NCBI GenBank assembly: GCA_022606425.2
Contig: JAHDVF020000938.1
Coordinates: 1 to 64,000, forward strand
DNA: 64,000 bases
Reading direction: 5' to 3'
Source of the DNA: Lepidostoma basale
Lineage: Eukaryota; Arthropoda; Insecta; Trichoptera; Lepidostomatidae
Shown here: positions 1 to 64,000 of the stretch, piece by piece
Numbering within the stretch: the first letter of the stretch is position 1
How the letters are laid out: each line of letters begins with the position of its first letter
Position numbers and translations under genes: made by a program
Notes under the pieces: generated by a model
The model's database searches: none
Seen by the model: the letters and a program-made list of their open reading frames with translations, nothing else
Told to the model about the DNA's origin: nothing

Positions 1-209
1 CTCTATTTCTAGCTCCGTTCACGCCGTTTACATATACCTTCTTTACCATTCTGTCTTCACTCATTCTTTCCATGTGTCCAAATTAAAACATTCGTCTTAG
101 AGATCTCATTTCTACTGCATTTATTCTATTTTCATCCTTCTTTTGCCAGTTCCATGCTTCACTTCCATACATAAGGGTCGGCACAAGAACACTATTGTAC
201 TTCCATCAA
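1..209 (-). pseudogene. LINE-X reverse transcriptase C-terminal fragment, cut by the window edge
   Basis: The minus strand reads GHMERMSEDRMVKKVYVNG, the same block as the best copy at 37342-37738, preceded by the usual upstream stretch that matches 17400-17506. Similarity stops near 209. It is a non-LTR retrotransposon remnant with no start and no catalytic domain; the rest lies outside the window. Confidence 0.8.
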
Positions 210-600
210 GAGATTTCAGAAAAATCATTTGATTATCTTGAAACACTTAAGTTTCGAATTGTAGCAAATGTTTATGCGTGAATGTAAAAGTGGAATTAGG
301 AGTGGGTTTACGTTATTAGAATCTTGAGAATAGTCTCCCTAAACGGCCATTGATTCGGCCTCCCCACTTACCTATAAGCGGATGTGGTTTTGCAGTCCGG
401 TGCAATAATCACCCCGTGCGGCCGCAGAGAACCGAGAAACTTATGTTGGCATTTATAATACACGATCACGTCGCGTAATTTTAATATAAGTGTACAATTA
501 CATTCATTATACTAATCAAAAGGCTTGGAATAGGATGCAGTTTGAAGGAAGTCATTTGGTCAACAAGCCGCAAATTACAACATTGAATAATGTAGTGTAT
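210..600. other. No gene seen
   Basis: AT-rich with a short more GC-rich patch near 335-430. No ORF, repeat or RNA that I recognise. The first bases (200-222) recur inverted near 12532-12555, so a small unlabelled repeat may start here. Confidence 0.4.
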
Positions 601-659
601 ATTTTTCTTTTTTTTAATGTACTTTGTATACAACTCACTTTTTAAACGAATTAAAATTA

Positions 660-705
660 AATATCAAACATGTTTCAGACTACCCAGCCCTTCTTCAGTG
701 ATATT
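660..705 (-). ncRNA. Hammerhead-like ribozyme motif, HH-B left arm
   Basis: Minus-strand order: AAUAUCA (helix I), CUGAAGA, one extra A, GGGCU-GGGU-AGUCU (helix II, 5 bp with two G-U pairs), GAAAC, AUGU, cleavage-position U, UGAUAUU (helix I, 7 of 7 pairs with the 5' strand). All invariant core bases of the type I hammerhead are present. Helix III is the minimal ACAUGU palindrome, which suits action as a dimer. Cleavage is inferred, not shown. Confidence 0.7.
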
Positions 706-708
706 ATA

Positions 709-961
709 TAGATGGCGACCATCGTGGCACAGTGGTTACGAGCTCTGACTTCCATGCCGAAGGTCCTGGGTTCGATTCCCGGCGATAGCAGTGTGATTGT
801 TACACTGTCTTTGGTCTGGTGTAGAATTCACGTGACAATAAAATGGCAATAGATTGGCTACCTATGACATGTCACGAGAATCAATATAATAGCTGAAAAA
901 TAAAGATTATATACAGTAATTGGGTCCAAACGACCTGTTGTGTACACAAAAAAAAAATTTA
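709..961 (+). mobile_element. SINE-1 (tRNA-derived), nearly full length
   Basis: The head resembles a tRNA, with a B-box-like GGTTCGATTCCCGGCG after the GAAGGTCCTGG region. A shared body follows (TTTGGTCTGGTGTAGAATTC, then an AATAAAATGG block), and a tail with GGGTCCAAACGACCTGTTG and an A-run. Flanked by the 8 bp duplication ATATTATA. Non-coding; it would be moved by a partner LINE, which I cannot identify. Confidence 0.85.
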
Positions 962-1092
962 ATATTATAAAATTGTTTACAAATATGGTCAGTTTTTACA
1001 GATGTCATAATTTTTTTTTAATAAATCTTTATAACATCTGTCAAAACTGACCATATTTTTAAACAATTTTATAATATTTTAAATATCTATAC

Positions 1093-1138
1093 AATATCAC
1101 TGAGGAAGGGCTGGGTAGTCCGAAATATATTTGATATT
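1093..1138 (+). ncRNA. Hammerhead-like ribozyme motif, HH-B right arm
   Basis: Plus-strand order: AAUAUCA, CUGAGGA, extra A, GGGCU-GGGU-AGUCC (5 bp), GAAAU, AUAU, U, UGAUAUU. Helix I is 7 bp without mismatch and helix II has 5 pairs. The helix III palindrome is partly mutated (AUAUAU rather than ACAUGU). It mirrors the copy at 660-705; the change AGUCU to AGUCC turns a G-U pair into G-C. Confidence 0.7.
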
Positions 1139-1224
1139 TAATGTTAATTTGTTTAAAAAAAGAGTGTTTTATACGAAGTATATTAAAAAATAATAAATAT
1201 AAAACAACATTAAATTTAAATACA

Positions 1225-1540
1225 ACGTAAAATAAATACAATTGTGATACAAAAAACAAAAGTTTATTCATTAACAGTTTAAAATGTTAAGGTATATATA
1301 AAACATAATATTATAATTATTGGTTGTAATAAGTTTTGAGAAAATAAACTGATGTTATTAATTGATGAAATGCACACGATGCGCGTTCGCGAGAACGTTT
1401 CTGGATTATTTAGAATTTTATTCTGATTATTGTTGCATGAAAGTAGTGTAAAATACAAAAGGCAAACAATTTGGTATTGTTGTAATAATTGTGAACATTT
1501 TACCGTGTGTTATAACAAAAATATTTACATTAAAAGTTAA
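1225..1540. other. AT-rich, with an HH-A type flank
   Basis: 1225-1295 matches the outer flank of the HH-A elements (AATACAATTGTGATAC, then CAGTTTAAAATGTTAAGG), as at 24120-24185. No hammerhead core is left. The remainder shows no gene. Confidence 0.4.
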
Positions 1541-1544
1541 GTTA

Positions 1545-1815
1545 TAGATGTGTGCACCATTTGTCGCTCTGCAGATGTCTAGTCTGTAGTCGATTTCTTG
1601 CCACGTCCGTCCGTGCAATCATTTCAGGAGTACCTGTCAAGATAGCGGCAGAAACTCGCTACCGCAGGTGATTCAAATTCCGAATCTTTTCTGCGTACAC
1701 AATGTTAATGTACCCCCAGAAAAAGAAATCCAAAGGGGTTAGGTCAGGACTTCTTGGAGGTCAGGCAATGAGGGCTCCTCTACCAACCCAGCCGTTAGGA
1801 AAACATGCGTTCAAT
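1545..1815 (-). pseudogene. Transposase C-terminal remnant (DDE_3-like, mariner-related)
   Basis: One minus-strand frame reads NGWVGRGALIA, stop, PPRSPDLTPLDFFFWGY, then KIRNLNHLR, stop, a helical region, and ARTWQEIDYRLDICRATNG. PPRSPDLTPLDFFLWG is the block that ends the catalytic domain of a transposase-like family common in insects. Only two in-frame stops and no frameshift, so decay is moderate. The N-terminal half of the same family appears at 44270-44580. Confidence 0.75.
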
Positions 1816-1844
1816 TTATTCCATTAGTAGTTCAATTGCGCACT

Positions 1845-2035
1845 GTTACATCTGATCTTGGAGGGTCGACGAGGTGTTGGGAGAAGGCAGGTTTCCTGGC
1901 TGAGGAACATTCGAGAGTGGACAGGGCTAAGGACCATGGAGTAACTGTTCCGGGTGGTCCAGGACAGCGAGGCCTACTCAAGGGTGATAGTCAACGTAAG
2001 GGAGACCTGACAGGACACTGAAAGAAGAAGAAGTA
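1845..2035 (+). pseudogene. LINE-Y (RTE-like) 3' end
   Basis: Plus strand reads EGRRGVGRRQVSWLRNIREW, then a short variable part and VIVNVRET-stop, followed by the (AAG)n tail near 2024. This is the C-terminus of an RTE-like endonuclease/reverse transcriptase ORF. 5'-truncated, as usual for non-LTR elements. Fuller copy: 51775-52382. Confidence 0.8.
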
Positions 2036-2219
2036 GTTTAATGTATTTTATTCCATTCTCGTACGTTTTTTTAAAATGCTCATTGCTAAAGACGTATCCA
2101 CTTAACTAGAAGGAAATAATCAAAATGATTAAAAAACAGGCCAACGAGAGAAAATTCTCTCTGTGTAGGTAGGTAGTAAAACTGCGCTGAAGCCGCGTCA
2201 TATCTTAATGCATTTCATC

Positions 2220-2535
2220 CGTGTAATAATATGATTTCTCATAATTCTGTTTTATTAGGATGTCATCAGTTGCGCCGATGCCGCTCGTAAAATCAGCTGC
2301 CGGGAAGCGGTTTATCGATCTCAAATTGATATCGTCCGCGGGATTATGGCGATGAGAAATGTTTACGTGTTCGATTTATGTGAGATTGAAATGATCGAAC
2401 ACGTCCCCGGACGAGGGACGTCCCTAGTCTGCGCCGGGCAGCGGGCTGGAACGATTACTGCGGAGTAATTTGAGCAGCATCAGAGCAGGTGTGACTACCA
2501 ATTCCAGGCGCGGTTACAAGAGCAACGCGTAAAAT
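2220..2535. other. Unique GC-richer island
   Basis: More GC-rich than the surroundings, no similarity to any repeat in the window, and no long ORF. Contains short palindromes such as GGACGAGGGACGTCCC. Could be host regulatory DNA or an untranslated exon. I cannot tell. Confidence 0.3.
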
Positions 2536-2970
2536 GGCTAAAAATATATTCATACATCGTCAATTTCGTACCTTCTATTAACATTTTTATATGCATACTA
2601 CCAGAACCGACAATACTTCGCTTTTGCTATATTCGAGTATACGCATACATAATATATGAATTTAAAAAGTATAATTGAAGCTAGATATCAATTATTTTAT
2701 GCCATCCAACAACATGCAACTCCATATATATGACGTCTAACAATGAAATTCATCAATGATTTAAATTTTTGTTGAATACACATGTAGTAATGTCATGACG
2801 ATCTACTGACTACTGGTTTCTGTCATTTAAAACAACTCGAGCGCCAACTCTTGGTGAATCACATCATACACACTAAAGTTCTTGATCATTTATAATTAAT
2901 GTTTAATTTAGTAATCACTTTTTAAAAATCGGTATAATATAAATTAATATAATAATGAATATATCAAATT
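2535..2970. other. No gene seen
   Basis: AT-rich sequence without a supported ORF or a repeat that I recognise. Confidence 0.4.
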
Positions 2971-3210
2971 TGACGACCTTCCTGACCGAGTGGCAAGAGT
3001 TACGACTGCCGCACCGAAGGTCCCGGGTTCGATTTTCGGCGATGGTAGTGTGATTCACTGTCTTTGGTCTGGTTTAGAATTCACGAAACAATAAAATGGC
3101 GATAGATAAGTTACCTTTCAGATGTCATGAGAATCAATATAATATCTAAAAACAAATTGTATACAGTAACTGGATTCAAGCAGTCTGTTGTATACATAAA
3201 AATATATACA
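2971..3210 (+). mobile_element. SINE-1 copy
   Basis: Same head, body and tail as 709-961, with B-box-like GGTTCGATTTTCGGCG and a tail ending GTCTGTTGTATACATA. Diverged by point changes and small deletions. The following 3208-3285 is a second tRNA-like head, listed separately. Confidence 0.8.
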
Positions 3211-3285
3211 CGGTCTAGGATACAGAATGCTTGGCTCCTGATCCAATGGTCTTCGGTTTAATTCTGGGCATGATTATAAGCTATT
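3208..3285 (+). mobile_element. Second tRNA-like SINE head
   Basis: Starts with a GGTCTAGGAT A-box-like stretch and has GGTTTAATTCTGGGC as a B-box-like stretch. A relative lies at 15885-15965. Too short and mutated to be a functional tRNA; best read as a fragment of another tRNA-derived SINE. Confidence 0.45.
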
Positions 3286-3344
3286 TTATAAATGTATTTA
3301 TACGAATGTTTTGTCCATAAATATAATAATATAATATATTTATA

Positions 3345-3793
3345 AATTCATGGGCTACATTCTTACAAACCGGAAAAAAACCGATCAACCTGAAACGAAA
3401 AGTCTATGAAAGAAACTGTAACATTGTCCAAACAAAGTGCCGAGAAACTGCGAGTGACCTGAAGAGCCATGAAAAGAGCCATGTTAGGAATAAGTCTAAG
3501 AGACAAAGTCAGAAACGATACGGTGAGAAAAAACAACGGTCACTGACATCATCCACCGGGTGGCGACTCTAAAATGGCAATGGGCAGGTCGCGTAGCAAG
3601 AAGCTCAGACGAAAAATAGACAAGAAGACTGCTGACTTGGAGACCGTGGACGGCAAAGAGAAATGCAGGGCGACCGCAACTGCGGTGGAAGGATCTTCTG
3701 AACAGACATGTCGGAATAACCTGGATGCAGTCTGCACAAGGCAGAGTGACATGGAAGCGAAAGGAGGAGGCCTTTGTCCATAGAAGAAGAAGA
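3345..3793 (+). pseudogene. LINE reverse transcriptase C-terminal fragment, AAG-tailed type
   Basis: Frame-shifted plus-strand translation reads SMLGISLRDKVRND, then TDIIHRVATLKWQWAGRVAR, WRPWTAKRNAGRPQLRW, and ITWMQSAQGRVTWKRKEEAF, ending in (AAG)n at about 3784. This C-terminal layout (basic, Trp-rich, GRP.RW) is typical of insect LINEs. It is a different family from LINE-X and LINE-Y. At least one stop and a frame change are present. Confidence 0.75.
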
Positions 3794-3799
3794 ATAATA

Positions 3800-4690
3800 A
3801 TTATATTCAATATTTAAAAAATCTTTAGAAATCTCCACTACAATACCAGTTTAACCGCTAAGCTATTATTTATAACATTTGCGACGGTTTTGCCTAATAC
3901 GTCTGTTATCAACAATCGCGAGTTCGCGCCTCGTTGTTAGCGCTGAGCCTTTTTTATTTCCGTAATGTTTCCTTATCAAATAAAACGATATACTATACAA
4001 ACTTGCTATCATTTTGAGTACGCTTAAAATGGGCAGATTGATCTTAATGTCGATTGGAATCAAGTTTGATTTTGTGATTCGATCTTTTAAACGTAGTTTA
4101 TTTCGAATATCGTTACGAAATCGGGAGCAGTCGGATTATTTATGTCTCTTTCTTTGACGCCCTATAAGAGATGGGCACGAAGAGGACATAAATAAATAGC
4201 CGAAGATTACCGAAGGCGTGTTCGTAATAAACTTCGGAAAACGACTAATGACAACAACACCGTGAATGTGGTCGCATTACGGCTGGAGCTTTTTTTCGTT
4301 TGCGGTTTAAGAATGATTATATTTTTAATCTCGAAGAAAAAATATTGTTTTCCTGCAAAACGTTTTATGGGCAATGCTATAAACCGAACTTGATATCTGT
4401 CTTGAAACGAGTGAGACAGTTGACCGATTTTATCTCTATCTCAACTGTTCTTATTTTGAACTCGGTACTCATAAGAACAAAAAAGCCCGTCTAATGAGAC
4501 TCTAGTGTCGAAAGCTTATTAAGCAATTTGCCAGTTTAAAACTGTAAATAGAAGAACTTTTGTATGTCAGAAGATGGAAATTTTAGTACTATTAAGTTTA
4601 CAAGTATTGTACTATTGTTGTTATCAAGTAAAATATAAATTGACATTATTTTCAATATTTAACAATTAATATGGATTAATTGTTTCTTGA
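3800..4690. other. Unique sequence, no gene
   Basis: Moderately AT-rich, slightly more GC-rich at 3880-4290. Short ORFs on both strands show no recognisable domain. No repeat relationship seen. Confidence 0.35.
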
Positions 4691-5270
4691 ACAATGATGT
4701 AAAAGTCTATAAATAATTAACACGAATGAAAATGTGTGCTTTTTAGAAGGTTTATAATATTTTATGGGAATGACATATGACGCCTTGCTAAGGCATGATC
4801 AAATGGGAAACGTGATGACGTATGATGATGACATGATGACATAAATTATGACAGCGAAAAAAGTCATTTCATAAAAAAAATAATGAAACTTCTAGAAAAC
4901 AGATATTTCCATTCGAATTAATTATTTAATATGGGTTTATTGTTTCTTGAACGATGATATAAAACTCCAATTTTATGGGATTGACGGAAGTTTATTTATA
5001 TTTTTTGTGAATGACATGTTTTGTATTTCTAAGGCATTCTCTAATATGGCGAGAAATCCAACGAATTGCCGTTTATATATACGAGTTAAAGACGCAGAAT
5101 ACGGTTTTTAAGAAGCAAAATACTATCATTTAGAAAACAGGCGTTTTCATTCGTATTGATTGCCTGATATGAAGTTTTATTTAATTTATGAATGCTTCTC
5201 AATAAATAAATACATATTTAAACACAATATTCAAAGCAACATATATTTATTCATTTAAGTAGAGCATTTA
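4690..5270. mobile_element. Decayed HH-E foldback arms
   Basis: Repeated HH-E flanks (TTTCTTGAACAATGATG, TTTTCATTCG, TTTTATGGGAATGACA) appear several times. On the minus strand at 4772-4802 the stem GCCUUAGCAAGGC is intact but GAAAC has become GUCAU. A second motif at 5013-5043 is degenerate. These look like two or more inactivated elements in tandem. Confidence 0.6.
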
Positions 5271-5460
5271 TACATAAAAAAGTTATTATAATAATAAACG
5301 CGAATGTTTAATGGTTTTACTTTGTTTTTTAATTCATATAATTTCTTATACAAATATCAGTTACAAATTTGTTTCGCCTTGCGAGGGCATTTTCAAACTG
5401 AACCTAGTCGCCAAACAATGTGTCCTTATATTGATTTTAAAGAAATTAGGGTGGGGGAAA

Positions 5461-5625
5461 GAATTTATATAATGCAAATCGAAGGGGCCATTACACTAAA
5501 CAATTTGAGGTTTTTCCACGAACTGATTAGCCATTTGAAGTATTTATATAATGCTAGTAGATGGGGCCATTAAACTAAACAACTAAGATTTTTCTAGGAA
5601 CCAATGGGTTATTTGGACCTAGAGA
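5461..5625. repeat. Imperfect tandem duplication, period about 77 bp
   Basis: TTTATATAATGC followed by GGGGCCATTA and ACTAAACAA occurs at about 5465 and again at about 5542, with matching sequence through TTTTTC and GAAC to the end of each unit. Two copies only. No coding role apparent. Confidence 0.7.
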
Positions 5626-5639
5626 GATTAAATTTATTA

Positions 5640-6430
5640 AACAGGTGAGTACTTGATTGGGGTACCAGCTCTGTAACGATCCATTTTAATTATCTAATCG
5701 TTATTACAAACAATAAATTAAATTAAAAACAAGTAAAAACAGTTAGTAGAGAAATGCAATATGTGACAATACAGATAATTTAATTTTGTTTTAATTTAAA
5801 TATATTTAGTAATGGTGAGGAGAGGATGTTTGTATGTTCATTAATAAGCTGAATGTTGGGGTTATTTAAGGTTTTATTATTGGGGAGTTTTACAAAACAA
5901 AAACCTCAACAATTAATAATTAACATAAAAAAGTTGTTTTTTTTAAAGACTATTTAAATTCAAAAGATAGGAGGAAACGTTTAATGGTATCCAGGTATTT
6001 TAAGTGAGCCAATATCCATTAAAGAATCATGAATCATATCTCATATTATAATGTTCCGTACATAATAAATATTTTTAAGCTTAGGTATAGAAAACAGGAT
6101 CCTTAGACTGTCGAGAATATTGAATAAAGGTGTTTGGAACACATTTTCTCGGCATTCCACCATCAGATCGCCTTTAGTTCCCTCACCTATTCCCCCTCCC
6201 AACTCGAGAGAACCGTGCATTATTAGACGAGAAAAAGAAACTTGGTACATATTAAAGTGCCAACAAGCTGCCCAGAAAGTTCTTCAACGATTGTATATTT
6301 AGTTTTTTAATATAATAATAATACACAAGTAAATTTTGTATACGTTTCACTCCCGCCATAGCTTCGGCAAGGTAACATAATATACTGTTGTTGTTGTATT
6401 GTTATTGTATTTAAAAATGTCACACCACAA
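5640..6430. other. No gene seen
   Basis: AT-rich unique sequence. Overlapping ORFs on both strands around 6041-6302 are mutually exclusive and lack known motifs. A short stretch at 6330-6375 (CTCCCGCCATAGCTTC) resembles 31600-31645. Confidence 0.35.
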
Positions 6431-6436
6431 TTTTAA

Positions 6437-7223
6437 CCCTTAACGTACCGTGTTCAAAACAAAACGCTCGTTCCCATGTGGTAAATTCAGTTTACCGCTA
6501 ACTTTATCTAAATATCAAGCATATGACTCGATGAATCAAAATTTAATTTATGTCATCTTGTAGGGAATTTCATTAGGAATAGATCGATATCTATAACATA
6601 CATGGATTATTTGAAAAACATATCATTATTAATTTTTTTCTGGAACCATGCGATTTCTGATATGGAATGCGTCACAGCATACGAGCAACTGGACACCAAG
6701 TATAAACTTGTCTCCGCGCCGCAGCCGGCGGGGCGAGACTTTACGAGATTTTACGTATGATAAAGGCACCTAGGCAAAATGTATAGTACGTTCAAGACAA
6801 CGAGTACGTATTAATATTTGTCCCTTTTGGTAAAGTGTTAATATTTTCACAGTTCTGATATTATTAAGTTGCGTGCTGCGTTTCCATCCACAGTCGGTAT
6901 TATTACGTACCTATTGAAAAGGCCAAAGATATAATTTATAATACGTTCAAAACAGCGAGTAAGTATTTGTCACTTTTGATAAAGTTGTAAATATTAGCAA
7001 AACAAATTCTACCTTAACACGAATGAAGGTGAGGGCAATCTTAGAATTTTTTTTTTTTTTGGGATGAAGGAAGTAATTTTTTGCATTTTTTTTATTACGA
7101 AATATTGAGAACACTTCAATGGAGGATTACAATTTTTTTTATAATATTAGGGTCCATAGGTTTTAAGAAAATCAACTTTAAATTGGCAGTGGAAACTCAA
7201 TTGACCACATGGCAACGCGACGG
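6437..7223 (+). mobile_element. TTAA-flanked non-autonomous DNA element (piggyBac-like), copy 1
   Basis: 787 bp with TTAA directly outside both ends (6433-6436, 7224-7227). Ends are CCCTTAACGTACCGTG and, inverted, CCGTCGCGTTGCCATG. Both ends carry a subterminal ATGTGGTAAATT(C/G)AGTTT in inverted orientation. Inside is a direct repeat (about 6789-6848 and 6943-7000) and a GC-rich centre. No transposase. TTAA targets are the hallmark of piggyBac; assignment to that superfamily is inferred. Confidence 0.75.
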
Positions 7224-7254
7224 TTAATGCGGCATACGAAATTATTTATAGTTT

Positions 7255-7345
7255 AATTCTTCTTCTTCTTCTATTAGACCTTTTAGACCACTCAAGAGAA
7301 GCCAGCCCGACTACAGGAACAGACCAATGGTCTAAAAGAAGATGA
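7255..7345. repeat. (CTT)n tail plus short foldback
   Basis: A (TTC)n run is followed by ATTAGACC and, some 60 bp on, TGGTCTAAAAGAAG in inverse orientation. Probably the 3' end of an AAG-tailed LINE on the minus strand, but no coding part is readable. Confidence 0.4.
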
Positions 7346-7479
7346 ATAAAAAGTTTTAAATTATTATTATATAAAATAAATTTTCAAACTAGAGATTTCA
7401 ATAAAATTATTAGAACATCTAAATTAGCATTCATTTTACCTATTGAACGCTAAGGAATTAACACTGTGGAATTCCATAG

Positions 7480-7725
7480 TAATATACTTAGGAAATTGAA
7501 AATAACTTTGCTAATTTCGGAGGATACCTCCATCTTCAGGTGTAAAAATATAATAAAAACTAAACTAATCGTCTAAACTAAACAATAAGCCTTTCTTTGT
7601 TTAGTTTACATTTTATATGTACACCTGAAGATGGAGGTATCCTCCGATACATGTCGCGTTTTATAATATTCTTTTAATATTATGTGGTTTAAACAAAGAC
7701 ATTTTCAATTTCCTAAGTATAACAT
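7480..7725. mobile_element. HH-C foldback element
   Basis: Inverted arms joined by a loop around 7565-7610; outer ends TTAGGAAATTGAAAAT (about 7488) and its inverse (about 7705). Left motif 7512-7539 minus has CUGAAGA, U, GGAGG-UAU-CCUCC, GAAA but has lost helix III by deletion. Right motif at 7621-7659. A second copy of the left arm is at 21541-21660. Confidence 0.8.
7621..7659 (+). ncRNA. Hammerhead-like motif, HH-C right arm
   Basis: ACAC, CUGAAGA, extra U, GGAGG-UAU-CCUCC (5 bp helix II), GAUAC, AUGUC, GCGU. Helix I is 4 positions with one C-A mismatch. The core GAAA has become GAUA, which would be expected to inactivate it. The palindrome ACAUGU and the GUC cleavage triplet are kept. 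Confidence 0.55.
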
Positions 7726-7822
7726 TTAATTGTTTTGTTTATTTTACTTTCATTCGTACTTCATTCATTTCTAATAAAACATATGTATTTGATTCTATAT
7801 CATTTACAGATTTAACACACAT

Positions 7823-7926
7823 TCATTTAAGAGATCTCTTTTCCTTCTTTTACCAGTTCCATGCTTCACTTCTATACATACGGGTGGGTACAAGAACACC
7901 ATTGTGCGCTGCCATCGTAGCTCTTT
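7823..7926 (-). pseudogene. LINE-X fragment
   Basis: Matches 17380-17500 and 60-200: AGAGATCTC, CCAGTTCCATGCTTCACTTC, and ACAAGAACACCATTGTG. A short internal slice of the reverse transcriptase C-terminal region; neither end of the element is present. Confidence 0.7.
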
Positions 7927-8020
7927 TGATAGGTTTTTGATCATAACAATTTGTATTGAAATATCATTGTTGTTTGTATTTTTTATACAAAGTGATGGCG
8001 AGAATGAAAGAAATTAATTT

Positions 8021-8215
8021 ATTAATTGTATCTCAATAGAGACGAAGATGTAAATTGTTTTTTGGAAACAGAATATGGTGGTCGAGGCGTTTACAGAACT
8101 TATGACCTGTCATTGGTTGGGTTAAGCGATCGCTTTATGCTAACAACATTCCCCATTCCGCCCTTCTTACGAACACACCACGTCTGACAAATTTTCGGAA
8201 GTTGTATATATGCAA
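8021..8215 (+). mobile_element. GTATC MITE, partial
   Basis: Begins TTAATTGTATCTCAATAGAG and includes GACCTGTCATTGGTTGGGTT. Related copies lie at 15765-15815, 16540-16660, 19788-19893 and 33121-33339. The last has both terminal inverted repeats and shows what the full unit looks like. Non-coding. Confidence 0.7.
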
Positions 8216-8279
8216 CTAAGTTGCACCACACTTCACATGTTACTAGTTCAATCTACACTATCGCCATTTGACTTAAATT

Positions 8280-8640
8280 AATTCAAGTATGAAGGCACTT
8301 TGCGAACACACGGTGATTGTGAACGAGACTGAGTAAAGCCCATGAGAGCCGATCAAATCGGGCGGTAATACCCGCAATGTACGTTTAATAATAATATTAC
8401 AAAACACTTATCTAGGAGCGGGAAATATTACCGCACTAAATTATTTCACGACTTGCTTTTTACAATGGCCTGGAAATAGCTCGGTGAGCACTGCTAGGAT
8501 GCCATAATGCCGGTCCGTTTACCGGGAACACTCGCCATGGGCGGTGGGCCCACAATACAGATGTATTTCATGCTTCTTTAGCGGTTATAATTTTCTAATA
8601 CTACGGATGATTTATTTAAAAAAATTAATGCATTAAAATG
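8280..8640. other. Unique GC-richer island
   Basis: Single-copy in the window, more GC-rich than its surroundings (for example CCGGTCCGTTTACCGGGAAC, GGGCGGTGGGCCCAC). No long ORF. Candidate host conserved non-coding DNA. Confidence 0.3.
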
Positions 8641-8702
8641 ATGAGGTTGAAATCGGGACTAAACTCTATGATTGCCCATCGGGCACGCTTGATATTTTTT
8701 AC

Positions 8703-9610
8703 ACTTCTCCATCTTCTTCAAGTGCCCTGTCGGGTCCCCCCAACGTTGGCGATCACATCGGCGAACCTGTCGCTGTCCTGCGTCGCTCGGAACAGCTCCT
8801 CCACGCTTCGGATGCCTGTCCACTCCCTTACGTTTCGCAGCCAGGACATTTGTCTCCTACCGGGCCCTCGGCGTCCCTCAATGTTTTTTTTAATATTTTT
8901 TTTTATGTATACAACAGGATGTTTGGACCCAATTAGTGTATACAATTTATATTTTTTAGCTATTATATTGATTCTCGTGACATGTGATAGGTAGCCAATC
9001 TATCGCCATTTTATTGTCACATGAATTCTACACCAGACCAAAGACAATGTGACAATCACACTGCCATCGCCGGGAATCGAACCCAGGACCTTCGGCATGG
9101 AAGTCAGAGCTCGTAACCACTCTGTCACGAAGGTGGTCAATATCAGTTGGGGAAGATGGTACTTTCCCCACGCAGTATATGACCCAGATGTGAAATTTTC
9201 CGAACCTTGATAGTCGATAACAGTTCCCTGTCATCTCAAGCTCGCCTCAGGTCTTCGGAATTGGTAACCATATCTGTCCATGGAGTTCTGAGCATTCGGC
9301 GATGGAGCCACATTTCAAATGATTCCAGTCTGTTCATTGAGTTGACTTTCAAGGTCTTTACGTTTCACATCCATACAATAAAACAGATCACACATAGCAT
9401 TTGATCATTCTCTGGCGGAGTTTCAAGTTTATGTTATCATTGCCGAAGAGTGATTTCATTTTATTAAACGTAGCTCTTGCTGCATCAATTCTGCATTTTA
9501 TATCTACATCTGGGTCAAGAGATTGCATAAGTAGTTAAAAATGTTCCACCCTTTCAACGTTACGGCCGTTTAAATGCAATACTGACCCACTGTAATCAAG
9601 CCGTCCGGGT
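8703..9610 (-). pseudogene. LINE-Y (RTE-like) reverse transcriptase C-terminal half
   Basis: Read from 9600 downwards: LHLNGRNVERVEHF, then IKCRIDAARATFNKMKSLFG, NSMNRLESFEMWLHRRMLRT, and at 8718-8880 GRRQMSWLRNVREWTG with VIANVGGT at the end. The layout is that of RTE-like ORFs after the catalytic reverse-transcriptase motifs. A SINE-1 copy (8904-9137) splits it. The stop and (AAG)n-type end lie at about 8703. Several frame changes. Confidence 0.85.
8904..9137 (-). mobile_element. SINE-1 nested in LINE-Y
   Basis: Full-length minus-strand copy, from the tail (ATGTATACAACAGG) to the tRNA-like head (GGGAATCGAACC as inverse B box, CACGAAGGTGG). Compared with the uninterrupted LINE-Y at 50597-50910 it has inserted within the CTCCAATATCAG region, so this SINE is younger than the LINE copy. 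Confidence 0.85.
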
Positions 9611-9690
9611 TACACTTAACACTTTACACTAAAGGGGTTAAAAACAAAATTGAACACATTTCACTTAGCATAAACTATTTTATTGAGTTA

Positions 9691-9738
9691 GTAGCGCCAA
9701 CCGGTTTCACTCTGTAGCGAACTTCCTCAGGGTTATAC
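9691..9738 (-). ncRNA. Hammerhead-like motif, HH-D left arm
   Basis: Minus strand: GUAUAACC, CUGAGGA, extra A, GUUC-GCUACA-GAGU (helix II, weakened), GAAAC, CGGU, cleavage U, GGCGCUAC. Helix I has 2 bp (CC/GG), a 3x3 internal loop, then 3 bp (GUA/UAC). Such an internal loop is where natural hammerheads make loop I-loop II contacts. Helix III is the ACCGGU palindrome. Confidence 0.65.
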
Positions 9739-9756
9739 ACAAACTGTACAGTTTGT

Positions 9757-9804
9757 GTATAGCTCTGAGGAAGCTTGCTTCAGAGTGAAACCGGTTAGCG
9801 CTAC
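9757..9804 (+). ncRNA. Hammerhead-like motif, HH-D right arm
   Basis: GUAUAGCU, CUGAGGA, A, a mutated helix II region (GCUUGCUUCAGAGU), GAAAC, CGGU, U, AGCGCUAC. Helix I: AGC/GCU, 2x2 loop, UAC/GUA. Relative to the left arm the first helix I pair is A-U instead of G-C and the third is C-G instead of a C-A mismatch, so pairing is kept despite base changes. Confidence 0.65.
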
Positions 9805-9954
9805 TAACTCAATTAGGTGGTTGATAGTAAGTGTAAAGTGTTAAATTTTATTTTTAAATGTGTCAAACCACCAAGTGAGGGTTCCGTATCAAAGTTTAAG
9901 CACTATAGAATTCAATTATTAGATTTTTTTATTAATTAAAACACAAATTAAAAC

Positions 9955-10392
9955 GCTCAGAGCGCGGCACTGTATCGAATCTGTGATATCTACAACAAAC
10001 ATTTTGGAGACATTGACGTCTTTCATTTGAGCGAGCGAAATTTTAAAAAAGTGATCGGAGCAACATTTCGGCGCGGATGTGACCACGATGTAACATGATA
10101 TTATAATACTTGTATATTACTTTTTATTTTATTTTATCTTAATTTAATTTTTATTTCCAGTACTATAAGTATTTTAACTCTTAAATATTATGTATACCTT
10201 ATTTTGTCTTAGTTTAACTTCAATGTTTCTCACTATCATTTGTTGATTGTTAACTATTATTTTTAATCTGTGGTAGCATGTAATTGGCCTTATTTTAATT
10301 ATTCTGAATGTTTCTTTTATATATATATGTTATTGATATCGCTGTATGTTACCCTAAATAAATAAATAAAATAAAATAAAATAAAATAATAC
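9955..10392 (+). pseudogene. LINE-V C-terminus and 3' UTR
   Basis: One frame reads AQSAALYRICDIYNKHFGDI, then DVFHLSERNFKKVIG and ends DHDVT-stop at about 10098. This resembles the end of CR1/jockey-type ORF2 proteins. The 3' UTR holds GTAGCATGTAATTGGCC and ends TTACCCTAAATAAATAAA with a (TAAAA)n run. The UTR is shared with 58385-58625. Confidence 0.7.
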
Positions 10393-10399
10393 GAATGTG

Positions 10400-10655
10400 A
10401 TTTTAATAATGGTGATAATGGTGAATACCGGCGAATAATGGTGAGAATAATGGTGAAAGACAAGCTGACGAAGAGAAACCTTATTCACTAATAATATAAA
10501 TAATTGTAAAACCTTCAGAACACATTGAATTGTTAATTCAATATCGATTCGTTAATTTTATGTAAGGCATTTTTTGATAGCATATGCCCCATTCTTGATG
10601 TATAATATGTCAACTTTTCTTTTAGAGGTATTTCAAATTAAACAAAAGAAATACG
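10400..10655. other. No gene seen
   Basis: AT-rich, with a short GGTGATAATGGTGA direct repeat near 10410-10455. Confidence 0.4.
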
Positions 10656-10657
10656 TA

Positions 10658-10811
10658 TTAACTAACTAACTAACCATCACGTCGTCTCCCTGAAGGGGTT
10701 GGTAGAAAAAATGGATCGCTACACTTTTATTTCCTGACATACTTCTCTCGTTTCTTCCACATTCATACATCATGATCGTGTTGTGCACGCACGTCAATTT
10801 CTCCAACTCCT
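10658..10811 (-). pseudogene. LINE-X 3' end with (GTTA)n tail
   Basis: Begins with the inverse tail (AACTAACTAACTAACC) then ATCACGTCGTCTCCCTGAAG and the last codons of the ORF. 5' truncation at about 810. Matches 16981-17140. Confidence 0.8.
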
Positions 10812-11590
10812 TAAAAAAAATTATTGTTGGCCAACATATGAATTTTTATTGTTAAAACACATTACTATTCGAAAAGTTGGCTGAATTCACCATTCGAAGA
10901 TATTTTTTTTAATAGCAATATTTTTCAGTTTTAAACAAACGAACTCCACTGCGCTTTCATCCAATGCCGTTGGCCGAAAACATTGCAATCGTCAGTAAAG
11001 AGTATTATGTTGTTGTTTTTAACTATTAAATAACAGTTGAACCGATATAACTTAAAGTTTTTAGTTACTTCAACGATAGGACATGTTACGTCAAACATCA
11101 TGGTGGCCAAATTAAAAATACAAAAATGAATGGAATTTTAAATTTCTCGTACCTGTTGGACTACCTTTTATGTGCGAATCGCAAGAGTGTTATTAACAAG
11201 TACTTATGTTATTAGTTTTAATGTAGTGTAAACTGAACTTCTCAAGACTTTTATATTTACTATACTCGCGTAATCCTTGTGATAAAAAATATGTGATCAA
11301 AAACATCACACTTAAAACATAGGTCAAACATCTGTTGAAGGGATCATTAATATTTTTTTAAATATCTTAAGAAGTACAATATTAATACAAAAATATTGGG
11401 TATTATTTATTTTTAAGCAAAACCTTATCTTATACGGTGAACATTTAATATTTGGACTGAAATAGTTCATTGCACAAAATAAGCCCAGTCCGACACTGCC
11501 ATCATTAAATAGGTAACGACTCAGAAGAATTATAGTTAAATGTTATTATGTTCTTAGTAAAAAATAATGTTAATTTTTTATTTCTTAAAC
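10812..11590. other. No gene seen
   Basis: AT-rich, apparently single-copy within the window; no domain or repeat recognised. Confidence 0.35.
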
Positions 11591-12060
11591 AATGATGTAA
11601 AACTGCATATTAAATAATTAATACGAATGAAAACGCCTGTTTTCTAGAAGTTTTATTACAATTTATGGGCAGTGGTGGTACTCCCATAGAAGCGCAGAAG
11701 CCTGGCTTGCGTAAGATATTTTGAATCAAAACTCCCGAATCTAAGTAATCATGCCCCCGCATAAATCAACAACCCACCAAATCACCTTCCAACAAAATTA
11801 TACCATCAGATGTAAGAGGGATAGCCACAAGAGCTGAATCTCTGTAAGCCAGAAGAGTTTCTGATTCAAAATTTCTTACCCAAGCCGGGCTTCTGGGCTT
11901 CCATGGGAGTACCGCCACTGTATTATATAATAATGTGTTTCGCCTGCCAATTATCAAACGTATCACAGACAGGCGTCATTCACATAAATTATAATAAATT
12001 TTTCGAAAACTTACGTTTTCATTCAAATTAATTACTAATGGTTATTTTGCCAGTTTCATG
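11590..12060. mobile_element. HH-E foldback element interrupted by a MITE
   Basis: Left flank AACAATGATGTAAAACTGCA and CTAGAAGTTTTATTACAATT; right flank ATAAATTATAATAAA, then TTTTCATTCAAATTAATTA. After the inserted MITE (11670-11920) a minus motif can be seen around 11935-11965 (UUUGAUAAUUGGCAGGC, then GAAACAC); the right arm is more decayed. Confidence 0.65.
11670..11920. mobile_element. Palindromic MITE (CAGTGGCGG ends), copy 1
   Basis: 251 bp with long terminal inverted repeats beginning CAGTGGTGGTACTCCCAT and ending with the inverse of CAGTGGCGGTACTCCCAT; about 60 bp pair on each side. Inserted into an HH-E foldback. The ends recall hAT-type termini, but I see no clear target duplication. 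The ORF at 11766-11966 is a by-product of the palindrome. Confidence 0.8.
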
Positions 12061-12115
12061 TTTTACTGCTATACATAAGAGTTGGAAGAAGGACACCATT
12101 GGTTAACGCCCCCTA
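12045..12115 (-). pseudogene. LINE-X fragment
   Basis: Short slice matching the TTCCATGCTTCACTTCCATA and CATAAGGGT region of other copies, ending in CACCATTGG. Confidence 0.55.
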
Positions 12116-12119
12116 TTTG

Positions 12120-12560
12120 CTTCTGAACCTGCTACCATCCTGTGGAAAGCTTTAGCGCTTACTGGGGGCGATTTCGCCCCCGTTGGGTAGGTACCTATGA
12201 ACTATAGAGTAATTGTTATTCATAGTAAAGTGGATAATATAAAATAATGGTGAAATTGAACGCGACGACCACGTATAGGGAAATACGGCTTTATTAGTGG
12301 TATTATACTTCATGTATGCTTAATTGAGTTATGACCATATCGGATTAATGTTGCTACTGCTGGCTAAAAACCGTGAGTTTATAAGCTGCATTAAACATTT
12401 TAATGTGTACGCTTATTGACAAGCGTGAAGTCATCTCGGTATTATTGGCATTAACTTTGTGGTTGTATAATATATGTACATCATTAACTATTTAATATAC
12501 ACATATACGAGTATTACAATCAAATGATTTTACTGAAATCTCTTGATGGAAGTTCACTTG
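12120..12560. other. No gene seen
   Basis: Mixed composition. 12125-12190 is GC-richer, with CTGGGGGCGATTTCGCCCCC, a strong short palindrome. Otherwise AT-rich and unique. Confidence 0.35.
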
Positions 12561-12621
12561 AAATAATAATTAAATAAAACGATGTTTTTTTTAACTATTT
12601 CCACTTTTGTCTTAATTTCGA

Positions 12622-12662
12622 CAGCGACCGGTTTCGCCAGGCTCACTGGCTTCGACAGACTG
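12622..12662 (-). ncRNA. Hammerhead-like motif, HH-D2 left arm
   Basis: CAGU, CUGUCGA, A, GCCAG-UGAGC-CUGGC (5 bp), GAAAC, CGGU, C, GCUG. Helix I has 4 pairs including one G-U. Core position 6 is U instead of A on both arms, which should hurt catalysis; the rest of the core is intact. Confidence 0.55.
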
Positions 12663-12677
12663 GTGGTCTGGCCTGAT

Positions 12678-12714
12678 CTGTCGATGCCAGCGAGCCTGGC
12701 GAAACCGGTTGCTG
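12678..12714 (+). ncRNA. Hammerhead-like motif, HH-D2 right arm
   Basis: CUGUCGA, extra U, GCCAG-CGAGC-CUGGC (5 bp perfect), GAAAC, CGGU, U, GCUG. Helix I is weaker here than in the left arm. Core position 6 is again U. Confidence 0.5.
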
Positions 12715-12784
12715 TCGAAATAAAGACAAAAGTGGAACTAGTTAAAAAACATCGTTTTATTTAATTATTATTTCATATATTATA

Positions 12785-12835
12785 TTTCATATGTAAGCCT
12801 TGCTAAGGCATTATCAAATGTGAAATGCGTTGGCG
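12785..12835 (-). mobile_element. HH-E single arm, partial
   Basis: Minus strand UUUGAUAAUGCCUUAGCAAG then GCUUACAUAUG: helix II GCCUU-AGC-AAGGC is intact but GAAAC is lost. Confidence 0.55.
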
Positions 12836-12910
12836 TGGTAAAACATTTCATCATCTTTTTCTGCTTTCTTTAAGACTATGTTATTCTCGGATTGTGTTCC
12901 TGGAATATAT

Positions 12911-13445
12911 TCAAATCAAATCAAATCAGTTTATAAACTCAAAATACATTACATATAGCAAAATGTTTAAGGCATCTATTGAGTACAGGTGAAATATTAT
13001 AAAAATACAACATAGTACCAGTAACGCGTTAGAGATGGTTCGACATTAGGAAGACAAGATACTTTCTAAAGTCAAGACCGCGTTCAGCAGACTAATTGCT
13101 CTTCCCACCGGTGTCGCTAGAGGCAGATTGGTTCTGGTGGCCGGTAGGTAAAACAATTTGTGCTGTCGCTGTCGGAGAAATCTATCAGGGATAAAAAGAC
13201 CAACACCCTCTAGCACGGCCGAGATCTCGAAATATCCCCTGATTAATTTAAAGAAATGGGTAAAAAGATGTCCATCTCTTCGAAGCTGTAAGGAATTGGT
13301 TTCAAGCATTCCTAAAAGAAATGCCGTGGGATAGAGCCACGGATAACTACCATACTCCCTCATGTAGAGATACCTCAGAAGAATCCTCAACTCAGTGCTT
13401 CTTAGAAAACTTATCGTTCTGATGGTGTCAGCCCTCAATTCCATA
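12911..13445 (-). pseudogene. LINE-W ORF2 C-terminus with (TTTGA)n tail
   Basis: Minus-strand frame of 132 codons (13046-13444) reads SLQLRRDGHLFTHFFKLIRG, then VGLFIPDRFLRQRQH, KLFYLPATRTNLPLA and GRAISLLNAV, and stops at 13046. The 3' UTR carries TACTGGTACTATGTTG (minus strand) and ends in CTGATTTGATTTGATTTGA. 5'-truncated non-LTR element. Other copies: 27819-28195, 31757-32085, 33973-34306, 48597-48765, 63566-63645. Confidence 0.8.
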
Positions 13446-13514
13446 TGTGATTATAGGTCGAACGTAAATTTTATACTTAAGCATTCTGCTATTCTTCAAT
13501 ATACGTTTGTTTCT

Positions 13515-13712
13515 GTATATAATTAATTTTGAGCTATTATATTGGTTTTCGTGGCATGTAATAGATAGTCAATCTATCGCCACTTTATAGACACGTTAAT
13601 TTTAAAGCAGACCAATGTCAGTGTGAGAATCCCACTGCCATCGTCGGGAATCGAACGCGGGACATTCGGTGTGGCAGTCATAGCTGTTGTCACTTTGAAA
13701 CGGAGGCCATCT
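13515..13712 (-). mobile_element. SINE-1 copy, tail missing
   Basis: Minus strand with body (CTATCGCCACTTTATAGACA) and head (GGGAATCGAACGCGGGAC as inverse B box). Diverged; A-tail region lost at 13515. Confidence 0.75.
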
Positions 13713-13719
13713 TACTACT

Positions 13720-13960
13720 ACCCAGAGGTCACTGCAGCTCTATACATCAACACTAAGGATCGAGATCTTTTTTTTATCAGGACGTATTGAGAAAAAAGGG
13801 AAAAACTAAAATATTATCAAAACATCTTATTATGTAGGTGTAACATGTAATAATAAAATAAAATACTTGTGTTTATAAGTATCAATTAAGATGTGAAGTT
13901 TTAGAATATAGGTCTGGCAACAGTTAAGAACACTAAATTGTACCTTGTACTTAAATCAAT
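13720..13960. other. No gene seen
   Basis: AT-rich unique sequence. Confidence 0.4.
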
Positions 13961-13979
13961 TTACGAGCACGTGTCACAA

Positions 13980-14340
13980 ATTTGGCCAATAAAGTCTCCC
14001 CATCACACTACCGATTCATCATCCCGTAATGTCATTGGCGGCAGTACTAATTCCACCCCCCCTGACCGTAGCAGTACAACACAAGCCTGATCAAATGTTA
14101 ATGTGTCTAGCCCAAAACACTTACCAGGCGCCCATGAAAAGTTATAGCTCATACATAACATGTATGCATAGGCCCGCGTTACCGACATAACCGCTGCTGG
14201 GTGTTGGTGAACGACGTATCTCCCTCGATTACTGCACTCCTGGCATATCACAAAGCTGACTAAGCTTCGATTAACCATTGTGGGTGCTAGACCGTACAGA
14301 ATTTTAGTAGCGACAATTGAATAAAGCAATCGATATTATC
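13980..14340 (-). other. Unique island with an ORF and a strong splice donor; possible host exon
   Basis: GC-richer single-copy patch. On the minus strand an open frame from 14329 runs to 14003 and reads FVICQECSNRGRYVVHQHP, then YMLCMSYNFSWAPG. At 14125/14124 the sequence CCTG|GTAAGTG is a near-ideal 5' splice site, and CGGTCTAG near 14290 could be an acceptor. No domain recognised. It may be an exon, or chance. Confidence 0.3.
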
Positions 14341-14690
14341 GAAAATTCATCGAGTTTATCCATTGGGATGTAGTCAATTGTTTTATTAATATTACTTACT
14401 ATCTTGTTACCTTTGTTCAAACTAATTTAGCAATATAAACTGTTGTTTAAAGATGGAATGATGCATTTTGAAATATGTTAACTGTAAAATGAATTTACTA
14501 GTTAAAATTAACGTCCCATTACATCAAATTTACATAAACAAAACAAGCAGTGTCATGGACGATCGAAGGATATTTTTGAAACTATAATTTACTGAAGTTA
14601 AAAAAAAAATATTTATAATATATTTCTTGACCACCACTTGATGTACTAAATGAAAATAAGTACGCCTCTTATAAACATTGCTGTTATACA
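14340..14690. other. No gene seen
   Basis: AT-rich; no supported feature. Confidence 0.4.
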
Positions 14691-14694
14691 TATC

Positions 14695-15210
14695 TTCTTC
14701 TTCTAAGTTGCCTGTCCTGGGATGATGACATCCAGCCATCCCTCCATCTCTTCGACTGCCTTCCTGGTAGTGTCTTACTCCTGTGTTTTTTATCTTTGAT
14801 AAATTTTGATATTCATATATTTTCCATGTGGTCCACATGATCCCTCCAAAAGCGCCTTCCGCATCTGTTATAATTTTTTTTATAAACTTTGGTATGAAGA
14901 ACTTAATTTATGATGTGACTTTTTAAATTAAATAATAATACAAATGGAATATTTGTACATAAACCATTTTATTTGTTAATACCAACTACTATACACTAAG
15001 TATACTTTCACTGACAGTCTGGTGGTGTCCATTCTTTGAACATGACCGTACCAGTCCTTTTTTCGCTGTCTGCTCCATCTTATAATATCCTCAACCTCAC
15101 ATATGTCTCTTATTCTGGTGTTCCTCACGCGATCTCTCAGTGTCTTTCTTGCTATCATCCTCAGTGTCTTTATTTCGCAAGTCCTAGAAACTTGTTTGGT
15201 CCCTACTGTT
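14695..15210 (-). pseudogene. LINE C-terminal fragment in two pieces
   Basis: Minus strand 15210-14999 reads RKTLRDRVRNTRIRDICEVE, then DIIRWSRQRKKDWYGHVQRM. The last part at 14790-14695 reads GSRRDGGMAGCHHPR, near the AAG-type tail. An AT-rich insertion of about 200 bp separates them. Same LINE type as 46762-47440 and 56638-57279. Confidence 0.75.
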
Positions 15211-15234
15211 TTAAAATATATATTAAGTTAAAAT

Positions 15235-15300
15235 CCGCTAATGTTTGCGTCTTCGACAGGTTTCGGCAGCTCAAAAAAAGTTCGAATTTTAGATAAATAT
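15235..15300 (-). mobile_element. HH-D3 remnant
   Basis: Minus strand GAGCUGCC, GAAAC, CUGUCG, similar to 16830-16880 and 55470-55510. No CUGANGA box. Weak. Confidence 0.35.
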
Positions 15301-15409
15301 TATAATATAATAAAAAAATAAAAAATTACCGTGAAATTAATAACAAAAAAATCCTTACCGATTACTTCACATATTCATATTTCTCAAAAGAACAACAATT
15401 TGTATGGCA

Positions 15410-15690
15410 GCGGTCGTTGAATTTCCCAGTCGGGTTTATCTATAAGCTTAATTAAATTCGTAAATAACGGTCCCCACACGATTGAACAATCCATTTTAAC
15501 CGCGTATATTTATAGAGTCGGTCAGTCACGGGACAGAATGGGGGAGGAGTGGCAATAGAGTCAGCGGAAAGTCATTAAATGTGCATTAAACCGTTGGTGA
15601 ATGTTCCGGATAAGGGCAAACTGTAGCTGATACGCGATCTAATGACTTTTAAGTAGTTACACTCTGTTTTATTGACTTGTATTACTATTT
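15410..15690. other. Unique GC-richer island
   Basis: Single-copy; contains GGTCAGTCACGGGACAGAAT and AAGTCATTAAATGTGCATTA. No long ORF. Candidate host non-coding element. Confidence 0.3.
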
Positions 15691-15764
15691 CCAGTCGTTA
15701 TCTATTTGGCAGCGATGAGGCTCGCAAATAATGGACCACTTAAGAAATCCTTTAGAATTTATTT

Positions 15765-15965
15765 TAAGAATTAATTGTATCTCAATAGAGACGAAGATGC
15801 AAATTGGAAACAGAATATGGTTGAAGATGGAAGAGTGTTGGGGTTCGATCTCCATACTTACCCCTTTACGCTGTGATGGTTTAAATATATGGGTCGTGGT
15901 CTAGGGAGCAAAACGTTTGACTCCTGCTACAGTGGATTTGGATTCAAGTCTAAACATGATCAGAT
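15765..15965 (+). mobile_element. GTATC MITE fragment and second tRNA-like SINE head
   Basis: 15767-15815 matches the start of the GTATC MITE (TTAATTGTATCTCAATAGAG). At 15885-15965 a tRNA-like stretch (GGTCGTGGTCTAGGGAGC, then GGATTCAAGTC) matches 3208-3285. Confidence 0.55.
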
Positions 15966-16162
15966 TCATTATTCATAATTCGCTATTCGCGCTTTAGCTA
16001 TTTTTTACTCACATTGGAGATTACATATTTTTTTTTTAAATATCATTAATTTATATCCTTGATACGCTCGTCGACTTTTCCGACTTTAAGTAATTTGGTT
16101 ATGTTGGGTTTTAATCGTTCTTTTTCAACTATTTTTTCCATTCACACGGCTTGAATACAGCT

Positions 16163-16408
16163 CAGTGGCGGTACACCCATCGAAGCCCAGAAGCCCGGCT
16201 TGCGTAAGAAATTTTGAATCAAAACACCCAAATCTAAATAATGGTGCCACCGCATAAACCAACAAATCACCTTCCTATTATACAATGTTCCCATCAGACG
16301 TAAGAGAAATAGTCACAAGAGCTGAACCTCTGTAAGCCAGAAAAGGTTTTGATTCAAAATTTCTTACGCAAGCCGGGCTTCTGGGCTTCTATGGGAGTAC
16401 CGCCACTG
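16163..16408. mobile_element. Palindromic MITE (CAGTGGCGG ends), copy 2
   Basis: 246 bp; terminal inverted repeats CAGTGGCGGTACACCCAT and inverse of CAGTGGCGGTACTCCCAT. Same interior as 11670-11920. No coding capacity. Confidence 0.85.
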
Positions 16409-16539
16409 ATTCAACTATATGCTATATGACTTTATATATGATATTCATTCGGATTCAAAGTATGCAAAGCATAAAACAGCTCAAATATTTGTTGATTCTT
16501 GAACAATACAAACAATGTAAAACATATTCATGTTTTTAA

Positions 16540-16660
16540 CATAAAGTGATCGCTTAACCCAACCGATGACAGGTCATAAGTCCTGTAAACGGCTCGATTA
16601 CCATATTCTGTTTCCAAAAATAAATTGCATCTTCGTCTCTATTGAGATACACTTAATCCT
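16540..16660 (-). mobile_element. GTATC MITE, partial
   Basis: Inverse of 8021-8140: AACCCAACCGATGACAGG through TCTCTATTGAGATAC and TTAATCCTTAAAA, the true terminus. Confidence 0.7.
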
Positions 16661-16669
16661 TAAAACATA

Positions 16670-16890
16670 TTAAATAATTAATACGAATAAAATTCTAGAA
16701 GTTTTATTATATTTTATGGGAATGGCACTTTCGCCTTAATAGAGAATTATCTAAAGACAACTCAAAATCTTAACAACGATATGCTCCGGAACTTTAGCAA
16801 ATTGACATTTTAAAATAATTATGAGATAAATATTTTTGACCGGTTTCGACAGCTCGCTGCCATATTCTAGTGACATCAGCACTCACCAGA
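16670..16890. mobile_element. HH-E arm and HH-D3 remnant
   Basis: 16675-16735 is an HH-E flank (CTAGAAGTTTTATTATATTT, ATGGGAATGGCAC). 16838-16880, minus strand, has CUGAUGUCACUAGAAUAU, then GGCAG-CGAG-CUGUC, GAAAC, CGGUC: a stem plus GAAACCGGU without a proper CUGANGA box next to it. Confidence 0.5.
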
Positions 16891-16980
16891 AGATGGCAGC
16901 ACTGCGGAAACCTAACGAATATAAAAATGGAACAAAAACCAATACATTTTTATTGTTTTTTCATTTTCATTATTAGGTAA

Positions 16981-17506
16981 AACTAACTAACTAACTAACC
17001 ATCACGCCGTCTCCCCGAAGGGGTAGACAGAAAGAATGGACTGCCACACTTTTCTTTCCTGACATATTTCTCTCGCTTCCTCAACATTCATACATCGTGT
17101 CATGCACGCGCGTCGATTTCTCTGACTCCTCACATAGCCGACATTCAATATTTGATTTATTTGATCGTGCCACGTTTTCCTCAGTCTTCCTCTATTTCTG
17201 GTTCCATTTACATCATTAACATATAATTTTTTTACCATTATTTCTTCATTCATTCTTTCCATATGTCCAAACCATCTAAATGATCCTTTCATTATTTTGT
17301 TCATGACACCATCATTCGCACCGCATTCACTTCTTATATTTTCATTCGACACTCTATCATACATAGAGTATGTACACATTCGTCTAAGAGATCTCATTTT
17401 TACTGAATTTATTCTACTTTCATCCTTCTTTTGCTAGTTCCATGCTTCGCTTCCATACATGAGGGTCGGTAGAAGAACACCATTGTGCACTGCCATTCTA
17501 GCTTTC
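16981..17506 (-). pseudogene. LINE-X ORF C-terminus, long copy with tail
   Basis: Minus-strand ORF 17397-17002 (131 codons) reads SLRRMCTYSMYDRVSNENIR, then GSFRWFGHMERMNEE, GTRNRGRLRKTWHDQINQIL and MNVEEAREICQERKVWQSIL before the stop; (GTTA)n tail at 16981-16998. Upstream part to 17506 is in another frame. This is the region behind the reverse-transcriptase catalytic domain. No intact enzyme. Confidence 0.85.
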
Positions 17507-17514
17507 ATTATTTT

Positions 17515-17980
17515 CATTATTAGGTATGACTTAAGAAATTTCAATTAACAAGATGGAAACAAAAAAGGTTTTCAATGTACGCAGTTATGAATGTATGTGG
17601 AAGGTAGTGTATCTTTAATGCATTTATAACATAATAAAAGCTTTGATAATCTTCTCTTTACGTAAAACATTTTCATTGGCAATAGAACCTTATCAAGGTT
17701 ATAAAATTCACTTGAAATACGTTTATTATGTACCGTATATAGCTATATTAAAACGTATTAATTTGTATCTACACACTCCACCAGAGATTAGATGCAGGGG
17801 TGGCCAAAGGAAAAAATATCGGGTAAACTAATATTCCATTTTTGAATTGTTAAATTATTTAAACATTTTATAAACACTAGTAAATTATTATAAATAATAA
17901 AAATATAACATTAACGCTGGCAAAATCCACAATTCTGAGATTGTATAATTTCGATATCGTGTATTATATACTTGTTGGAC
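17515..17980. other. No gene seen
   Basis: AT-rich unique sequence; the 62-codon ORF at 17643 has no recognisable feature. Confidence 0.35.
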
Positions 17981-17984
17981 TACT

Positions 17985-18258
17985 ACTACTACCAATCATC
18001 AGTCCGTTTCTCCGTTTTCAGGGGTAGGAAGAAAGGATGGACCGCCACACTGCTCTATCCTGACATAATTTTATACATTCATATACCGTGATACGCACGC
18101 TCGTCGATTGTTCCTACTTCAAACATGGCCGCTTTTCAGTAATTGATTAATTTGCACAATACCCTGTCTTCCTTGACCATCCTCGACTTTTTCTATTCAC
18201 ACTGCTTTTGTATATGTTTTAACCATTATTCCCTCCATGATTCCAAAATAGGTTGGTG
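17985..18258 (-). pseudogene. LINE-X fragment, diverged
   Basis: Inverse of the C-terminal coding region: AGGAAGAAAGGATGGACC, then CGCACGCTCGTCGATTG, and TTTTAACCATTATTCCC at its 5' limit. Several indels. Confidence 0.7.
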
Positions 18259-18380
18259 AAACACGACGCGACAATCTCATAAAAAATAACTAATAAATTA
18301 TGATATGTAATTACAGGTTTTAAAAATAAAAACATTTAGTAATTAAACAAAAATAACAATTATCAGATTCAATGTTATAG

Positions 18381-18560
18381 ACTATCGTGGCCGAGTGGTT
18401 AGTGCTATGACTGCCACACCGAAGGTCCCGAGTTTGATTTCAGGCGATAGCAGTGTGATTATCACACTGTGTTTGATCTGGTGTAAAATTCAAGTTACAA
18501 TAAAATTTCGATAGATTAGCTAACTATCACATGTCTCAAGAATAAATATGATAGCTATAC
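18381..18560 (+). mobile_element. SINE-1 copy, 3' truncated
   Basis: Head CGTGGCCGAGTGGTTAGTGC, B-box-like GAGTTTGATTTCAGGC, body to AATATGATAGC. The head is the most tRNA-like of all copies here. Confidence 0.8.
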
Positions 18561-18599
18561 CCCTTACATCGATTTGACTCGTACTGTAATTATGTAAAA

Positions 18600-19015
18600 A
18601 GCGATTCAACAAAATAAAATAAAAACATAATTAAATATTTATGTATGTGTCTTCGAGTGTATATAGTCGTATTAGTTTAAAAGTGTGTGTTCCGAACGCT
18701 TCCCAATCCCTGGCAGAGTATGGGAAACGTTAAGCATCGAGTCATTAATACCCCCGGCACCGGCGGCATGGGGTAGTTTTGTTTAACGATGAAAGATTTA
18801 TGAGGGCAGAGGGTAGTATTGCGGTTTCCGAAGAGGCTTATGCACTGACACATCCGACCGTTTATGTATATACATGTGTATTAAAATGTACGAGTGTATT
18901 AAAATAATATTATGTATCCGTGCACTATCAAGGATTCGTGTATATACGAGTACTTACTGTAGTACAAGATCATGTTATGTGGTATGTTTATTCTGATTTA
19001 TTAGGAATTCTATAA
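18600..19015. other. Unique sequence with a GC-richer centre
   Basis: 18670-18870 is GC-richer (CCCCCGGCACCGGCGGCATG) and single-copy; no long ORF. Confidence 0.3.
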
Positions 19016-19019
19016 TCAT

Positions 19020-19318
19020 GTTTATCTAAAATCAACTATGTAAATTCTATAATCAGTGATGTAAAATTCCATTTCCAAAGTTCAATACGAATGGAAATGT
19101 CTGTTTTCTAGAAGTTTTATAGAAAACGTGGTATGATCAAATCAATCAAATATTTAATGTCAGTCACATGAGGAGTCGGAGAAATCGACGTGCGTGCATG
19201 ACAAGATGTATGAATGTAGAGGAAGCAAGAGAAGTATGTCAGGACAGAACAGTGTGGCATTCCATTCTTTCTGCCTACCCCTCTCTGCGTGATGGTTAGT
19301 TAGTTAGTTAGTTTAGTT
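19020..19318 (+). pseudogene. HH-E flank followed by LINE-X 3' end
   Basis: 19022-19125 is an HH-E outer arm (CTGTTTTCTAGAAGTTTTAT). It runs straight into LINE-X at 19127, which reads IFNVSHMRSRRNRRACMTRC with the NVEEAREVCQ block and ends in (GTTA)n at 19301-19318. Confidence 0.75.
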
Positions 19319-19319
19319 T

Positions 19320-19600
19320 TATTTTCTTAAAGTTTGTACACAACACCAACTTTATTTAAAAAAAACAACAACAAACATGTTTCGGACACAGAAGTCAGTG
19401 ATATAAATATTATATAATTATTATTAATATTTTTAAAAATGTCATGAATGTGGTCAGTTTTGACAGATTTATTTTTAAAATATTTATAAAATTTATATCA
19501 GTAATGAAGGGCTTCTGTGTCCGAATTTTTTTTTCGTTTTGATTATTTTTTTTAATGAAGTAGGTTTTGTGTACAAAGTTTAAAAAATAATCATTGTTCC
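19320..19600. mobile_element. HH-B foldback, decayed
   Basis: Outer ends TTTGTACACAACACC and inverse; centre GTGGTCAGTTTTGACAGAT. Left motif (minus, about 19375-19402) has GUGUCC, GAAAC, AUGUU but lost part of CUGAAGA; right motif (about 19498-19530) has a broken core. The tandem TTTCGGACACAG and its inverse identify the family. Confidence 0.65.
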
Positions 19601-19629
19601 GTGAATCTGCAACACAAAGCTATGGCGAA

Positions 19630-19780
19630 TATAGAAGAAGTTTTATTATACTTTATGGAAGGATATACTAAATAATATTTTTAATTTCCAAGGGATTTTT
19701 AAAAGCCTTGGAATGCCAAGGCGAAATATGTCATTCCCATAAATATTAACAAAAAAAAATACTAAAAAACTAATGTTTTC
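19630..19780 (+). mobile_element. HH-E arm with extended stem
   Basis: At 19705-19722 GCCUUGG-AAUG-CCAAGGC makes a 7 bp helix II, followed by GAAAU, AUGUC at 19723-19732. The CUGANGA box upstream is not recognisable. Flank TTCCCATAAATATTA. Confidence 0.6.
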
Positions 19781-19787
19781 ATTTTTA

Positions 19788-19893
19788 ATTGTATCTCAAT
19801 AGAGACGAAGAAACAAACTGGAAACTGAATATGGATGATCAAGGTGTTTACAGGACTTATGACCTGTCATTGGTTGGGTTAAGCGCACGCGTT
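19788..19893 (+). mobile_element. GTATC MITE, partial
   Basis: AATTGTATCTCAATAGAGAC through GACCTGTCATTGGTTGGGTT; ends at 19893. Confidence 0.7.
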
Positions 19894-19974
19894 CGTATTA
19901 ACTAAGTACAGTTAAACTGGTTATTTTCGTAAATTTAATACATATTATTTTAACATTTGTTAAAATAATTAATT

Positions 19975-20090
19975 GATGACCTTCGTGTCTGAGTGCCACA
20001 ACTATGACTACCTCACCGAAGGTCCAGGATTCGATTCAATAGGTAAAAAGTTGTATAGAGTAATCGGGTTCAAATAACCTGTTGTATAAT
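19975..20090 (+). mobile_element. SINE-1, internally deleted
   Basis: Head (CTTCGTGTCTGAGTGCCA, CCAGGATTCGATTC) joined directly to the tail (AGTTGTATAGAGTAATCGGG). The body is missing. Confidence 0.75.
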
Positions 20091-20469
20091 AATGTGGAAA
20101 GCAACGAGAACTAGCAGAAACTGTTGGTTCTTGGGATGCTGGGACTTAGAGAATCATTAGTCATCTTGAAATATGTAAAATCATTTGTAAACAATTTGTA
20201 AGAATATGTTTTTCTTATAAACACTTCATTTCGTCCTACCTCAAATAAATTATTTTTGATTTATATAATATCATTTTGTATCCCCTAACTATGTAATCAT
20301 TGTCATAAACATTTCTTAACGAGTTCCAAGAAACAATTTTCAAGATTTCTGAACCTACCCAAATATTTTTTTGGTAAAAATGTATAAAGTCACATCAATT
20401 TTCGTTAATTACCAAATTCTGCTCCATTCGCATGTGTATATAAACTGTAACGAGTTGAAGTTTCGTCAC

Positions 20470-20504
20470 ATTTGATAATGCCTTAGAAGGGCAAAACATG
20501 TCAT
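20470..20504 (+). ncRNA. Hammerhead-like motif, HH-E
   Basis: AU, UUGAUAA, extra U, GCCUU-AGA-AGGGC (5 pairs, one G-U), AAAAC, AUGUC, AU. Three core deviations: C3 to U, G8 to A, and G12 to A. Flank TTCCCATAAAATATAAG continues to 20560 with TTTTCATTCGTATTAA. Read as a decayed ribozyme. Confidence 0.5.
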
Positions 20505-20614
20505 TCCCATAAAATATAAGAAAACTTCTAGAAAACTGACGTTTTCATTCGTATTAACAATGAATATTTAGATATTAATTAAAATTATGAAAGGATTACT
20601 GCATTGGTTTGAAC

Positions 20615-20835
20615 TTATGTAACGCATACATGGAGAAAGAATGGCTAAGAAAGTATACGAGTATGGAGTCATGGGAGACCGAGGAAAGTTGACATGGAAT
20701 GATGTTAAAAATCGGAAGAATCGACGTGCGAGTATGACTCGCTGTATAAATGTGGAAGAATCTGGAGAGGTGTCTCAAGATCAAGTAGTGTGGCGGTCCA
20801 TTTTCTCTGCCTACCCCTCCGGAGAAACGACATTA
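20615..20835 (+). pseudogene. LINE-X fragment
   Basis: Plus strand: GERMAKKVYEYGVMGDRGK, then NRKNRRASMTRCINVEESGE and VVWRSIFSAYPSGET, stop. Internal deletion removes the KTWHDQINQ segment. No GTTA tail. Confidence 0.75.
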
Positions 20836-20839
20836 TTGT

Positions 20840-21530
20840 TTTGTTGTTGTTGTTAACATTAGTTTATGTTGAGTATTGTACCATATTGTTATAAATTATG
20901 AGCCACATCTTTGTGAAGTTTTACTTATATATGTGTTAAGACCGTAGATGGATTCTCAATAAACATAATTAGAATTCGAAAAATCTGACCTTTAAGGAAA
21001 TTCTCCCACGAACGTATCTTAGAACTGTTCATTTATTGGTGTCATCATTTTGATCGATCGAAATAAATTAGTCGTCAGATCTAAAAGACACGAAATCGAA
21101 TTTATTCCGTATATAAATCTGCAACTTTATGACTTGGTCCGCGAATAATGCATGTAGATTTTGCAGGGCAATAAAATCTAGAGTCATAAAAATGTTTTGG
21201 CGATTGTATGCTTGGCAAGCTTGGATTCCCATACTTGCTCCTAATAGATATTATGGATGTGTTTTGTTAACACGACCGATTCGATTCCGATTTATGGATT
21301 ATTCTGTGTATTCATACACAAATAATTTAGTTTCACCAATTATTTTATCAAGTTTTGAATACAACCATAACACTTTCATATGTGGCCCTTGTTTTGTAGT
21401 GTAGCATTATTAAAATAATTAAAAATATGATTATACTATGTTTTTACACCTCGTTAAATGTGTTTGATTTTAAGTTATTCCATAAAGTTGTGTAAAAATA
21501 AAGTAAAATAGTGTTTTAAATTAAATTGAT
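20840..21530. other. Unique sequence, no gene
   Basis: Single-copy; a 91-codon ORF at 21129 (ends SFEYNHNTFICGPCF) has no recognised domain. Not called. Confidence 0.3.
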
Positions 21531-21540
21531 ACAAAATAAT

Positions 21541-21660
21541 GTTATACTTAAGAAATTGAAAATAACTTTGTTTAATCCAAAAAATATTAAAAAAAAAAAA
21601 CATATTTCGGAGGATACCTCCATCTTCAGGTGTAAAAATATAATAAAAACTAAACAATGA
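21541..21660 (-). mobile_element. HH-C single arm
   Basis: Matches 7480-7560 (AAATTGAAAATAACTTTG, AGGTGTAAAAATATAAT). The motif is listed separately. The right arm is missing. Confidence 0.75.
21601..21633 (-). ncRNA. Hammerhead-like motif, HH-C
   Basis: CAC, CUGAAGA, extra U, GGAGG-UAU-CCUCC (5 bp), GAAAU, AUG. Complete CUGANGA and GAAA. The 3' side runs into an inserted A-tract, so helix I is gone. Confidence 0.55.
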
Positions 21661-21699
21661 AGACTAATATAAAAACGCAGTTAAAATTCGATACAATAA

Positions 21700-21955
21700 T
21701 TTAAATTGAAAAATTTACCTGAGCTTGTTATAAGTACTAATAATTATATGTTTATCAGTAAGAACTAATAAATTATATTAAATAAACATGATGATAATAT
21801 AAAAAAATATTTAAAAAAATATATATTTAAAAAAATATATAAAAAATTGTAATTTAGAAAAAACATACATTTGAAAAGACATAATTTATATAGAAATTAA
21901 TAATTGATTAATTTACATTTGATTTTTTAGCATTCAATAAGTTTAATATGATATT
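21700..21955. other. Very AT-rich, no gene
   Basis: Low-complexity A/T runs (TTTAAAAAAATATAT repeats at 21810-21845). Nothing supported. Confidence 0.5.
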
Positions 21956-21964
21956 GTCTGTTAA

Positions 21965-22749
21965 CCGTCGCGTTGCCATGTGGTAAATTGAGTTTCCACT
22001 GCCAATTTAAAGTTGATTTTCTTAAAACCTATGGACCCTAATATTATAAAAAAAATTGTAATCCTCCATTAAAGTGTTCTCAATATTTCGTAATAAAAAA
22101 AAAGCAAAAAATTACTTCCTTCATCCCAAAAAAAAATATTTTCTAAGACTGCCCTCACCTTCATTCGTGTTAAGGTAGAATTTGTTTTGCTAATATTTAC
22201 AACTTTATCAAAAGTGACAAATACTTACTCGCTGTTTTGAACGTATTTGAATTATATCTTTGGCTTTTTCAATATGTACGTAATAATCCCGACTGTAGAC
22301 GGAAACGCAGGACGCAACTTAATAATATCAGAACTGTGAAAATATTAACACTTTACCAAAAGGGACAAATATTAATACGTACTCGTTGTCTTGAACGTAC
22401 TATACATTTTGCCTAGGTGCCTTTATCATACGTAAAATCTCGTAAAGTCTAGCCGCGCCGGCCGCCGCGCGGCGCTTGTCTTTACTTGCGTGTCCAGTCA
22501 TTCGTATGCTATGACGCATTACATATCAGAAATCGCATGGTTCCAGAAAAAAATTAATAATGATATGTTTTTCAAATAATCCATGTATGTTATAGATATC
22601 GATCTATTCCTAATGAAATTCCCTACAAGATGACATAAATTAAATTTTGATTCATCTAGTCATATGCTTGATATTTAGATAAAGTTAGCGGTAAACTGAA
22701 CTTACCACATGGGAGCAAGCGTTTTGTTTTGAACACGGTACGTTAAGGG
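21965..22749 (-). mobile_element. TTAA-flanked DNA element (piggyBac-like), copy 2
   Basis: 785 bp, inverse orientation to 6437-7223, with TTAA at 21961-21964 and 22750-22753. Same ends and subterminal ATGTGGTAAATT(G/C)AGTTT. The GC-rich centre differs most (CGCCGGCCGCCGCGCGG). Being present twice with its own TTAA confirms the element borders. Confidence 0.8.
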
Positions 22750-22794
22750 TTAAAAGATTATTTGAAAAAAAAAATATTGTAGGATGCATACTAA

Positions 22795-23580
22795 CTAACC
22801 ATCACACTGTTTTCCCAGAAGGATAGGCAGAACGGATGGACCACCACACTGCTCAGCCCTGAAATAAATCTCAAGTTTCCTCTTCATTCATACACCGTAA
22901 CATGCACGCTCGTAAAAGTTTCCAACTTCGAATGTGGACACCTTTTAGTATTTGATTAATTTTGTTATGCCAAGCATTCCTTGGTTCTCCATGGCTCCTC
23001 TTTCAACTCACACTGCTTGTACAACATTTTAACCATTTTTTTCTCATCCATTTTTTCCATATATTCGTTCCATCTCAGGGATCCTTTTTAAATTTATTTA
23101 TAATACAGTCATCTGCGTTACATTTCTTCCTTATTTCGTTGGTCGCTATTCTATCATATCATACCTTCGGTAAGACAATGGCGCAATTGCACGTTTTATA
23201 ATTTTTCATTAGAGACATTTTAAGATGTTTGCGGGTTATTCTGGCTATATTGATCATACACTATCGCCCTCTGGCTAAATAAGACTGAACTTAATGAGCG
23301 ACTTTATTCTTCCAGATAAAGGGATGTTTTTGAAATCATTGGCATACTTAACTCATTTTGAGAATTTTTAACAATTATGCCCATGACTTGCCGAAGGCGA
23401 AGGTACGATATATTGTTTTCCCGCACATTTTTCTCAGTGATCTCATTTCTACGGCATTTATCCATTTATCTTCATTTTTCCAGGTCCACGCTTCAGTTCC
23501 ATGCTGCCACCTTTGCTTTAGTGGATATGTTTATATTTCCAGTGATGATTTATACATACATTATAGTAATATTATATACA
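22795..23580 (-). pseudogene. LINE-X, long diverged copy with an insertion
   Basis: 22795-23165 covers the 3' end to the MYDRV-equivalent region; 23402-23520 continues upstream (GATCTCATTTCTACGGCATT, TCCACGCTTCAGTTCCATG). 23165-23400 between them is foreign, unassigned sequence. ORFs on the plus strand here are shadows. Confidence 0.7.
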
Positions 23581-23639
23581 TAAACATGACAACGAAAAAA
23601 AACTGTACATATAAATTATGATACTAAAAAAGTCTATTC

Positions 23640-24005
23640 ACTTCTCTGGGGAAACTGTACGATGGAATAAATAAGAAAATTAATATGGTTATACATTACT
23701 GTCTACATCAGAGCAATCATCTGTCATTATGTCTTAGTAAGGCTGTGAAAGTGTCCGCAACAAACAAATGTACTTTTGCTTGCATCCAAGTTCTTCCTTC
23801 GAATAGACGATATCCACATTTGACGTATGTCGGCATCACAAGGGAATACGAATCACATCGTTCATCTTCACCACGGTAATTGGATTTGCAACTAGGAACG
23901 AATTTATTCAAAATGTTTTCTGAAAATCAAACAAGTTAATCGTTAATAGGGCTTGCAATGGACAATCTAGAAAAAAAGTCCTAAGTATGGAAATAGACAA
24001 TTTTA
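23640..24005. other. No gene seen
   Basis: Unique; overlapping ORFs at 23685-23911 on opposite strands show no motif. Confidence 0.35.
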
Positions 24006-24007
24006 TA

Positions 24008-24250
24008 AGTGCTCTCTGTTTCATCAACCTATGTTGACATCATCAGGTGTTATAATAATATATCAAAATTGTAACACTTGATGATGTAATCATAGGTTGA
24101 TGAAACAGCTGTCGCGTAAAATAAAATACAATTGTGATATAAAAAACAAAGTTATTAAATTTAACAGTTTAAAATGTTAAGGTTTCATAGTGTTTCGGCC
24201 AAAACAATGGACTAACTCTATTATTTGCAAGAAGAAAATAATCAAACTAA
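24008..24250. mobile_element. HH-A foldback element
   Basis: Left motif 24012-24046 minus: CUGAUGA, U, GUCAAC-AUAG-GUUGAU, GAAAC, but the palindrome is damaged (AGAGAG). Right motif 24078-24113 plus: UUGAUGA, U, helix II damaged, GAAAC, AGCUGUC, GCG. Outer right flank AATACAATTGTGATAT, then CAGTTTAAAATGTTAAGG. Little loop sequence (24050-24075). Confidence 0.75.
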
Positions 24251-24254
24251 TAAT

Positions 24255-24480
24255 TTGTTATAACAAATGAATAAACTTTCGAAAAAAATCATTTTAATAT
24301 CTGTCAAAACTGACCATATTCATGAAAAAATTGTTTAAATATTTATATTTTTATACTCGTGTACAAAACACTAATGTCTGAAATATGTGTGTATTTAATT
24401 TTTTTTTAAATAAAGATGCTGTTGTTTACAAATGTATAAATATTGTTGAATGAATCCGCAACACAAAGTAATGGCGAATA
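24255..24480. mobile_element. HH-B remnant
   Basis: Inner segment ATCTGTCAAAACTGACCATA (24299) and outer CGCAACACAAAGTAATGGCG (24461) match HH-B elements; the core is lost. Confidence 0.45.
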
Positions 24481-25080
24481 TAGAAGAAATAAAATAATCG
24501 TGTGATATTTTACCTCGATAATATAATATAACGAAACTGAGAAATCGTGGCAGACACCGACGTGAAGTGGGTACTGTATTCCATAGATAATTGAGGTTTG
24601 GTAAACTGTCATGGCGTCGCCGCAATCGCTCCCAAATAAGTACCGATGCACGAACCGTATAGTGTAGCATGCAAGGTTGGTACCTACACAATCCTGCCAC
24701 CTAAGCATCAACTGAGGAATTTCAGTGTGGCCGTAGCCCTAGTGTCAAATTAGACATTTATACGTTACAAAAAAAAAAGATATTTAAGTGTTCGAATTCA
24801 GAATTAAACAAAACGTTCCATAAATATTTAATATGGTTTATATTAAATAGTCCATTATTTTGTCCGAAATACTATGATACTTTAACATTATAAACTATTA
24901 AATTAAAGACCCCGCGAACCCCGGGCAATGTGGCACATATTACTTAGTGCCATAGAAGATAGAGAGAGGACGAATGGTGAGCTTCCAACGCCATAAAACT
25001 GGATACACCCAGCTAAGGGAAGGTAACCCCGACAGAATATCCTCCAGAGAAGGCAAAGGGATACTACTCTGGATATTTTT
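24480..25080. other. Unique sequence, no gene
   Basis: Two overlapping 101-codon minus-strand ORFs (24395-24711) are in different frames of the same DNA and lack motifs. 24905-25080 is GC-richer and may be a diverged upstream part of the following LINE-Y. Confidence 0.35.
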
Positions 25081-25084
25081 TCCC

Positions 25085-25153
25085 AGGTCATCACAATAAG
25101 GGTGATAGTCAACGTTAGGGAAACCTGACAGGACACAGAAAGAAGAAGAAGAA
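25085..25153 (+). pseudogene. LINE-Y 3' tip
   Basis: RVIVNVRET-stop, then GACACAGAAAGAAGAAGAAG, as at 1975-2035. Confidence 0.7.
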
Positions 25154-25159
25154 ATGAAA

Positions 25160-25560
25160 AAAACTTGGTTTTATGCATAATATAACAATTGTATTTTTAT
25201 TTTTCGCGACAGCTGTTTCGTCAACCTATGTTGACACCATCAGGTGTTACAATAGATTATAAAAAGTCAAATTTTAGTAATTTTTTTAATAGTTAAGTGT
25301 ATTTGTTCCTATGTCAATTTAAATAATTTCTTTGATATAATTTTAAAGTTCTTGCTTGAGTTGAGTTAAGTACCTAATTATTTTAATCAAAAGAACGGTT
25401 CGTTACTATTTATAGGAGAAATTATTGAAGGTGGAAAATATAATAAAAAATAAAAATAATAAAAACAGTAATTAGAAGAAACATGATGTCAACGTTGACG
25501 AAACAGCTGTCGCGAAAAATAAAATTACAATTGTGATACATAAATCAAAGTTTTTTCGGT
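25160..25560. mobile_element. HH-A foldback element
   Basis: Outer arms TAACAATTGTATTTTTATTT (left) and AAATAAAATTACAATTGTGA (right). Motifs at 25205-25246 (minus) and 25483-25514 (plus; UGAUG, GUCAACGUUGAC without a loop, GAAAC, AGCUGUC). The 240 bp interior is AT-rich. Confidence 0.8.
25205..25246 (-). ncRNA. Hammerhead-like motif, HH-A
   Basis: CAC, CUGAUGG, U, GUCAAC-AUAG-GUUGAC (6 bp perfect), GAAAC, AGCUGUC, GCG. Helix III is the 8-base palindrome ACAGCUGU; cleavage triplet GUC. Core A9 is G here (A in other copies). Helix I: G-C, C-A mismatch, G-C. Confidence 0.65.
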
Positions 25561-26150
25561 TTTACATTATATTATAAGTTTGTGTTCAAACATATATGTA
25601 CTGCGGATTTTGAAATTGTGTTGATTAAAAATATGTCTCAATTATAATATATTATTTGAATACGTAAGGTTTGGACTCGCCATGATTGAATATACTGTAA
25701 AGCAAGTATAACAATTATTTTATTCTTTAAAACCAAAAAATACACTTCGGTAATTTGTACGTTTTTGTATCCTAAATGTAGGCGTAGGCTAGTTATGAAT
25801 TTAAAGATTTTAAAGATATTTAATTTAAAATGACGCCAGCACAAACGAATAAAACAAAATAACCATAATTTTCGTAGCTTTATTTGTTTGCTTTTTGTTT
25901 CATAACTAATTGACTGAGATTAAGAAAATTTATTGTGACCTCCTTTGAGGTGGGAAAATAATGGATGGAAAACTTTTCGGCTTATCTGAGTGTTGAAATA
26001 AGATCAGATATTAACTGGAACAGTTTAAAGTTAGGCCTCCCCATACTTCTGTCTTGCAAGGATATGATCGATGAGACTTACGTGAAAATATCTTAAGGAA
26101 AATTAAACCTTTTCAGTATCGCTTAACGCACTTTTATGGTATAATTTATG
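25560..26150. other. No gene seen
   Basis: AT-rich unique sequence. Confidence 0.4.
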
Positions 26151-26154
26151 CAGT

Positions 26155-26625
26155 AAATAAAATATGTTTATATTTTTATTTATTTACTTGAAATAGTACA
26201 CATGTAAACAATACATGTTCTAATAAAAACAATTAAACATTCAATTGTATTAATAAAGTAACAATATAAGGTTACATTTTGTTAACATATTTATTTAATT
26301 CTATTCTAAATTTTTTCTGCACACTTTTGACATCATCCGGTATATCTTCATAAATTTTAAATGATTTATACATAAGAGAATTCTGAGCTTTAGTTTATTT
26401 TTCTTTCTTGTTTCATATTGATGTTCATGTTGGCTACTTTTTATCTTCCTAAAAAATTCTTGGGAGGTGTGCACATTAACTATTTTGTGAATTAGTAATA
26501 AAACGTTTTATGTAATTATTTTTTTTAATGGCGTAATTTTTAGCTCATTAAGCATCAATTTAATTCTGGTATATCTGCTTCTTCTCAAAATTATTCTCAT
26601 TGCCTTATTCTAAAAAAATCTCGCT
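26155..26625 (-). pseudogene. CR1/jockey-like LINE ORF2 C-terminus
   Basis: Minus strand from 26610 reads NKAMRIILRRSRYTRIKLML, then VLLLIHKIVN, YETRKKNKLKLRIL, and, after a frameshift, KSFKIYEDIPDDVKSVQKKF with the stop at 26272-26274. This is the familiar tail end of CR1/jockey-type ORF2 proteins. One internal stop before VLLLI. 3' UTR and (TAAA)-type end to 26155. Confidence 0.8.
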
Positions 26626-26639
26626 TAACGTGAAACAGA

Positions 26640-27380
26640 AATCATTTATAAAAAAGAGTATGTTTATTTACACCACATTTTATTGATTAATAATTAAGCT
26701 TATTAAGTTTTCTTATCTACAGTCTAAAATAACTTTGAAATTTAATTGTAGTATTAAATTACTTTAAAAATGTCTAATCTCAACTTAAATATCTTCCCAA
26801 TACATGTTTTAATCAAATTAAATATCAATCAGGGATCAATGAAATTTGAGAGAATTTTGATTGCTTTTAAATTACTCCCAAATTCCATTAGTCCCCGCGG
26901 CTGTAAAACATTAAAAATAAATTTAGATCAATTATTTTAATCGCGTTAAACGATTTCATAGGAATTCTTTCTTGTTGTGTTGATACAAACAAAAAATATT
27001 TTTTGAGAGTATGAACAAGGAGATAATGTGTATTAAATGTTGAAATAATCATCATTATGAAAAAAATTCGGTGTGTTGAAAAAGGTTAAAGATGTCAAAG
27101 CACATATTTGTTTTAAAAGGAGGAAGGTGAATATACTTGCTAATAAGAGAAGAGGAGGTATGCATTTACTGCATTGACATAATCTCATACAGAATTTGTC
27201 TAGAAACGACACAATATCAGCTAAACCTTCAACCACAATTGCAAAATAAGAGAAGAGATTTGGTCCATTTTAGGGCTATCCCTACAAAATTAGATTAATA
27301 TTGACACGACAGCGAAGATTATAAGACTGACATATTTCTTCTTTTTCTTTTTGTTCCCCTCCTATATCAACATCATGGAT
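26640..27380. other. No gene seen
   Basis: AT-rich; the minus ORF at 27033-27236 has no recognised motif. Confidence 0.35.
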
Positions 27381-27384
27381 AAGT

Positions 27385-27605
27385 ATTGTATCTTGAACAA
27401 TGTTGTAAAACTCCATATTAAATGATTAATGTGTATGATAAAACGATAGTTTTTAAGGAGTTTTATTATAATATTTATGTATGAAATTTTTTGCCCTTCT
27501 AAGGCATTTTCAAATATTGATTTGATATGCCTTAGAAGGGCGAAACATGTCATACATAAATATTATAATGATATTCCTTGAAAACTATCGTTTTTTCATA
27601 CAAAT
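27385..27605. mobile_element. HH-E foldback element
   Basis: Outer arms TTGAACAATGTTGTAAAACT / AAAACGATAGTTTTTAAGG on the left and AAAACTATCGTTTTTTCATA on the right. Left motif about 27487-27519 minus (UUGAAAA, U, GCCUU-AGA-AGGGC, AAAAA) is inactive; right motif at 27520-27553. Confidence 0.8.
27520..27553 (+). ncRNA. Hammerhead-like motif, HH-E right arm
   Basis: AU, UUGAUA, U, GCCUU-AGA-AGGGC, GAAAC, AUGUC, AU. GAAAC, the ACAUGU palindrome and the GUC triplet are intact; the CUGANGA box has C3 to U, G8 to A and one base missing. Confidence 0.5.
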
Positions 27606-27818
27606 GAATAATCATGGATATGTTTTGATGCTTGTACAGTAGCTTAAAAAAGGGATGTTGTGCTTGCAACTAAATCATTCTCGAAGGTTCTAGCCACGAT
27701 TTTTTTCTTCTTCCGATACTTCGTTTTCCATTCATTTTACCTTCGATAAGCAGTTGCATCACTTTGTATATATATTTAATATTTAAACGTTCCATTATTA
27801 TTTTTTGAAATGAATACC

Positions 27819-28195
27819 AAATCAAATCAAATCAAATCCAGTCATATCAAATCAGTTTATTAACTCAAAAGACATTACAAAAGTTTAAGGCATCTATTGA
27901 GTACAGGTAAAATATTATAAAAATACAACATAATACCAGGAACGCATTAGAGATGGTTCGACATTAGGAAGACAAGATACTTTCTCGAGTCAAAAATATT
28001 TGTCTCCTGAACGTACCTTCACTAATATGAAAGATGTCGATTTCCGAGGAAACCGCGTTCAGCAGACTAATTGCTCTTCCCACCGGTGTCACCAGAGGCA
28101 GAATGTTTCTGGTGGCCGGTAGGTAAAACAATCTGTGCTGTCGCTGTCGGAGAAATCTATCAGGGACAAAAAGATCAACACCCTCTAACACGGCC
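27819..28195 (-). pseudogene. LINE-W C-terminus with (TTTGA)n tail
   Basis: Minus ORF 28206-27964 reads VDLFVPDRFLRQRQHRLFYL, then VTPVGRAISLLNAV, SEIDIFHISEGTFRRQIFL, stop. It keeps the SEIDIFHISE segment that is deleted in 12911-13445. Confidence 0.8.
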
Positions 28196-28209
28196 TTTAT
28201 ATTCAATTA

Positions 28210-28810
28210 ATAGAATACTGTCATTTTAATCTATTTTAATGTTTATTCTTCAATGTTTAAGAAAGGATAAGAAATGTTACATTCAATTTCACTAACTTGA
28301 TCTCAACATTTTCAGTCCAATAAGCGCGGCTTTTGCGATTGCATAAAATTAACCAAATCACGTACAATTTGTAACTCACCCCTGTTGGCAAGTTCAAGTA
28401 TTTGTTACGCCCCACGCCTTGGCAAGTAGCATCCTCTACACAAATAAGCAAACTCTTTGTATTTACGATGATTCTCTTTCTTCTAAGCATAGCTTATTAA
28501 TAAACCAAGGGAAACCCGGAAAAACGAAACTTAATAATAAGTTTGCACTGTTTTCTTAAGACGAACAATTTACTAGAGTTTTGGATGTTTTGGTATAAAT
28601 AATAAAAGAAAACAAAACTTACCTAAAGAGAACTCAGATACTCATTTCTTAAATTTAATGAAATTTTTTTGCAACTTCAAAGTCAAAGTTTTACGAATTA
28701 TGTTATTACATTACCTCGGAAAGTAGAATAGTTTTTAGTGTTAGATATTAAATTTTATATACCTTAAATCATAATATTGATTGTACTTACATAAGCTTAT
28801 TCGTTGTACT
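28210..28810. other. No gene seen
   Basis: Unique AT-rich sequence; minus ORF at 28257-28490 unrecognised. Confidence 0.35.
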
Positions 28811-28811
28811 T

Positions 28812-29165
28812 ACGTTTGTTAATTTATTTATTTATTGGTGGTACACAAACAAAGCATCTAATATACAGTAGTGATTAGTAATAGCATAAAATATACATAT
28901 TTATTAAACCAGAGTAGATGCCTCAGTTAGATGTGCACACTAAGTACATAACATTGGAAGTTCTACTATATTGTACAACCGCTCGGTGTAAAGAACCGTC
29001 AGGCAAAACAAGATATCAATGTAAGATAAAGAAACATGCAAATTTAGTAAAACAAGACAATAGCAAAGGACAAAGAACAAATATACAAATCAGGCATAAT
29101 AAGACAAATAAAAATCAAATAAACAAACTAAGTATGATAAAAAAGAGATAAACAAATCAGAAAAA
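28812..29165 (-). other. Possible TAAA-tailed repeat end, then A-rich sequence
   Basis: ATTTATTTATTTATTGGTGG looks like an inverse (TAAA)n tail. The following A-rich purine-biased stretch is the 5' neighbour of the tandem array. No protein readable. Confidence 0.35.
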
Positions 29166-29168
29166 AAC

Positions 29169-29565
29169 GATACAATAGCATTACATGAAGAAAAACAATT
29201 CACAATTCAATTCAAATAGGTATAATAAGACAAGGTGTACACAAGGTATACTAAGACAAAAGCAAGAGACATAGAAAAAACAAACGAACAAATCAAGTAT
29301 GATAAAATAGAGATATACAAATTGGATAAAACGATACAATAGCATTATATGAAGAAAAAACAATTCACAATTCAATTCAAATAGGTATAATAAGACTAGG
29401 TGTACACAAGGTATACCTACTAAGACAAAAGCAAGAGACAAAGAAAAAACAAACTAACAAATCAAGTATGATAAAATAGAGATATACAAATCGGATAAAA
29501 CGATACAATAGCATTAAACGAAGAAAAAACAATTCACAATTTAATAAAAAATAGGTATAATACCA
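29169..29565. repeat. Tandem array, period about 163-169 bp, 2.4 copies
   Basis: CGATACAATAGCATTA recurs at 29169, 29332 and 29501, each followed by GAAGAAAAA-CAATTCACAAT and AGGTATAATA. Units include TGTACACAAGGTATAC, a near-palindrome. Two copies are nearly identical, pointing to recent duplication. ORFs on the minus strand (29181-29568) repeat with the array and are not genes. Confidence 0.8.
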
Positions 29566-29639
29566 CATATATTATATATGTAAAATATTACACTCGTCAG
29601 ATCGATTTTCATCTCACAATAAGTAAGAACAGTGGAGTC

Positions 29640-30106
29640 TAATTCCTTAATTAGATTAAACAATACGAACGAAAACGTTTGTTAATTTAGAATGAGATTT
29701 TTTAGCAGTTCTATTTATTTTATTTATTAAATATTTATGCAAAAAATAATAACATTTTTCACTACATGTTTTGGAAGTGGCCTCCTCCATTTTAAAGTCT
29801 GTTCAAATGACATTAAGCAAGGCGAAATATGTCAATCCGAAAAAAAGTTACTTCTAGAAAAAAAACTGGTTAAAAGATACAATATAACATGTACAATTAA
29901 TGTGAATAGAAAAATAATTCGAGAATGGCCAAGAAAGACATGGCATGATCAAATTAATCAATATCTGAAAGGCGGCAATGTTCGAGGCGGAACAATCGAC
30001 GAGCGTGCCATGGTGTGTGAATGAAGAATTTTCGCGAGAATAAAGTCTAAATAGAACAGTGTGCCAGTCCATTCTCTCTGAAGGCGTGATGGTTAGTTAG
30101 TTACTT
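29640..30106 (+). pseudogene. HH-E remnant fused to LINE-X 3' end
   Basis: 29650-29880 has HH-E flanks and, at about 29823-29842, GGCGAAAUAUGUCAAUCC; minus strand 29770-29790 (CACUUCC, AAAAC, AUGUAG) may be another hammerhead-type remnant. From 29883 LINE-X: WPRKTWHDQINQYLKGGN, then a frameshift and TGATGGTTAGTTAGTT. The junction merges the two repeats. Confidence 0.6.
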
Positions 30107-30129
30107 CTAGAAGATACATATTTTCATTC

Positions 30130-30395
30130 GTATTTATTATAAATATTATAAAAAATAATGTTGAACTCGTATTAAATAAGTTATTTGAATGAAAACGTCT
30201 TTTTTTTAGAAGTTTTATTATAATTCATGAAAACCACATGCTTCGCTTCGTTAAGGCATTCTCAAATGTAAAGACATTCATTTCCTTATCAAACTATAGA
30301 AAGGCTAAACGTATCATTCACATAAATTATAATAAAACCTTTGAAAAACACCACGTTTTCATTCGTATTAATTAGTTTTTATTCAAATTAATTTT
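30130..30395. mobile_element. HH-E foldback, decayed
   Basis: Left arm GAAAACGTC, TTTTTTAGAAGTTTTATTAT and right arm ATAATAAAACC, TTTTCATTCGTATTAATTA are inverse. Motif remnants CATGCTTCGCTTCG and GCTAAACGTATCATTC have lost the core. Confidence 0.6.
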
Positions 30396-30439
30396 ATAAT
30401 TCAAATTTTTACTTTACGATAAATGTAATATTAATAAAT

Positions 30440-30700
30440 AGTCCATTCTTTTGGCAGAAACACTATGAAACCTTAACATTTTAAACTGCTAAATTAAATA
30501 ACTTTTTATATCACAATTGTATTTTATTTTACGCGACAGCTGTTTCATCAACCTACGTTGACATCATCATCATTTTTTTTTAAATACATTATTGTATCAC
30601 CTGATGATGTCATCATAGGTTCATGAAACAGCTGTCGCGTAAAATAAAATAGAATTATGATACAAAAAACAAAGTTATTTAATTTGCAATATTAATAAGT
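30440..30700. mobile_element. HH-A foldback element
   Basis: Left outer flank CCTTAACATTTTAAACTGC, TATCACAATTGTATTTTATT; right flank AAAATAAAATAGAATTATGA. Left motif 30535-30570 minus: AUGAUGA, U, GUCAAC-GUAG-GUUGAU, GAAAC, AGCUGUC. Right motif 30598-30639. Confidence 0.85.
30598..30639 (+). ncRNA. Hammerhead-like motif, HH-A right arm
   Basis: CAC, CUGAUGA (fully consensus), U, GUCAUCAUAGGUUCAU (helix II weakened by two mismatches), GAAAC, AGCUGUC, GCG. Its partner arm at 30535-30570 has the better helix II but C3 changed to A. Confidence 0.6.
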
Positions 30701-30729
30701 TAAATCAATACATCGTTGTATTTGTTTCA

Positions 30730-31590
30730 TTGAAGTGTCACGTACAGTATTTTTGATAATAACGAGACCCACGTAGAATTCAATTAGGCAAACGTTTACC
30801 TACATCAAGTTGATAGGTAATATTCCGCAGAGAAAGCCTCCTTTATCGGTATTGTACACGAGAAAGTTCTTTGAGGACATTTTTCTCCAAATTAATATCC
30901 GAAGAAAGTAAATGGTTTGATAAACCATCCCTTCATAAGCTATTAACCTCAAGGCTTAGTCACTTTGTAACCTCATCTCAATATTCCTCTGACAATACCA
31001 TTTCATACTTTGGTATTAACCGAGGCAATATTAAATTAGGAAAACAATTTTCTCCAGCCAAGCCTTGGAAGGCGCTTACAGCTCTTTCATTTTTTACTTG
31101 CGGTATTATCATGACGATAATAGACACAAGAAAGCGTTTCTTTAAACGAGAATGACTTAAGTATTTTAGATAAAGGTATATTCTGAAGCTTTGAAAGGGA
31201 TTCAAAAGAACGTGGAAGATAAACCGTTATTGTTGTGCGCGCTTCTTTTTTAAATTTTGGTTTTTTAATGCTTTGGCGAATGGAAATCAAGAGATTTTCC
31301 ATTCGAATCGTATTTGTAAGAAATTCTAATGAAATTTTTGTCTCGAGTGTGGTAGATTTGGAATTCATTGTGTACGTTTAATTGCAGTTTAAATAAAATG
31401 TGAAGCCTGCGTCACCAGTGTCTTTTGATCTTTGAATTTTGATTCCATATATACTTGTCGATCAAATGATCTCGTTTGGTTACTGCTATTATTAACACAC
31501 ACGTGTCTTCTTATTTATTGTTTATGTACAATGGTGTAAAACTATATATTAAATAAATAACACGAAATAAAGCTTCTATTTCCTGGAAGT
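30730..31590. other. Unique sequence, no gene called
   Basis: Single-copy. The 94-codon plus ORF at 30871 (contains SYFGINRGNIKLGKQFSPAK) and two minus ORFs overlap; none shows a known motif. Could hold an exon, unsupported. Confidence 0.3.
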
Positions 31591-31756
31591 TTTTTTCCGT
31601 GTTCGCTCCCGCCGGAGCTTCACCAGGTTACAAAAGACACTGAATATAAAATCAGAGAACAACACAATTTACACATATATGAAATGGGGGGAGGGGGGTA
31701 AGAAAAAGTGTGTCAATTATATCAATTATACTAATATTAATTATACTAATAACAAT

Positions 31757-32085
31757 TATACTCTCTCCGACAGCGACAGCATAAATGGTTTTACCTACCG
31801 GCCGCCAGAACCAACCTGCCTCTGGTGACGCAGATGGGAAAAGCAATTAATCTGCTGAACGCGGTCACCTGGGAAATCGACTCTTTTATATTAGTAGTAG
31901 TACGTTCAGAAAACAAAAATTCTTGATTTTGAAGAGTATCTAGTCTTCCTAATGTCGAACATGTCTCATGCGTTTCTGGTAGTATACTATAAACAAAATA
32001 TTATTTTACCTATTCTGAAAAGATGCCTTAAAAATTAATTTTGTAATATCTTTTGATGAAATAAACTGATTTGATTTGTTTGTCT
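31757..32085 (+). pseudogene. LINE-W 3' end with (GATTT)n tail
   Basis: Plus strand: LSDSDSINGFTYRPPEPTCL in one frame (the RQRQHKLFYLPATRTNLPLA region after a shift), then GKAINLLNAVT, the 3' UTR with CTTCCTAATGTCGAAC and tail AAATAAACTGATTTGATTTG. Confidence 0.75.
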
Positions 32086-32094
32086 TTTTCTTTT

Positions 32095-32330
32095 TTTTTA
32101 TACGAGTACTTTGTATATACAACACTAACTTTTTTAATTTTTTTAAATTACATATCATACATGTTTTGGACAACCGGTCCTTCTTCAGTGATACATATTA
32201 TAAAGATACATATTTAAAATATTATAAAATTGTTTACAAATATGATCAGTTTTGACAGATGTTATAAAGATTTATTTTGGAACGTTAGTGCTTTTGTATA
32301 ACAAATATTATGAATATATTTAAAATTTAA
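32095..32330 (-). mobile_element. HH-B single arm
   Basis: Outer TTTGTATATACAACACTAAC, motif at 32150-32196, inner ATTATAAAATTGTTTACAAA and GATCAGTTTTGACAGATG. The right arm is absent. Confidence 0.75.
32150..32196 (-). ncRNA. Hammerhead-like motif, HH-B, with 8 bp helix I
   Basis: UAUGUAUCA, CUGAAGA, A, GGAC-CGGUU-GUCC, AAAAC, AUGU, A, UGAUAUGU. Helix I pairs 8 positions (two G-U). Helix II 4 bp. The one core defect is G12 to A. The cleavage-position base is A, which the hammerhead rule (not G) allows. Confidence 0.65.
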
Positions 32331-32404
32331 AATAATAATTTAGAGTTCTTATTGTTTTTTTTTTTAATTTGGTTTGAGTTAGGTATCTTTGGGATCCTAT
32401 TTTA

Positions 32405-32720
32405 TTGCATACGAGAGTCATGTTCGTTCCTGTATCTTCTTATTTGGCGCCCCCATCTGTCAATGTCTTAAACCTCGCAAATTCTTCGGTTTTCTATATT
32501 TATTATTCGGTCACGAAGGCTTTGTCGGCTATACATCGTAGTACTTTCATCTTTTTGACGCGCAGAAGTTGCTTGGTTCGAGCTGTGTAGGCTCTGGATT
32601 CTATTGCGTATATTAAGATAGGTCTGAAGCAGTTTTGTAAATCCTCACTTTATCCTTGATTTTCATGTGCTTATATTTTCAGATTGTCTCTTAGACAACT
32701 CGATATTAATGTAGCCTTGC
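32405..32720 (-). pseudogene. LINE reverse transcriptase C-terminal fragment
   Basis: Minus strand, with frame changes: ARKATLISSCLRDNLKI, then IRIYKTASRPILIYAIESRA, TKQLLRVKKMKVLRCIADK. This corresponds to the V(I)YKTCVRPI.TY.(A)E block of AAG-tailed LINEs such as 56638-57279. Confidence 0.65.
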
Positions 32721-32822
32721 GTGCTTGCTGTGTCTCTCACCATATACTATGTAATGCCCATTGCTCGTGCATTGCATTAGATACGTATTCTGTGGCACCC
32801 GGTGTGGCTATATAGTCCTATT

Positions 32823-33060
32823 TTAGATGGACAGACTTTGTAACACTTTGGGCAAGGACATTCTGCCCCCACTCCGATTCCGATTCCGACTCCGTCCTTT
32901 CCATCTCTCCGGCCCCTGACACGCTGCGACCATTCTTCTCCACTCTGCACTATTGGCTGCTAACTGATCCAAGTCTATTTGCCTATCTACATTATTCAAT
33001 GCAAAATGCAAGTTGTCCTTATATATTTTGAGCTGTCCTCCGTGCTTCGCCATATACAAT
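32823..33060 (-). pseudogene. LINE C-terminal fragment, other family
   Basis: Minus ORF 33059-32823: HGGQLKIYKDNLHFALNNV, then DLDQLAANSAEWRRMVAAC, stop at 32823. The pattern (basic, ..L....L......W..L.......WR.LV) is the usual end of LINE proteins of the R1/Outcast-like type. Confidence 0.6.
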
Positions 33061-33120
33061 ATAATAAAATATATTGATTCTTTTGACGCGTGATAGATAG
33101 CTATCTAGTAAATAGTTCAA

Positions 33121-33339
33121 TTTTTAAGGATTAATTGTATCTCAATAGAGCCGAAGATGTTAACAACATTCCCATGAAGACGAAGTATTTTTAACATAGT
33201 AGCATATATACATTTTTCAAAAAATTGTCAGAAGTGGTGGTCGTAAGAAGGGCGGAATGGGGAATGTTGTTAACATAAAGTGATCGCTTAACCCAAACAA
33301 TGACAGGTCATAAGTCCGATACAATTAATCCTTAAAAAT
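33121..33339. mobile_element. GTATC MITE, complete, with terminal inverted repeats
   Basis: 219 bp bounded by AAGGATTAATTGTATC (33127) and inverse GATACAATTAATCCTT (33318-33333). The interior is a rearranged version of 8021-8215 (CCGCCCTTCTTACG in inverse). No ORF. Confidence 0.8.
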
Positions 33340-33479
33340 AATTAACCCGCACAATGGTTAAAATCCAGTATTTGTCTACAAGTATTTGTATACATTGGAT
33401 ACATAAAAAAAACAATAGTTCAATTTATATACAAAAATATGGCAAAATAATGATAAATCACTTCCAAGTTCATTGTTTC

Positions 33480-33810
33480 ATGTAGTATGCATTATCGGTA
33501 GAATCATTCTTCCACGAATTGGATTCCATAACAGTTCAATTCCTCAAGGTTAGAGCAGAAAATAGGAATTTTGAGGAAGGCGGAAGCAGGCCGGGTGGCG
33601 GGGGGAGTGACGCCGGCCAAAAGGGCGGAAATTAAAAATCCCTTTGTAAATTTTATTTTCATTATTACTACGTGAAAGCAAATTATTATTTTTAAAACGG
33701 TTCCGTTTTGGCGACTCGCCCCGGGCCAGGAAAATACTTACCAAGGAATAGAGCGGGGGTTGTATCGGGGAATAAGGGCTGATATTATTTTATCTCCAGC
33801 AAATAGCCAA
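33480..33810. other. Unique GC-rich island
   Basis: Includes GCCGGGTGGCGGGGGGAGTG and CGACTCGCCCCGGGCCAGG. Minus ORF 33744-33550 shows no motif. Candidate host non-coding element. Confidence 0.3.
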
Positions 33811-33924
33811 TTTTGAAAATTCAAAGCATTTATCACATTACAATGAAATTCAATTATTATTTTATAGATCCTTATACAACTTGTCGAGAAATATATTATA
33901 GCAATCTGAAATAAAGATACTTAT

Positions 33925-33958
33925 TTATTATATTATTATTATTATTATTATTATTTTG
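33925..33958. repeat. (TTA)n microsatellite
   Basis: About ten TTA units. Confidence 0.85.
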
Positions 33959-33972
33959 TTGAACACCCATTT

Positions 33973-34306
33973 AATCAAATCAAATCAAATCAGTTTATTT
34001 TCTCAAAAGATTTTACAAACAACAATTTTACTTTAAGGCATCAGTTAAAACACAATTAACATTTAATACCAGGAACGCATGAGAGAAGGTTCGATATTAA
34101 GAATACAAGATACTCTCCAAAGTCAATATGATTTACCTTCTGAACGTACTTTCACGAATATGAAAGACGTCGATCTCCGGAGCGACCATGTTCAACAGTT
34201 TGATTGCTTTCCCCACCGGCATCACCAGAGGCAGGTTGGTTCTGCATTCTAGGAGATAAAACAGTCTGTGCTGACGAAGATAACCATCCGGACCAAAAGC
34301 GATGTA
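33973..34306 (-). pseudogene. LINE-W 3' end
   Basis: Minus: LECRTNLPLVMPVGKAIKLL, then VAPEIDVFHIRESTFRR, stop; 3' UTR and inverse tail TCAAATCAAATCAAATCAG at 33974-33992. Confidence 0.75.
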
Positions 34307-34339
34307 AATGGTAGCAATTATATTATTTCTTATTATAAT

Positions 34340-34465
34340 ACATATGATAGATAGCTACCGTATTTTTGTTTTATTGTCACGTGATGTGTCACGTAAGTAT
34401 TACCGTTTTATTGTCACGTGAATTCAATACCAGACCAAAGGCAGTGTGAGAATCACAATGGCTTT
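34340..34465 (-). mobile_element. SINE-1 body fragment with internal duplication
   Basis: TTTTATTGTCACGTGA occurs twice (about 34370 and 34409), then AATTCAATACCAGACCAAAG. Confidence 0.7.
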
Positions 34466-34706
34466 TATCTGGTGAGAATTAATCTTTCAATCTTAGGGAT
34501 TGGTTTGCAGCAAAGTAGTATATTTTTGCTAGTTCTTGCGATGTCACTTAGGCCTTTTGTGTGGTGGTTTTGCGTTGCTATCCACAATTTTATAGACAAC
34601 AGATTATTTGAACTAACTCACTGTTTCCAATTTATATTTATTGATTCTCAGTTTTTTTTAAATCACCTACAAAACAGTACATCTAAGTCGCTTATGAGTA
34701 CAGAAT

Positions 34707-34722
34707 ACAAATAATAATAAAA

Positions 34723-34760
<38 letters not shown>

Positions 34761-34763
34761 CAT
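34707..34763. repeat. (AAT)n microsatellite
   Basis: About 17 AAT units with small interruptions. Confidence 0.85.
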
Positions 34764-35027
34764 GATATTAAACACAAAGAAGATGAAGAACAATAAAAAA
34801 AAAACAATTAGAAAATATACTATACTATAAATTTTACAAAAATACAATATATGTAATTAGAATAAACTTGAGAAACCAATATACTACACTGAACTAAATT
34901 CCAGACGACTTCTTACCAGAGAGTTATACAAGAACTTCAGAATTATTGAATTTGTTAAATCCATCCCATTCCTAAGAACAAATTCGAAAATCTTTTGGGA
35001 GCTATTACATACTGATGTAATATACCA

Positions 35028-35200
35028 TGCGTCTCATGGCATGTGATAGATAAGTATCTAATATATTGCCTGTGAATGCTATGTGAATTCTACAAGACTA
35101 AATATATCTTGTGTGTCATTTCACAACTTCATCGTCGGTATAGAACTCGGGACCTTCGGTGTGGCAGTCATAACTGTTGCTTCTCTGCCACGAAGACTGG
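35028..35200 (-). mobile_element. SINE-1 copy, diverged
   Basis: GGCATGTGATAGATAAGTAT, body partly replaced, head GGGACCTTCGGTGTGGCAGT and GCCACGAAG. Confidence 0.7.
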
Positions 35201-35264
35201 CAGATTAGGGAGGCCTTTATTTTTTTCATATTTTTGTAAGTCTCACCCGTATTTTTTTTCCTTT

Positions 35265-35515
35265 AGGGACAGTTAGTAACTGGTAATTTTTTTGTAATTT
35301 TCATAATGATAACATGTGCCCTTAAGGGGGTGAAATTTGATAAAAATTTGTTAAATTCTTCAATTTTCCCAAAAACTATTTCATTAATTTTGTTTCAAAT
35401 TTAGAACATCTCACCACCCAATTCTATTCTTTTAGGACTAGTCAGTAATTGGTATTTATTTTGTAATTTATATTTAATAACAACACTTGCCTCAAAGGGG
35501 GTGAAAATTGAAAAA
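35265..35515. repeat. Diverged direct repeat, spacing about 171 bp
   Basis: GGACAGTTAGTAACTGGTAA ... AAGGGGGTGAAATTTGA (35268-35341) recurs as GGACTAGTCAGTAATTGGTA ... AAAGGGGGTGAAAATTGA (35437-35512). Confidence 0.65.
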
Positions 35516-35519
35516 AAAA

Positions 35520-36545
35520 GTTTAATTCTTAAATGTTCGCTTCACACATCTTTCTGCGAAATCATTAATAAATATAAGGTTTCTGACTACTGTAAGGCCA
35601 TGTTGACAATTAGGAAGAAAATTCCAGGTTGCAGAACAGGATTAATTCATCCTTTTAGTTATTTATGTGTTCATTTTTTTTCTTCTTTAAATCAAAGCGG
35701 GGACGCTTGGCCACCCTACTGGGAGATATTACAAATGTTTTGTTTAAATATTCTTCGCTTTCTGTTATTTTTTTAATTCAGTTAGTTAATTATTAATGAA
35801 TTGTGGAGATACCGACAGAACTTTGAGAATTTAAATTCAAGGTTAAATATTTAATCCGAGATTTGGATGCAATCAACATCTGAAACAATAGTAATTGGAT
35901 ATCAAAATCTGATATTCAGTCAGAAGCCTATTAATTTAATAAATTATTGAGTTACATCAAGTATGGAAAGCTGTGTGCTACCACTGTGTTCTGATCCAGT
36001 CAACATCTCTTTTTAAAAAATAAAGATGATGAAACTTCAACAACGGTAAAAATATATACTCGTGAATTCTACGTTCGCATTAGATAAAGATAAAACTGAA
36101 ATATTAAAACGAACTTTTCTGTCTCTACTGAAAATTTTTCGAATTATACTTGAAGACTTAGTTAAACAAAATTATGTGTTAAAAATATGCTTTTGTATGA
36201 AAAACGTAGGCCTTTGAAATTATCGCCTGCGGCAATAATCTCCTTTACATAAGGATGTTGTTTTTTATACGAAGAAATACAATAACTCGCAAAAGAGAAA
36301 TATACGCCAATTTTACAATTGTGTATGGCGTTATAAATTATTTCAAAATATTTAATAAGCAAGCTCTTTGTTAATGAATTAAAAACATCACCTAATTACA
36401 ATAAATGAAAATCAACATTCATTTTAGAAAGTACAAATTCCGTGAAATAAATTCTTTAACTTAAATGATTGTGAAATTGGATAATTAGGGTTTAATTATT
36501 ATTACAGTAAACTCAAATATGAAAAAAAAAAATTTTCGTTTTAAA
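35520..36545. other. No gene seen
   Basis: AT-rich; ORFs at 35501 (plus) and 36162 (minus) lack motifs. Confidence 0.35.
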
Positions 36546-36551
36546 AACGAG

Positions 36552-36730
36552 TAAACTAACTAACTAACCATCACGCCGTCTCTCCGAAAAGGTAGGCAGA
36601 AAGAATGGACTGTCACAATTTTACTAATGCGGCACTCCATCCTTCTCTTTTCGGCGTGATGGGTTGCGAACCTCATCGCCACCAATAGGCATCTCCCGCG
36701 CACACTTCGATCGTCCAACATCCACAAAAT
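36552..36730. repeat. Composite of two facing LINE-X ends, copy 1
   Basis: (TAAC)n and a minus-strand LINE-X tip (36553-36620) followed by a plus-strand LINE-X-like tip (GCGGCACTCCATCCTTCTCT) and then GAACCTCATCGCCACCAATA. The same composite recurs at 41038-41240. Confidence 0.7.
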
Positions 36731-36905
36731 AAATCTAAAACAAATAATTTAAAATACATGATATAAAATAAAATAACAAAATAAAAATAATTTAACACAA
36801 AATGTTCTTTTTAGATGGTGCACATATTGTCTATTAAATATGTGTTTCGCGTATCCACCATTGTTTTAATTTAGCATATAATGTAATAACACATAATGTT
36901 TTTTT
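36731..36905. repeat. Repeat R, copy 1
   Basis: ATAAAATAACAAAATAAAAA, GTGCACATATTGTCTATTAA, GTATCCACCATTG. A second copy lies at 44575-44710. Identity unknown. Confidence 0.6.
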
Positions 36906-37341
36906 CGACGTTGCACATGTTGACATGGACGATCCGGACTTTTGTGTTTATTTAATTTATGTTACACGGAAATACGAGAAATATCTTTAAAATATAATGT
37001 TCTTACTTTTAATCTTTAGAGTATGGTGATAATGATTGTTTTCTGATATTTATTTAATCAAATTATTAATTGTGTATAATACAATTATTTTGGGATTAAT
37101 GATTTTAAATTTATTATTTATTTACCATCACTTTGTGTGGTGGATTCACATTTGATTTTTTTTTAAAACATAGTATTTTCACAACACTTTTTTTCACTCT
37201 TCACAAACAAGTTTCGAGGGGCTAGATGTTAAATATATAAAAATACGAAAAAAGTTATTCCTATAATACGAGTTTATCTCTAGAAACCCGACTTTTTGAT
37301 AAATTTGGAGTTTTACTCAAGTCACAATAAATGACGAATAA

Positions 37342-37738
37342 AGACGAATGTGTGGCAAATCTATATATGATAGAGTGACAAATGCAAGTATAAGAAGTGA
37401 ATGTGGTGCGAATGAAAGTGTTATGAACAAAATAAGGAAAGGGTCATTAAGATGGTTTGGACACATGGAAAGAATGAGTGAAGACAGAATGGTAAAGAAG
37501 GTATATGTAAACGGTGTGAACGGAGCTAGAAATAGAGGAAGGCCGAGGAAAACGTGGCACTATCAAATCAATCAAATATTGAATGTCGGACACGTCAGGA
37601 GTCGCAGAAATCGACGTGCGTACATGACAAGATGTATGAATGTAGAGGAAGCGAGAGAAGTGTGTCAGGACAGAACAGTGTGGCGTTCCATTCTTTCTGC
37701 CTACTCCTCCGGGGAGACGGCGTGATGGTTAGTTAGTA
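37342..37738 (+). pseudogene. LINE-X C-terminus, best preserved copy
   Basis: ORF 37348-37725 (125 codons): KSIYDRVTNASIRSECGANE, GSLRWFGHMERMSEDRMVKK, NRGRPRKTWHYQINQIL, RSRRNRRAYMTRCMNVEEAR, TVWRSILSAYSSGETA, stop, then TGATGGTTAGTTAG. It lies behind the catalytic reverse-transcriptase motifs, which are absent, so no activity is expected. The open frame over 125 codons says the insertion is recent. Confidence 0.85.
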
Positions 37739-37739
37739 A

Positions 37740-38425
37740 GTTACAATAAATAACACATAAATCTGAATATTTTTTTAAAAATATTATATTTTCACAAACA
37801 CGTTATAGATTTTACACGGTATTCATCTGTGAAAAAATGTTAAATGATGTATTTTTTACACTCACTGAAAAGTGCAAAAATTGTTGTGAAAATATTGTGT
37901 GTTTTTTAAATGTAAATCCAAAACATAAAGTAATGATTAATATAAAAATTGGAACAAAAAAGCAAAAAAATGTTTGGTAAAATTAATTTTGAAAAGTTTA
38001 ATAGAAATAAAAAATAGATATATCTTTAAGCTGCAAGTGATTGTCAAGGTACAGTAACTAAGTGAGAAAATTTCCCACTTGAAATAGAAAGGCTGTCACG
38101 TATTCAAGAGGAGCAAAGTTTATTCGCCCCATGTGGCAACAACCCTTGCGATATAAGTTTTAAACCTTTGTGAAATCTTCCTTGCACTTCCTCCCAGCGT
38201 CTATCAAAGTTTGTACTATTATTCGAGACAGACCTTGCGGGGGAGCGTTTGTACTGAGAAACTGTGAGATAACCTAATCTCTTTTGTATTTATATAACAT
38301 TCTGCTTTGAGTATTTATCTTTTATCTAATATATTATATTATACACTCCTAATCAAATGACCGTTGTTTCAACATCACTCACAAAAAAGAAATATATTAT
38401 TATATATTTATTTTTTGACAATGAA
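37740..38425. other. No gene seen
   Basis: AT-rich, with a unique GC-richer patch at 38090-38260. Part of 37740-37950 resembles HH-B outer flanks. Confidence 0.35.
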
Positions 38426-38429
38426 AAAT

Positions 38430-38640
38430 TATTTCTTCTTCTCTTTCTTCCTCTTCTGGTGCCGTGTCAGGTCCTCCCCCCCCCCCAACGTTATAAATCA
38501 CTGCAGCAAAACCATCTCCATCCTGCGTTACTTGGAACATGTTCTCAACTCTGCTCAATCATGTACAATGCCCTATATTTTACATATTTCTAGGACAACT
38601 GCCTTCTGTAAACTCCCTGTAGTCTCTATATTATGCCCAT
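38430..38640 (-). pseudogene. LINE-Y 3' end, diverged
   Basis: (CTT)n, TGCCGTGTCAGGTCC, CCCAACGTTATAAATCACTG, the inverse of the NVGGT-stop region, then weaker similarity to 38600. Confidence 0.6.
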
Positions 38641-38683
38641 GATTATCAGCCATTATATAACATATATAAAACAACAACAACAA

Positions 38684-39003
38684 ACCATCACGCAGTTTAC
38701 GCAGGGTAGGCACCTCCTGACACACTTATCTAGTTTTCTCTTCATTCATACAGCGAGTTTAATACGCACGTAGATTCTTTCAACATCTAACATTTCATAG
38801 ATTTGAAATGTTATTAATTTGGTCATCCCATGTTTTCCTCGGACTTCCTCGACTCCACTATCCATTCACATCGTTAACGTATATTATTTTAAGCATTATT
38901 TCTCCATCCATGCGTTCCATGTGTCCAAACCAATGAAGTGATCCTTTCATAATTTTGTTCATAATTCTTTCTTTCGCTCTAAATTCCTTCCTGGTACAAA
39001 TCT
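38684..39003 (-). pseudogene. LINE-X C-terminus
   Basis: Inverse of the coding region from the 3' tip (AACCATCACGCAGTTTACG) to GATCCTTTCATAATTTTG and TTCATAATTC. Frame broken at several points. Confidence 0.75.
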
Positions 39004-39229
39004 ATTTAAAATTCATCTCATAAGCTACCACATAAAAAAAGAATATTGAAAACTCAGATAATACAAACAATTCCTCATTTATTCCTTATCACTTTGTGTT
39101 TTGGTTTTTAATTTATAAAATTTTCGAAAAACATTATATATTCACAATATTATTCAATAGGACTATTCAAAAACATGCTTCAGGTTGTACATTGCTTACT
39201 TCAGTGTACAAATTTGGACTTGATTTTCT

Positions 39230-39500
39230 GAATATCGGTTTTAATAACAGTTATATTTTATACCGAAGAAAGATGATTACTACCCGAAATATGTTTATGA
39301 ATAGTACGTAAAAATCTTGAGAATATAATATAATAAGTCGTTTTCTGGAAAGGGTAGTCAAGAAAAATGGAGCACCATACTATAATTGTTTCTGCTTCTC
39401 TCAATTCCTCTACATTCATACATCGTGTCAAGCACGAATGCTAATTTTCCCGACGTTTCACGTTTTCCTCGGTCTTCATCTATCTCTTATTCTATTTTCA
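39230..39500 (-). pseudogene. HH-B-like remnant and LINE-X fragment
   Basis: 39256-39295 plus strand resembles HH-B (CCGAAGAA, then CCCGAAAUAUGUUU) but the helices do not pair. 39348-39500 minus is LINE-X (CATTCATACATCGTGTCAAG). Confidence 0.5.
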
Positions 39501-40075
39501 TAGTATATCATATAATGCATGAGAAGAGTGGATGTCCATTATTTCTGAATAATCCTTTGGAGAGATGGTTATTAAATTGGCAATTAATTGTTTTACATTT
39601 GAAGTTTGGCATCTTGGTCAATTCTGAGATTACAGTATGTCACTGCTTTTGCACTAGAGTGAGGTAACGCATAGCTATTTTCGTACAATATGGTACAAAG
39701 CTCATTGAATAGATTTACGCTATGACGAGATTCAATGGGGATGTAAGCCAAGCGAGGCTAAGGATCACACCTTAATGTCCCGCTTCGGGTTGATTGACAG
39801 ACTAATAGGGAGCATTTAGACCTTAAATGCTCAGGGGTCCCTTTGTCAAAGGTGTCATGTCCCGAACTAGAGGTGTTAAGGTTTTTCGAATGCAATTTTA
39901 TGGCACGAATTAATTTGAAGGGCTAAAATTCATATTTGAAGATGAAAAATGATAAGTATATTATTAATTCTATTTTTTTTTAAATCATTGGGATGATTTG
40001 CACACAACGTTTAATGATGAAGAAAGTTTGAGTTGAGGATCTGAATGGAAAAAATGTGTAAAACCGAGGGAAATG
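39500..40075. other. Unique sequence, no gene
   Basis: 39680-39880 is GC-richer and single-copy (CCCGCTTCGGGTTGATTGAC). No long ORF with a motif. Confidence 0.3.
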
Positions 40076-40079
40076 TGTA

Positions 40080-40262
40080 TCTTCATCTTCTTCTTCTTCC
40101 GATGCCATGTCAGGTTCCCCCTACGTTGGCGATCACTACAGCAAAGACATCTCTGTCCTGCGCCACTTCGAACAGGTTCTAAACTCTGGTCATTCCTGTG
40201 ATCCATGTATCGTAGCCAGGACAGCTGCCTTCTACTAACTCTCCGACGTTCCTCTACTTTAC
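40080..40262 (-). pseudogene. LINE-Y 3' end
   Basis: (CTT)n, TGCCATGTCAGGTTCCCC, GTTGGCGATCACTACAGC, to TAGCCAGGACAGCTGCC. Minus-strand reading: RRRVSRRQLSWLRYMDHR. Confidence 0.75.
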
Positions 40263-40549
40263 CCATTAATATGAAATGTGGAAGAGTCAAATTAATTAGA
40301 TGATAATTGTCAGCCAATTGGGTAATCCAGGACATTGGGATGCATGGGTGAAACGATGTATGAATCTTGAGGGAGCGAAAAAAGCTCATATTCAATTTTT
40401 ATTAAAAAAACAGTGGGGCAGTTAATTTTTTGTGTCTACTGTGATGGTTGGTTGCATATTTACTTTTATTGCAAGATCCAAAATATTGATGATAAATTAA
40501 ATAAAATATTCAGATTTCACAATTCATTGAATTTAATAAATAAACAGTC

Positions 40550-41000
40550 AATTGGTTTGGCAGAAACACTATGATACTTCAACATTATAAACTGTTTAAT
40601 TAAAAAAACTTTGTTGATGTATCACAATTTGTATATTTTTTGTTTTTCGCGACAGCCGTTTCGTCAACCTATTATGTTGGCATCATCAGATGTTACAATA
40701 ATCTATCAACTAAATTAAATATTATAAATACTAAACATTTTATATTAATTTGATAAGATCATGCCATGTTTTTCACGGTCTTCTTCGGTTTCTTGTTCCA
40801 TTCACATCGTAAAAGTACTGTATAATTTCTTTACATATTGTTTCTCGAACAATTATATAGAACTCTGTATTAAATAATTAATAAATAGTCCATTGTTTTG
40901 ATGATGTCAATGTTGGTTGATGAAACAGCTGTCGTAAAGTAAAATAAAAACAATTTGTGATATAAAACAAAGTTTTTGAATTAACAGTTTTTTTAAATAA
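40550..41000. mobile_element. HH-A foldback with a LINE-X slice inserted
   Basis: Left outer flank GGCAGAAACACTATGATACT, left motif 40648-40692 minus; right motif 40898-40936 plus (UUGAUGA, U, GUCAAU-GUUG-GUUGAU, GAAAC, AGCUGUC). Between them 40760-40815 is a LINE-X fragment (GGTTTCTTGTTCCATTCACA) and 40835-40890 an HH-E flank. Confidence 0.75.
40648..40692 (-). ncRNA. Hammerhead-like motif, HH-A, consensus core
   Basis: CUGAUGA, extra U, GCCAAC-AUAAUAG-GUUGAC (5 of 6 pairs), GAAAC, GGCUGUC, GCG. All core bases match the hammerhead. Helix III changed ACAGCUGU to ACGGCUGU, costing one pair in the palindrome. Confidence 0.65.
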
Positions 41001-41035
41001 TTAATACGAATGAAAACGCCAGTTTTTAAGATGTT

Positions 41036-41037
<2 letters not shown>

Positions 41038-41068
<31 letters not shown>

Positions 41069-41240
41069 CATCACGCCGTCTCCCCGAAAGGGTAGGCAGA
41101 AAGAATGGACTGCCACACTTTAATCGATGCGGCACTCCATCCTTCTCTTTTCGCCATCGCGAGAGACGCGGTGTGATGGGTTGCGAACCTCATCGCCACC
41201 AAAAGGCATCTCCCGCGCACACTTCGATCGTTCAACGTCT
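41038..41240. repeat. Composite of two facing LINE-X ends, copy 2
   Basis: (TAAC)n of eight units, a minus LINE-X tip, then GCGGCACTCCATCCTTCTCT, GAGACGCGGTGTGATGGG and GAACCTCATCGCCACCAAAA. Matches 36552-36730; this copy is longer around ATCGCGAGAGACGCGG. Confidence 0.7.
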
Positions 41241-41374
41241 ACTTTGTTAATCATACATTATATAATATAATAATTTACGTGATGACGAATTTTGTCACGA
41301 AATTAGAAAGACAAATTTTGTCATTTTTGTAAAAATATAATAAAACTTTTAGAAAGCAGATGGTATTTAATTCT

Positions 41375-41607
41375 TTTTTACCATTATTTCAACATTCTTA
41401 AAACACCTTTCATAACGCTGTCACTCGCACTTCATTCACTTCTTACATTTGCATTTGTACAAATATATACAGATTTACTGCACATTCATCTTAGAGATCT
41501 CATTACAGTGGTATTAATTACTTTCATCTTTATTTTACGAGTTCCATTGGTCACCTCCATACATAAGGGTCTGTACAAGTACAACATTATGCACCGCCAT
41601 TATAAGT
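41375..41607 (-). pseudogene. LINE-X fragment
   Basis: Minus strand covers the region from the KGSLRWF equivalent back to TTCATCTTAGAGATCTCATT and ATAAGGGTCTGTACAAGTAC. No 3' tip. Confidence 0.7.
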
Positions 41608-41609
41608 TT

Positions 41610-42235
41610 TACTATATCAGTGCTTGTTTTTGTTAACATTTCGTATAATATACGAAATATACATTTTATGCAAATTATGCATATATGCATATTATGCGTA
41701 ACAAATAATTAATATAAACACATTTTGTATATAAATAAATAAGAAAAAAATATTTTAAACGCCAAAGATAATAGTACCATAAAATAAATATTTACAAAAA
41801 AAAATATGTGTACTCTACGAAATGTATAGACTGCTATAAACAATATAATTTTAAATTAACATTAAAAAATATATTTAAAAAGGGCACACAAGATCATCCA
41901 CATCTGCATTTCAAATACCCATTTCGAAAGCGATAAAAATTACGTTCGAAATATGAAATTCAACGAGGATGCCAGGTGTCAAATTAACAACACAAAATAC
42001 CGTATTCGTCGATCTAATTATTTGAAGAAATATGACACCCCATAAATCTACATTAGCGGCACAATAATATGTTTTTAACATCCGTGAATCCCTTCCTTAT
42101 GCGCTTATCATCAGAGGCGACCGGTGAACTTTTTTTAAATATGTATTTCGCAACACAATAAAAATATAAGCGTAGTTACTCCCCAAAATATAGTACAGGT
42201 ATGGAAAATAAGTCAAAATATTTTTTTATACAATA
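41610..42235. other. No gene seen
   Basis: AT-rich. 41640-41700 has ATGCATAT-rich palindromic runs (TATGCATATATGCATATTATG region). Confidence 0.35.
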
Positions 42236-42239
42236 AATA

Positions 42240-42560
42240 TGACGATGTACGACAGAGTTTCAAATGCTGATATTAGGAAAGAATGTAAGAAAGTATTATG
42301 AATAAAATTATGAAAGGATCACTGCGTTGGTTTGGTCATAAGGAAAGTATGGATGAAGAAAGAATGGTTATGAATGTGTACATTAACGATATGAATAGAG
42401 TACGGTATCGAGGAAGCCCGAGGAAAACATGGCATAACCAAGTCAATCAAATTTTAAAGGCCGGCCTTGTTAGAAGTCGAAAAAATCGACGTGCGTGTAT
42501 GACTCGCTGTATGAATGTGAAGGAAGCTAGAGAGGTGTGTCAGCCTTTATTAATGGCTTA
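42240..42560 (+). pseudogene. LINE-X C-terminus, tip missing
   Basis: MYDRVSNADIRKE, MNKIMKGSLRWFGHKESMDE, RGSPRKTWHNQVNQILKAGL, RSRKNRRACMTRCMNVKEAR, then divergence at VCQ. It faces the minus-strand copy at 42635-42892. Confidence 0.8.
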
Positions 42561-42634
42561 ATTTCAACCTTAGAAATTTTATCTTAAAATTTATACATCA
42601 ACACAACTAACACATGTGAATGGAAAAAAATATA

Positions 42635-42892
42635 ACAACAACAACAACAAACCATCACGCCGTTTCCCCGCGGGGTAGGCAGAGAGAATGGACCGCCACA
42701 CTACTCTATCCTGGCAAACCTCTCTAGCTTCCTCCACCTTCATACAACGAGTCATACACGCACGTCGATTCCTCCGACTTCTAACATGACCAACCTTTAA
42801 AATTAGATTAATTTGGTCATGCCATGTTTTCCTCGGTCTGCCTCGACTTCGTACCCCATTTACATCATTAACGTATACTTTCTTAACCATGA
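42635..42892 (-). pseudogene. LINE-X C-terminus
   Basis: Minus ORF: MVKKVYVNDVNGVRSRGRPR, KTWHDQINLILKVGHVRSRR, VVWRSILSAYPAGKRRDG, ending in (GTT)n rather than (GTTA)n. Open through about 85 codons of homology. Confidence 0.8.
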
Positions 42893-42959
42893 AAAAAATA
42901 TATATTGATAATAATAGTGATAAATACAATAAAATAAGTGTAATTTAATTTATTTCTAT

Positions 42960-43335
42960 TTTTCTTTTTTCTACACTTTGTATAAACAACACTTACATTA
43001 AAAAAATAAATTATATAGACAAACAGTCCTATAGACATTATATAGACAAACAGTCCTTCTTCAGTAAAATTACATATTTATAAAAATATTGTAAAATTGT
43101 TGTTGTTTTTAAATGATCCGACAGAAACTAACAGATAACATCTGTCAGATCATGTAAACAACAACAATTTTATTATATTTTTATAAATATGTATCTTTAC
43201 TGAAGAAGGACTGTTTGTCCGAAACATATCTATGTAATTTTATTTTATTAATATAAGTGTTGTTTATACAAATTATATAAAAAAAGAAAAAGAGAAATAA
43301 AGCATCATAACAACACAAAGTATGGCGAATAAAAA
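42960..43335. mobile_element. HH-B foldback element
   Basis: Left arm 42965-43080: TATAGACAAACAGTCCT is duplicated in tandem (about 43013 and 43040) and GAAAC is lost. Inner arms ACATATTTATAAAAATATTG and inverse. Right motif at 43198-43232. Outer right end CACAAAGTATGGCGAATA. Confidence 0.8.
43198..43232 (+). ncRNA. Hammerhead-like motif, HH-B, consensus core
   Basis: UA, CUGAAGA, A, GGAC-UGUUU-GUCC (4 bp), GAAAC, AUAU, C, UA. CUGANGA and GAAA are fully consensus. Helix I begins with 2 pairs, then a mismatch. Palindrome ACAUAU. Confidence 0.6.
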
Positions 43336-43439
43336 AGAAGTAAATGAATCCGTTCAAATATGAATCGAAAACACAAAGCGAAGGCAAATATACGAGAATT
43401 TTTTCTTGGTTACTTAAAACTGTAATATATTATATTTGA

Positions 43440-43800
43440 TTATTTGTATATTATACATGACATCGTTCTTATACAATGTATTACATTGGCATCGCTTTTA
43501 TATATTACATTGGCATCGTTCATGCCATGGAAATGCGTGATATCATTCAAGCTTCTAAAGCGAGCAACGCCCAAATTCCTTTGCATTCTTTTCACCTCCT
43601 TCACTGCATCATGGACCCTAGACATAGCACCTTCCCGACAGATAAGCCGACCTTTGAGGTCCGCATTGAATACGCGGAGGAAGCGAGATTGAACGCGTAT
43701 AAAGAGAACAAGACATATAAACATTCCAAACAACTGCACCCTAAATTTCGCATAATGGTAGGAAAGAAGTCGGTTTACTGGGGTAGCAGATAATAGAATT
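43440..43800. other. Overlapping open frames, unknown
   Basis: GC-richer unique DNA with 80-105 codon ORFs on both strands; the minus frame (43739-43440) includes GRLICREGAMSRVHDAVKEV and KRMQRNLGVARF. TTACATTGGCATCG is repeated at 43480 and 43506. I do not recognise a product; a host exon or an old repeat are both possible. Confidence 0.3.
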
Positions 43801-44265
43801 CCTCGCGAGATCGATTTCTTTTGAAACCATTCTATTCAGGCTGTAACTCGGAGCCTGGGTGCCTTTAAAACCCGGTATTAAACAGGACAAGAATGATTAT
43901 TGCCTGTAAAGTTTATGTGGAGATCTATAAAAGTAAATAACGCGAAGAGATTTACGATTTTTCTATAAAAAAAAAAGAATTTCAGCCTAGCTTTTACAGA
44001 CATAGTACATATAAAAATGTAGGGATTTTTACTAATCAATTTCAGTCAGGATAGACGATGAAAGGAATCTTTCAAAACGATTCGATTTATTGTATTTTTT
44101 AAATGTTAAACTAAGCGAATTTTTTTGTTTTTAATATCAAATGATTCCTGCACAAGTTACCAAATAATATATGTTTTTTTTAAAGGTTTGATTTTTAAAC
44201 TGGCAACATTATTTCAACGGACTGTTAATTTGACAGTTGGCAGTTGATTTGTAATCAATACTATT
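43800..44265. other. No gene seen
   Basis: Unique, AT-rich to the right. Confidence 0.35.
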
Positions 44266-44269
44266 TGTT

Positions 44270-44580
44270 GTCATTTTACCATAAATTGACTGACGTCAGA
44301 ACAGCGCTGCAAATCGTGCATATTCATTTTAAAAATCATGGTTTGGTTCGCCAAACTTATCGTGCACTACGTCCATTTTACGGTCGACATAATCGTCCAT
44401 CCAAGCATTGTTCGGAAGACCATGGATCGTTTTCGCACCACGTACACTCTAGTGGATAATACGCATCCACAAAGACGAAATTTGTCGAAAATTGGACTTC
44501 ACGGTTGCGCTTCATTCGAGCTAGCCGTGGCGTTCAAATGCCCGAAATCATATTTAAACAATAATGCCACAAAATTATAA
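44270..44580 (+). pseudogene. Transposase N-terminal remnant (HTH, DUF4817-like)
   Basis: Plus strand: IHFKNHGLVRQTYRALRPFY, GRHNRPSKH, then a frameshift and VRKTMDRFRTTYTLVDNTHP. This is the N-terminal helix-turn-helix region of the same insect transposase-like family whose C-terminus sits at 1545-1815. After 44470 a later piece (IGLHGCASFELAVAF) follows, so the middle, including the catalytic part, is deleted. Confidence 0.7.
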
Positions 44581-44710
44581 AATAAAATAACAAAATAAAA
44601 ATTATTTAACAGAAAAAAGCTATTTTTAGATCATGCACATATTGTCTATTTAATTTGTCTTCCACGTATCCACAGTTTTTTTTTTAAATTAGCAGTAATA
44701 AAGCACTTAA
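44575..44710. repeat. Repeat R, copy 2
   Basis: ATAAAATAACAAAATAAAAA, ATGCACATATTGTCTATTTA, CGTATCCACAGTT, as at 36760-36880. Confidence 0.6.
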
Positions 44711-44889
44711 AACAAACTAACACCAGTAAGAACATTAAAAATTTTGAAGAAATTATTCAAATAAATTATTCAAATTGTCTTTGGAACATCTATGTATTTA
44801 GTTTTATTCCACTTCTAGTTTCTACCGGCTTTCGGAGCACAGGGTTAGAAAGATGATAGCAAGATGGTGATTTGGGTCAAAGCTATGTT

Positions 44890-45180
44890 AGTCTTATGAC
44901 CAGTTTATGGCGGTCAACTCTCCTAGAATGATGGTGTCCAGCCATCTCTCCATCTCTTCCGCGGCCTTTTGGTACTCTATTGCTGCTGGGGTTTTCTGGG
45001 GTCTATTGAGACATAGAATTGCTGCACGTGAACAACGGGGGAGAGGTGTTGCCAGAAAGCAAATTTCCTGGATCGATAACATAAAGGACTCGACTGGCTT
45101 AAAATTCGCCAGAGACGCCTACTGTCAAGCGATACTCTACGCCGGAGAGACCTGACATGACACCCAGAGGTGAAGAAGAA
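44890..45180. pseudogene. Two LINE C-termini in opposite orientation
   Basis: Minus 45000-44890: PAAIEYQKAAEEMERWLDTI and a stop soon after. Plus 45030-45180: RGRGVARKQISWIDNIKDST, SLRQR-like to AILYAGET-stop, then (AAG)n at 45172. They belong to different LINE families; the ORFs that span the junction are chimeric artefacts. Confidence 0.7.
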
Positions 45181-45189
45181 GAAGCACGT

Positions 45190-45245
45190 GTATTGGTGTA
45201 TGTGTGTGTATGAGAGCGTGTGTGTATAGTGTGTATGTAAAAAAC
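45190..45245 (+). repeat. GT-rich microsatellite-like stretch
   Basis: GTGTATGTGTGTGTATGAGA and similar. Confidence 0.7.
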
Positions 45246-45249
45246 ATGT

Positions 45250-45570
45250 TTATTTCCATTTTATTTAAAGGGTATCATGTCTTGAAGTGAAAAAGGTGAT
45301 GTGATTATTTTAAGGTCCCCTTAACAATGCAAGCCCCTTTGTCAATTTGTCAGCAATAACCAGCAGCTCCTTAGCGATACCTCCACGCCTTTCGGCCGTC
45401 CTGTTAGTATCACCGTCACGTCCCGTGTATTAGGCGCGCATAAACGAATGCCAGGTGGAATTGGAGCTTTATAAAGGCATTTTACTATCGCGGAACCCCG
45501 AAGGGAACCCCTTCACAACTCGTTAATAGATTAGCTGAAGTTGCTGACATCTAATAGATCCAATTGTACT
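45250..45570. other. Unique GC-richer island
   Basis: Single-copy; CACGCCTTTCGGCCGTCCTG and ATCGCGGAACCCCGAAGGG. No ORF with a motif. Confidence 0.3.
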
Positions 45571-45794
45571 TGATATTAAGAAACCTAAAGTTTTTACTTA
45601 AATATCGTCAATGTATTTCCATATTGACTATTGTAGAAAATATAAATATTTTTTTTTATTTCTTCTACATATATTCGCCATAGCTTTGTGTTGCATTGAA
45701 AAATGATGAACTTAAAAAAAAAAAAAAAATTTCAAAACGGTGGAAGACACAAACATCAGTGGATTTTAACTAAATATACGAGTACATTTAAAAA

Positions 45795-46045
45795 TATGTA
45801 TGTTTTTAATTTCGTGAATTGTGAATATAAAAGTATATTTTCTAGAAGATTTACTATAGTTTTATTATAATTTATATAAATTACATTTTTTTTTTTAATT
45901 TCGTGAATTGTGAATATAAAAGTGTGTTTTCTAGAAGTGTTATCATAATCCATAAATTATAATATTATAAAACTTCCTGAAACAGGCGTTTTCATTATTA
46001 TTAATTAAATATGGAGTTTCACATCATTGTTCAAAAAACAATAAA
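45795..46045. repeat. HH-E arm with tandem duplication, period about 92 bp
   Basis: TTTAATTTCGTGAATTGTGA ... TTTTCTAGAAG occurs at about 45805 and 45897. The segment ends in the inverse HH-E flank (CAGGCGTTTTCATTAT, TATGGAGTTTCACATCATTG). No core. Confidence 0.6.
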
Positions 46046-46239
46046 TAACATAACCTAGGTTACATGTATAGTATTACTTTAAAATTATCTGTTTACATGA
46101 TAACATTTTCTAACACTGTTTTCATCACATTTACTAATTTTTAAAAAGTATTCTACACTTAAGTCGACCTTTTTATGTTATTTCAGAAATAATTTGTATT
46201 TTGTATATGTTTATTGTTATTTAAAAGGGGTTCGCTCAA

Positions 46240-46640
46240 TTAAAATGTTCATGTTCTCTGAATCATCGCGTTTGACGTTGATCTGAGATACCCGCATTGG
46301 AATTGACGCGATTTGAATTTCAAAAACGGTGTACGTAATTTATTATTATAATTGCGCATCCCACCGCTTGTGCACTGGCTGGATGTCACTGGAGGCAGCC
46401 GTGCGGATTGATTAGCCCTGCCCGCCCCACTCCCCGCCCGTCAAGTGCGGCGGTGCACCCGCCCCGCGGACGGCAGCAGAATACAGATTAGAAAGGATTG
46501 CTCCCGTATATATACCCATCAGACCAGACCCATCTTTTGGGGGAACTGGCGTAATAGACATTTCGAACCATGTTCTGCTGATTTTCTTTAAGTAGTTGTA
46601 TTGCAGCGAAATCCAGATATCCGTTGTTATGATCGGGCCA
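46240..46640. other. Unique GC-rich island
   Basis: 46370-46470 is strongly GC-rich (CCCGCCCCACTCCCCGCCCG). Minus ORF 46657-46412 lacks motifs. Candidate regulatory or exonic host DNA. Confidence 0.3.
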
Positions 46641-46647
46641 TCAATAT

Positions 46648-46710
46648 AAATTGGCAACAGCTATGACTGGCACACCGATGGCCCCGGGTTTGATTCCCGG
46701 CGATAGTAGT
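46648..46710 (+). mobile_element. SINE-1 head fragment
   Basis: CAGCTATGACTGGCACACCG, GGGTTTGATTCCCGGCGATA. Followed by an HH-E flank (TTTCTTGAACAATGATGTAA). Confidence 0.7.
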
Positions 46711-46761
46711 ATGTCATGTTTCTTGAACAATGATGTAAAACTCCATATTAAATCAAAATTT

Positions 46762-47440
46762 ATTCTTCTTCTTTTAATAGATCTGACGGTCTGTGACACA
46801 AGAATCATGTCTCGTCGGATGTTGAGGTCCAGCTGTCCTTTCATCTCTTAGACCGGCGGTGTCCGGAAGATATTTCATAAGCTGCTGTATATGCAAGTCT
46901 GTCACAATCCATTCGGGTTACATGGTCCCTCCAGTATCTTCTTCTAGATCTACTCCACTGAACGATATCCTCTATTTCGCAAGTTTTTCTTATGTCTACT
47001 TTGCGGCCAAGAACCCGGAAAGTTTTTCCATTAATTGATCTTAGGACGTTCATCTCCGATGTTATTAGTAGACACTTAGTTCGCACAGTATCGGCCCGCG
47101 TTTCTGCAGCATACGTCGTGATAGGTGCTTATGTGCTTGTTCTTCCAGACCAGATTCTTCATACATCCTGACACGGCAAAGGTTTTACTGACTTGTTCTC
47201 GTACTTCGGTATAGAGGTCATTATGGCTGCAGATATCCCAAATATCTGAAACTCATTACTTGCTCTACAGGTATATCATCAACAGTCAGTTTACATCTTG
47301 TACATTGCCTAGATATACATATGGTAGAGAGACTTCTTGGTTTTTTGACTAATATAGCCATATTTAGCCATTGTGATACTGTATGGTATTTGTACAAAAT
47401 TCTTTGCAAGTCATCTTCAGACTCAGCTATTAATTAAGCT
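46762..47440 (-). pseudogene. LINE reverse transcriptase C-terminal third, AAG-tailed
   Basis: Minus from 47440: SESEDDLQRILYKYHTVSQW, CKLTVDDIPVEQVMSFRYLG, then with a break TKCLLITSEMNVLRSINGK, KTCEIEDIVQWSRSRRRYWR, DHVTRMDCDRLAY, ending at (TTC)n 46762-46774. Similar family to 56638-57279. Several frameshifts. Confidence 0.8.
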
Positions 47441-47444
47441 TAGA

Positions 47445-48110
47445 AAACGATGCTCTCTGCGAAAATCTGATTTGTGTGAGATCACGCCCGTTTTAAGATC
47501 GTGATATTTCTATAAAGATAATCTGACGTCAAGGCCGCTCTTCTCAGCCGAGATGTTTGACGATGTTGACTGAAGTACCGAAGATTGACCTCGACCTTCT
47601 TTGGAGGGTCCGATTTTCTGCGGGATACCCGCTTGTACAGCGCGGGCCAAAACTGAAAGCCGTGCGTCCCTCGTCTTAATTAATCGCCCTTAACATATGA
47701 ACGTACGTAAATCGCACACTTTGACTGTACCTTTCTGCACTGTCCCGTATCACGTACGCGCTTGAGAAAAAGCAACGCACCTTAAATCTACAAACCGTTT
47801 GAGATACGTTTGTGTGCCAACAACATTCGAGTACAAGTCTTCACAAGTATGATATTTTTACAAGGAGCGGGCGAAGTATGCAGTCGAGTCTCTGACGTTT
47901 CGTAATTTAAAAAATGTAATTTAATATATAATGAAATTTAATTAACAAAAAAACTGTTTTTTGCATGTTACTCGGAAAGTTACCTGAAGGTGGGGTGGTT
48001 AATACAAATGAAAACGACTGTTTTCCAATTTTATTTTTATTTATTAATTTGGAATAGCTCTTTATATCAACAAAGCCCGAGCCAAATCGCTGTAAAGGGT
48101 ATGGTTTAAA
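47445..48110. other. Unique sequence, partly GC-richer
   Basis: 47500-47900 is GC-richer and single-copy; no ORF with a motif. 48000-48040 has an HH-E-like flank. Confidence 0.3.
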
Positions 48111-48114
48111 TTGA

Positions 48115-48205
48115 TTCTAATGACATGTGATATGTATCTAATCGATCGACATTTTATTGTCACGTTAATACTACACCAGAGACCATAGTGAAAATCATAC
48201 TGTCA
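48115..48205 (-). mobile_element. SINE-1 body fragment
   Basis: ATGACATGTGATATGTATCT, CATTTTATTGTCACGTTAAT, CACCAGAGACCATAG. Confidence 0.65.
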
Positions 48206-48596
48206 TCTAATTAATCCACTGAAAATAAAATATGTTATTGTATATATTATTATTATATGGCTCATGGTTCAGCCTGTTTCAGGAAGCTATTAAGGACTCG
48301 ATCCCTTTTTTCATATTATGTGTCCGATTTGAGGCAGTGCGGTGCATTTTCATTAGTCACGTTGCCTTCGGTCCATTTTAATTCAAATCGAACAGGAGCC
48401 CTGAATATTAACAATGACTTCAAAAGGCGCACATTCAACAGAGGGTTATATAAAATTTATATCATTCAGACACATATTCGAGACATATGTATCTGTATTA
48501 TAAAGGAAGTATATTTTGCACATATTTAAATTACTCAAAAATAAGATAAATGAGTATAATATATAAATATTTTTTCATATTAGTAAAAGCACGTTT

Positions 48597-48765
48597 AGAA
48601 GACAAATACTCTTGACATTAGAGAGTATCTTGTCTTCCTAAAGTAGAACTATTTCTAATGCGTTCTGGTATTACGTATACATATTATTTTACCTGTTAAA
48701 CACATGCCTTAATTCTGTTTGTTATGTTTGTTGATAAAATAAACTGATTTGATTTGATTTTTCAG
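48597..48765 (+). pseudogene. LINE-W 3' UTR and tail
   Basis: AGTATCTTGTCTTCCTAAAG, ATGCGTTCTGGTATTACG, AATAAACTGATTTGATTTGA. No coding part left. Confidence 0.7.
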
Positions 48766-48869
48766 TTTTAATCTTATTGATTGGTTTGCAGCAAGGCATC
48801 TTTGCTGGTTTTTTGGAATGCCACATTTTGCCCATTATTGTGGTAGTCTCCCTGTGCTTCCACATGTTT

Positions 48870-49070
48870 ATATACAACAGGTTATTTTACTTCATACAAC
48901 TAAAGCTACTGATTAACATGACATGTGATAGGTAGCTAGTCTATCGCCATTTTATTATCACGCGAATTCTACCAGATTAAAAAACGTGTTTTTTTCACAC
49001 TGTCATCAGCGCGGAACCTTCGGTGTGGCAGTTACAGCTGTTCCCTCTCTGCCACGTGGACCGTCGTTAG
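48870..49070 (-). mobile_element. SINE-1 copy
   Basis: TATACAACAGGTTATTTTAC (tail), GACATGTGATAGGTAGCTAG, GGAACCTTCGGTGTGGCAGT, TGCCACGTGGACC (head). Confidence 0.75.
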
Positions 49071-49084
49071 TTTAGCCGAGTTGA

Positions 49085-49180
49085 ATCTTCTTCTTCTTCG
49101 ATGGCCCTACAGCCCATATCGAGCCTTAGCCTCCAGTATTCTTCGCCTCCAACTCCTCCTGTCCTCCGCTTCGACCCTCC
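49085..49180 (-). pseudogene. LINE 3' tip, AAG-tailed, other family
   Basis: (CTT)n then GATGGCCCTACAGCCCATAT and GCCTCCAACTCCTCCTGTCC. Minus: RRTGGVGGEEYWRLRLDMGC. This tip is widespread in insect LINEs. Confidence 0.6.
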
Positions 49181-49242
49181 AATTCAAGTTTAATATACTG
49201 ATAAAATATCTGCGTCTGACTTTTTTTTAATCACTATCAAAT

Positions 49243-49365
49243 CGTTTTTCTGGGGGCATTGGTAGAATGGATAGACTGCCATACTGCTCTATTGCTCTAT
49301 TCTGGCATATCTTTTGGAATTCCTCTTTTCATACATCATGATATGCACGCTCCTAGATTTAATCA
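49243..49365 (-). pseudogene. LINE-X fragment, diverged
   Basis: GAATGGATAGACTGCCATAC, TCTTTTCATACATCATGATA, TGCACGCTCCTAGATT. Confidence 0.55.
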
Positions 49366-49369
49366 AATT

Positions 49370-50265
49370 ATAACAAAACCAGCATTTAATAATTTATTTC
49401 TTTGGCCGTTTGGCATATGTACTATTTAAATCCGAGTTGATGGCTTATTCCTTGTTTAAACAGCTTTAGTGTAAAACGTTTTACGCAAATACCTTTTGAA
49501 AAAAAATGAATTTATTATTTGGTATACCGCCAAACCAAAACATTATGAATACTTCATGTAGGGATATAACGGATACTTTTATTCTTACCCTAAAAATGAG
49601 TAGAAAAAGACTGTATTTGTAGTAAAAATGAGATCTGGGATCTCTGAGGTTATTGTGTACACGGAAGATATATAGCAGCTAACGGATGCACCCCTTTTGG
49701 GAAATCACCAACATTCTTACGTCCCCACATCCCTCGGGAAGGATGATTTATGCCGCAGGACCGGGAAGATATTTTACAAGAATTGACATCCCTATTCGCC
49801 AGTGAGATATTGTGTCGTCGCGACTGAAAAATTTGCAAATTTTAACACTGGTACGAGTACACCTACCTTGCGAATTTGTCTACGCGTCTCGAATTTACCT
49901 ATGAATTTGTCTTATCGTATTTTGTTTCTATTCAGAATCCTAAGCCATCCAAAGATTATCCAAAGATTATTCTACTTTACTTTCTAACCCATCGTGAAAA
50001 TCAGATGCAGCGTTCACATTTAGATTTAAAACACATCTTAATGCGCCCTTGAGGTGATAACATAACAAAAACGGCGCTTTAAAAGTTAGCATATTATTAA
50101 TATTATTATTATTATTACTATCCATTTTTATATTTGCATATTCATAAATCTAAAAGAATAAGTGTTTTTTTTTTCATTTAAAAATATTAATAATATAGGC
50201 AACACAATTATTTTATCTTTAGATGTTTTTTATAGTAGAAATATAGTTCATTTTCTTATTAGCCG
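49370..50265. other. No gene seen
   Basis: AT-rich with a GC-richer unique part at 49640-49900; short ORFs there have no motif. Confidence 0.3.
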
Positions 50266-50269
50266 ATCA

Positions 50270-50480
50270 ATTAAGTAGAATTTATTGTATTTTGAACAAT
50301 GATGTAAAACTCTATATTAAATAATTAATATGAATGAAAACGTTTGTTTTCTAGAAGATTAATTATAATTTGTGGAAATAATATGTTTCGCCTTTCTAAA
50401 GCATCATCAAATGCCTAAGAATGGCGAAACATGTCAGTCACAAAAATTATAATAATACTTTATTATTGCCATAAATTACA
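50270..50480. mobile_element. HH-E foldback element, compact
   Basis: Left flank GAACAATGATGTAAAACTCT and GAATGAAAACGTTTG; arms meet at 50405-50410 with almost no loop. Left motif 50378-50412 minus, right motif 50405-50435 plus (GCC-UAAGAAU-GGC, GAAAC, AUGUC; box damaged). Confidence 0.8.
50378..50412 (-). ncRNA. Hammerhead-like motif, HH-E, best box
   Basis: AU, UUGAUGA, extra U, GCUUU-AGA-AAGGC (5 pairs, one G-U), GAAAC, AUAU, U, AU. The only core deviation is C3 to U. It pairs UUU with AAG/AAA where other copies use CUU with AGG, a compensating change in helix II. Confidence 0.6.
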
Positions 50481-50596
50481 ATGACAATTAATTTTATTGT
50501 ATTATAAGTTACATAATTTTTCTAACAACGATGTAATACTCCGTATGCAAGATTTAACTATTGTCAATCAATAAATATAAATAGGAGAACGTCTGT

Positions 50597-50910
50597 GTTT
50601 CTTCTTCTTCAAGTGCCCTGTCGGGTCCCCCCAACGTTGGCGATCACCTCGGCGAACCTGTCCCAGTTCTGCGCGCCGCTCGGAACAGTTCCTCCACACT
50701 TCAGATGCCGGTCCACTCGCTCACGTTTTGCAGCCAGGACATTTGTCTCCTACCGGGCCCTCGGCGTCTCTCGATTTTCCCCTCCAATATCAGTTGGAGA
50801 AGGTGCTACCTTTCCCCACGCAGTATATGACCCGGATGTGAATTTTTCTGAACCTTGATAGTCGATAACAGTTCCATGTCAACTATAGCTCGCCTCAGGA
50901 CTTCGGTCTG
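50597..50910 (-). pseudogene. LINE-Y 3' end, uninterrupted
   Basis: TGCCCTGTCGGGTCCCCCCA to TTGATAGTCGATAACAG. Shows the site that the SINE entered in the copy at 8703-9610. Confidence 0.8.
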
Positions 50911-50992
50911 TGTTTAAGAGGGGTTTATCTCAGTGACATGTTTCCCCTTAACAAGACACTAGATAATAAGGCTTTAATCGTAAGAAAGTAGT

Positions 50993-51116
50993 TATCTTTA
51001 TGTTTAAAAAAATCTAAAAATAGTATTGTATACCATAAATTCAATATAACATATCTTTATGTTTAAAAAAATCTAAAATAGTATTGTATACCATAAATTC
51101 AATATAACATATCTTT
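50993..51116. repeat. Tandem duplication, period 58-59 bp
   Basis: TATCTTTATGTTTAAAAAAA ... CAATATAACA occurs twice (50993-51051, 51052-51109) with one A difference, then a third start TATCTTTC. Confidence 0.85.
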
Positions 51117-51299
51117 CTTTAACTACTTAGTTTTTAAACATTTAGAAGATTTTGTTAATTCGATATCGAAGTTCCGTGAACATTACTTTCAAATAATTAA
51201 ACTATCTTTACAATACTACGAAACTACAGATTTAACTACCGAGTCAATCAATTAAACTTTTGCACTATGGAAATTTTATAATACACCAAGTCAAAATAT

Positions 51300-51715
51300 A
51301 TCCAGAAATACTAAAATACACATTTATAACACCATCGTCAGTGCTGACATATGGTTCTGAGTCATGGAAACTGAATCTTAAAGAAAAACAAAAAATCTAC
51401 TAGTTTGAGAATAGGATCCACTGAGTGATTCTGGGACCCAGATGTAGTGATGTAGCGGGGTCTTGGAGGCTTCGAAACAATTAAGAGATTAGTTCAATGA
51501 CCCAGCAGCCTCTTGTAATGAGCACTTTGAGAACTGGTCACCTTGTATGGATTGTCCACGTATGCTGAGCCGGAGAGACCAGAGCCATCAATTCCAAGAT
51601 TGACCGGAGTAAGACCTCTCGGAAGGCCTAAACAGCGCCTAATGGATAATATTCTGGCTGATCTAGCTAGGTTGGGCGAAATGGACTGCAGGGAACAATA
51701 GGCGCAGGAAGCTTA
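51300..51715 (+). pseudogene. LINE C-terminal fragment, other family
   Basis: Plus, broken frame: IYNTIVSALTYGSESWK-like (51325-51370), then FENRIHWVILGPRC, LVMSTLRTGHLVWIVHVC, AGETRAINSKIDRSKTSRKA. Typical order of a LINE end: the Y.TI..P.L.YGSE block, then W.LGP, then a L.W.GHV..-like block. Confidence 0.65.
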
Positions 51716-51774
51716 GTTTAATTAATTATCAAGGATGTTAAAACTCAAGAGTTGTACCGCTATTTGAAGAAATT

Positions 51775-52382
51775 AAGTAAACAAAGTTTAGATATCTCAA
51801 CAGCATCCCTACAGACACTCTTGACCCAGATGTAGAGTTGAAATGTCAGATTGCAGCAGCAAGAACAGCATTTAACAAAATGAAGACACTCGTTTGCAAT
51901 GACAATGTCAACATAAAACTAAGACAGAGGATATTGTTATGTGTGGTCTGTTCTGTTATATGGGTGTGAGACATGGACATTAAAAGTAAATACAATGAAC
52001 CGGTTAAAGGCTTTTTAAATGTGGCTTCACCGAAGAATGTTCAGGATCCCATGGACACCCAGAGTGACGAACACAGAAGTCCTGAATCGTACAGGAGTAA
52101 ATAGAGAGCTGCTGACATTGATCAAAATCCGCAAGATTTCATATCTGGGTCACGTTCTACGAGGAGAAAAATATCGCCTGCTGCATCTAATTTTCAAGGG
52201 AAAAATAGAGGGCCGCAGGGGGGCAGGGAGAAGGCAGATCTCTTGGCTGCGCAATGTGAGGGAATGGACGGGAATCGGAACTGTGGAGGAGCTATTCCGG
52301 AGAGCGCAGGATAGGGAAGAGTTTACCAGAGTGATCGCCAACGTCGGAGGGACCTGACAGGGCACTTTAAGAAGAAAAAGAA
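51775..52382 (+). pseudogene. LINE-Y reverse transcriptase C-terminal half
   Basis: YLNSIPTDTLDPDVELKCQI, AAARTAFNKMKTLVCNDNVN, then ORF 52019-52357: MWLHRRMFRIPWTPRVTNTE, LIKIRKISYLGHVLRGEKYR, EGRRGAGRRQISWLRNVREW, EEFTRVIANVGGT, stop, and (AAG)n-like end at 52370. The best LINE-Y copy: 112 codons open. Confidence 0.85.
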
Positions 52383-52439
52383 GTAATTACCAAGTAAGGG
52401 AAACATCATGATATGATTATTAAGAGATTTATTACGTAA

Positions 52440-52700
52440 GTTTTAGATAGAGTACCAAAACAGCGATGTATTATAAAATGGCGGACACACATTTCCTTGT
52501 TATTTGCTGTAAAACAACAGATTCCCATTTAACCGCATATTCCTGATTGAACAGCCCGCGGAATTAATTAACCGTATTTCAGTGAATTTTCTATTGCATC
52601 CAAATGCATTAATGGCGAGCATCACCGCAATGTTCGACGGTGGGCCCGTCAAACAAATCATACCTAGATTTGCAAAAATGTACAACCGATTTTAATGTAA
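52440..52700. other. Unique island, candidate conserved non-coding DNA
   Basis: Single-copy; GGAATTAATTAACCGTATTT, CATCCAAATGCATTAATGGC, TTTTAATGTAATTAATTG hold several homeodomain-type TAAT sites and an ATGCATTAAT. No ORF with a motif. Confidence 0.3.
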
Positions 52701-52719
52701 TTAATTGTAATAATTTTAT

Positions 52720-53090
52720 TATGTTTAAATGTACTTACTTCACTTACTTAAACAGCTGATGTCGTCCACTGCTGGCCAATGGCCTCCCCTATCCACATAA
52801 TCCTATCTTGTGCTTTCGTATCCAGTCACTAACAATTTATCATCCACCAAAAATTCCTTAATTTGTTTTAAAAAAACACGTCGTAAACTTTTTTTATTAT
52901 CTTTTTACATAGAGAATGTCATTTATAATATAAATTTAATATTATAAATGATATTTAATAATATTTAAAATCTTTCGCATGTAGCACTTAATTCGTGATA
53001 CATTATCAAACATAAATTAAAACGCGTATGTATTATCATGCGAGGTTATTTATTATTTTATCTCGTATATTATTCAAAGATTCGTCGTGT
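52720..53090. other. No gene seen
   Basis: AT-rich; 52760-52830 may be a short LINE slice but I cannot name it. Confidence 0.35.
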
Positions 53091-53092
53091 TA

Positions 53093-53128
53093 CCCTAACG
53101 AAGCTTCGGTGAGAGCGAAACCGGTTGG
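53093..53128 (+). ncRNA. Hammerhead-like motif, HH-D single arm
   Basis: CC, CUAACGA, extra A, GCUU-CGGUGA-GAGC (4 pairs, one G-U), GAAAC, CGGU, U, GG. One core change (G5 to A). Helix I starts with two G-C pairs as in 9691-9738. No inverse arm found nearby. Confidence 0.55.
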
Positions 53129-53149
53129 CCAAAAAAAGCAATAAAAGTT

Positions 53150-54105
53150 ATATTATTAAAAATTAAAATTATTTTTTTTTTATTAATTTTTAATTTCAAA
53201 TCCATTTTAATATGAATTTATCAAATATTATACTATTTAATGCCTATTAGAATAATTCTTCCCTAATGATCATGACTCACCGTTCTAACATCCTATTCGG
53301 ACTCGTGCACACTTTCCCCTACCCCTCTTTCTGTCGTCCATTTTATATATCTTTTGTCATATGTTATTCTCTGATTTTATGTTTAGTTTATTCTCTTTCA
53401 GTAACAAATAAAGTGGTTTAGGTACACATTACAAGCGTTTTATTATTATATTTAATAATGTCACACCACAAATGAAGCGCTTCATACGAATGTTTAAAAA
53501 ACATATTTATTAGCATGTTAACTTTCGTATACTCGTAAAGCACTTAATTTATGATGCGTATTTTTTGTGAATACATATATATTACTTGACAAATATAATA
53601 TTTGATTTTAATCCCACTTTATCTTTATTTTTTAAAACACTAATAATTGGTTTTACTCTATGCGGAGCTTAATCGGTTAAACAAAACAAATTATTATATG
53701 TTACGAAACGAAATGAATGCTCCGTTTTGAGCGAAACCGGTTGAAAAATTGATGACTTACATGATTTTTTTAGTATACAAAATCTAGAATGATGTGTAAT
53801 ACAGGCCTGCGGAGATTATCGGTTTGGACTGAATTCCGACAATCCCCTACCAGAATACGCTAGGAGATCAGACAACATGGAGGAATTCGTCATCCAATAT
53901 TCCAACCCCTGTCTGGGTCATTTGAGATGCATTTATGTTCATCGTGGGGTGAATTCATTGACGAGGTAGTAAATTACAATGTAAATGTATGCAAAATTTA
54001 TTGAAAGGAGAAATAATTGTGATCTGATTAGGACAAAGGAAACATTCTAACAAAAATACGGTTGAAAAATTACTATATATTATAATATGTATACTACATA
54101 ATCGA
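53150..54105. other. No gene seen
   Basis: AT-rich apart from the HH-D remnant at 53711-53742; 53815-53940 is unique and more GC-rich. Confidence 0.3.
53711..53742 (+). mobile_element. HH-D remnant
   Basis: GCUC-CGUUUU-GAGC perfect 4 bp stem, GAAAC, CGGUU; the CUGANGA box is unrecognisable. Confidence 0.5.
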
Positions 54106-54111
54106 TAAAAT

Positions 54112-54565
54112 GACTTAGCATTTCTCCGAAGAGGAAGGCAGAGGGGATAAATCATCATATTGCTTTGTCCTGACATACCTCTAAAGATTCCTCTACATTC
54201 ATACATCGTAACATGTACGCTCGTCTATTTTTCCGACTTCGAATTTGGCCACCTTTTACTATTTTATTAATTTGTTCATGCCATGCTTTCCTTGGTCTTC
54301 CACGTCTTCGCTTTCTGCTTACCCTGCTTGTATACAACTTTTTAATCATTCGTATCTTCAAATAATCTAAACCATGCATCCTTTTTTAATTCTACTAATG
54401 ATGCAATCTGCTTTTAAATTTTTCCTTCTTTCGTTGTTCTGTATTCTATCACATATCGTTTTCCCACATTTTATTCTCAGTGATCTCATTTCTTCGTCAT
54501 TTTTTTATACTTTCAACCTTCTTTCTCACTTCTAAACATAAGAGTTGGGACTAGAACTCCAGTGG
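54112..54565 (-). pseudogene. LINE-X C-terminus, diverged
   Basis: Minus ORF 54379-54155: MIKKLYTSRVSRKRRRGRPR, KAWHEQINKIVKGGQIRSRK, NRRAYMLRCMNVEESLEVCQ; homology continues upstream to 54560 (TAAACATAAGAGTTGGGAC). Confidence 0.75.
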
Positions 54566-54569
54566 ATAT

Positions 54570-55465
54570 ATTTTATATTCGCAATGACGACTTAAAGAGC
54601 GTCATTTTTTTTTGTTGCCAGTACCAATCCTTCTTTCGATAAATTTCAACATTTTTCCATTTCCTGTAAACATGCTTCCCAGATAAATAACCACTAAATC
54701 TATAATCATAAACTAGATTCGTGTTCTAAAACATGTCGTAATAATAAACTCTATGTTTGAACTGTATTTGCATCTCTTTCAACCTGTTTATCATTCATCA
54801 AACCACTTCACACTTCCAGCCATCCTTCTCAAACTATTTATGGAGTACTCAGTATCTCCACCCAATAAAAACGAGACTTCTACCTACCGCGGGGCGGTTT
54901 TAATACTAAAAATGTTATGAGAATCTGTGAATATGTCCCCGGTGGCACAGTGGTTGTGAATTCATAAGACAGACATGTGAGGCGGCTGCTAATGGTTTAG
55001 AGGGAAACACGATCCAAAGGTAAACTTTCAAGACCTATTTTCAGAAGATACATTTTTTATGAAATATTATGATGTGAAATGTTCAAACAATTTGGATTAT
55101 GTTAAAAAAAAGTGTTTTTCTTTGTTCAGACAAAACAAAAGAACGTGTTTATTCTATCATATAGGATATAATGATTTTTAATTGTTCTTTGTGTTTATAC
55201 ATAATATTATACTTCCACTATAAAAACGACTCCCTTAATATTGACTCGTTCATATTCCTGTTTTTTTTAACAAAATTTATTTTTAATCAATTATTAAAAA
55301 ACAATAACAATTAAATTTATTAGAGCATTTAATTAATAATCGGAACTACCACATTGGCGTTGTTTGAAATTCCTTGATAGGAGTTCATTGTAAATAATGT
55401 AAATAAAAATAAATAATACCAAATTTCTTAACAGTATATATTTAGTTTAATTCCACTTAGATTTG
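54570..55465. other. No gene seen
   Basis: AT-rich; 54937-54960 (CGGTGGCACAGTGGTTGTGA) looks like a SINE-1 head fragment. Confidence 0.35.
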
Positions 55466-55469
55466 GCTT

Positions 55470-55760
55470 CGACCGGTTTCGGCAGATCGCTGCCGTATTT
55501 TGGCTGTAATTTGAATATTTTCTATGAAGAAATTGAAAAAAAAAACATATTTTTAATTTTCAACAGTTTTTACATGAAATAGAAGTATAAATATTTATTG
55601 TTTCTTAAACAATTATGTAAAATCCATACAAAATATTAAATACGAATAAAAACTTATGAAGTTTAATTATGTTTTATGGAATTGACACAAGACGAAACAT
55701 GTCATCCCCATAAAATATAATAAAACTTCAAGACACGTGTTCGTTCGTTTTGATTAAGGA
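55470..55760. mobile_element. HH-D3 and HH-E remnants
   Basis: 55470-55505 minus: GGCAG-CGAU-CUGCC perfect 5 bp, GAAAC, CGGUC, but no CUGANGA box. 55590-55755: HH-E flanks around ACGAAACATGTCATCC (55697) after an internal deletion. Confidence 0.5.
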
Positions 55761-55769
55761 GTATGAATA

Positions 55770-56635
55770 TTTTAAGAATTTAAAAATACTTCAAAATATT
55801 TAAAATCAAATAGAAAATATAATTTCTTCATCGATTCATAGAATATGATTACCTCGCTGAATTCAAAAGATACAGTTTATAAATAAAAATTTTGAATTAT
55901 TATATTTTGGCCGGGGGTAAAATAGCGTAATAATTCAAAACGGACCAAAACGAATTCGTAGTTTAAATACCAGGATCGCAGAACCATGTTCGGGTCGCGA
56001 CCAATTAATGTCTCATTAGGTGAGAGACACGGCCCTGGCGCGGAAGATCTACCAACATAATTCTTTTGACGGCTCATACATTTACCTCTCCCCCTTTCTG
56101 CTTTCCGGATATTAATACAACGCTTTCAGCGTATTTGTCATGGACTTTGTTTTCTACCACATGGAAAAAGTTTTGGGTTTATTTATGATAGTGTAAACGT
56201 AGAATTGAAATTAATGGTAACCGAAATCTCAAATAAGTTTATATATTATTTATTAGGGGGAACGTACGTTTTCTTTAAATATTAATAATGCATTTGAAAG
56301 AATGGTACTCACTTGAAGCATAAATAAATCGAATAATCTTCTGCAATAAACACAAAACGCACAAATGAACATTTTTTAGGAAGAAGAAATAATTACAAAT
56401 TTATTAACGTTGAAATTTTTGATTCTGTAAAGCAGAAACCCGTCAATGTTTAATTATTCTATTGTCTAGTCATTTCCCGTTATTTGGCTCAACCAAACAA
56501 AAAAATATTCTGCTTTATATGTGAGTACGAACTAAATGAATAACGCTATTATTCAATAACTTTATCATAAATATTATTTATAATTCATGAAAATTTGATG
56601 AATCCTGCTCTATATTCAACATGATCATATCCATC
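55770..56635. other. Unique sequence, no gene
   Basis: AT-rich; 55905-56110 is GC-richer, single-copy, with a 66-codon minus ORF that I do not recognise. Confidence 0.3.
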
Positions 56636-56637
56636 TC

Positions 56638-57279
56638 AAAAACGAAGTGTATGACATTGTCTAGAAACCAACTAAGATGCGAAATCTCCGTACGCCAAGA
56701 AAAAATTTAACAGGTAGACCAATTCAGATATCTCGGAAGCGAAGTAACCAGCTCTAATGACCTCCCCAGAGAAGTTAGGTCACAGGTAGATAAGGCTGCA
56801 ACGGTTGCAGGCTGCCTGAAAGATGTCATATGGAGAAACAAGGACATGAAGACTGACAGCAAGGTACGCATTTATAAGACCTGTGTGCGACCAATCCTCA
56901 CATATGGCATTGAATGAAGGACGGACACTGTCAAGACAAAAAGCAAGCTCAGGACAACCGAGATGAAAACACTACGCGCTATAGCTAGCAAAATCCTACG
57001 TGATCGTGCTAGGAATACAGCAATCCAAGAAATCTGCGAGGTCGAAGATGTGGTCAGATGGGGACGTCAAAGACGGCGATACTGACATTAACATGTAGAA
57101 AGAATGAGCTCAAATAGGATACCATACATAGCTCTCCATTGAACGCCAAACGGACAACGCCGACCAGGAAGACCCCTGAAACAGTGAAGAAAAAGCTGGA
57201 GTTCTGCGTCTCAAGAAGACCCGCCTAAAATGACAGACTCCTGAGTCTATCAAAAGTGAAGAAGAAGAAGAAGAAGAAC
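56638..57279 (+). pseudogene. LINE reverse transcriptase C-terminal third, one frame with stops
   Basis: About 210 codons in a single frame: QFRYLGSEVTSSNDLPREVR, AATVAGCLKDVIWRNKDMKT, VRIYKTCVRPILTYGIE-stop, RAIASKILRDRARNTAIQEI, CEVEDVVRWGRQRRRY-stop, HVERMSSNRIPYIALH-stop, RRPGRPLKQ-stop, then SIKSEEEEEE from the (GAA)n tail. Stops fit C to T or G to A changes. No frameshift over 640 bp. Confidence 0.85.
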
Positions 57280-57289
57280 ATTTTCAAAA

Positions 57290-57945
57290 ATACGGTGTGA
57301 TCTACTCGTACAAATACAAAGTGTTTTAAATTAATTTAAAATGAATTAATTTATTTCGAACATATAATAGTTTGTAGATTGAATCTCGGGGTCAAAACAT
57401 ATTGGTAATCTGATATAGCAGTTGATTTTTGGTGTGTTTAAGACCCGTGTGATAATCAAAACCACAATAAATCTTCAACAGAACATTCCTTCAATCCGGA
57501 GGTGAAATAAATATAAAAACGGTGCCTTCGGACGTCATTCAAGGGGCCCTAAATATATTATTTGTCGCCATGCTGTCTCCGTGACGGACTCTGGAACTAT
57601 CGAACAATGGCGGACCTCGCAGTTCCAGGAACCATTATGACGACCGTCGGCCGGTTCACAAATACTCTATCTCACAGAAAGATTATGCACGGGGCTATTG
57701 AGAATTACTGAGTCCCGAGTAGCGGGCACCTCAAAGTAGGATTACTATAGTATTCTATGAAGAATCATAAAAAAATAGAATTAAGTGTTTATGATTTGAA
57801 TACTAAAAATGGAACACCCACAATAATATATCACGAAATAAACAAAATATGGACACAATAATTTTATGTATTCAAAGTGAATGGATTTTTATGGTGAGTA
57901 TCAATAATTTACAACTATTATACTATATTCTGGAATGTTCACAAT
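57290..57945. other. Unique sequence with a GC-richer centre
   Basis: 57530-57735 is GC-rich and single-copy (GACCGTCGGCCGGTTCACAA). No ORF with a motif. Confidence 0.3.
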
Positions 57946-57949
57946 TCTG

Positions 57950-58060
57950 TTACACAGAACCAACATGACTTTGGTGATGCCAGTAGGAAGAGTAATTTGG
58001 ACGATGAATTCAATAGCCTCTGATTTGGATATATTTAGTGTCAGTGAGTAATTCATAAAC
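57950..58060 (+). pseudogene. LINE C-terminal slice (LINE-W-like)
   Basis: Plus: RTNMTLVMPVGRVIWTMNSI, ASDLDIFSVSE, stop. Equivalent to RTNLPLATPVGRAISLLNAV and SEIDIFHISE of LINE-W but clearly another, older family. The minus ORF here is a shadow. Confidence 0.6.
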
Positions 58061-58380
58061 AATTTATTTAGCTCTATACACAACTTTTCGGTGTGTATAG
58101 TGCTAAAATGTTATATTCCTTTATTTGTATTAATAATAATAATAAATGGGATAATTTATAAAGCGCCATTTTTATGAATTGCTCATCTCAAGGGCGCTGT
58201 AGAAGATACTCCGTTTTATCAACTAGATAATAGTAATAATAATAATAATGATAAAAAATATATAAAACCATATTTAGTATGAGGGCTGCACCCGACGAAA
58301 TCGATCAGCCCTTCCTGTCAGGAAATGATAATTTGAAAAGGTGGGTTTTGAGTCTCGATCTAAACTCTGATTGATTTCTT
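58060..58380. other. No gene seen
   Basis: 58230-58350 may be the upstream part of the next element (GAGGGCTGCACCCGACGAAA). (TAA)n short run at 58125-58145. Confidence 0.35.
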
Positions 58381-58384
58381 GTAT

Positions 58385-58625
58385 TATTATTATTATATTT
58401 TTGTTATTTTTAATACTATTACCTTAGTTAGTTTTATCTTGATTTTAGTTTAGTTAAATCTCGTTTCATAAGTCTATAATATTATCTCTGTTCATTCATT
58501 TATATTTGTGGTAACATGTGATTGGCCTTATTTAAGTACTTCTTTTTATATACTCGTATATACTTCCCCTCAAAATTGTTATCCTAAAATTTGTTACCCT
58601 AAAATAAATCAATAAAAATAAAATA
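58385..58625 (+). mobile_element. LINE-V 3' UTR and (TAAA)n tail
   Basis: TGTGGTAACATGTGATTGGC, then TTACCCTAAAATAAATCAAT and A-rich tail; matches 10265-10390. No coding part. Confidence 0.65.
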
Positions 58626-58629
58626 AAAA

Positions 58630-59100
58630 TTACCACTTATGGAAAAAGTACTGCCTCACTGTCATCGACATATCTGAGATAATTAAAAACAAATGTGTTT
58701 TATGATATCGTTATTTTTATGTTTATAAAATCATCTCGCGTGAAATCTTCAATCCAGGATTAGTAAGTTGAATAAGATTAATAATCAGTTAAGGTTTACT
58801 ATAGTCACTGATATCGACAGTATCAATTGTTTTTGGAAAAATAAAAAAAGTTTTTGTAAATTTAGGAGCCAAAATCTAAATATTTCGCCTATTCATTGAT
58901 AGACTATTTTATTTAAAACAATTTATAGACAATAAAATATTAAGTTTTCGTTACATGTCTCTAAAAAGGAGCTATATTTGATAGTATACGTAATGCAATA
59001 ACGATTTTAAATCTCCTATTAATATGTCATTTACCTACATACATTTACATACACGTTTACCAATTTAAAATTTAATACAAATAGTTAGAATCAGTATCTA
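58630..59100. other. No gene seen
   Basis: AT-rich unique. Confidence 0.4.
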
Positions 59101-59103
59101 CCT

Positions 59104-59395
59104 ATGTGTTTTGTATTGTATGTTATAAGGGGAATATTTTTTTATATTACCAGATCAGTTTTATCATGTGAATCTTTGCAATTTCAACATTTTGATATTG
59201 TTTTGTACATAGTGTTCTCTACCCTGTTTTTAGGTATCCCATTACGTGCCCAGGTGAAGGGACTATTCGATTTCAGTTCAACAATACTCCGGGGTACAAT
59301 CGGAGGGAAAAAAGGAAATAAGAGTTCAAACAAATTACCCAAAACGGAGTTACGTCAAATTTCAAACGGCGAATGTTTTTTTTAAACGGACTTTC
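59104..59395 (+). other. Open frame with splice-like signals; possible host exon
   Basis: 93-codon ORF. Inside it, a pyrimidine-rich tract ending TTTTTAG (59233) precedes 20 bases that end CCCAG at 59253 and are followed by GTGAAG, an acceptor and donor pair. Downstream frame GLFDFSSTILRGTIG. No domain recognised; may be coincidence. Confidence 0.25.
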
Positions 59396-59459
59396 GAAAT
59401 TAGAACATCTTATTTGAAAAGGAATACATTCGTTCCGACTACAATTAAACGTATTTTAT

Positions 59460-59700
59460 TAAACTATGGCGTAAAACTCAATATGAAACAATTAATACGA
59501 ATAAAAACGCCCGTTTTCTAGAATTTTAATTATAATTTACGGGAATGACATATTTCGCCTGTCTAAGGCATTATCAAACGCGAATTCGTAATAATTATTC
59601 AATTTTAAATGTTTATGTGTGAATACATAGAAGAATCTTTAAATCGGAACTTTATTTTATATCTTCGGAATTACATGTTTCGCCTTGCTAAGAAATTTCA
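59460..59700. mobile_element. HH-E arms
   Basis: Left arm AACTATGGCGTAAAACTC, ACGCCCGTTTTCTAGAATTT and motif 59545-59579; a second arm remnant at 59671-59700 (minus GCAAGGC, GAAAC, AUGUAA). Confidence 0.7.
59545..59579 (-). ncRNA. Hammerhead-like motif, HH-E
   Basis: UUGAUAA, extra U, GCCU-UAGAC-AGGC (4 bp perfect), GAAAU, AUGUC. GAAA and GUC intact; box deviates at C3 and G8. Confidence 0.5.
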
Positions 59701-59890
59701 TAAAACTTTAATGTCAAATTTATTTCATAATATTTTAGGATTAAAATGTATGTCTAACGATATTTTTTTCTACCTATTATTAATATGATAATGATAATTT
59801 GAAGACATACATTATACAAACAAGCAAAAAACATTTAATTATTAATGAGAATTTTGGTCGAATACAGGGAAATATATGTGCTTATAAATA

Positions 59891-60281
59891 AAAACCGAAA
59901 GGAAAATCCTTCGCAGAATCTTCAGACCCATTAAGGATTGTCAGACGTGGAAAAGAATATACAACACAGAGCTCTACGATCTATACCAGGACGTCAGCGT
60001 GGTCAAGTTTATAAATATTAACAGACTGCGCTGGCTAAGGGACTTGCACCGCATGAAACATCTGGAGCCCCCCAAAAGAGTGTTGTATGACAATCCTGCA
60101 GGGCGAAGAAGCATCGGTAGGCCGAGACTGCGATGGCTGGATGGTGCCGTGGCAGATTGTCGGGTCCTGGAGCAGCAAGACTAGGAGGTGGCGGCCAGAG
60201 ATAGGACGGGATGGAGACGTTTCTTGGAGGAGGCCAAGACCCACCAAGTGTTGTAGTGCCGGAGAAGAAGAAGAAGATAAA
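59891..60281 (+). pseudogene. LINE C-terminus, AAG-tailed, R1/RTE-like tip
   Basis: RKILRRIFRPIKDCQTWKRI, YNTELYDLYQDVSVVKFINI, NRLRWLRDLHRMKHLEPPKR, GRRSIGRPRLRWLDGAV, stop, ARDRTGWRRFLEEAKTHQ, then (AAG)n at 60263. The W..R.N.EL..LY..... and GRP.LRW.D blocks are the standard tip of one insect LINE group. One internal stop; ORFs on the minus strand are shadows. Confidence 0.8.
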
Positions 60282-60284
60282 TAA

Positions 60285-60940
60285 ATATATTATATTAAAA
60301 ATCATTTATTTCAAAATGGCAAAATTTTAAGCAATTTTCGCAAAATAATAATTATTATTAATATTACTTATTACTTTAGTAATTCATGTTTTACATTATT
60401 TCTCACACTATTGCAAATAAATACATTGAAATGTTGAATATTTGATACAACATGCAGTTAGTGATATAAAAATAACTTTCGAACGAATGGATGTTAACTT
60501 CACATTGGTACTACTAGTGACATCTATAAATGCGTAGTCAAAAACGAGAAAACAAGAAATTATTTTACAAAATTATAATATATTTTTTTAAGTGCTATAA
60601 AACTTTTACATAAATACAAAATTCAAAGGATTTTTATAGGCATTTTAAACAAATGCATAATTTCTAATATAAATTTAATAATAAAAATGATTAAATACGT
60701 CGGACCCTTTTGTACATTTTATTCTTCATAGAAATAAAAGTATTTGTAAGATTTGTTAAGTTCTAAGCCAGCGAACATTTTTTGTCTTTAAATTGAGAGT
60801 TCTTAATAGATCGAAATGATTTTTTTTTTAATAATTGAAATGAATTTTTTGCAAAAAAACAACTATTAAAACTACTACTTAAATATATTTCATTATTTTT
60901 TATATATGATAAACCATCATCGCCAATTTTTAATGGTATT
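60285..60940. other. No gene seen
   Basis: AT-rich. Confidence 0.4.
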
Positions 60941-60942
60941 TT

Positions 60943-61794
60943 AAGGGGCCACATTGTTATAAACAAGCTCTCCACATCGATCTCCACCAAGGGTTTAAAA
61001 CTGTGTAGACACTTGTTTTAAACTAAAATTCGTTTGACCCTTGTGGACAGACGCGCATGTAAACTGTTGTAAACGGTTAAAAACACGCATTCCACATGTT
61101 TAGCGGTTTGATTCCACCAGTCAAGGTCAGTTGCGTAGCGGCGTCGCACGGTGTTTCAAAATTTAATATTACGAGCTACTTTTCATTATTCTGTAAAATT
61201 ATTATTTTGAAAATGTTATTCTTATAAAATATATATGTCTGTTGACTTCTACGATAGAAACACATATATCTGTCCATCTCTCTGTCTTTACATAAAGTAG
61301 GTATTTGAATAGCGTATTTCGTAAGATTTTTTTTTAATATGAGACCGTAAGCCCTTTGCAGCTCGACCTTGAGTATAAAGATAGAAATGGAAGTATTTTT
61401 ATAATTTTGAATATTAAATTCATCAATCGGTTAGCGGTGAAACAGTACGACTGAACCGGTTTCGTTATTGTATTCAATTGTGTAGGTAATTTAGGGGTTG
61501 AAATTTCAACAAATCGGCCTCAAATTTATTGTGCGAACTGGATGACTAATATTCTTCCCTAAACACCTATAATTAGCCATTTCCATGTCATTGGGTTTTT
61601 ACCAAAAGTAGCTCGTAATATCGCACCCTGAAATACCGTGCATCGGTGGAGTGCGGATGTATACGAAAATAGTGTCTACTGTGGAGAGTTTGTTTTAAAC
61701 CAAGTGTGGACGCTACACCAACCGTGGGCTCCACAGCTCTCCACCAAGGTCACCCCTGTGGAGAGTTTGTTTCAAACAGTGTGGCCCGCCTTTT
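60943..61794. mobile_element. 850 bp DNA element with terminal inverted repeats
   Basis: Ends AAGGGGCCACATTGTTAT and the inverse of AAGGCGGGCCACACTGTTTG, continuing as AAACAA-CTCTCCACA on both sides, about 31 bp. Subterminal CTCCACCAAGG on each side. Inside, TTAATATTACGAGCTACTTT (61163) and AAAGTAGCTCGTAATAT (61605) are inverse, suggesting a nested or composite structure. No transposase. Superfamily not assigned. Confidence 0.7.
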
Positions 61795-61799
61795 AGTCA

Positions 61800-62860
61800 T
61801 ATAAGATCAAGTCAAAATTCTGATATATCGCAGTAATATTTCCAAAGCGACATGAATCAAAAGTAATTTTTGAAAATACAATTGTGATATATTAGGTTAA
61901 GTTGTATTTAGAAAACGCACTCGAAGGTCGTGAAATCTCGAATTGGAGTAAAAAAAACGTATACTCGAACTATAATGTAATACATACTTCATCATAGTGG
62001 ACTATTTTTAAAATATCAATAATACTCGTATGTAATGCTGATATGTCAGTCAGTTTGTCAGATTCATATTCACGTGAGCAAACTACACTATCGATTTTCG
62101 AAACGAATATTCACAATACAGATTTTATCTTTGTACTAATAGGTTTAAACCATTTTATAGGAATGACAAAGGAACGAGTAAAGGTAAATAATAAATCCAT
62201 TCTTCTTGTTGCCAGTATAGATACAAATTTCTATTCGTTTTCATCCCTTGAATGGCTCGTCCGGTGGAGGAAGACGGACCTTTTCATGGGGGCAAACAAT
62301 GGACATCCCTTAAATCAGCGGTGCTCAACATCCCCGCTTTACTACTTATGAAAAACAATCGTAGATGTATAGTCAAGGAACTCATTAAAGATAAAATTAA
62401 AACGATACCATGGAATAAATTTACCATATTCTATTTGAATTTTTTAAGGAACATTTTGTGTAGGAAGTGATTATCTTATAATATAATATTTTTGTGCGAA
62501 ATTACTACTATGTAATTTATTTTATAACAAAATTAAAAAGAGTAAAAACATTTTTATTGAAATAAATATGGTATAAATTGTACATCAAAAAGTATTTTCA
62601 CTACATTTTAGTATTTTTTATAACAAATATTAAAAGTGGTTGTCATCCTTTCTTTGTAAATAAATTTTAGTAGTATGATTTTTACACCGATGAAGGATGA
62701 CCAAATAAAAAAATCGGTCTGTTATAAAAAGCGATAAAACCGTGTTTTTTTTACTATGAATTCACAATGAAAAGTGATAATGAATATGAAAAAAAAAATT
62801 TGATTAACTTAGAACAAAAAAAATACATTTTAACACTAATCGCCCATGTTAGAAATTTGA
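61800..62860. other. Unique sequence, no gene called
   Basis: ORFs at 62043 (102 codons) and 62252 (72 codons) overlap in different frames and show no motif. No repeat relationship seen. Confidence 0.3.
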
Positions 62861-62861
62861 A

Positions 62862-62975
62862 GAATCAAAGCTCGTGTATGACTAGCTGTCATACATGTGG
62901 ATGAAGTGGTGTGTCCGGAAAGATTAGTGTGACCTATTGGATAGGTATTTTTGCCTACGAAAGTCTCTGCCCGTT
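62862..62975 (+). pseudogene. LINE-X tip, highly diverged
   Basis: AATCAAAGCTCGTGTATGAC, TAGCTGTCATACATGTGG, GTGTGTCCGGAAAG; equals the NRRACMTRCMNVEE region. Confidence 0.5.
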
Positions 62976-63289
62976 TGTTGTTATTGTCTTAAATGATTTT
63001 TTACCAATATAAAATATTCGTATTTTAAATTTAATTATATGTTTTCTTTCATGAAAAGTTTTGGAATATTCGTGTGCAGACCACACTGTTAAGGTGTTGT
63101 TATTGTCCTTAAATGACACCGGAAGTCAGGAAAGCATGTACTTACTCAAAGGTATACAAACATTTTGAATACAATTCACACCAAACATGACAAAGAAGCA
63201 GTTCTAGTTTCACGATTCTGTTACGTTTAACGCACACTTTGGCCCTTAATTACAAAAATCAATAATTAATTTGATAGTCAATACCTATC

Positions 63290-63500
63290 AAAACATATGT
63301 TATCTATAAGTTTTATTATAATATGTGGATAAGACATGTTTCGTCTTTCAAAGGCATTATCAAATTTTGACTTTCGATAATTCCTTAGAAAGACGAAGTA
63401 TCTAATTCCCATAAAATATAATAAAACTTCTAGGAAACAGACGTTTTTATTCAAACAGACTTTGGAGTTTAACAACATTGTTCAAGAAACAATAATTAAA
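63290..63500. mobile_element. HH-E foldback element
   Basis: Left arm ATAAGTTTTATTATAATA; right arm TTCCCATAAAATATAATAAA, GAGTTTAACAACATTGTTCA. Left motif 63331-63365; right motif 63372-63402 plus (CGAUAA, U, UCCUU-AGA-AAGAC, GAAGU, AUC; inactive). Confidence 0.8.
63331..63365 (-). ncRNA. Hammerhead-like motif, HH-E left arm
   Basis: UUGAUAA, extra U, GCCUU-UGA-AAGAC (4 of 5 pairs), GAAAC, AUGUC. GAAAC, palindrome and GUC intact; box deviates at C3 and G8. Confidence 0.5.
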
Positions 63501-63565
63501 TTGATAGTTCTTGAAATATAATGTAAAACTCTCAACGCAAGGCGAAACATTTCATAATATTCAAT

Positions 63566-63645
63566 CATATTTTACCTGCACGCTATAGATGCCTTAAACA
63601 TTAATGCTGTTTGGAATGTATTTTGAGTAAATAAACTGATTTGTT
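63566..63645 (+). pseudogene. LINE-W 3' UTR tip
   Basis: ATATTTTACCTG, AGATGCCTTAAACATTAATG, GAGTAAATAAACTGATTTG. Confidence 0.6.
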
Positions 63646-63774
63646 TTCACTCTTATAAAATATAATATAATAAAACTTCTGAAAAACTGATATCTTCATC
63701 AAAATCAAAAGTTACTACAGTCTTAATTAAATATATATTTCTTCTATATACGCCATACTTTGTGTTGTTATGAT

Positions 63775-64000
63775 TGTTTATTTCTATTTTTCTTTTTTAT
63801 ACACTTTGTATGTACAACACTTGTATTAAAATAAATATTTATAACATCTGTCAGATCATGAAAACAACAATAATTTTATAATATTTAAAAAATGTATCTT
63901 TACTGTAGAGGGACTGTTTGTCCGAAACATGTCTATATAATTTTATTTTTTAATATAAGTTTCGTATAAACAAAGTGTATAAAAAAGAAAAATAGAAATA
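63775..64000. mobile_element. HH-B foldback, left core deleted, at window edge
   Basis: Left outer TTTTTATACACTTTGTATGT and right outer ACAAAGTGTATAAAAAAGAA are inverse. Inner ACATCTGTCAGATCATG. The left motif is missing; the right one is at 63901-63935. Confidence 0.75.
63901..63935 (+). ncRNA. Hammerhead-like motif, HH-B
   Basis: UA, CUGUAGA, G, GGAC-UGUUU-GUCC (4 bp), GAAAC, AUGUC, UA. Palindrome ACAUGU and GUC intact. One core change (A6 to U), and the extra base is G. Confidence 0.55.

Follow-up and report, generated by a model that had tools for sequence, protein, structure and literature searches.

A set of short repeats in the genome of Lepidostoma basale, present as fossil copies, carries the fold of a type I hammerhead whose palindromic helix III is very short. 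The repeats lie in a stretch of 64,000 nucleotides (contig JAHDVF020000938.1, positions 1 to 64,000; below, the window), where pairing is maintained in helix II, in the inner part of helix I and at the core pair C3–G8, one extra base precedes helix II and the copies are frequently paired head-to-head. They look like a known kind of element, and we consider it probable that they are non-coding units, the size of the pseudo-LTRs of Penelope-like elements (PLEs), which are copied in trans by a PLE reverse transcriptase and paired by two-strand priming. The evidence for the fold is clear, and there are hints on how the pairs form.

Hammerhead sites share one register of helix II

When the window was scanned with the two core anchors alone, with at most one mismatch and the stem ignored, 33 sites were found (mean 9.85 and maximum 16 in 40 shuffled windows). 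At least four consecutive helix II pairs were formed at 19 of these sites in register +1, and at none in register 0 or register +2; shuffled intervals gave an expectation of 0.94 sites with such a stem (maximum 5), and a chance origin of the sites was rejected on this comparison. A scan for at most one core mismatch together with a helix II of at least four pairs, in which registers 0 and +1 were both permitted, yielded 18 sites, as against a mean of 1.1 and a maximum of 3 in 30 dinucleotide shuffles, and all 18 had one extra base. A perfect core was seen at six sites in the window and at none in the 30 shuffles. The original prediction of a hammerhead design at about 20 sites, with one extra base before helix II, is thus borne out by both scans, and all seven helix II stems that it named are present in the window. 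Two of the 18 sites (1900, + strand, and 34651, − strand) lie outside all repeat families and are probably chance matches.

Two alignments were used. Alignment A1 omits 12 of the 33 anchor sites, members of no repeat family (16887+, 17530+, 47227+, 61239+, 49944−, 49009−, 39479−, 34651−, 30573−, 15164− (twice) and 2269−), one of which, 34651−, has a four-pair stem. Alignment A2 omits family F4 (seven rows, with a palindrome two bases longer) and the copy at 7539− (helix III deleted), and, of the 29 profile matches to F8, takes in the nine whose core region can be read.

Covariation identifies the fold

In A1, helix II was paired in 96.4% of cells, with a covariation of 1.075 as compared with 0.314 after shuffling. 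Pairs 1 and 2 of helix I were paired in 88.1%, and among eight representatives, two of them from F12, the first two pairs were formed in 14 of 16 cases (permutation P ~0.0001); the three outer pairs tested were paired in 29–62%, and an A–C mismatch occupies the second pair in F3 and F4. The core pair C3–G8 was paired in 20 of 21 rows, seven of these being U–A. Since helix II, inner helix I and, in one family, C3–G8 covary and the stems form in register +1, the assignment to the type I hammerhead with a minimal helix III, made earlier from the sequence alone, now has covariation across families behind it. The minimum-energy structure of the F12 segment 656–706 (−) consists of hammerhead helices I and II, and the RNA of a full palindrome is predicted to fold on itself at −142 kcal/mol, hiding the ribozyme, which counts against the reading proposed below.

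Helix III is ACAUGU, ACCGGU or ACAGCUGU (ACAUAU in one case), followed by U or C, in all eight representatives, and is very short unless the RNA is dimeric. The proposed non-G base after the palindrome, as in a UH cleavage site, holds in the representatives but fails in the F8 copy at 30265−, which has G; at 32188− the cleavage position holds A.

The sites belong to six or seven repeat families

The sites fall into six or seven repeat families, some of them related. The families had been described as unrelated-looking; the GGGCU and GGAC sites, however, proved to be members of a single family (F12), and an alignment of F5 with F7 spans 104 columns at 69%. The F12 element at 588..1212 is head-to-head (motifs 698 (−) and 1100 (+); helix II GGGCU/AGUCY), and its left arm is interrupted by a tRNA-like SINE. 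Further F12 elements lie at 19315..19647 (arms 19396 (−), with a short outer end, and 19504 (+), with a long outer end and a tail), at 42949..43345 (motifs 43064 (−), short end, and 43200 (+), long end; helix II GGAC/GUCC) and at 63738..64000, where the element is cut by the window end (63840 (−), long end; motif 63903 (+)). Single F12 units occupy 32069..32346 (−; motif 32188; helix II GGAC/GUCC; eight helix I pairs in the predicted fold) and 24257..24500 (+; long end, AACACAAAGTAATGGCGAATATAGAAGAA; core decayed).

Family F3 comprises an element at 7480..7724 (motifs 7539 (−) and 7625 (+); helix II GGAGG/CCUCC) and a unit at 21517..21673 (−; motif 21629). F4 elements were found at 24016..24272 (motifs 24046 (−) and 24078 (+); helix II GUCAAC/GUUGAY, helix III ACAGCUGU) and at 30387..30703 (motifs 30570 (−) and 30601 (+)), and head-to-head F4 units at 25154..25580 (25243 (−), 25483 (+)) and 40494..40990 (40689 (−), 40898 (+)). 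In the F3 element, as in F3 generally and in most F4 copies, an ATG stands at the A9-U-G position. F5 is represented by an element at 9638..9857 (motifs 9730 (−) and 9765 (+); helix II GYUY/GAGU, helix III ACCGGU), F6 by one at 12559..12775 (motifs 12658 (−) and 12678 (+); helix II GCCAG/CUGGC) and F7 by a unit at 53087..53186 (+; helix II GCUU/GAGC, helix III ACCGGU). The most abundant family in the window, F8, has a head-to-head element at 27422..27612 (helix II GCCUU/AGGGC), units at 50276..50460 (50410 (−), 50411 (+)), an element at 63245..63497 (63363 (−), core UUGAUAA; 63374 (+), core UCGAUAA) and single units with the U3–A8 core UUGAUAA at 20469..20567 (+) and 59440..59581 (−).

Units are often paired head-to-head and some arms end unequally

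Among all 68 profile matches there were 28 near same-family pairs, of which 21 were head-to-head, two tail-to-tail and five direct, one of the direct pairs being a single arm split by a SINE; 19 of the 68 had no near partner. With core-spanning matches only, 13 of 16 near pairs were head-to-head and the other three direct. These counts supersede a hand-made list of 55 units (20 of 23 pairs head-to-head), which omitted some weak matches. The often-paired head-to-head arrangement of the sites was absent from the original prediction.

The arm ends of F12 fall into two classes, five short (profile positions 88–102) and four long (147–160), which lie 45–72 profile positions apart; one further end is cut by the window end and three more matches are partial. 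The end profile was built from the four long copies, and profile extents, being trivial for the copies that built the profiles, were not counted as evidence for those copies. One short and one long end were combined in two of the three F12 elements with both ends readable, and in the third, 588–1212, both ends are short. In 19315..19647 the inner side of the + arm also begins 39 profile positions later than that of the − arm. The outer arm ends of the F4 element at 30387..30703 are unequal in length, and the F5 and F6 arms are symmetric at both ends. The tail letters of F12 (ATGGCGAAT..) do not run on into a long open frame.

A 9-bp repeat, AGTTTTATT, flanks the F12 element at 19315..19647 exactly at its expected ends, and an 8-bp direct match, ACAACATT, is present at 577 and 1204, around the element at 588..1212. 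A direct flanking match of at least 8 bases was seen in these two of 12 boundary rows, counted without a chance control, and in none of the other ten; the 12 rows represent 11 elements, one of them cut by the window end.

The marks described for PLEs include minimal hammerheads as well as inverted pseudo-LTRs, an optional tail and target duplications of 8–10 bp (the last three in PMC3846280). The PLE link is supported here because the repeats show head-to-head pairs, an optional 3' tail, in one element a 9-bp repeat at the ends that may be a target duplication, and in F3 and most F4 copies an ATG at A9-U-G, and from these we infer the PLE identity of the families. The spacing of the F12 end classes exceeds the published PLE tail of 31–40 bp (PMC3846280). 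The link proposed earlier is supported by architecture but not by coding sequence: of the 21 longest among the 120 reading frames (at least 70 residues) in the window, 20 were scanned and gave no RT or GIY-YIG Pfam match, the scan yielding one weak match to a glycosyltransferase that fell short of its cut-off.

How the pairs may arise

In the mechanism that we propose, each unit would carry its type I hammerhead, with the very short palindromic helix III, near the 5' side and extend roughly 85 to 190 bases beyond the start of helix II, further with a tail. The unit RNA would be copied in trans by a PLE reverse transcriptase; the PLE enzyme would cut and prime both target strands, and two independently started cDNAs would meet with their 5' ends inward. 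The ribozyme, by its predicted activity, would trim or release the unit RNA, probably as a dimer held through the palindromic helix III, and would not be essential for insertion.

For the two-strand priming step, and for that step only, self-priming offers an alternative. The palindromic 5' end of one PLE cDNA or antisense RNA would allow it to fold back and copy itself, and the resulting hairpin would become a mirror-image pair; self-priming on an antisense template was favoured for PLEs in 2013 (PMC3846280). Units of F12 do start in a short palindrome (ACAGAT..ATCTGT), as described for PLE pseudo-LTRs (PMC3846280). The short ends on both arms at 588–1212 and the symmetric match between the two arms in F5 and in F6 agree with self-priming as well as with double priming. 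It predicts equal outer ends, however, whereas short and long ends are paired in two of the three readable F12 elements, the inner starts of 19315–19647 differ by 39 profile positions and the outer arms of the F4 element at 30387–30703 are unequal. We consider it likely that the pairs come from two ends primed independently, and self-priming is a possibility that deserves weight although we do not expect it to hold.

Core changes and alternative readings of the repeats

The core CUGANGA...GAAA is present in F12, F3, F4 and F5, and F6, F7 and F8 depart from it. It had been claimed for all sites and holds for several families, but both arms of the F6 element read CUGUCGA (A6 changed), F7 reads CUAACGA, the F8 consensus is UUGAUAA, and no core is left in the GCUC/GAGC copy at 53691. 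To judge from their letters, the F6 and F7 changes should stop cleavage. Selection of the fold during turnover of the primary sequence, as suggested earlier, fits the data between families, with these two cores as a point against it.

The hairpin and the GAAAC-palindrome might instead have been kept as a protein-binding site in RNA or DNA rather than as a ribozyme. In F6, F7 and decayed relatives of F6, helix II and GAAACCGGU persist although the other strand of the core has changed, and a PLE of Anolis inserts ribozyme-dead RNA (PMC11167929). Against a binding site, covariation extends to inner helix I and C3–G8, which are important once the three-way hammerhead has folded, an argument limited for C3–G8 in that the change to U3–A8 was probably a single event. 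We regard a binding site as unlikely.

That the repeats are ordinary MITEs (DNA transposons without coding sequence, bounded by terminal inverted repeats) in which the hammerhead letters reflect chance or a transposase binding site, is very improbable. The inverted-repeat shape, the size of about 200–600 bases, the AT-richness and the multiple copies would suit MITEs, but helix II, inner helix I and C3–G8 covary, 19 of 68 profile matches stand without a near partner, target duplication is not uniform, and outer and inner ends vary between arms and copies, with equal arms only in F5 and F6; this reading was rejected on the unequal arm ends. Animal retrozymes are small and non-autonomous, and give circular RNAs that contain canonical type I hammerheads; similar repeats are known in insects (PMC7229834). 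They agree with the units in being short, non-coding and equipped with such a hammerhead, but are described as tandem repeats, and helix III is stable in most of those from invertebrates (PMC7229834, PMC7761336), whereas direct order occurs here in just five of 28 near pairs, one a split single arm, and helix III is very short, so that this scarcely credible reading was rejected on unit orientation.

Model searches

The Rfam hammerhead models have the same core letters and helix order as the window sites. The Rfam check proposed with the original prediction failed to support it: no hammerhead match was obtained in the window at the gathering threshold or at E up to 10, including searches of short pieces with lax limits. 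Rfam microRNA matches in the window were read as palindromes and rejected as miRNAs. A model trained without F8 recovered six F8 copies (E 0.0002 to 0.08), and F4 was barely recovered by a held-out model (best E 2.3).

Three pattern scans of viral contigs gave 0, 0 and 1 stretch, the single one (L001) without a four-pair stem, and a scan of prokaryote contigs returned 13, all of which lack a helix II of four consecutive pairs. Three of the latter (L004, L005 and L010) reached E below 0.001 with model R1, values flattered by their prior choice by the core pattern. L004 had no evident PLE reading frame on inspection without a Pfam scan. L005 is a Prevotellaceae contig joined to CA-repeat-rich DNA that is insect-host-like by look; its hammerhead-like core has the +1 layout seen in the window, with a weakened helix II.

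Comparison with known elements and implications

In the chrysanthemum chlorotic mottle viroid an extra base reportedly lies between A9 and helix II. A natural viroid hammerhead with one additional core nucleotide has been described (De la Pena and Flores 2001; PMC11014351); it is a single case in a viroid RNA, whereas the extra base is found in all families of the window. Minimal PLE type I hammerheads, as described by Cervera and de la Pena (2014) and Lunse, Weinberg and Breaker (2017), share with the window sites the CUGANGA/GAAA core, helices I and II and a reduced or missing helix III that suits dimers. The extra base, present in every stem-forming site here, may be shared by the published PLE hammerheads, and F8 differs from those described in having U3–A8 in place of C3–G8.

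The Penelope elements of Adineta vaga likewise have head-to-head inverted pseudo-LTRs with a junction palindrome, an optional tail on one arm and, as may also hold here, target duplications of 8–10 bp in some copies (PMC3846280). According to that account their pseudo-LTRs mostly flank captured DNA or a reading frame for RT and GIY-YIG, whereas the window pairs, which come from several families, occur on their own and no coding sequence was detected with them. In Poseidon PAc of Anolis carolinensis an ATG lies at the start of stem II and the cut falls about 26 bases later, which may be compared with F3; alternative starts of reverse transcription yield the tail, and both strands are cut and extended (PMC11167929). 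Unlike the window units, PAc is a full-length coding element studied in vitro (PMC11167929), and F12, unlike PAc, has no ATG at stem II.

A further-reaching proposition holds that non-coding Penelope pseudo-LTR parasites radiated in one genome with a hammerhead class of their own, marked by an obligatory extra base, that the change from C3–G8 to U3–A8 in F8 is compensatory and that unequal arm ends result from independent two-strand priming in vivo; taken as a whole we find it doubtful. To our knowledge, the only other swap of C3–G8 is of a different kind, the double mutant C3G/G8C made in the laboratory.

The role of the hammerhead in PLEs and the origin of their inverted pairs become testable in a genome that holds several families in which the fold is kept. 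The miss by Rfam suggests that this form of the hammerhead is under-annotated. With a compensated core pair in one family and changed cores in others, the repeats offer a test of whether spread needs cleavage and whether both strands are primed; if unequal arm ends are indeed a record of two-strand priming, they would settle how the inverted pairs of PLEs form.

Hammerhead-like sites with one extra base before helix II

A plain pattern search of the window for CTGANGA..GAAAC detected 7 sites versus 0.66 in shuffles, and a structural scan allowing at most one core mismatch detected 18 sites versus 1.1 in shuffles. One extra base separated CUGANGA from helix II in all 18 of these. The least biased test of stem register, in which sites were chosen by the two core anchors only, gave 33 sites in the window; 19 formed at least four helix II pairs with one extra base (register +1), while none did so in register 0 or +2, and shuffled intervals yielded 0.94 (maximum 5). 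Therefore, the extra base is the rule in the window, as originally noted. An additional core nucleotide has also been described in a viroid hammerhead (PMC11014351).

Profile searches of the window, with partial and decayed copies included, gave 10 matches for repeat family F12, 10 for F4, 3 for F3, 3 for F5 (F7 at 53087 counted among them), 5 for F6 and 29 for F8, the most abundant family. The groups with helix II sequences GGGCU and GGAC, previously regarded as separate families, both belonged to F12. The claim that all sites read CUGANGA did not hold throughout, since the F8 consensus core is UUGAUAA and the F6 and F7 cores are changed.

Other repeats were also observed in the window. A tRNA-like SINE family (713–894, with copies near 2971, 8879–9139, 13510–13712 and 18380–18556; Rfam tRNA 27 bits, just below the cutoff of 29) has one copy lying in F12 element 588–1212, where it interrupts the left arm. 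Hairpin repeats at 16162–16409 (weak MIR5020 match) and 11670–11920 have arms 97% and 89% complementary, with GC-rich letters common to the arms, and at 29102–29562 a 169-base unit is repeated 2.8 times in tandem. A LINE-like fragment had 53 matches, among which two named lepidopteran ones, Parnassius mnemosyne and Eumeta japonica, pointed to a probably lepidopteran host.

Covariation and folding of the hammerhead core

Among 21 aligned sites, 96.4% of helix II cells were paired, three of the four pairs were changed on both sides, and covariation was 1.075 versus 0.314 for shuffled data. In a second alignment of 21 rows, to which F8 contributed nine, helix II was 92.9% paired and the first two pairs of helix I 88.1%, but all five helix I pairs just 61.0%. 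All eight representatives examined (F12 supplied two) formed the innermost pair of helix I, and 14 of 16 possible first-two pairs formed versus a permutation mean of 6.75 (P about 0.0001). Positions 3 and 8 were paired in 20 of 21 rows, as U-A in 7; every U-A row came from F8, so the U3-A8 exchange was probably a single event. In a PLE (Penelope-like element) hammerhead, C3G or G8C is reported to abolish cleavage, which the double mutant partly restores (PMC11167929).

When eight copies were folded, the minimum-energy structure contained helices I and II in two F12 copies and helix II in three more; stability exceeded shuffles by more than 2 standard deviations in one of the eight. A model built from 12 sites, with F8 and F4 withheld, matched six copies of F8, each at E < 0.1, along with one decayed F6 relative (E 0.003), while F4 reached just E 2.3. 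The Rfam hammerhead search proposed as a check gave no match in the window at any threshold used. The type I fold of the original prediction was upheld by covariation in helix II, inner helix I and the 3-8 pair, but not by Rfam.

In F4 (24069–24150 and 30592–30702) the 5' arm of helix I is also complementary to a stretch about 20 bases beyond the cleavage site (at 30592+, UUGUAUCA/UGAUACAA), so that helix I may have an additional form spanning a longer distance. Hammerhead-like sites were also seen in MAG contigs. At 1–420 of JAIRMD010000233.1, a Prevotellaceae MAG contig fused to CA-repeat-rich, insect-looking DNA (perhaps host contamination or a chimera), a core with the same +1 layout adjoins an inverted repeat. 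A site at 1303–1354 of JAKSDK010001231.1, a short Phycisphaerales MAG contig that looks eukaryotic, scored 37.7 bits with a custom hammerhead model, having been picked by core pattern.

Paired arrangement and unit ends

Among 25 inverted repeats listed of 127 pairs in all, seven (I4, I6–I10, I14) had an outward-facing motif, or the F8 version of it, on both arms; I22 links motifs from two separate F4 elements, facing inward. Among all 68 profile matches there were 28 same-family neighbours no more than 450 bases apart, of which 21 were head-to-head, 2 were tail-to-tail and 5 direct; 19 of the 68 had no near partner. For core-spanning matches, 13 of 16 near pairs were head-to-head and the remaining 3 direct. 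Inverted PLE pseudo-LTRs (terminal repeats) are described as mostly lying head-to-head and meeting in a palindrome, one optionally with a 31-bp tail, and some copies with 8–10 bp target duplications (PMC3846280).

Homology 3' of the helix II start mostly stopped at 85–110 bases, extending farther in some F4 copies. F12 arms ended at profile position 88–102 (short, 5 arms) or 147–160 (long, the 4 arms from which the profile was built); one further arm was cut at the window end and three other matches were partial. Of three F12 elements readable at both ends, two combined a short and a long end (43061-/43202+ and 19396-/19506+) and one had two short ends (692-/1106+). A 9-bp repeat flanks element 19315–19647, the inner starts of whose arms differ by 39 profile positions. 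The motif AACACAAAG-N(1-2)-ATGGCGAATATAGAAGAA occurs in varied form at 19611+, 24460+, 43312+, 45692- and 63766-, with copies diverging right past it; it may mark where reverse transcription of the long tail begins, as well as where the parent reading frame starts.

Probable relation to Penelope-like elements

PLEs are reported to carry minimal type I hammerheads (PMC7761336, PMC6155905). For the Anolis PLE, cutting and extension of both target strands, two copying start sites accounting for the tail, a stem II that holds the start codon, 26 bp ahead of the ribozyme cut, and insertion of RNA with a dead ribozyme have been reported (PMC11167929). An ATG begins at core position A9 in F3 and most F4 copies; F3 resembles the Anolis PLE in this placement at stem II, with its predicted cut 25 bases from the A. 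The proposed PLE link gained from the inverted pairs, F12 end classes, the one 9-bp repeat and ATG, but no PLE protein was detected in 20 of the 21 longest reading frames of the window. Among the open-licence papers listed by our searches, we saw no title or abstract dealing with solo PLE pseudo-LTR pairs that carry hammerheads.

Inverted pairs could instead arise by self-priming, as proposed in PMC3846280, a route that we consider possible though not the favored one, and which fits the symmetric F5 and F6 elements especially. Because the window repeats share traits with the Anolis and other PLEs, we read them as putative pseudo-LTR units mobilised in trans by a PLE enzyme, with pairs probably arising through priming of both target strands. 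Dimerisation via palindromic helix III may allow the ribozyme to process unit RNA; in a transcript of a full palindrome, such as 42960–43300 (predicted fold -142 kcal/mol), the ribozyme would be buried. Although they concern one element each, and old copies decay, the changed conserved core bases of F6 and F7 hint that cleavage may be dispensable for insertion.
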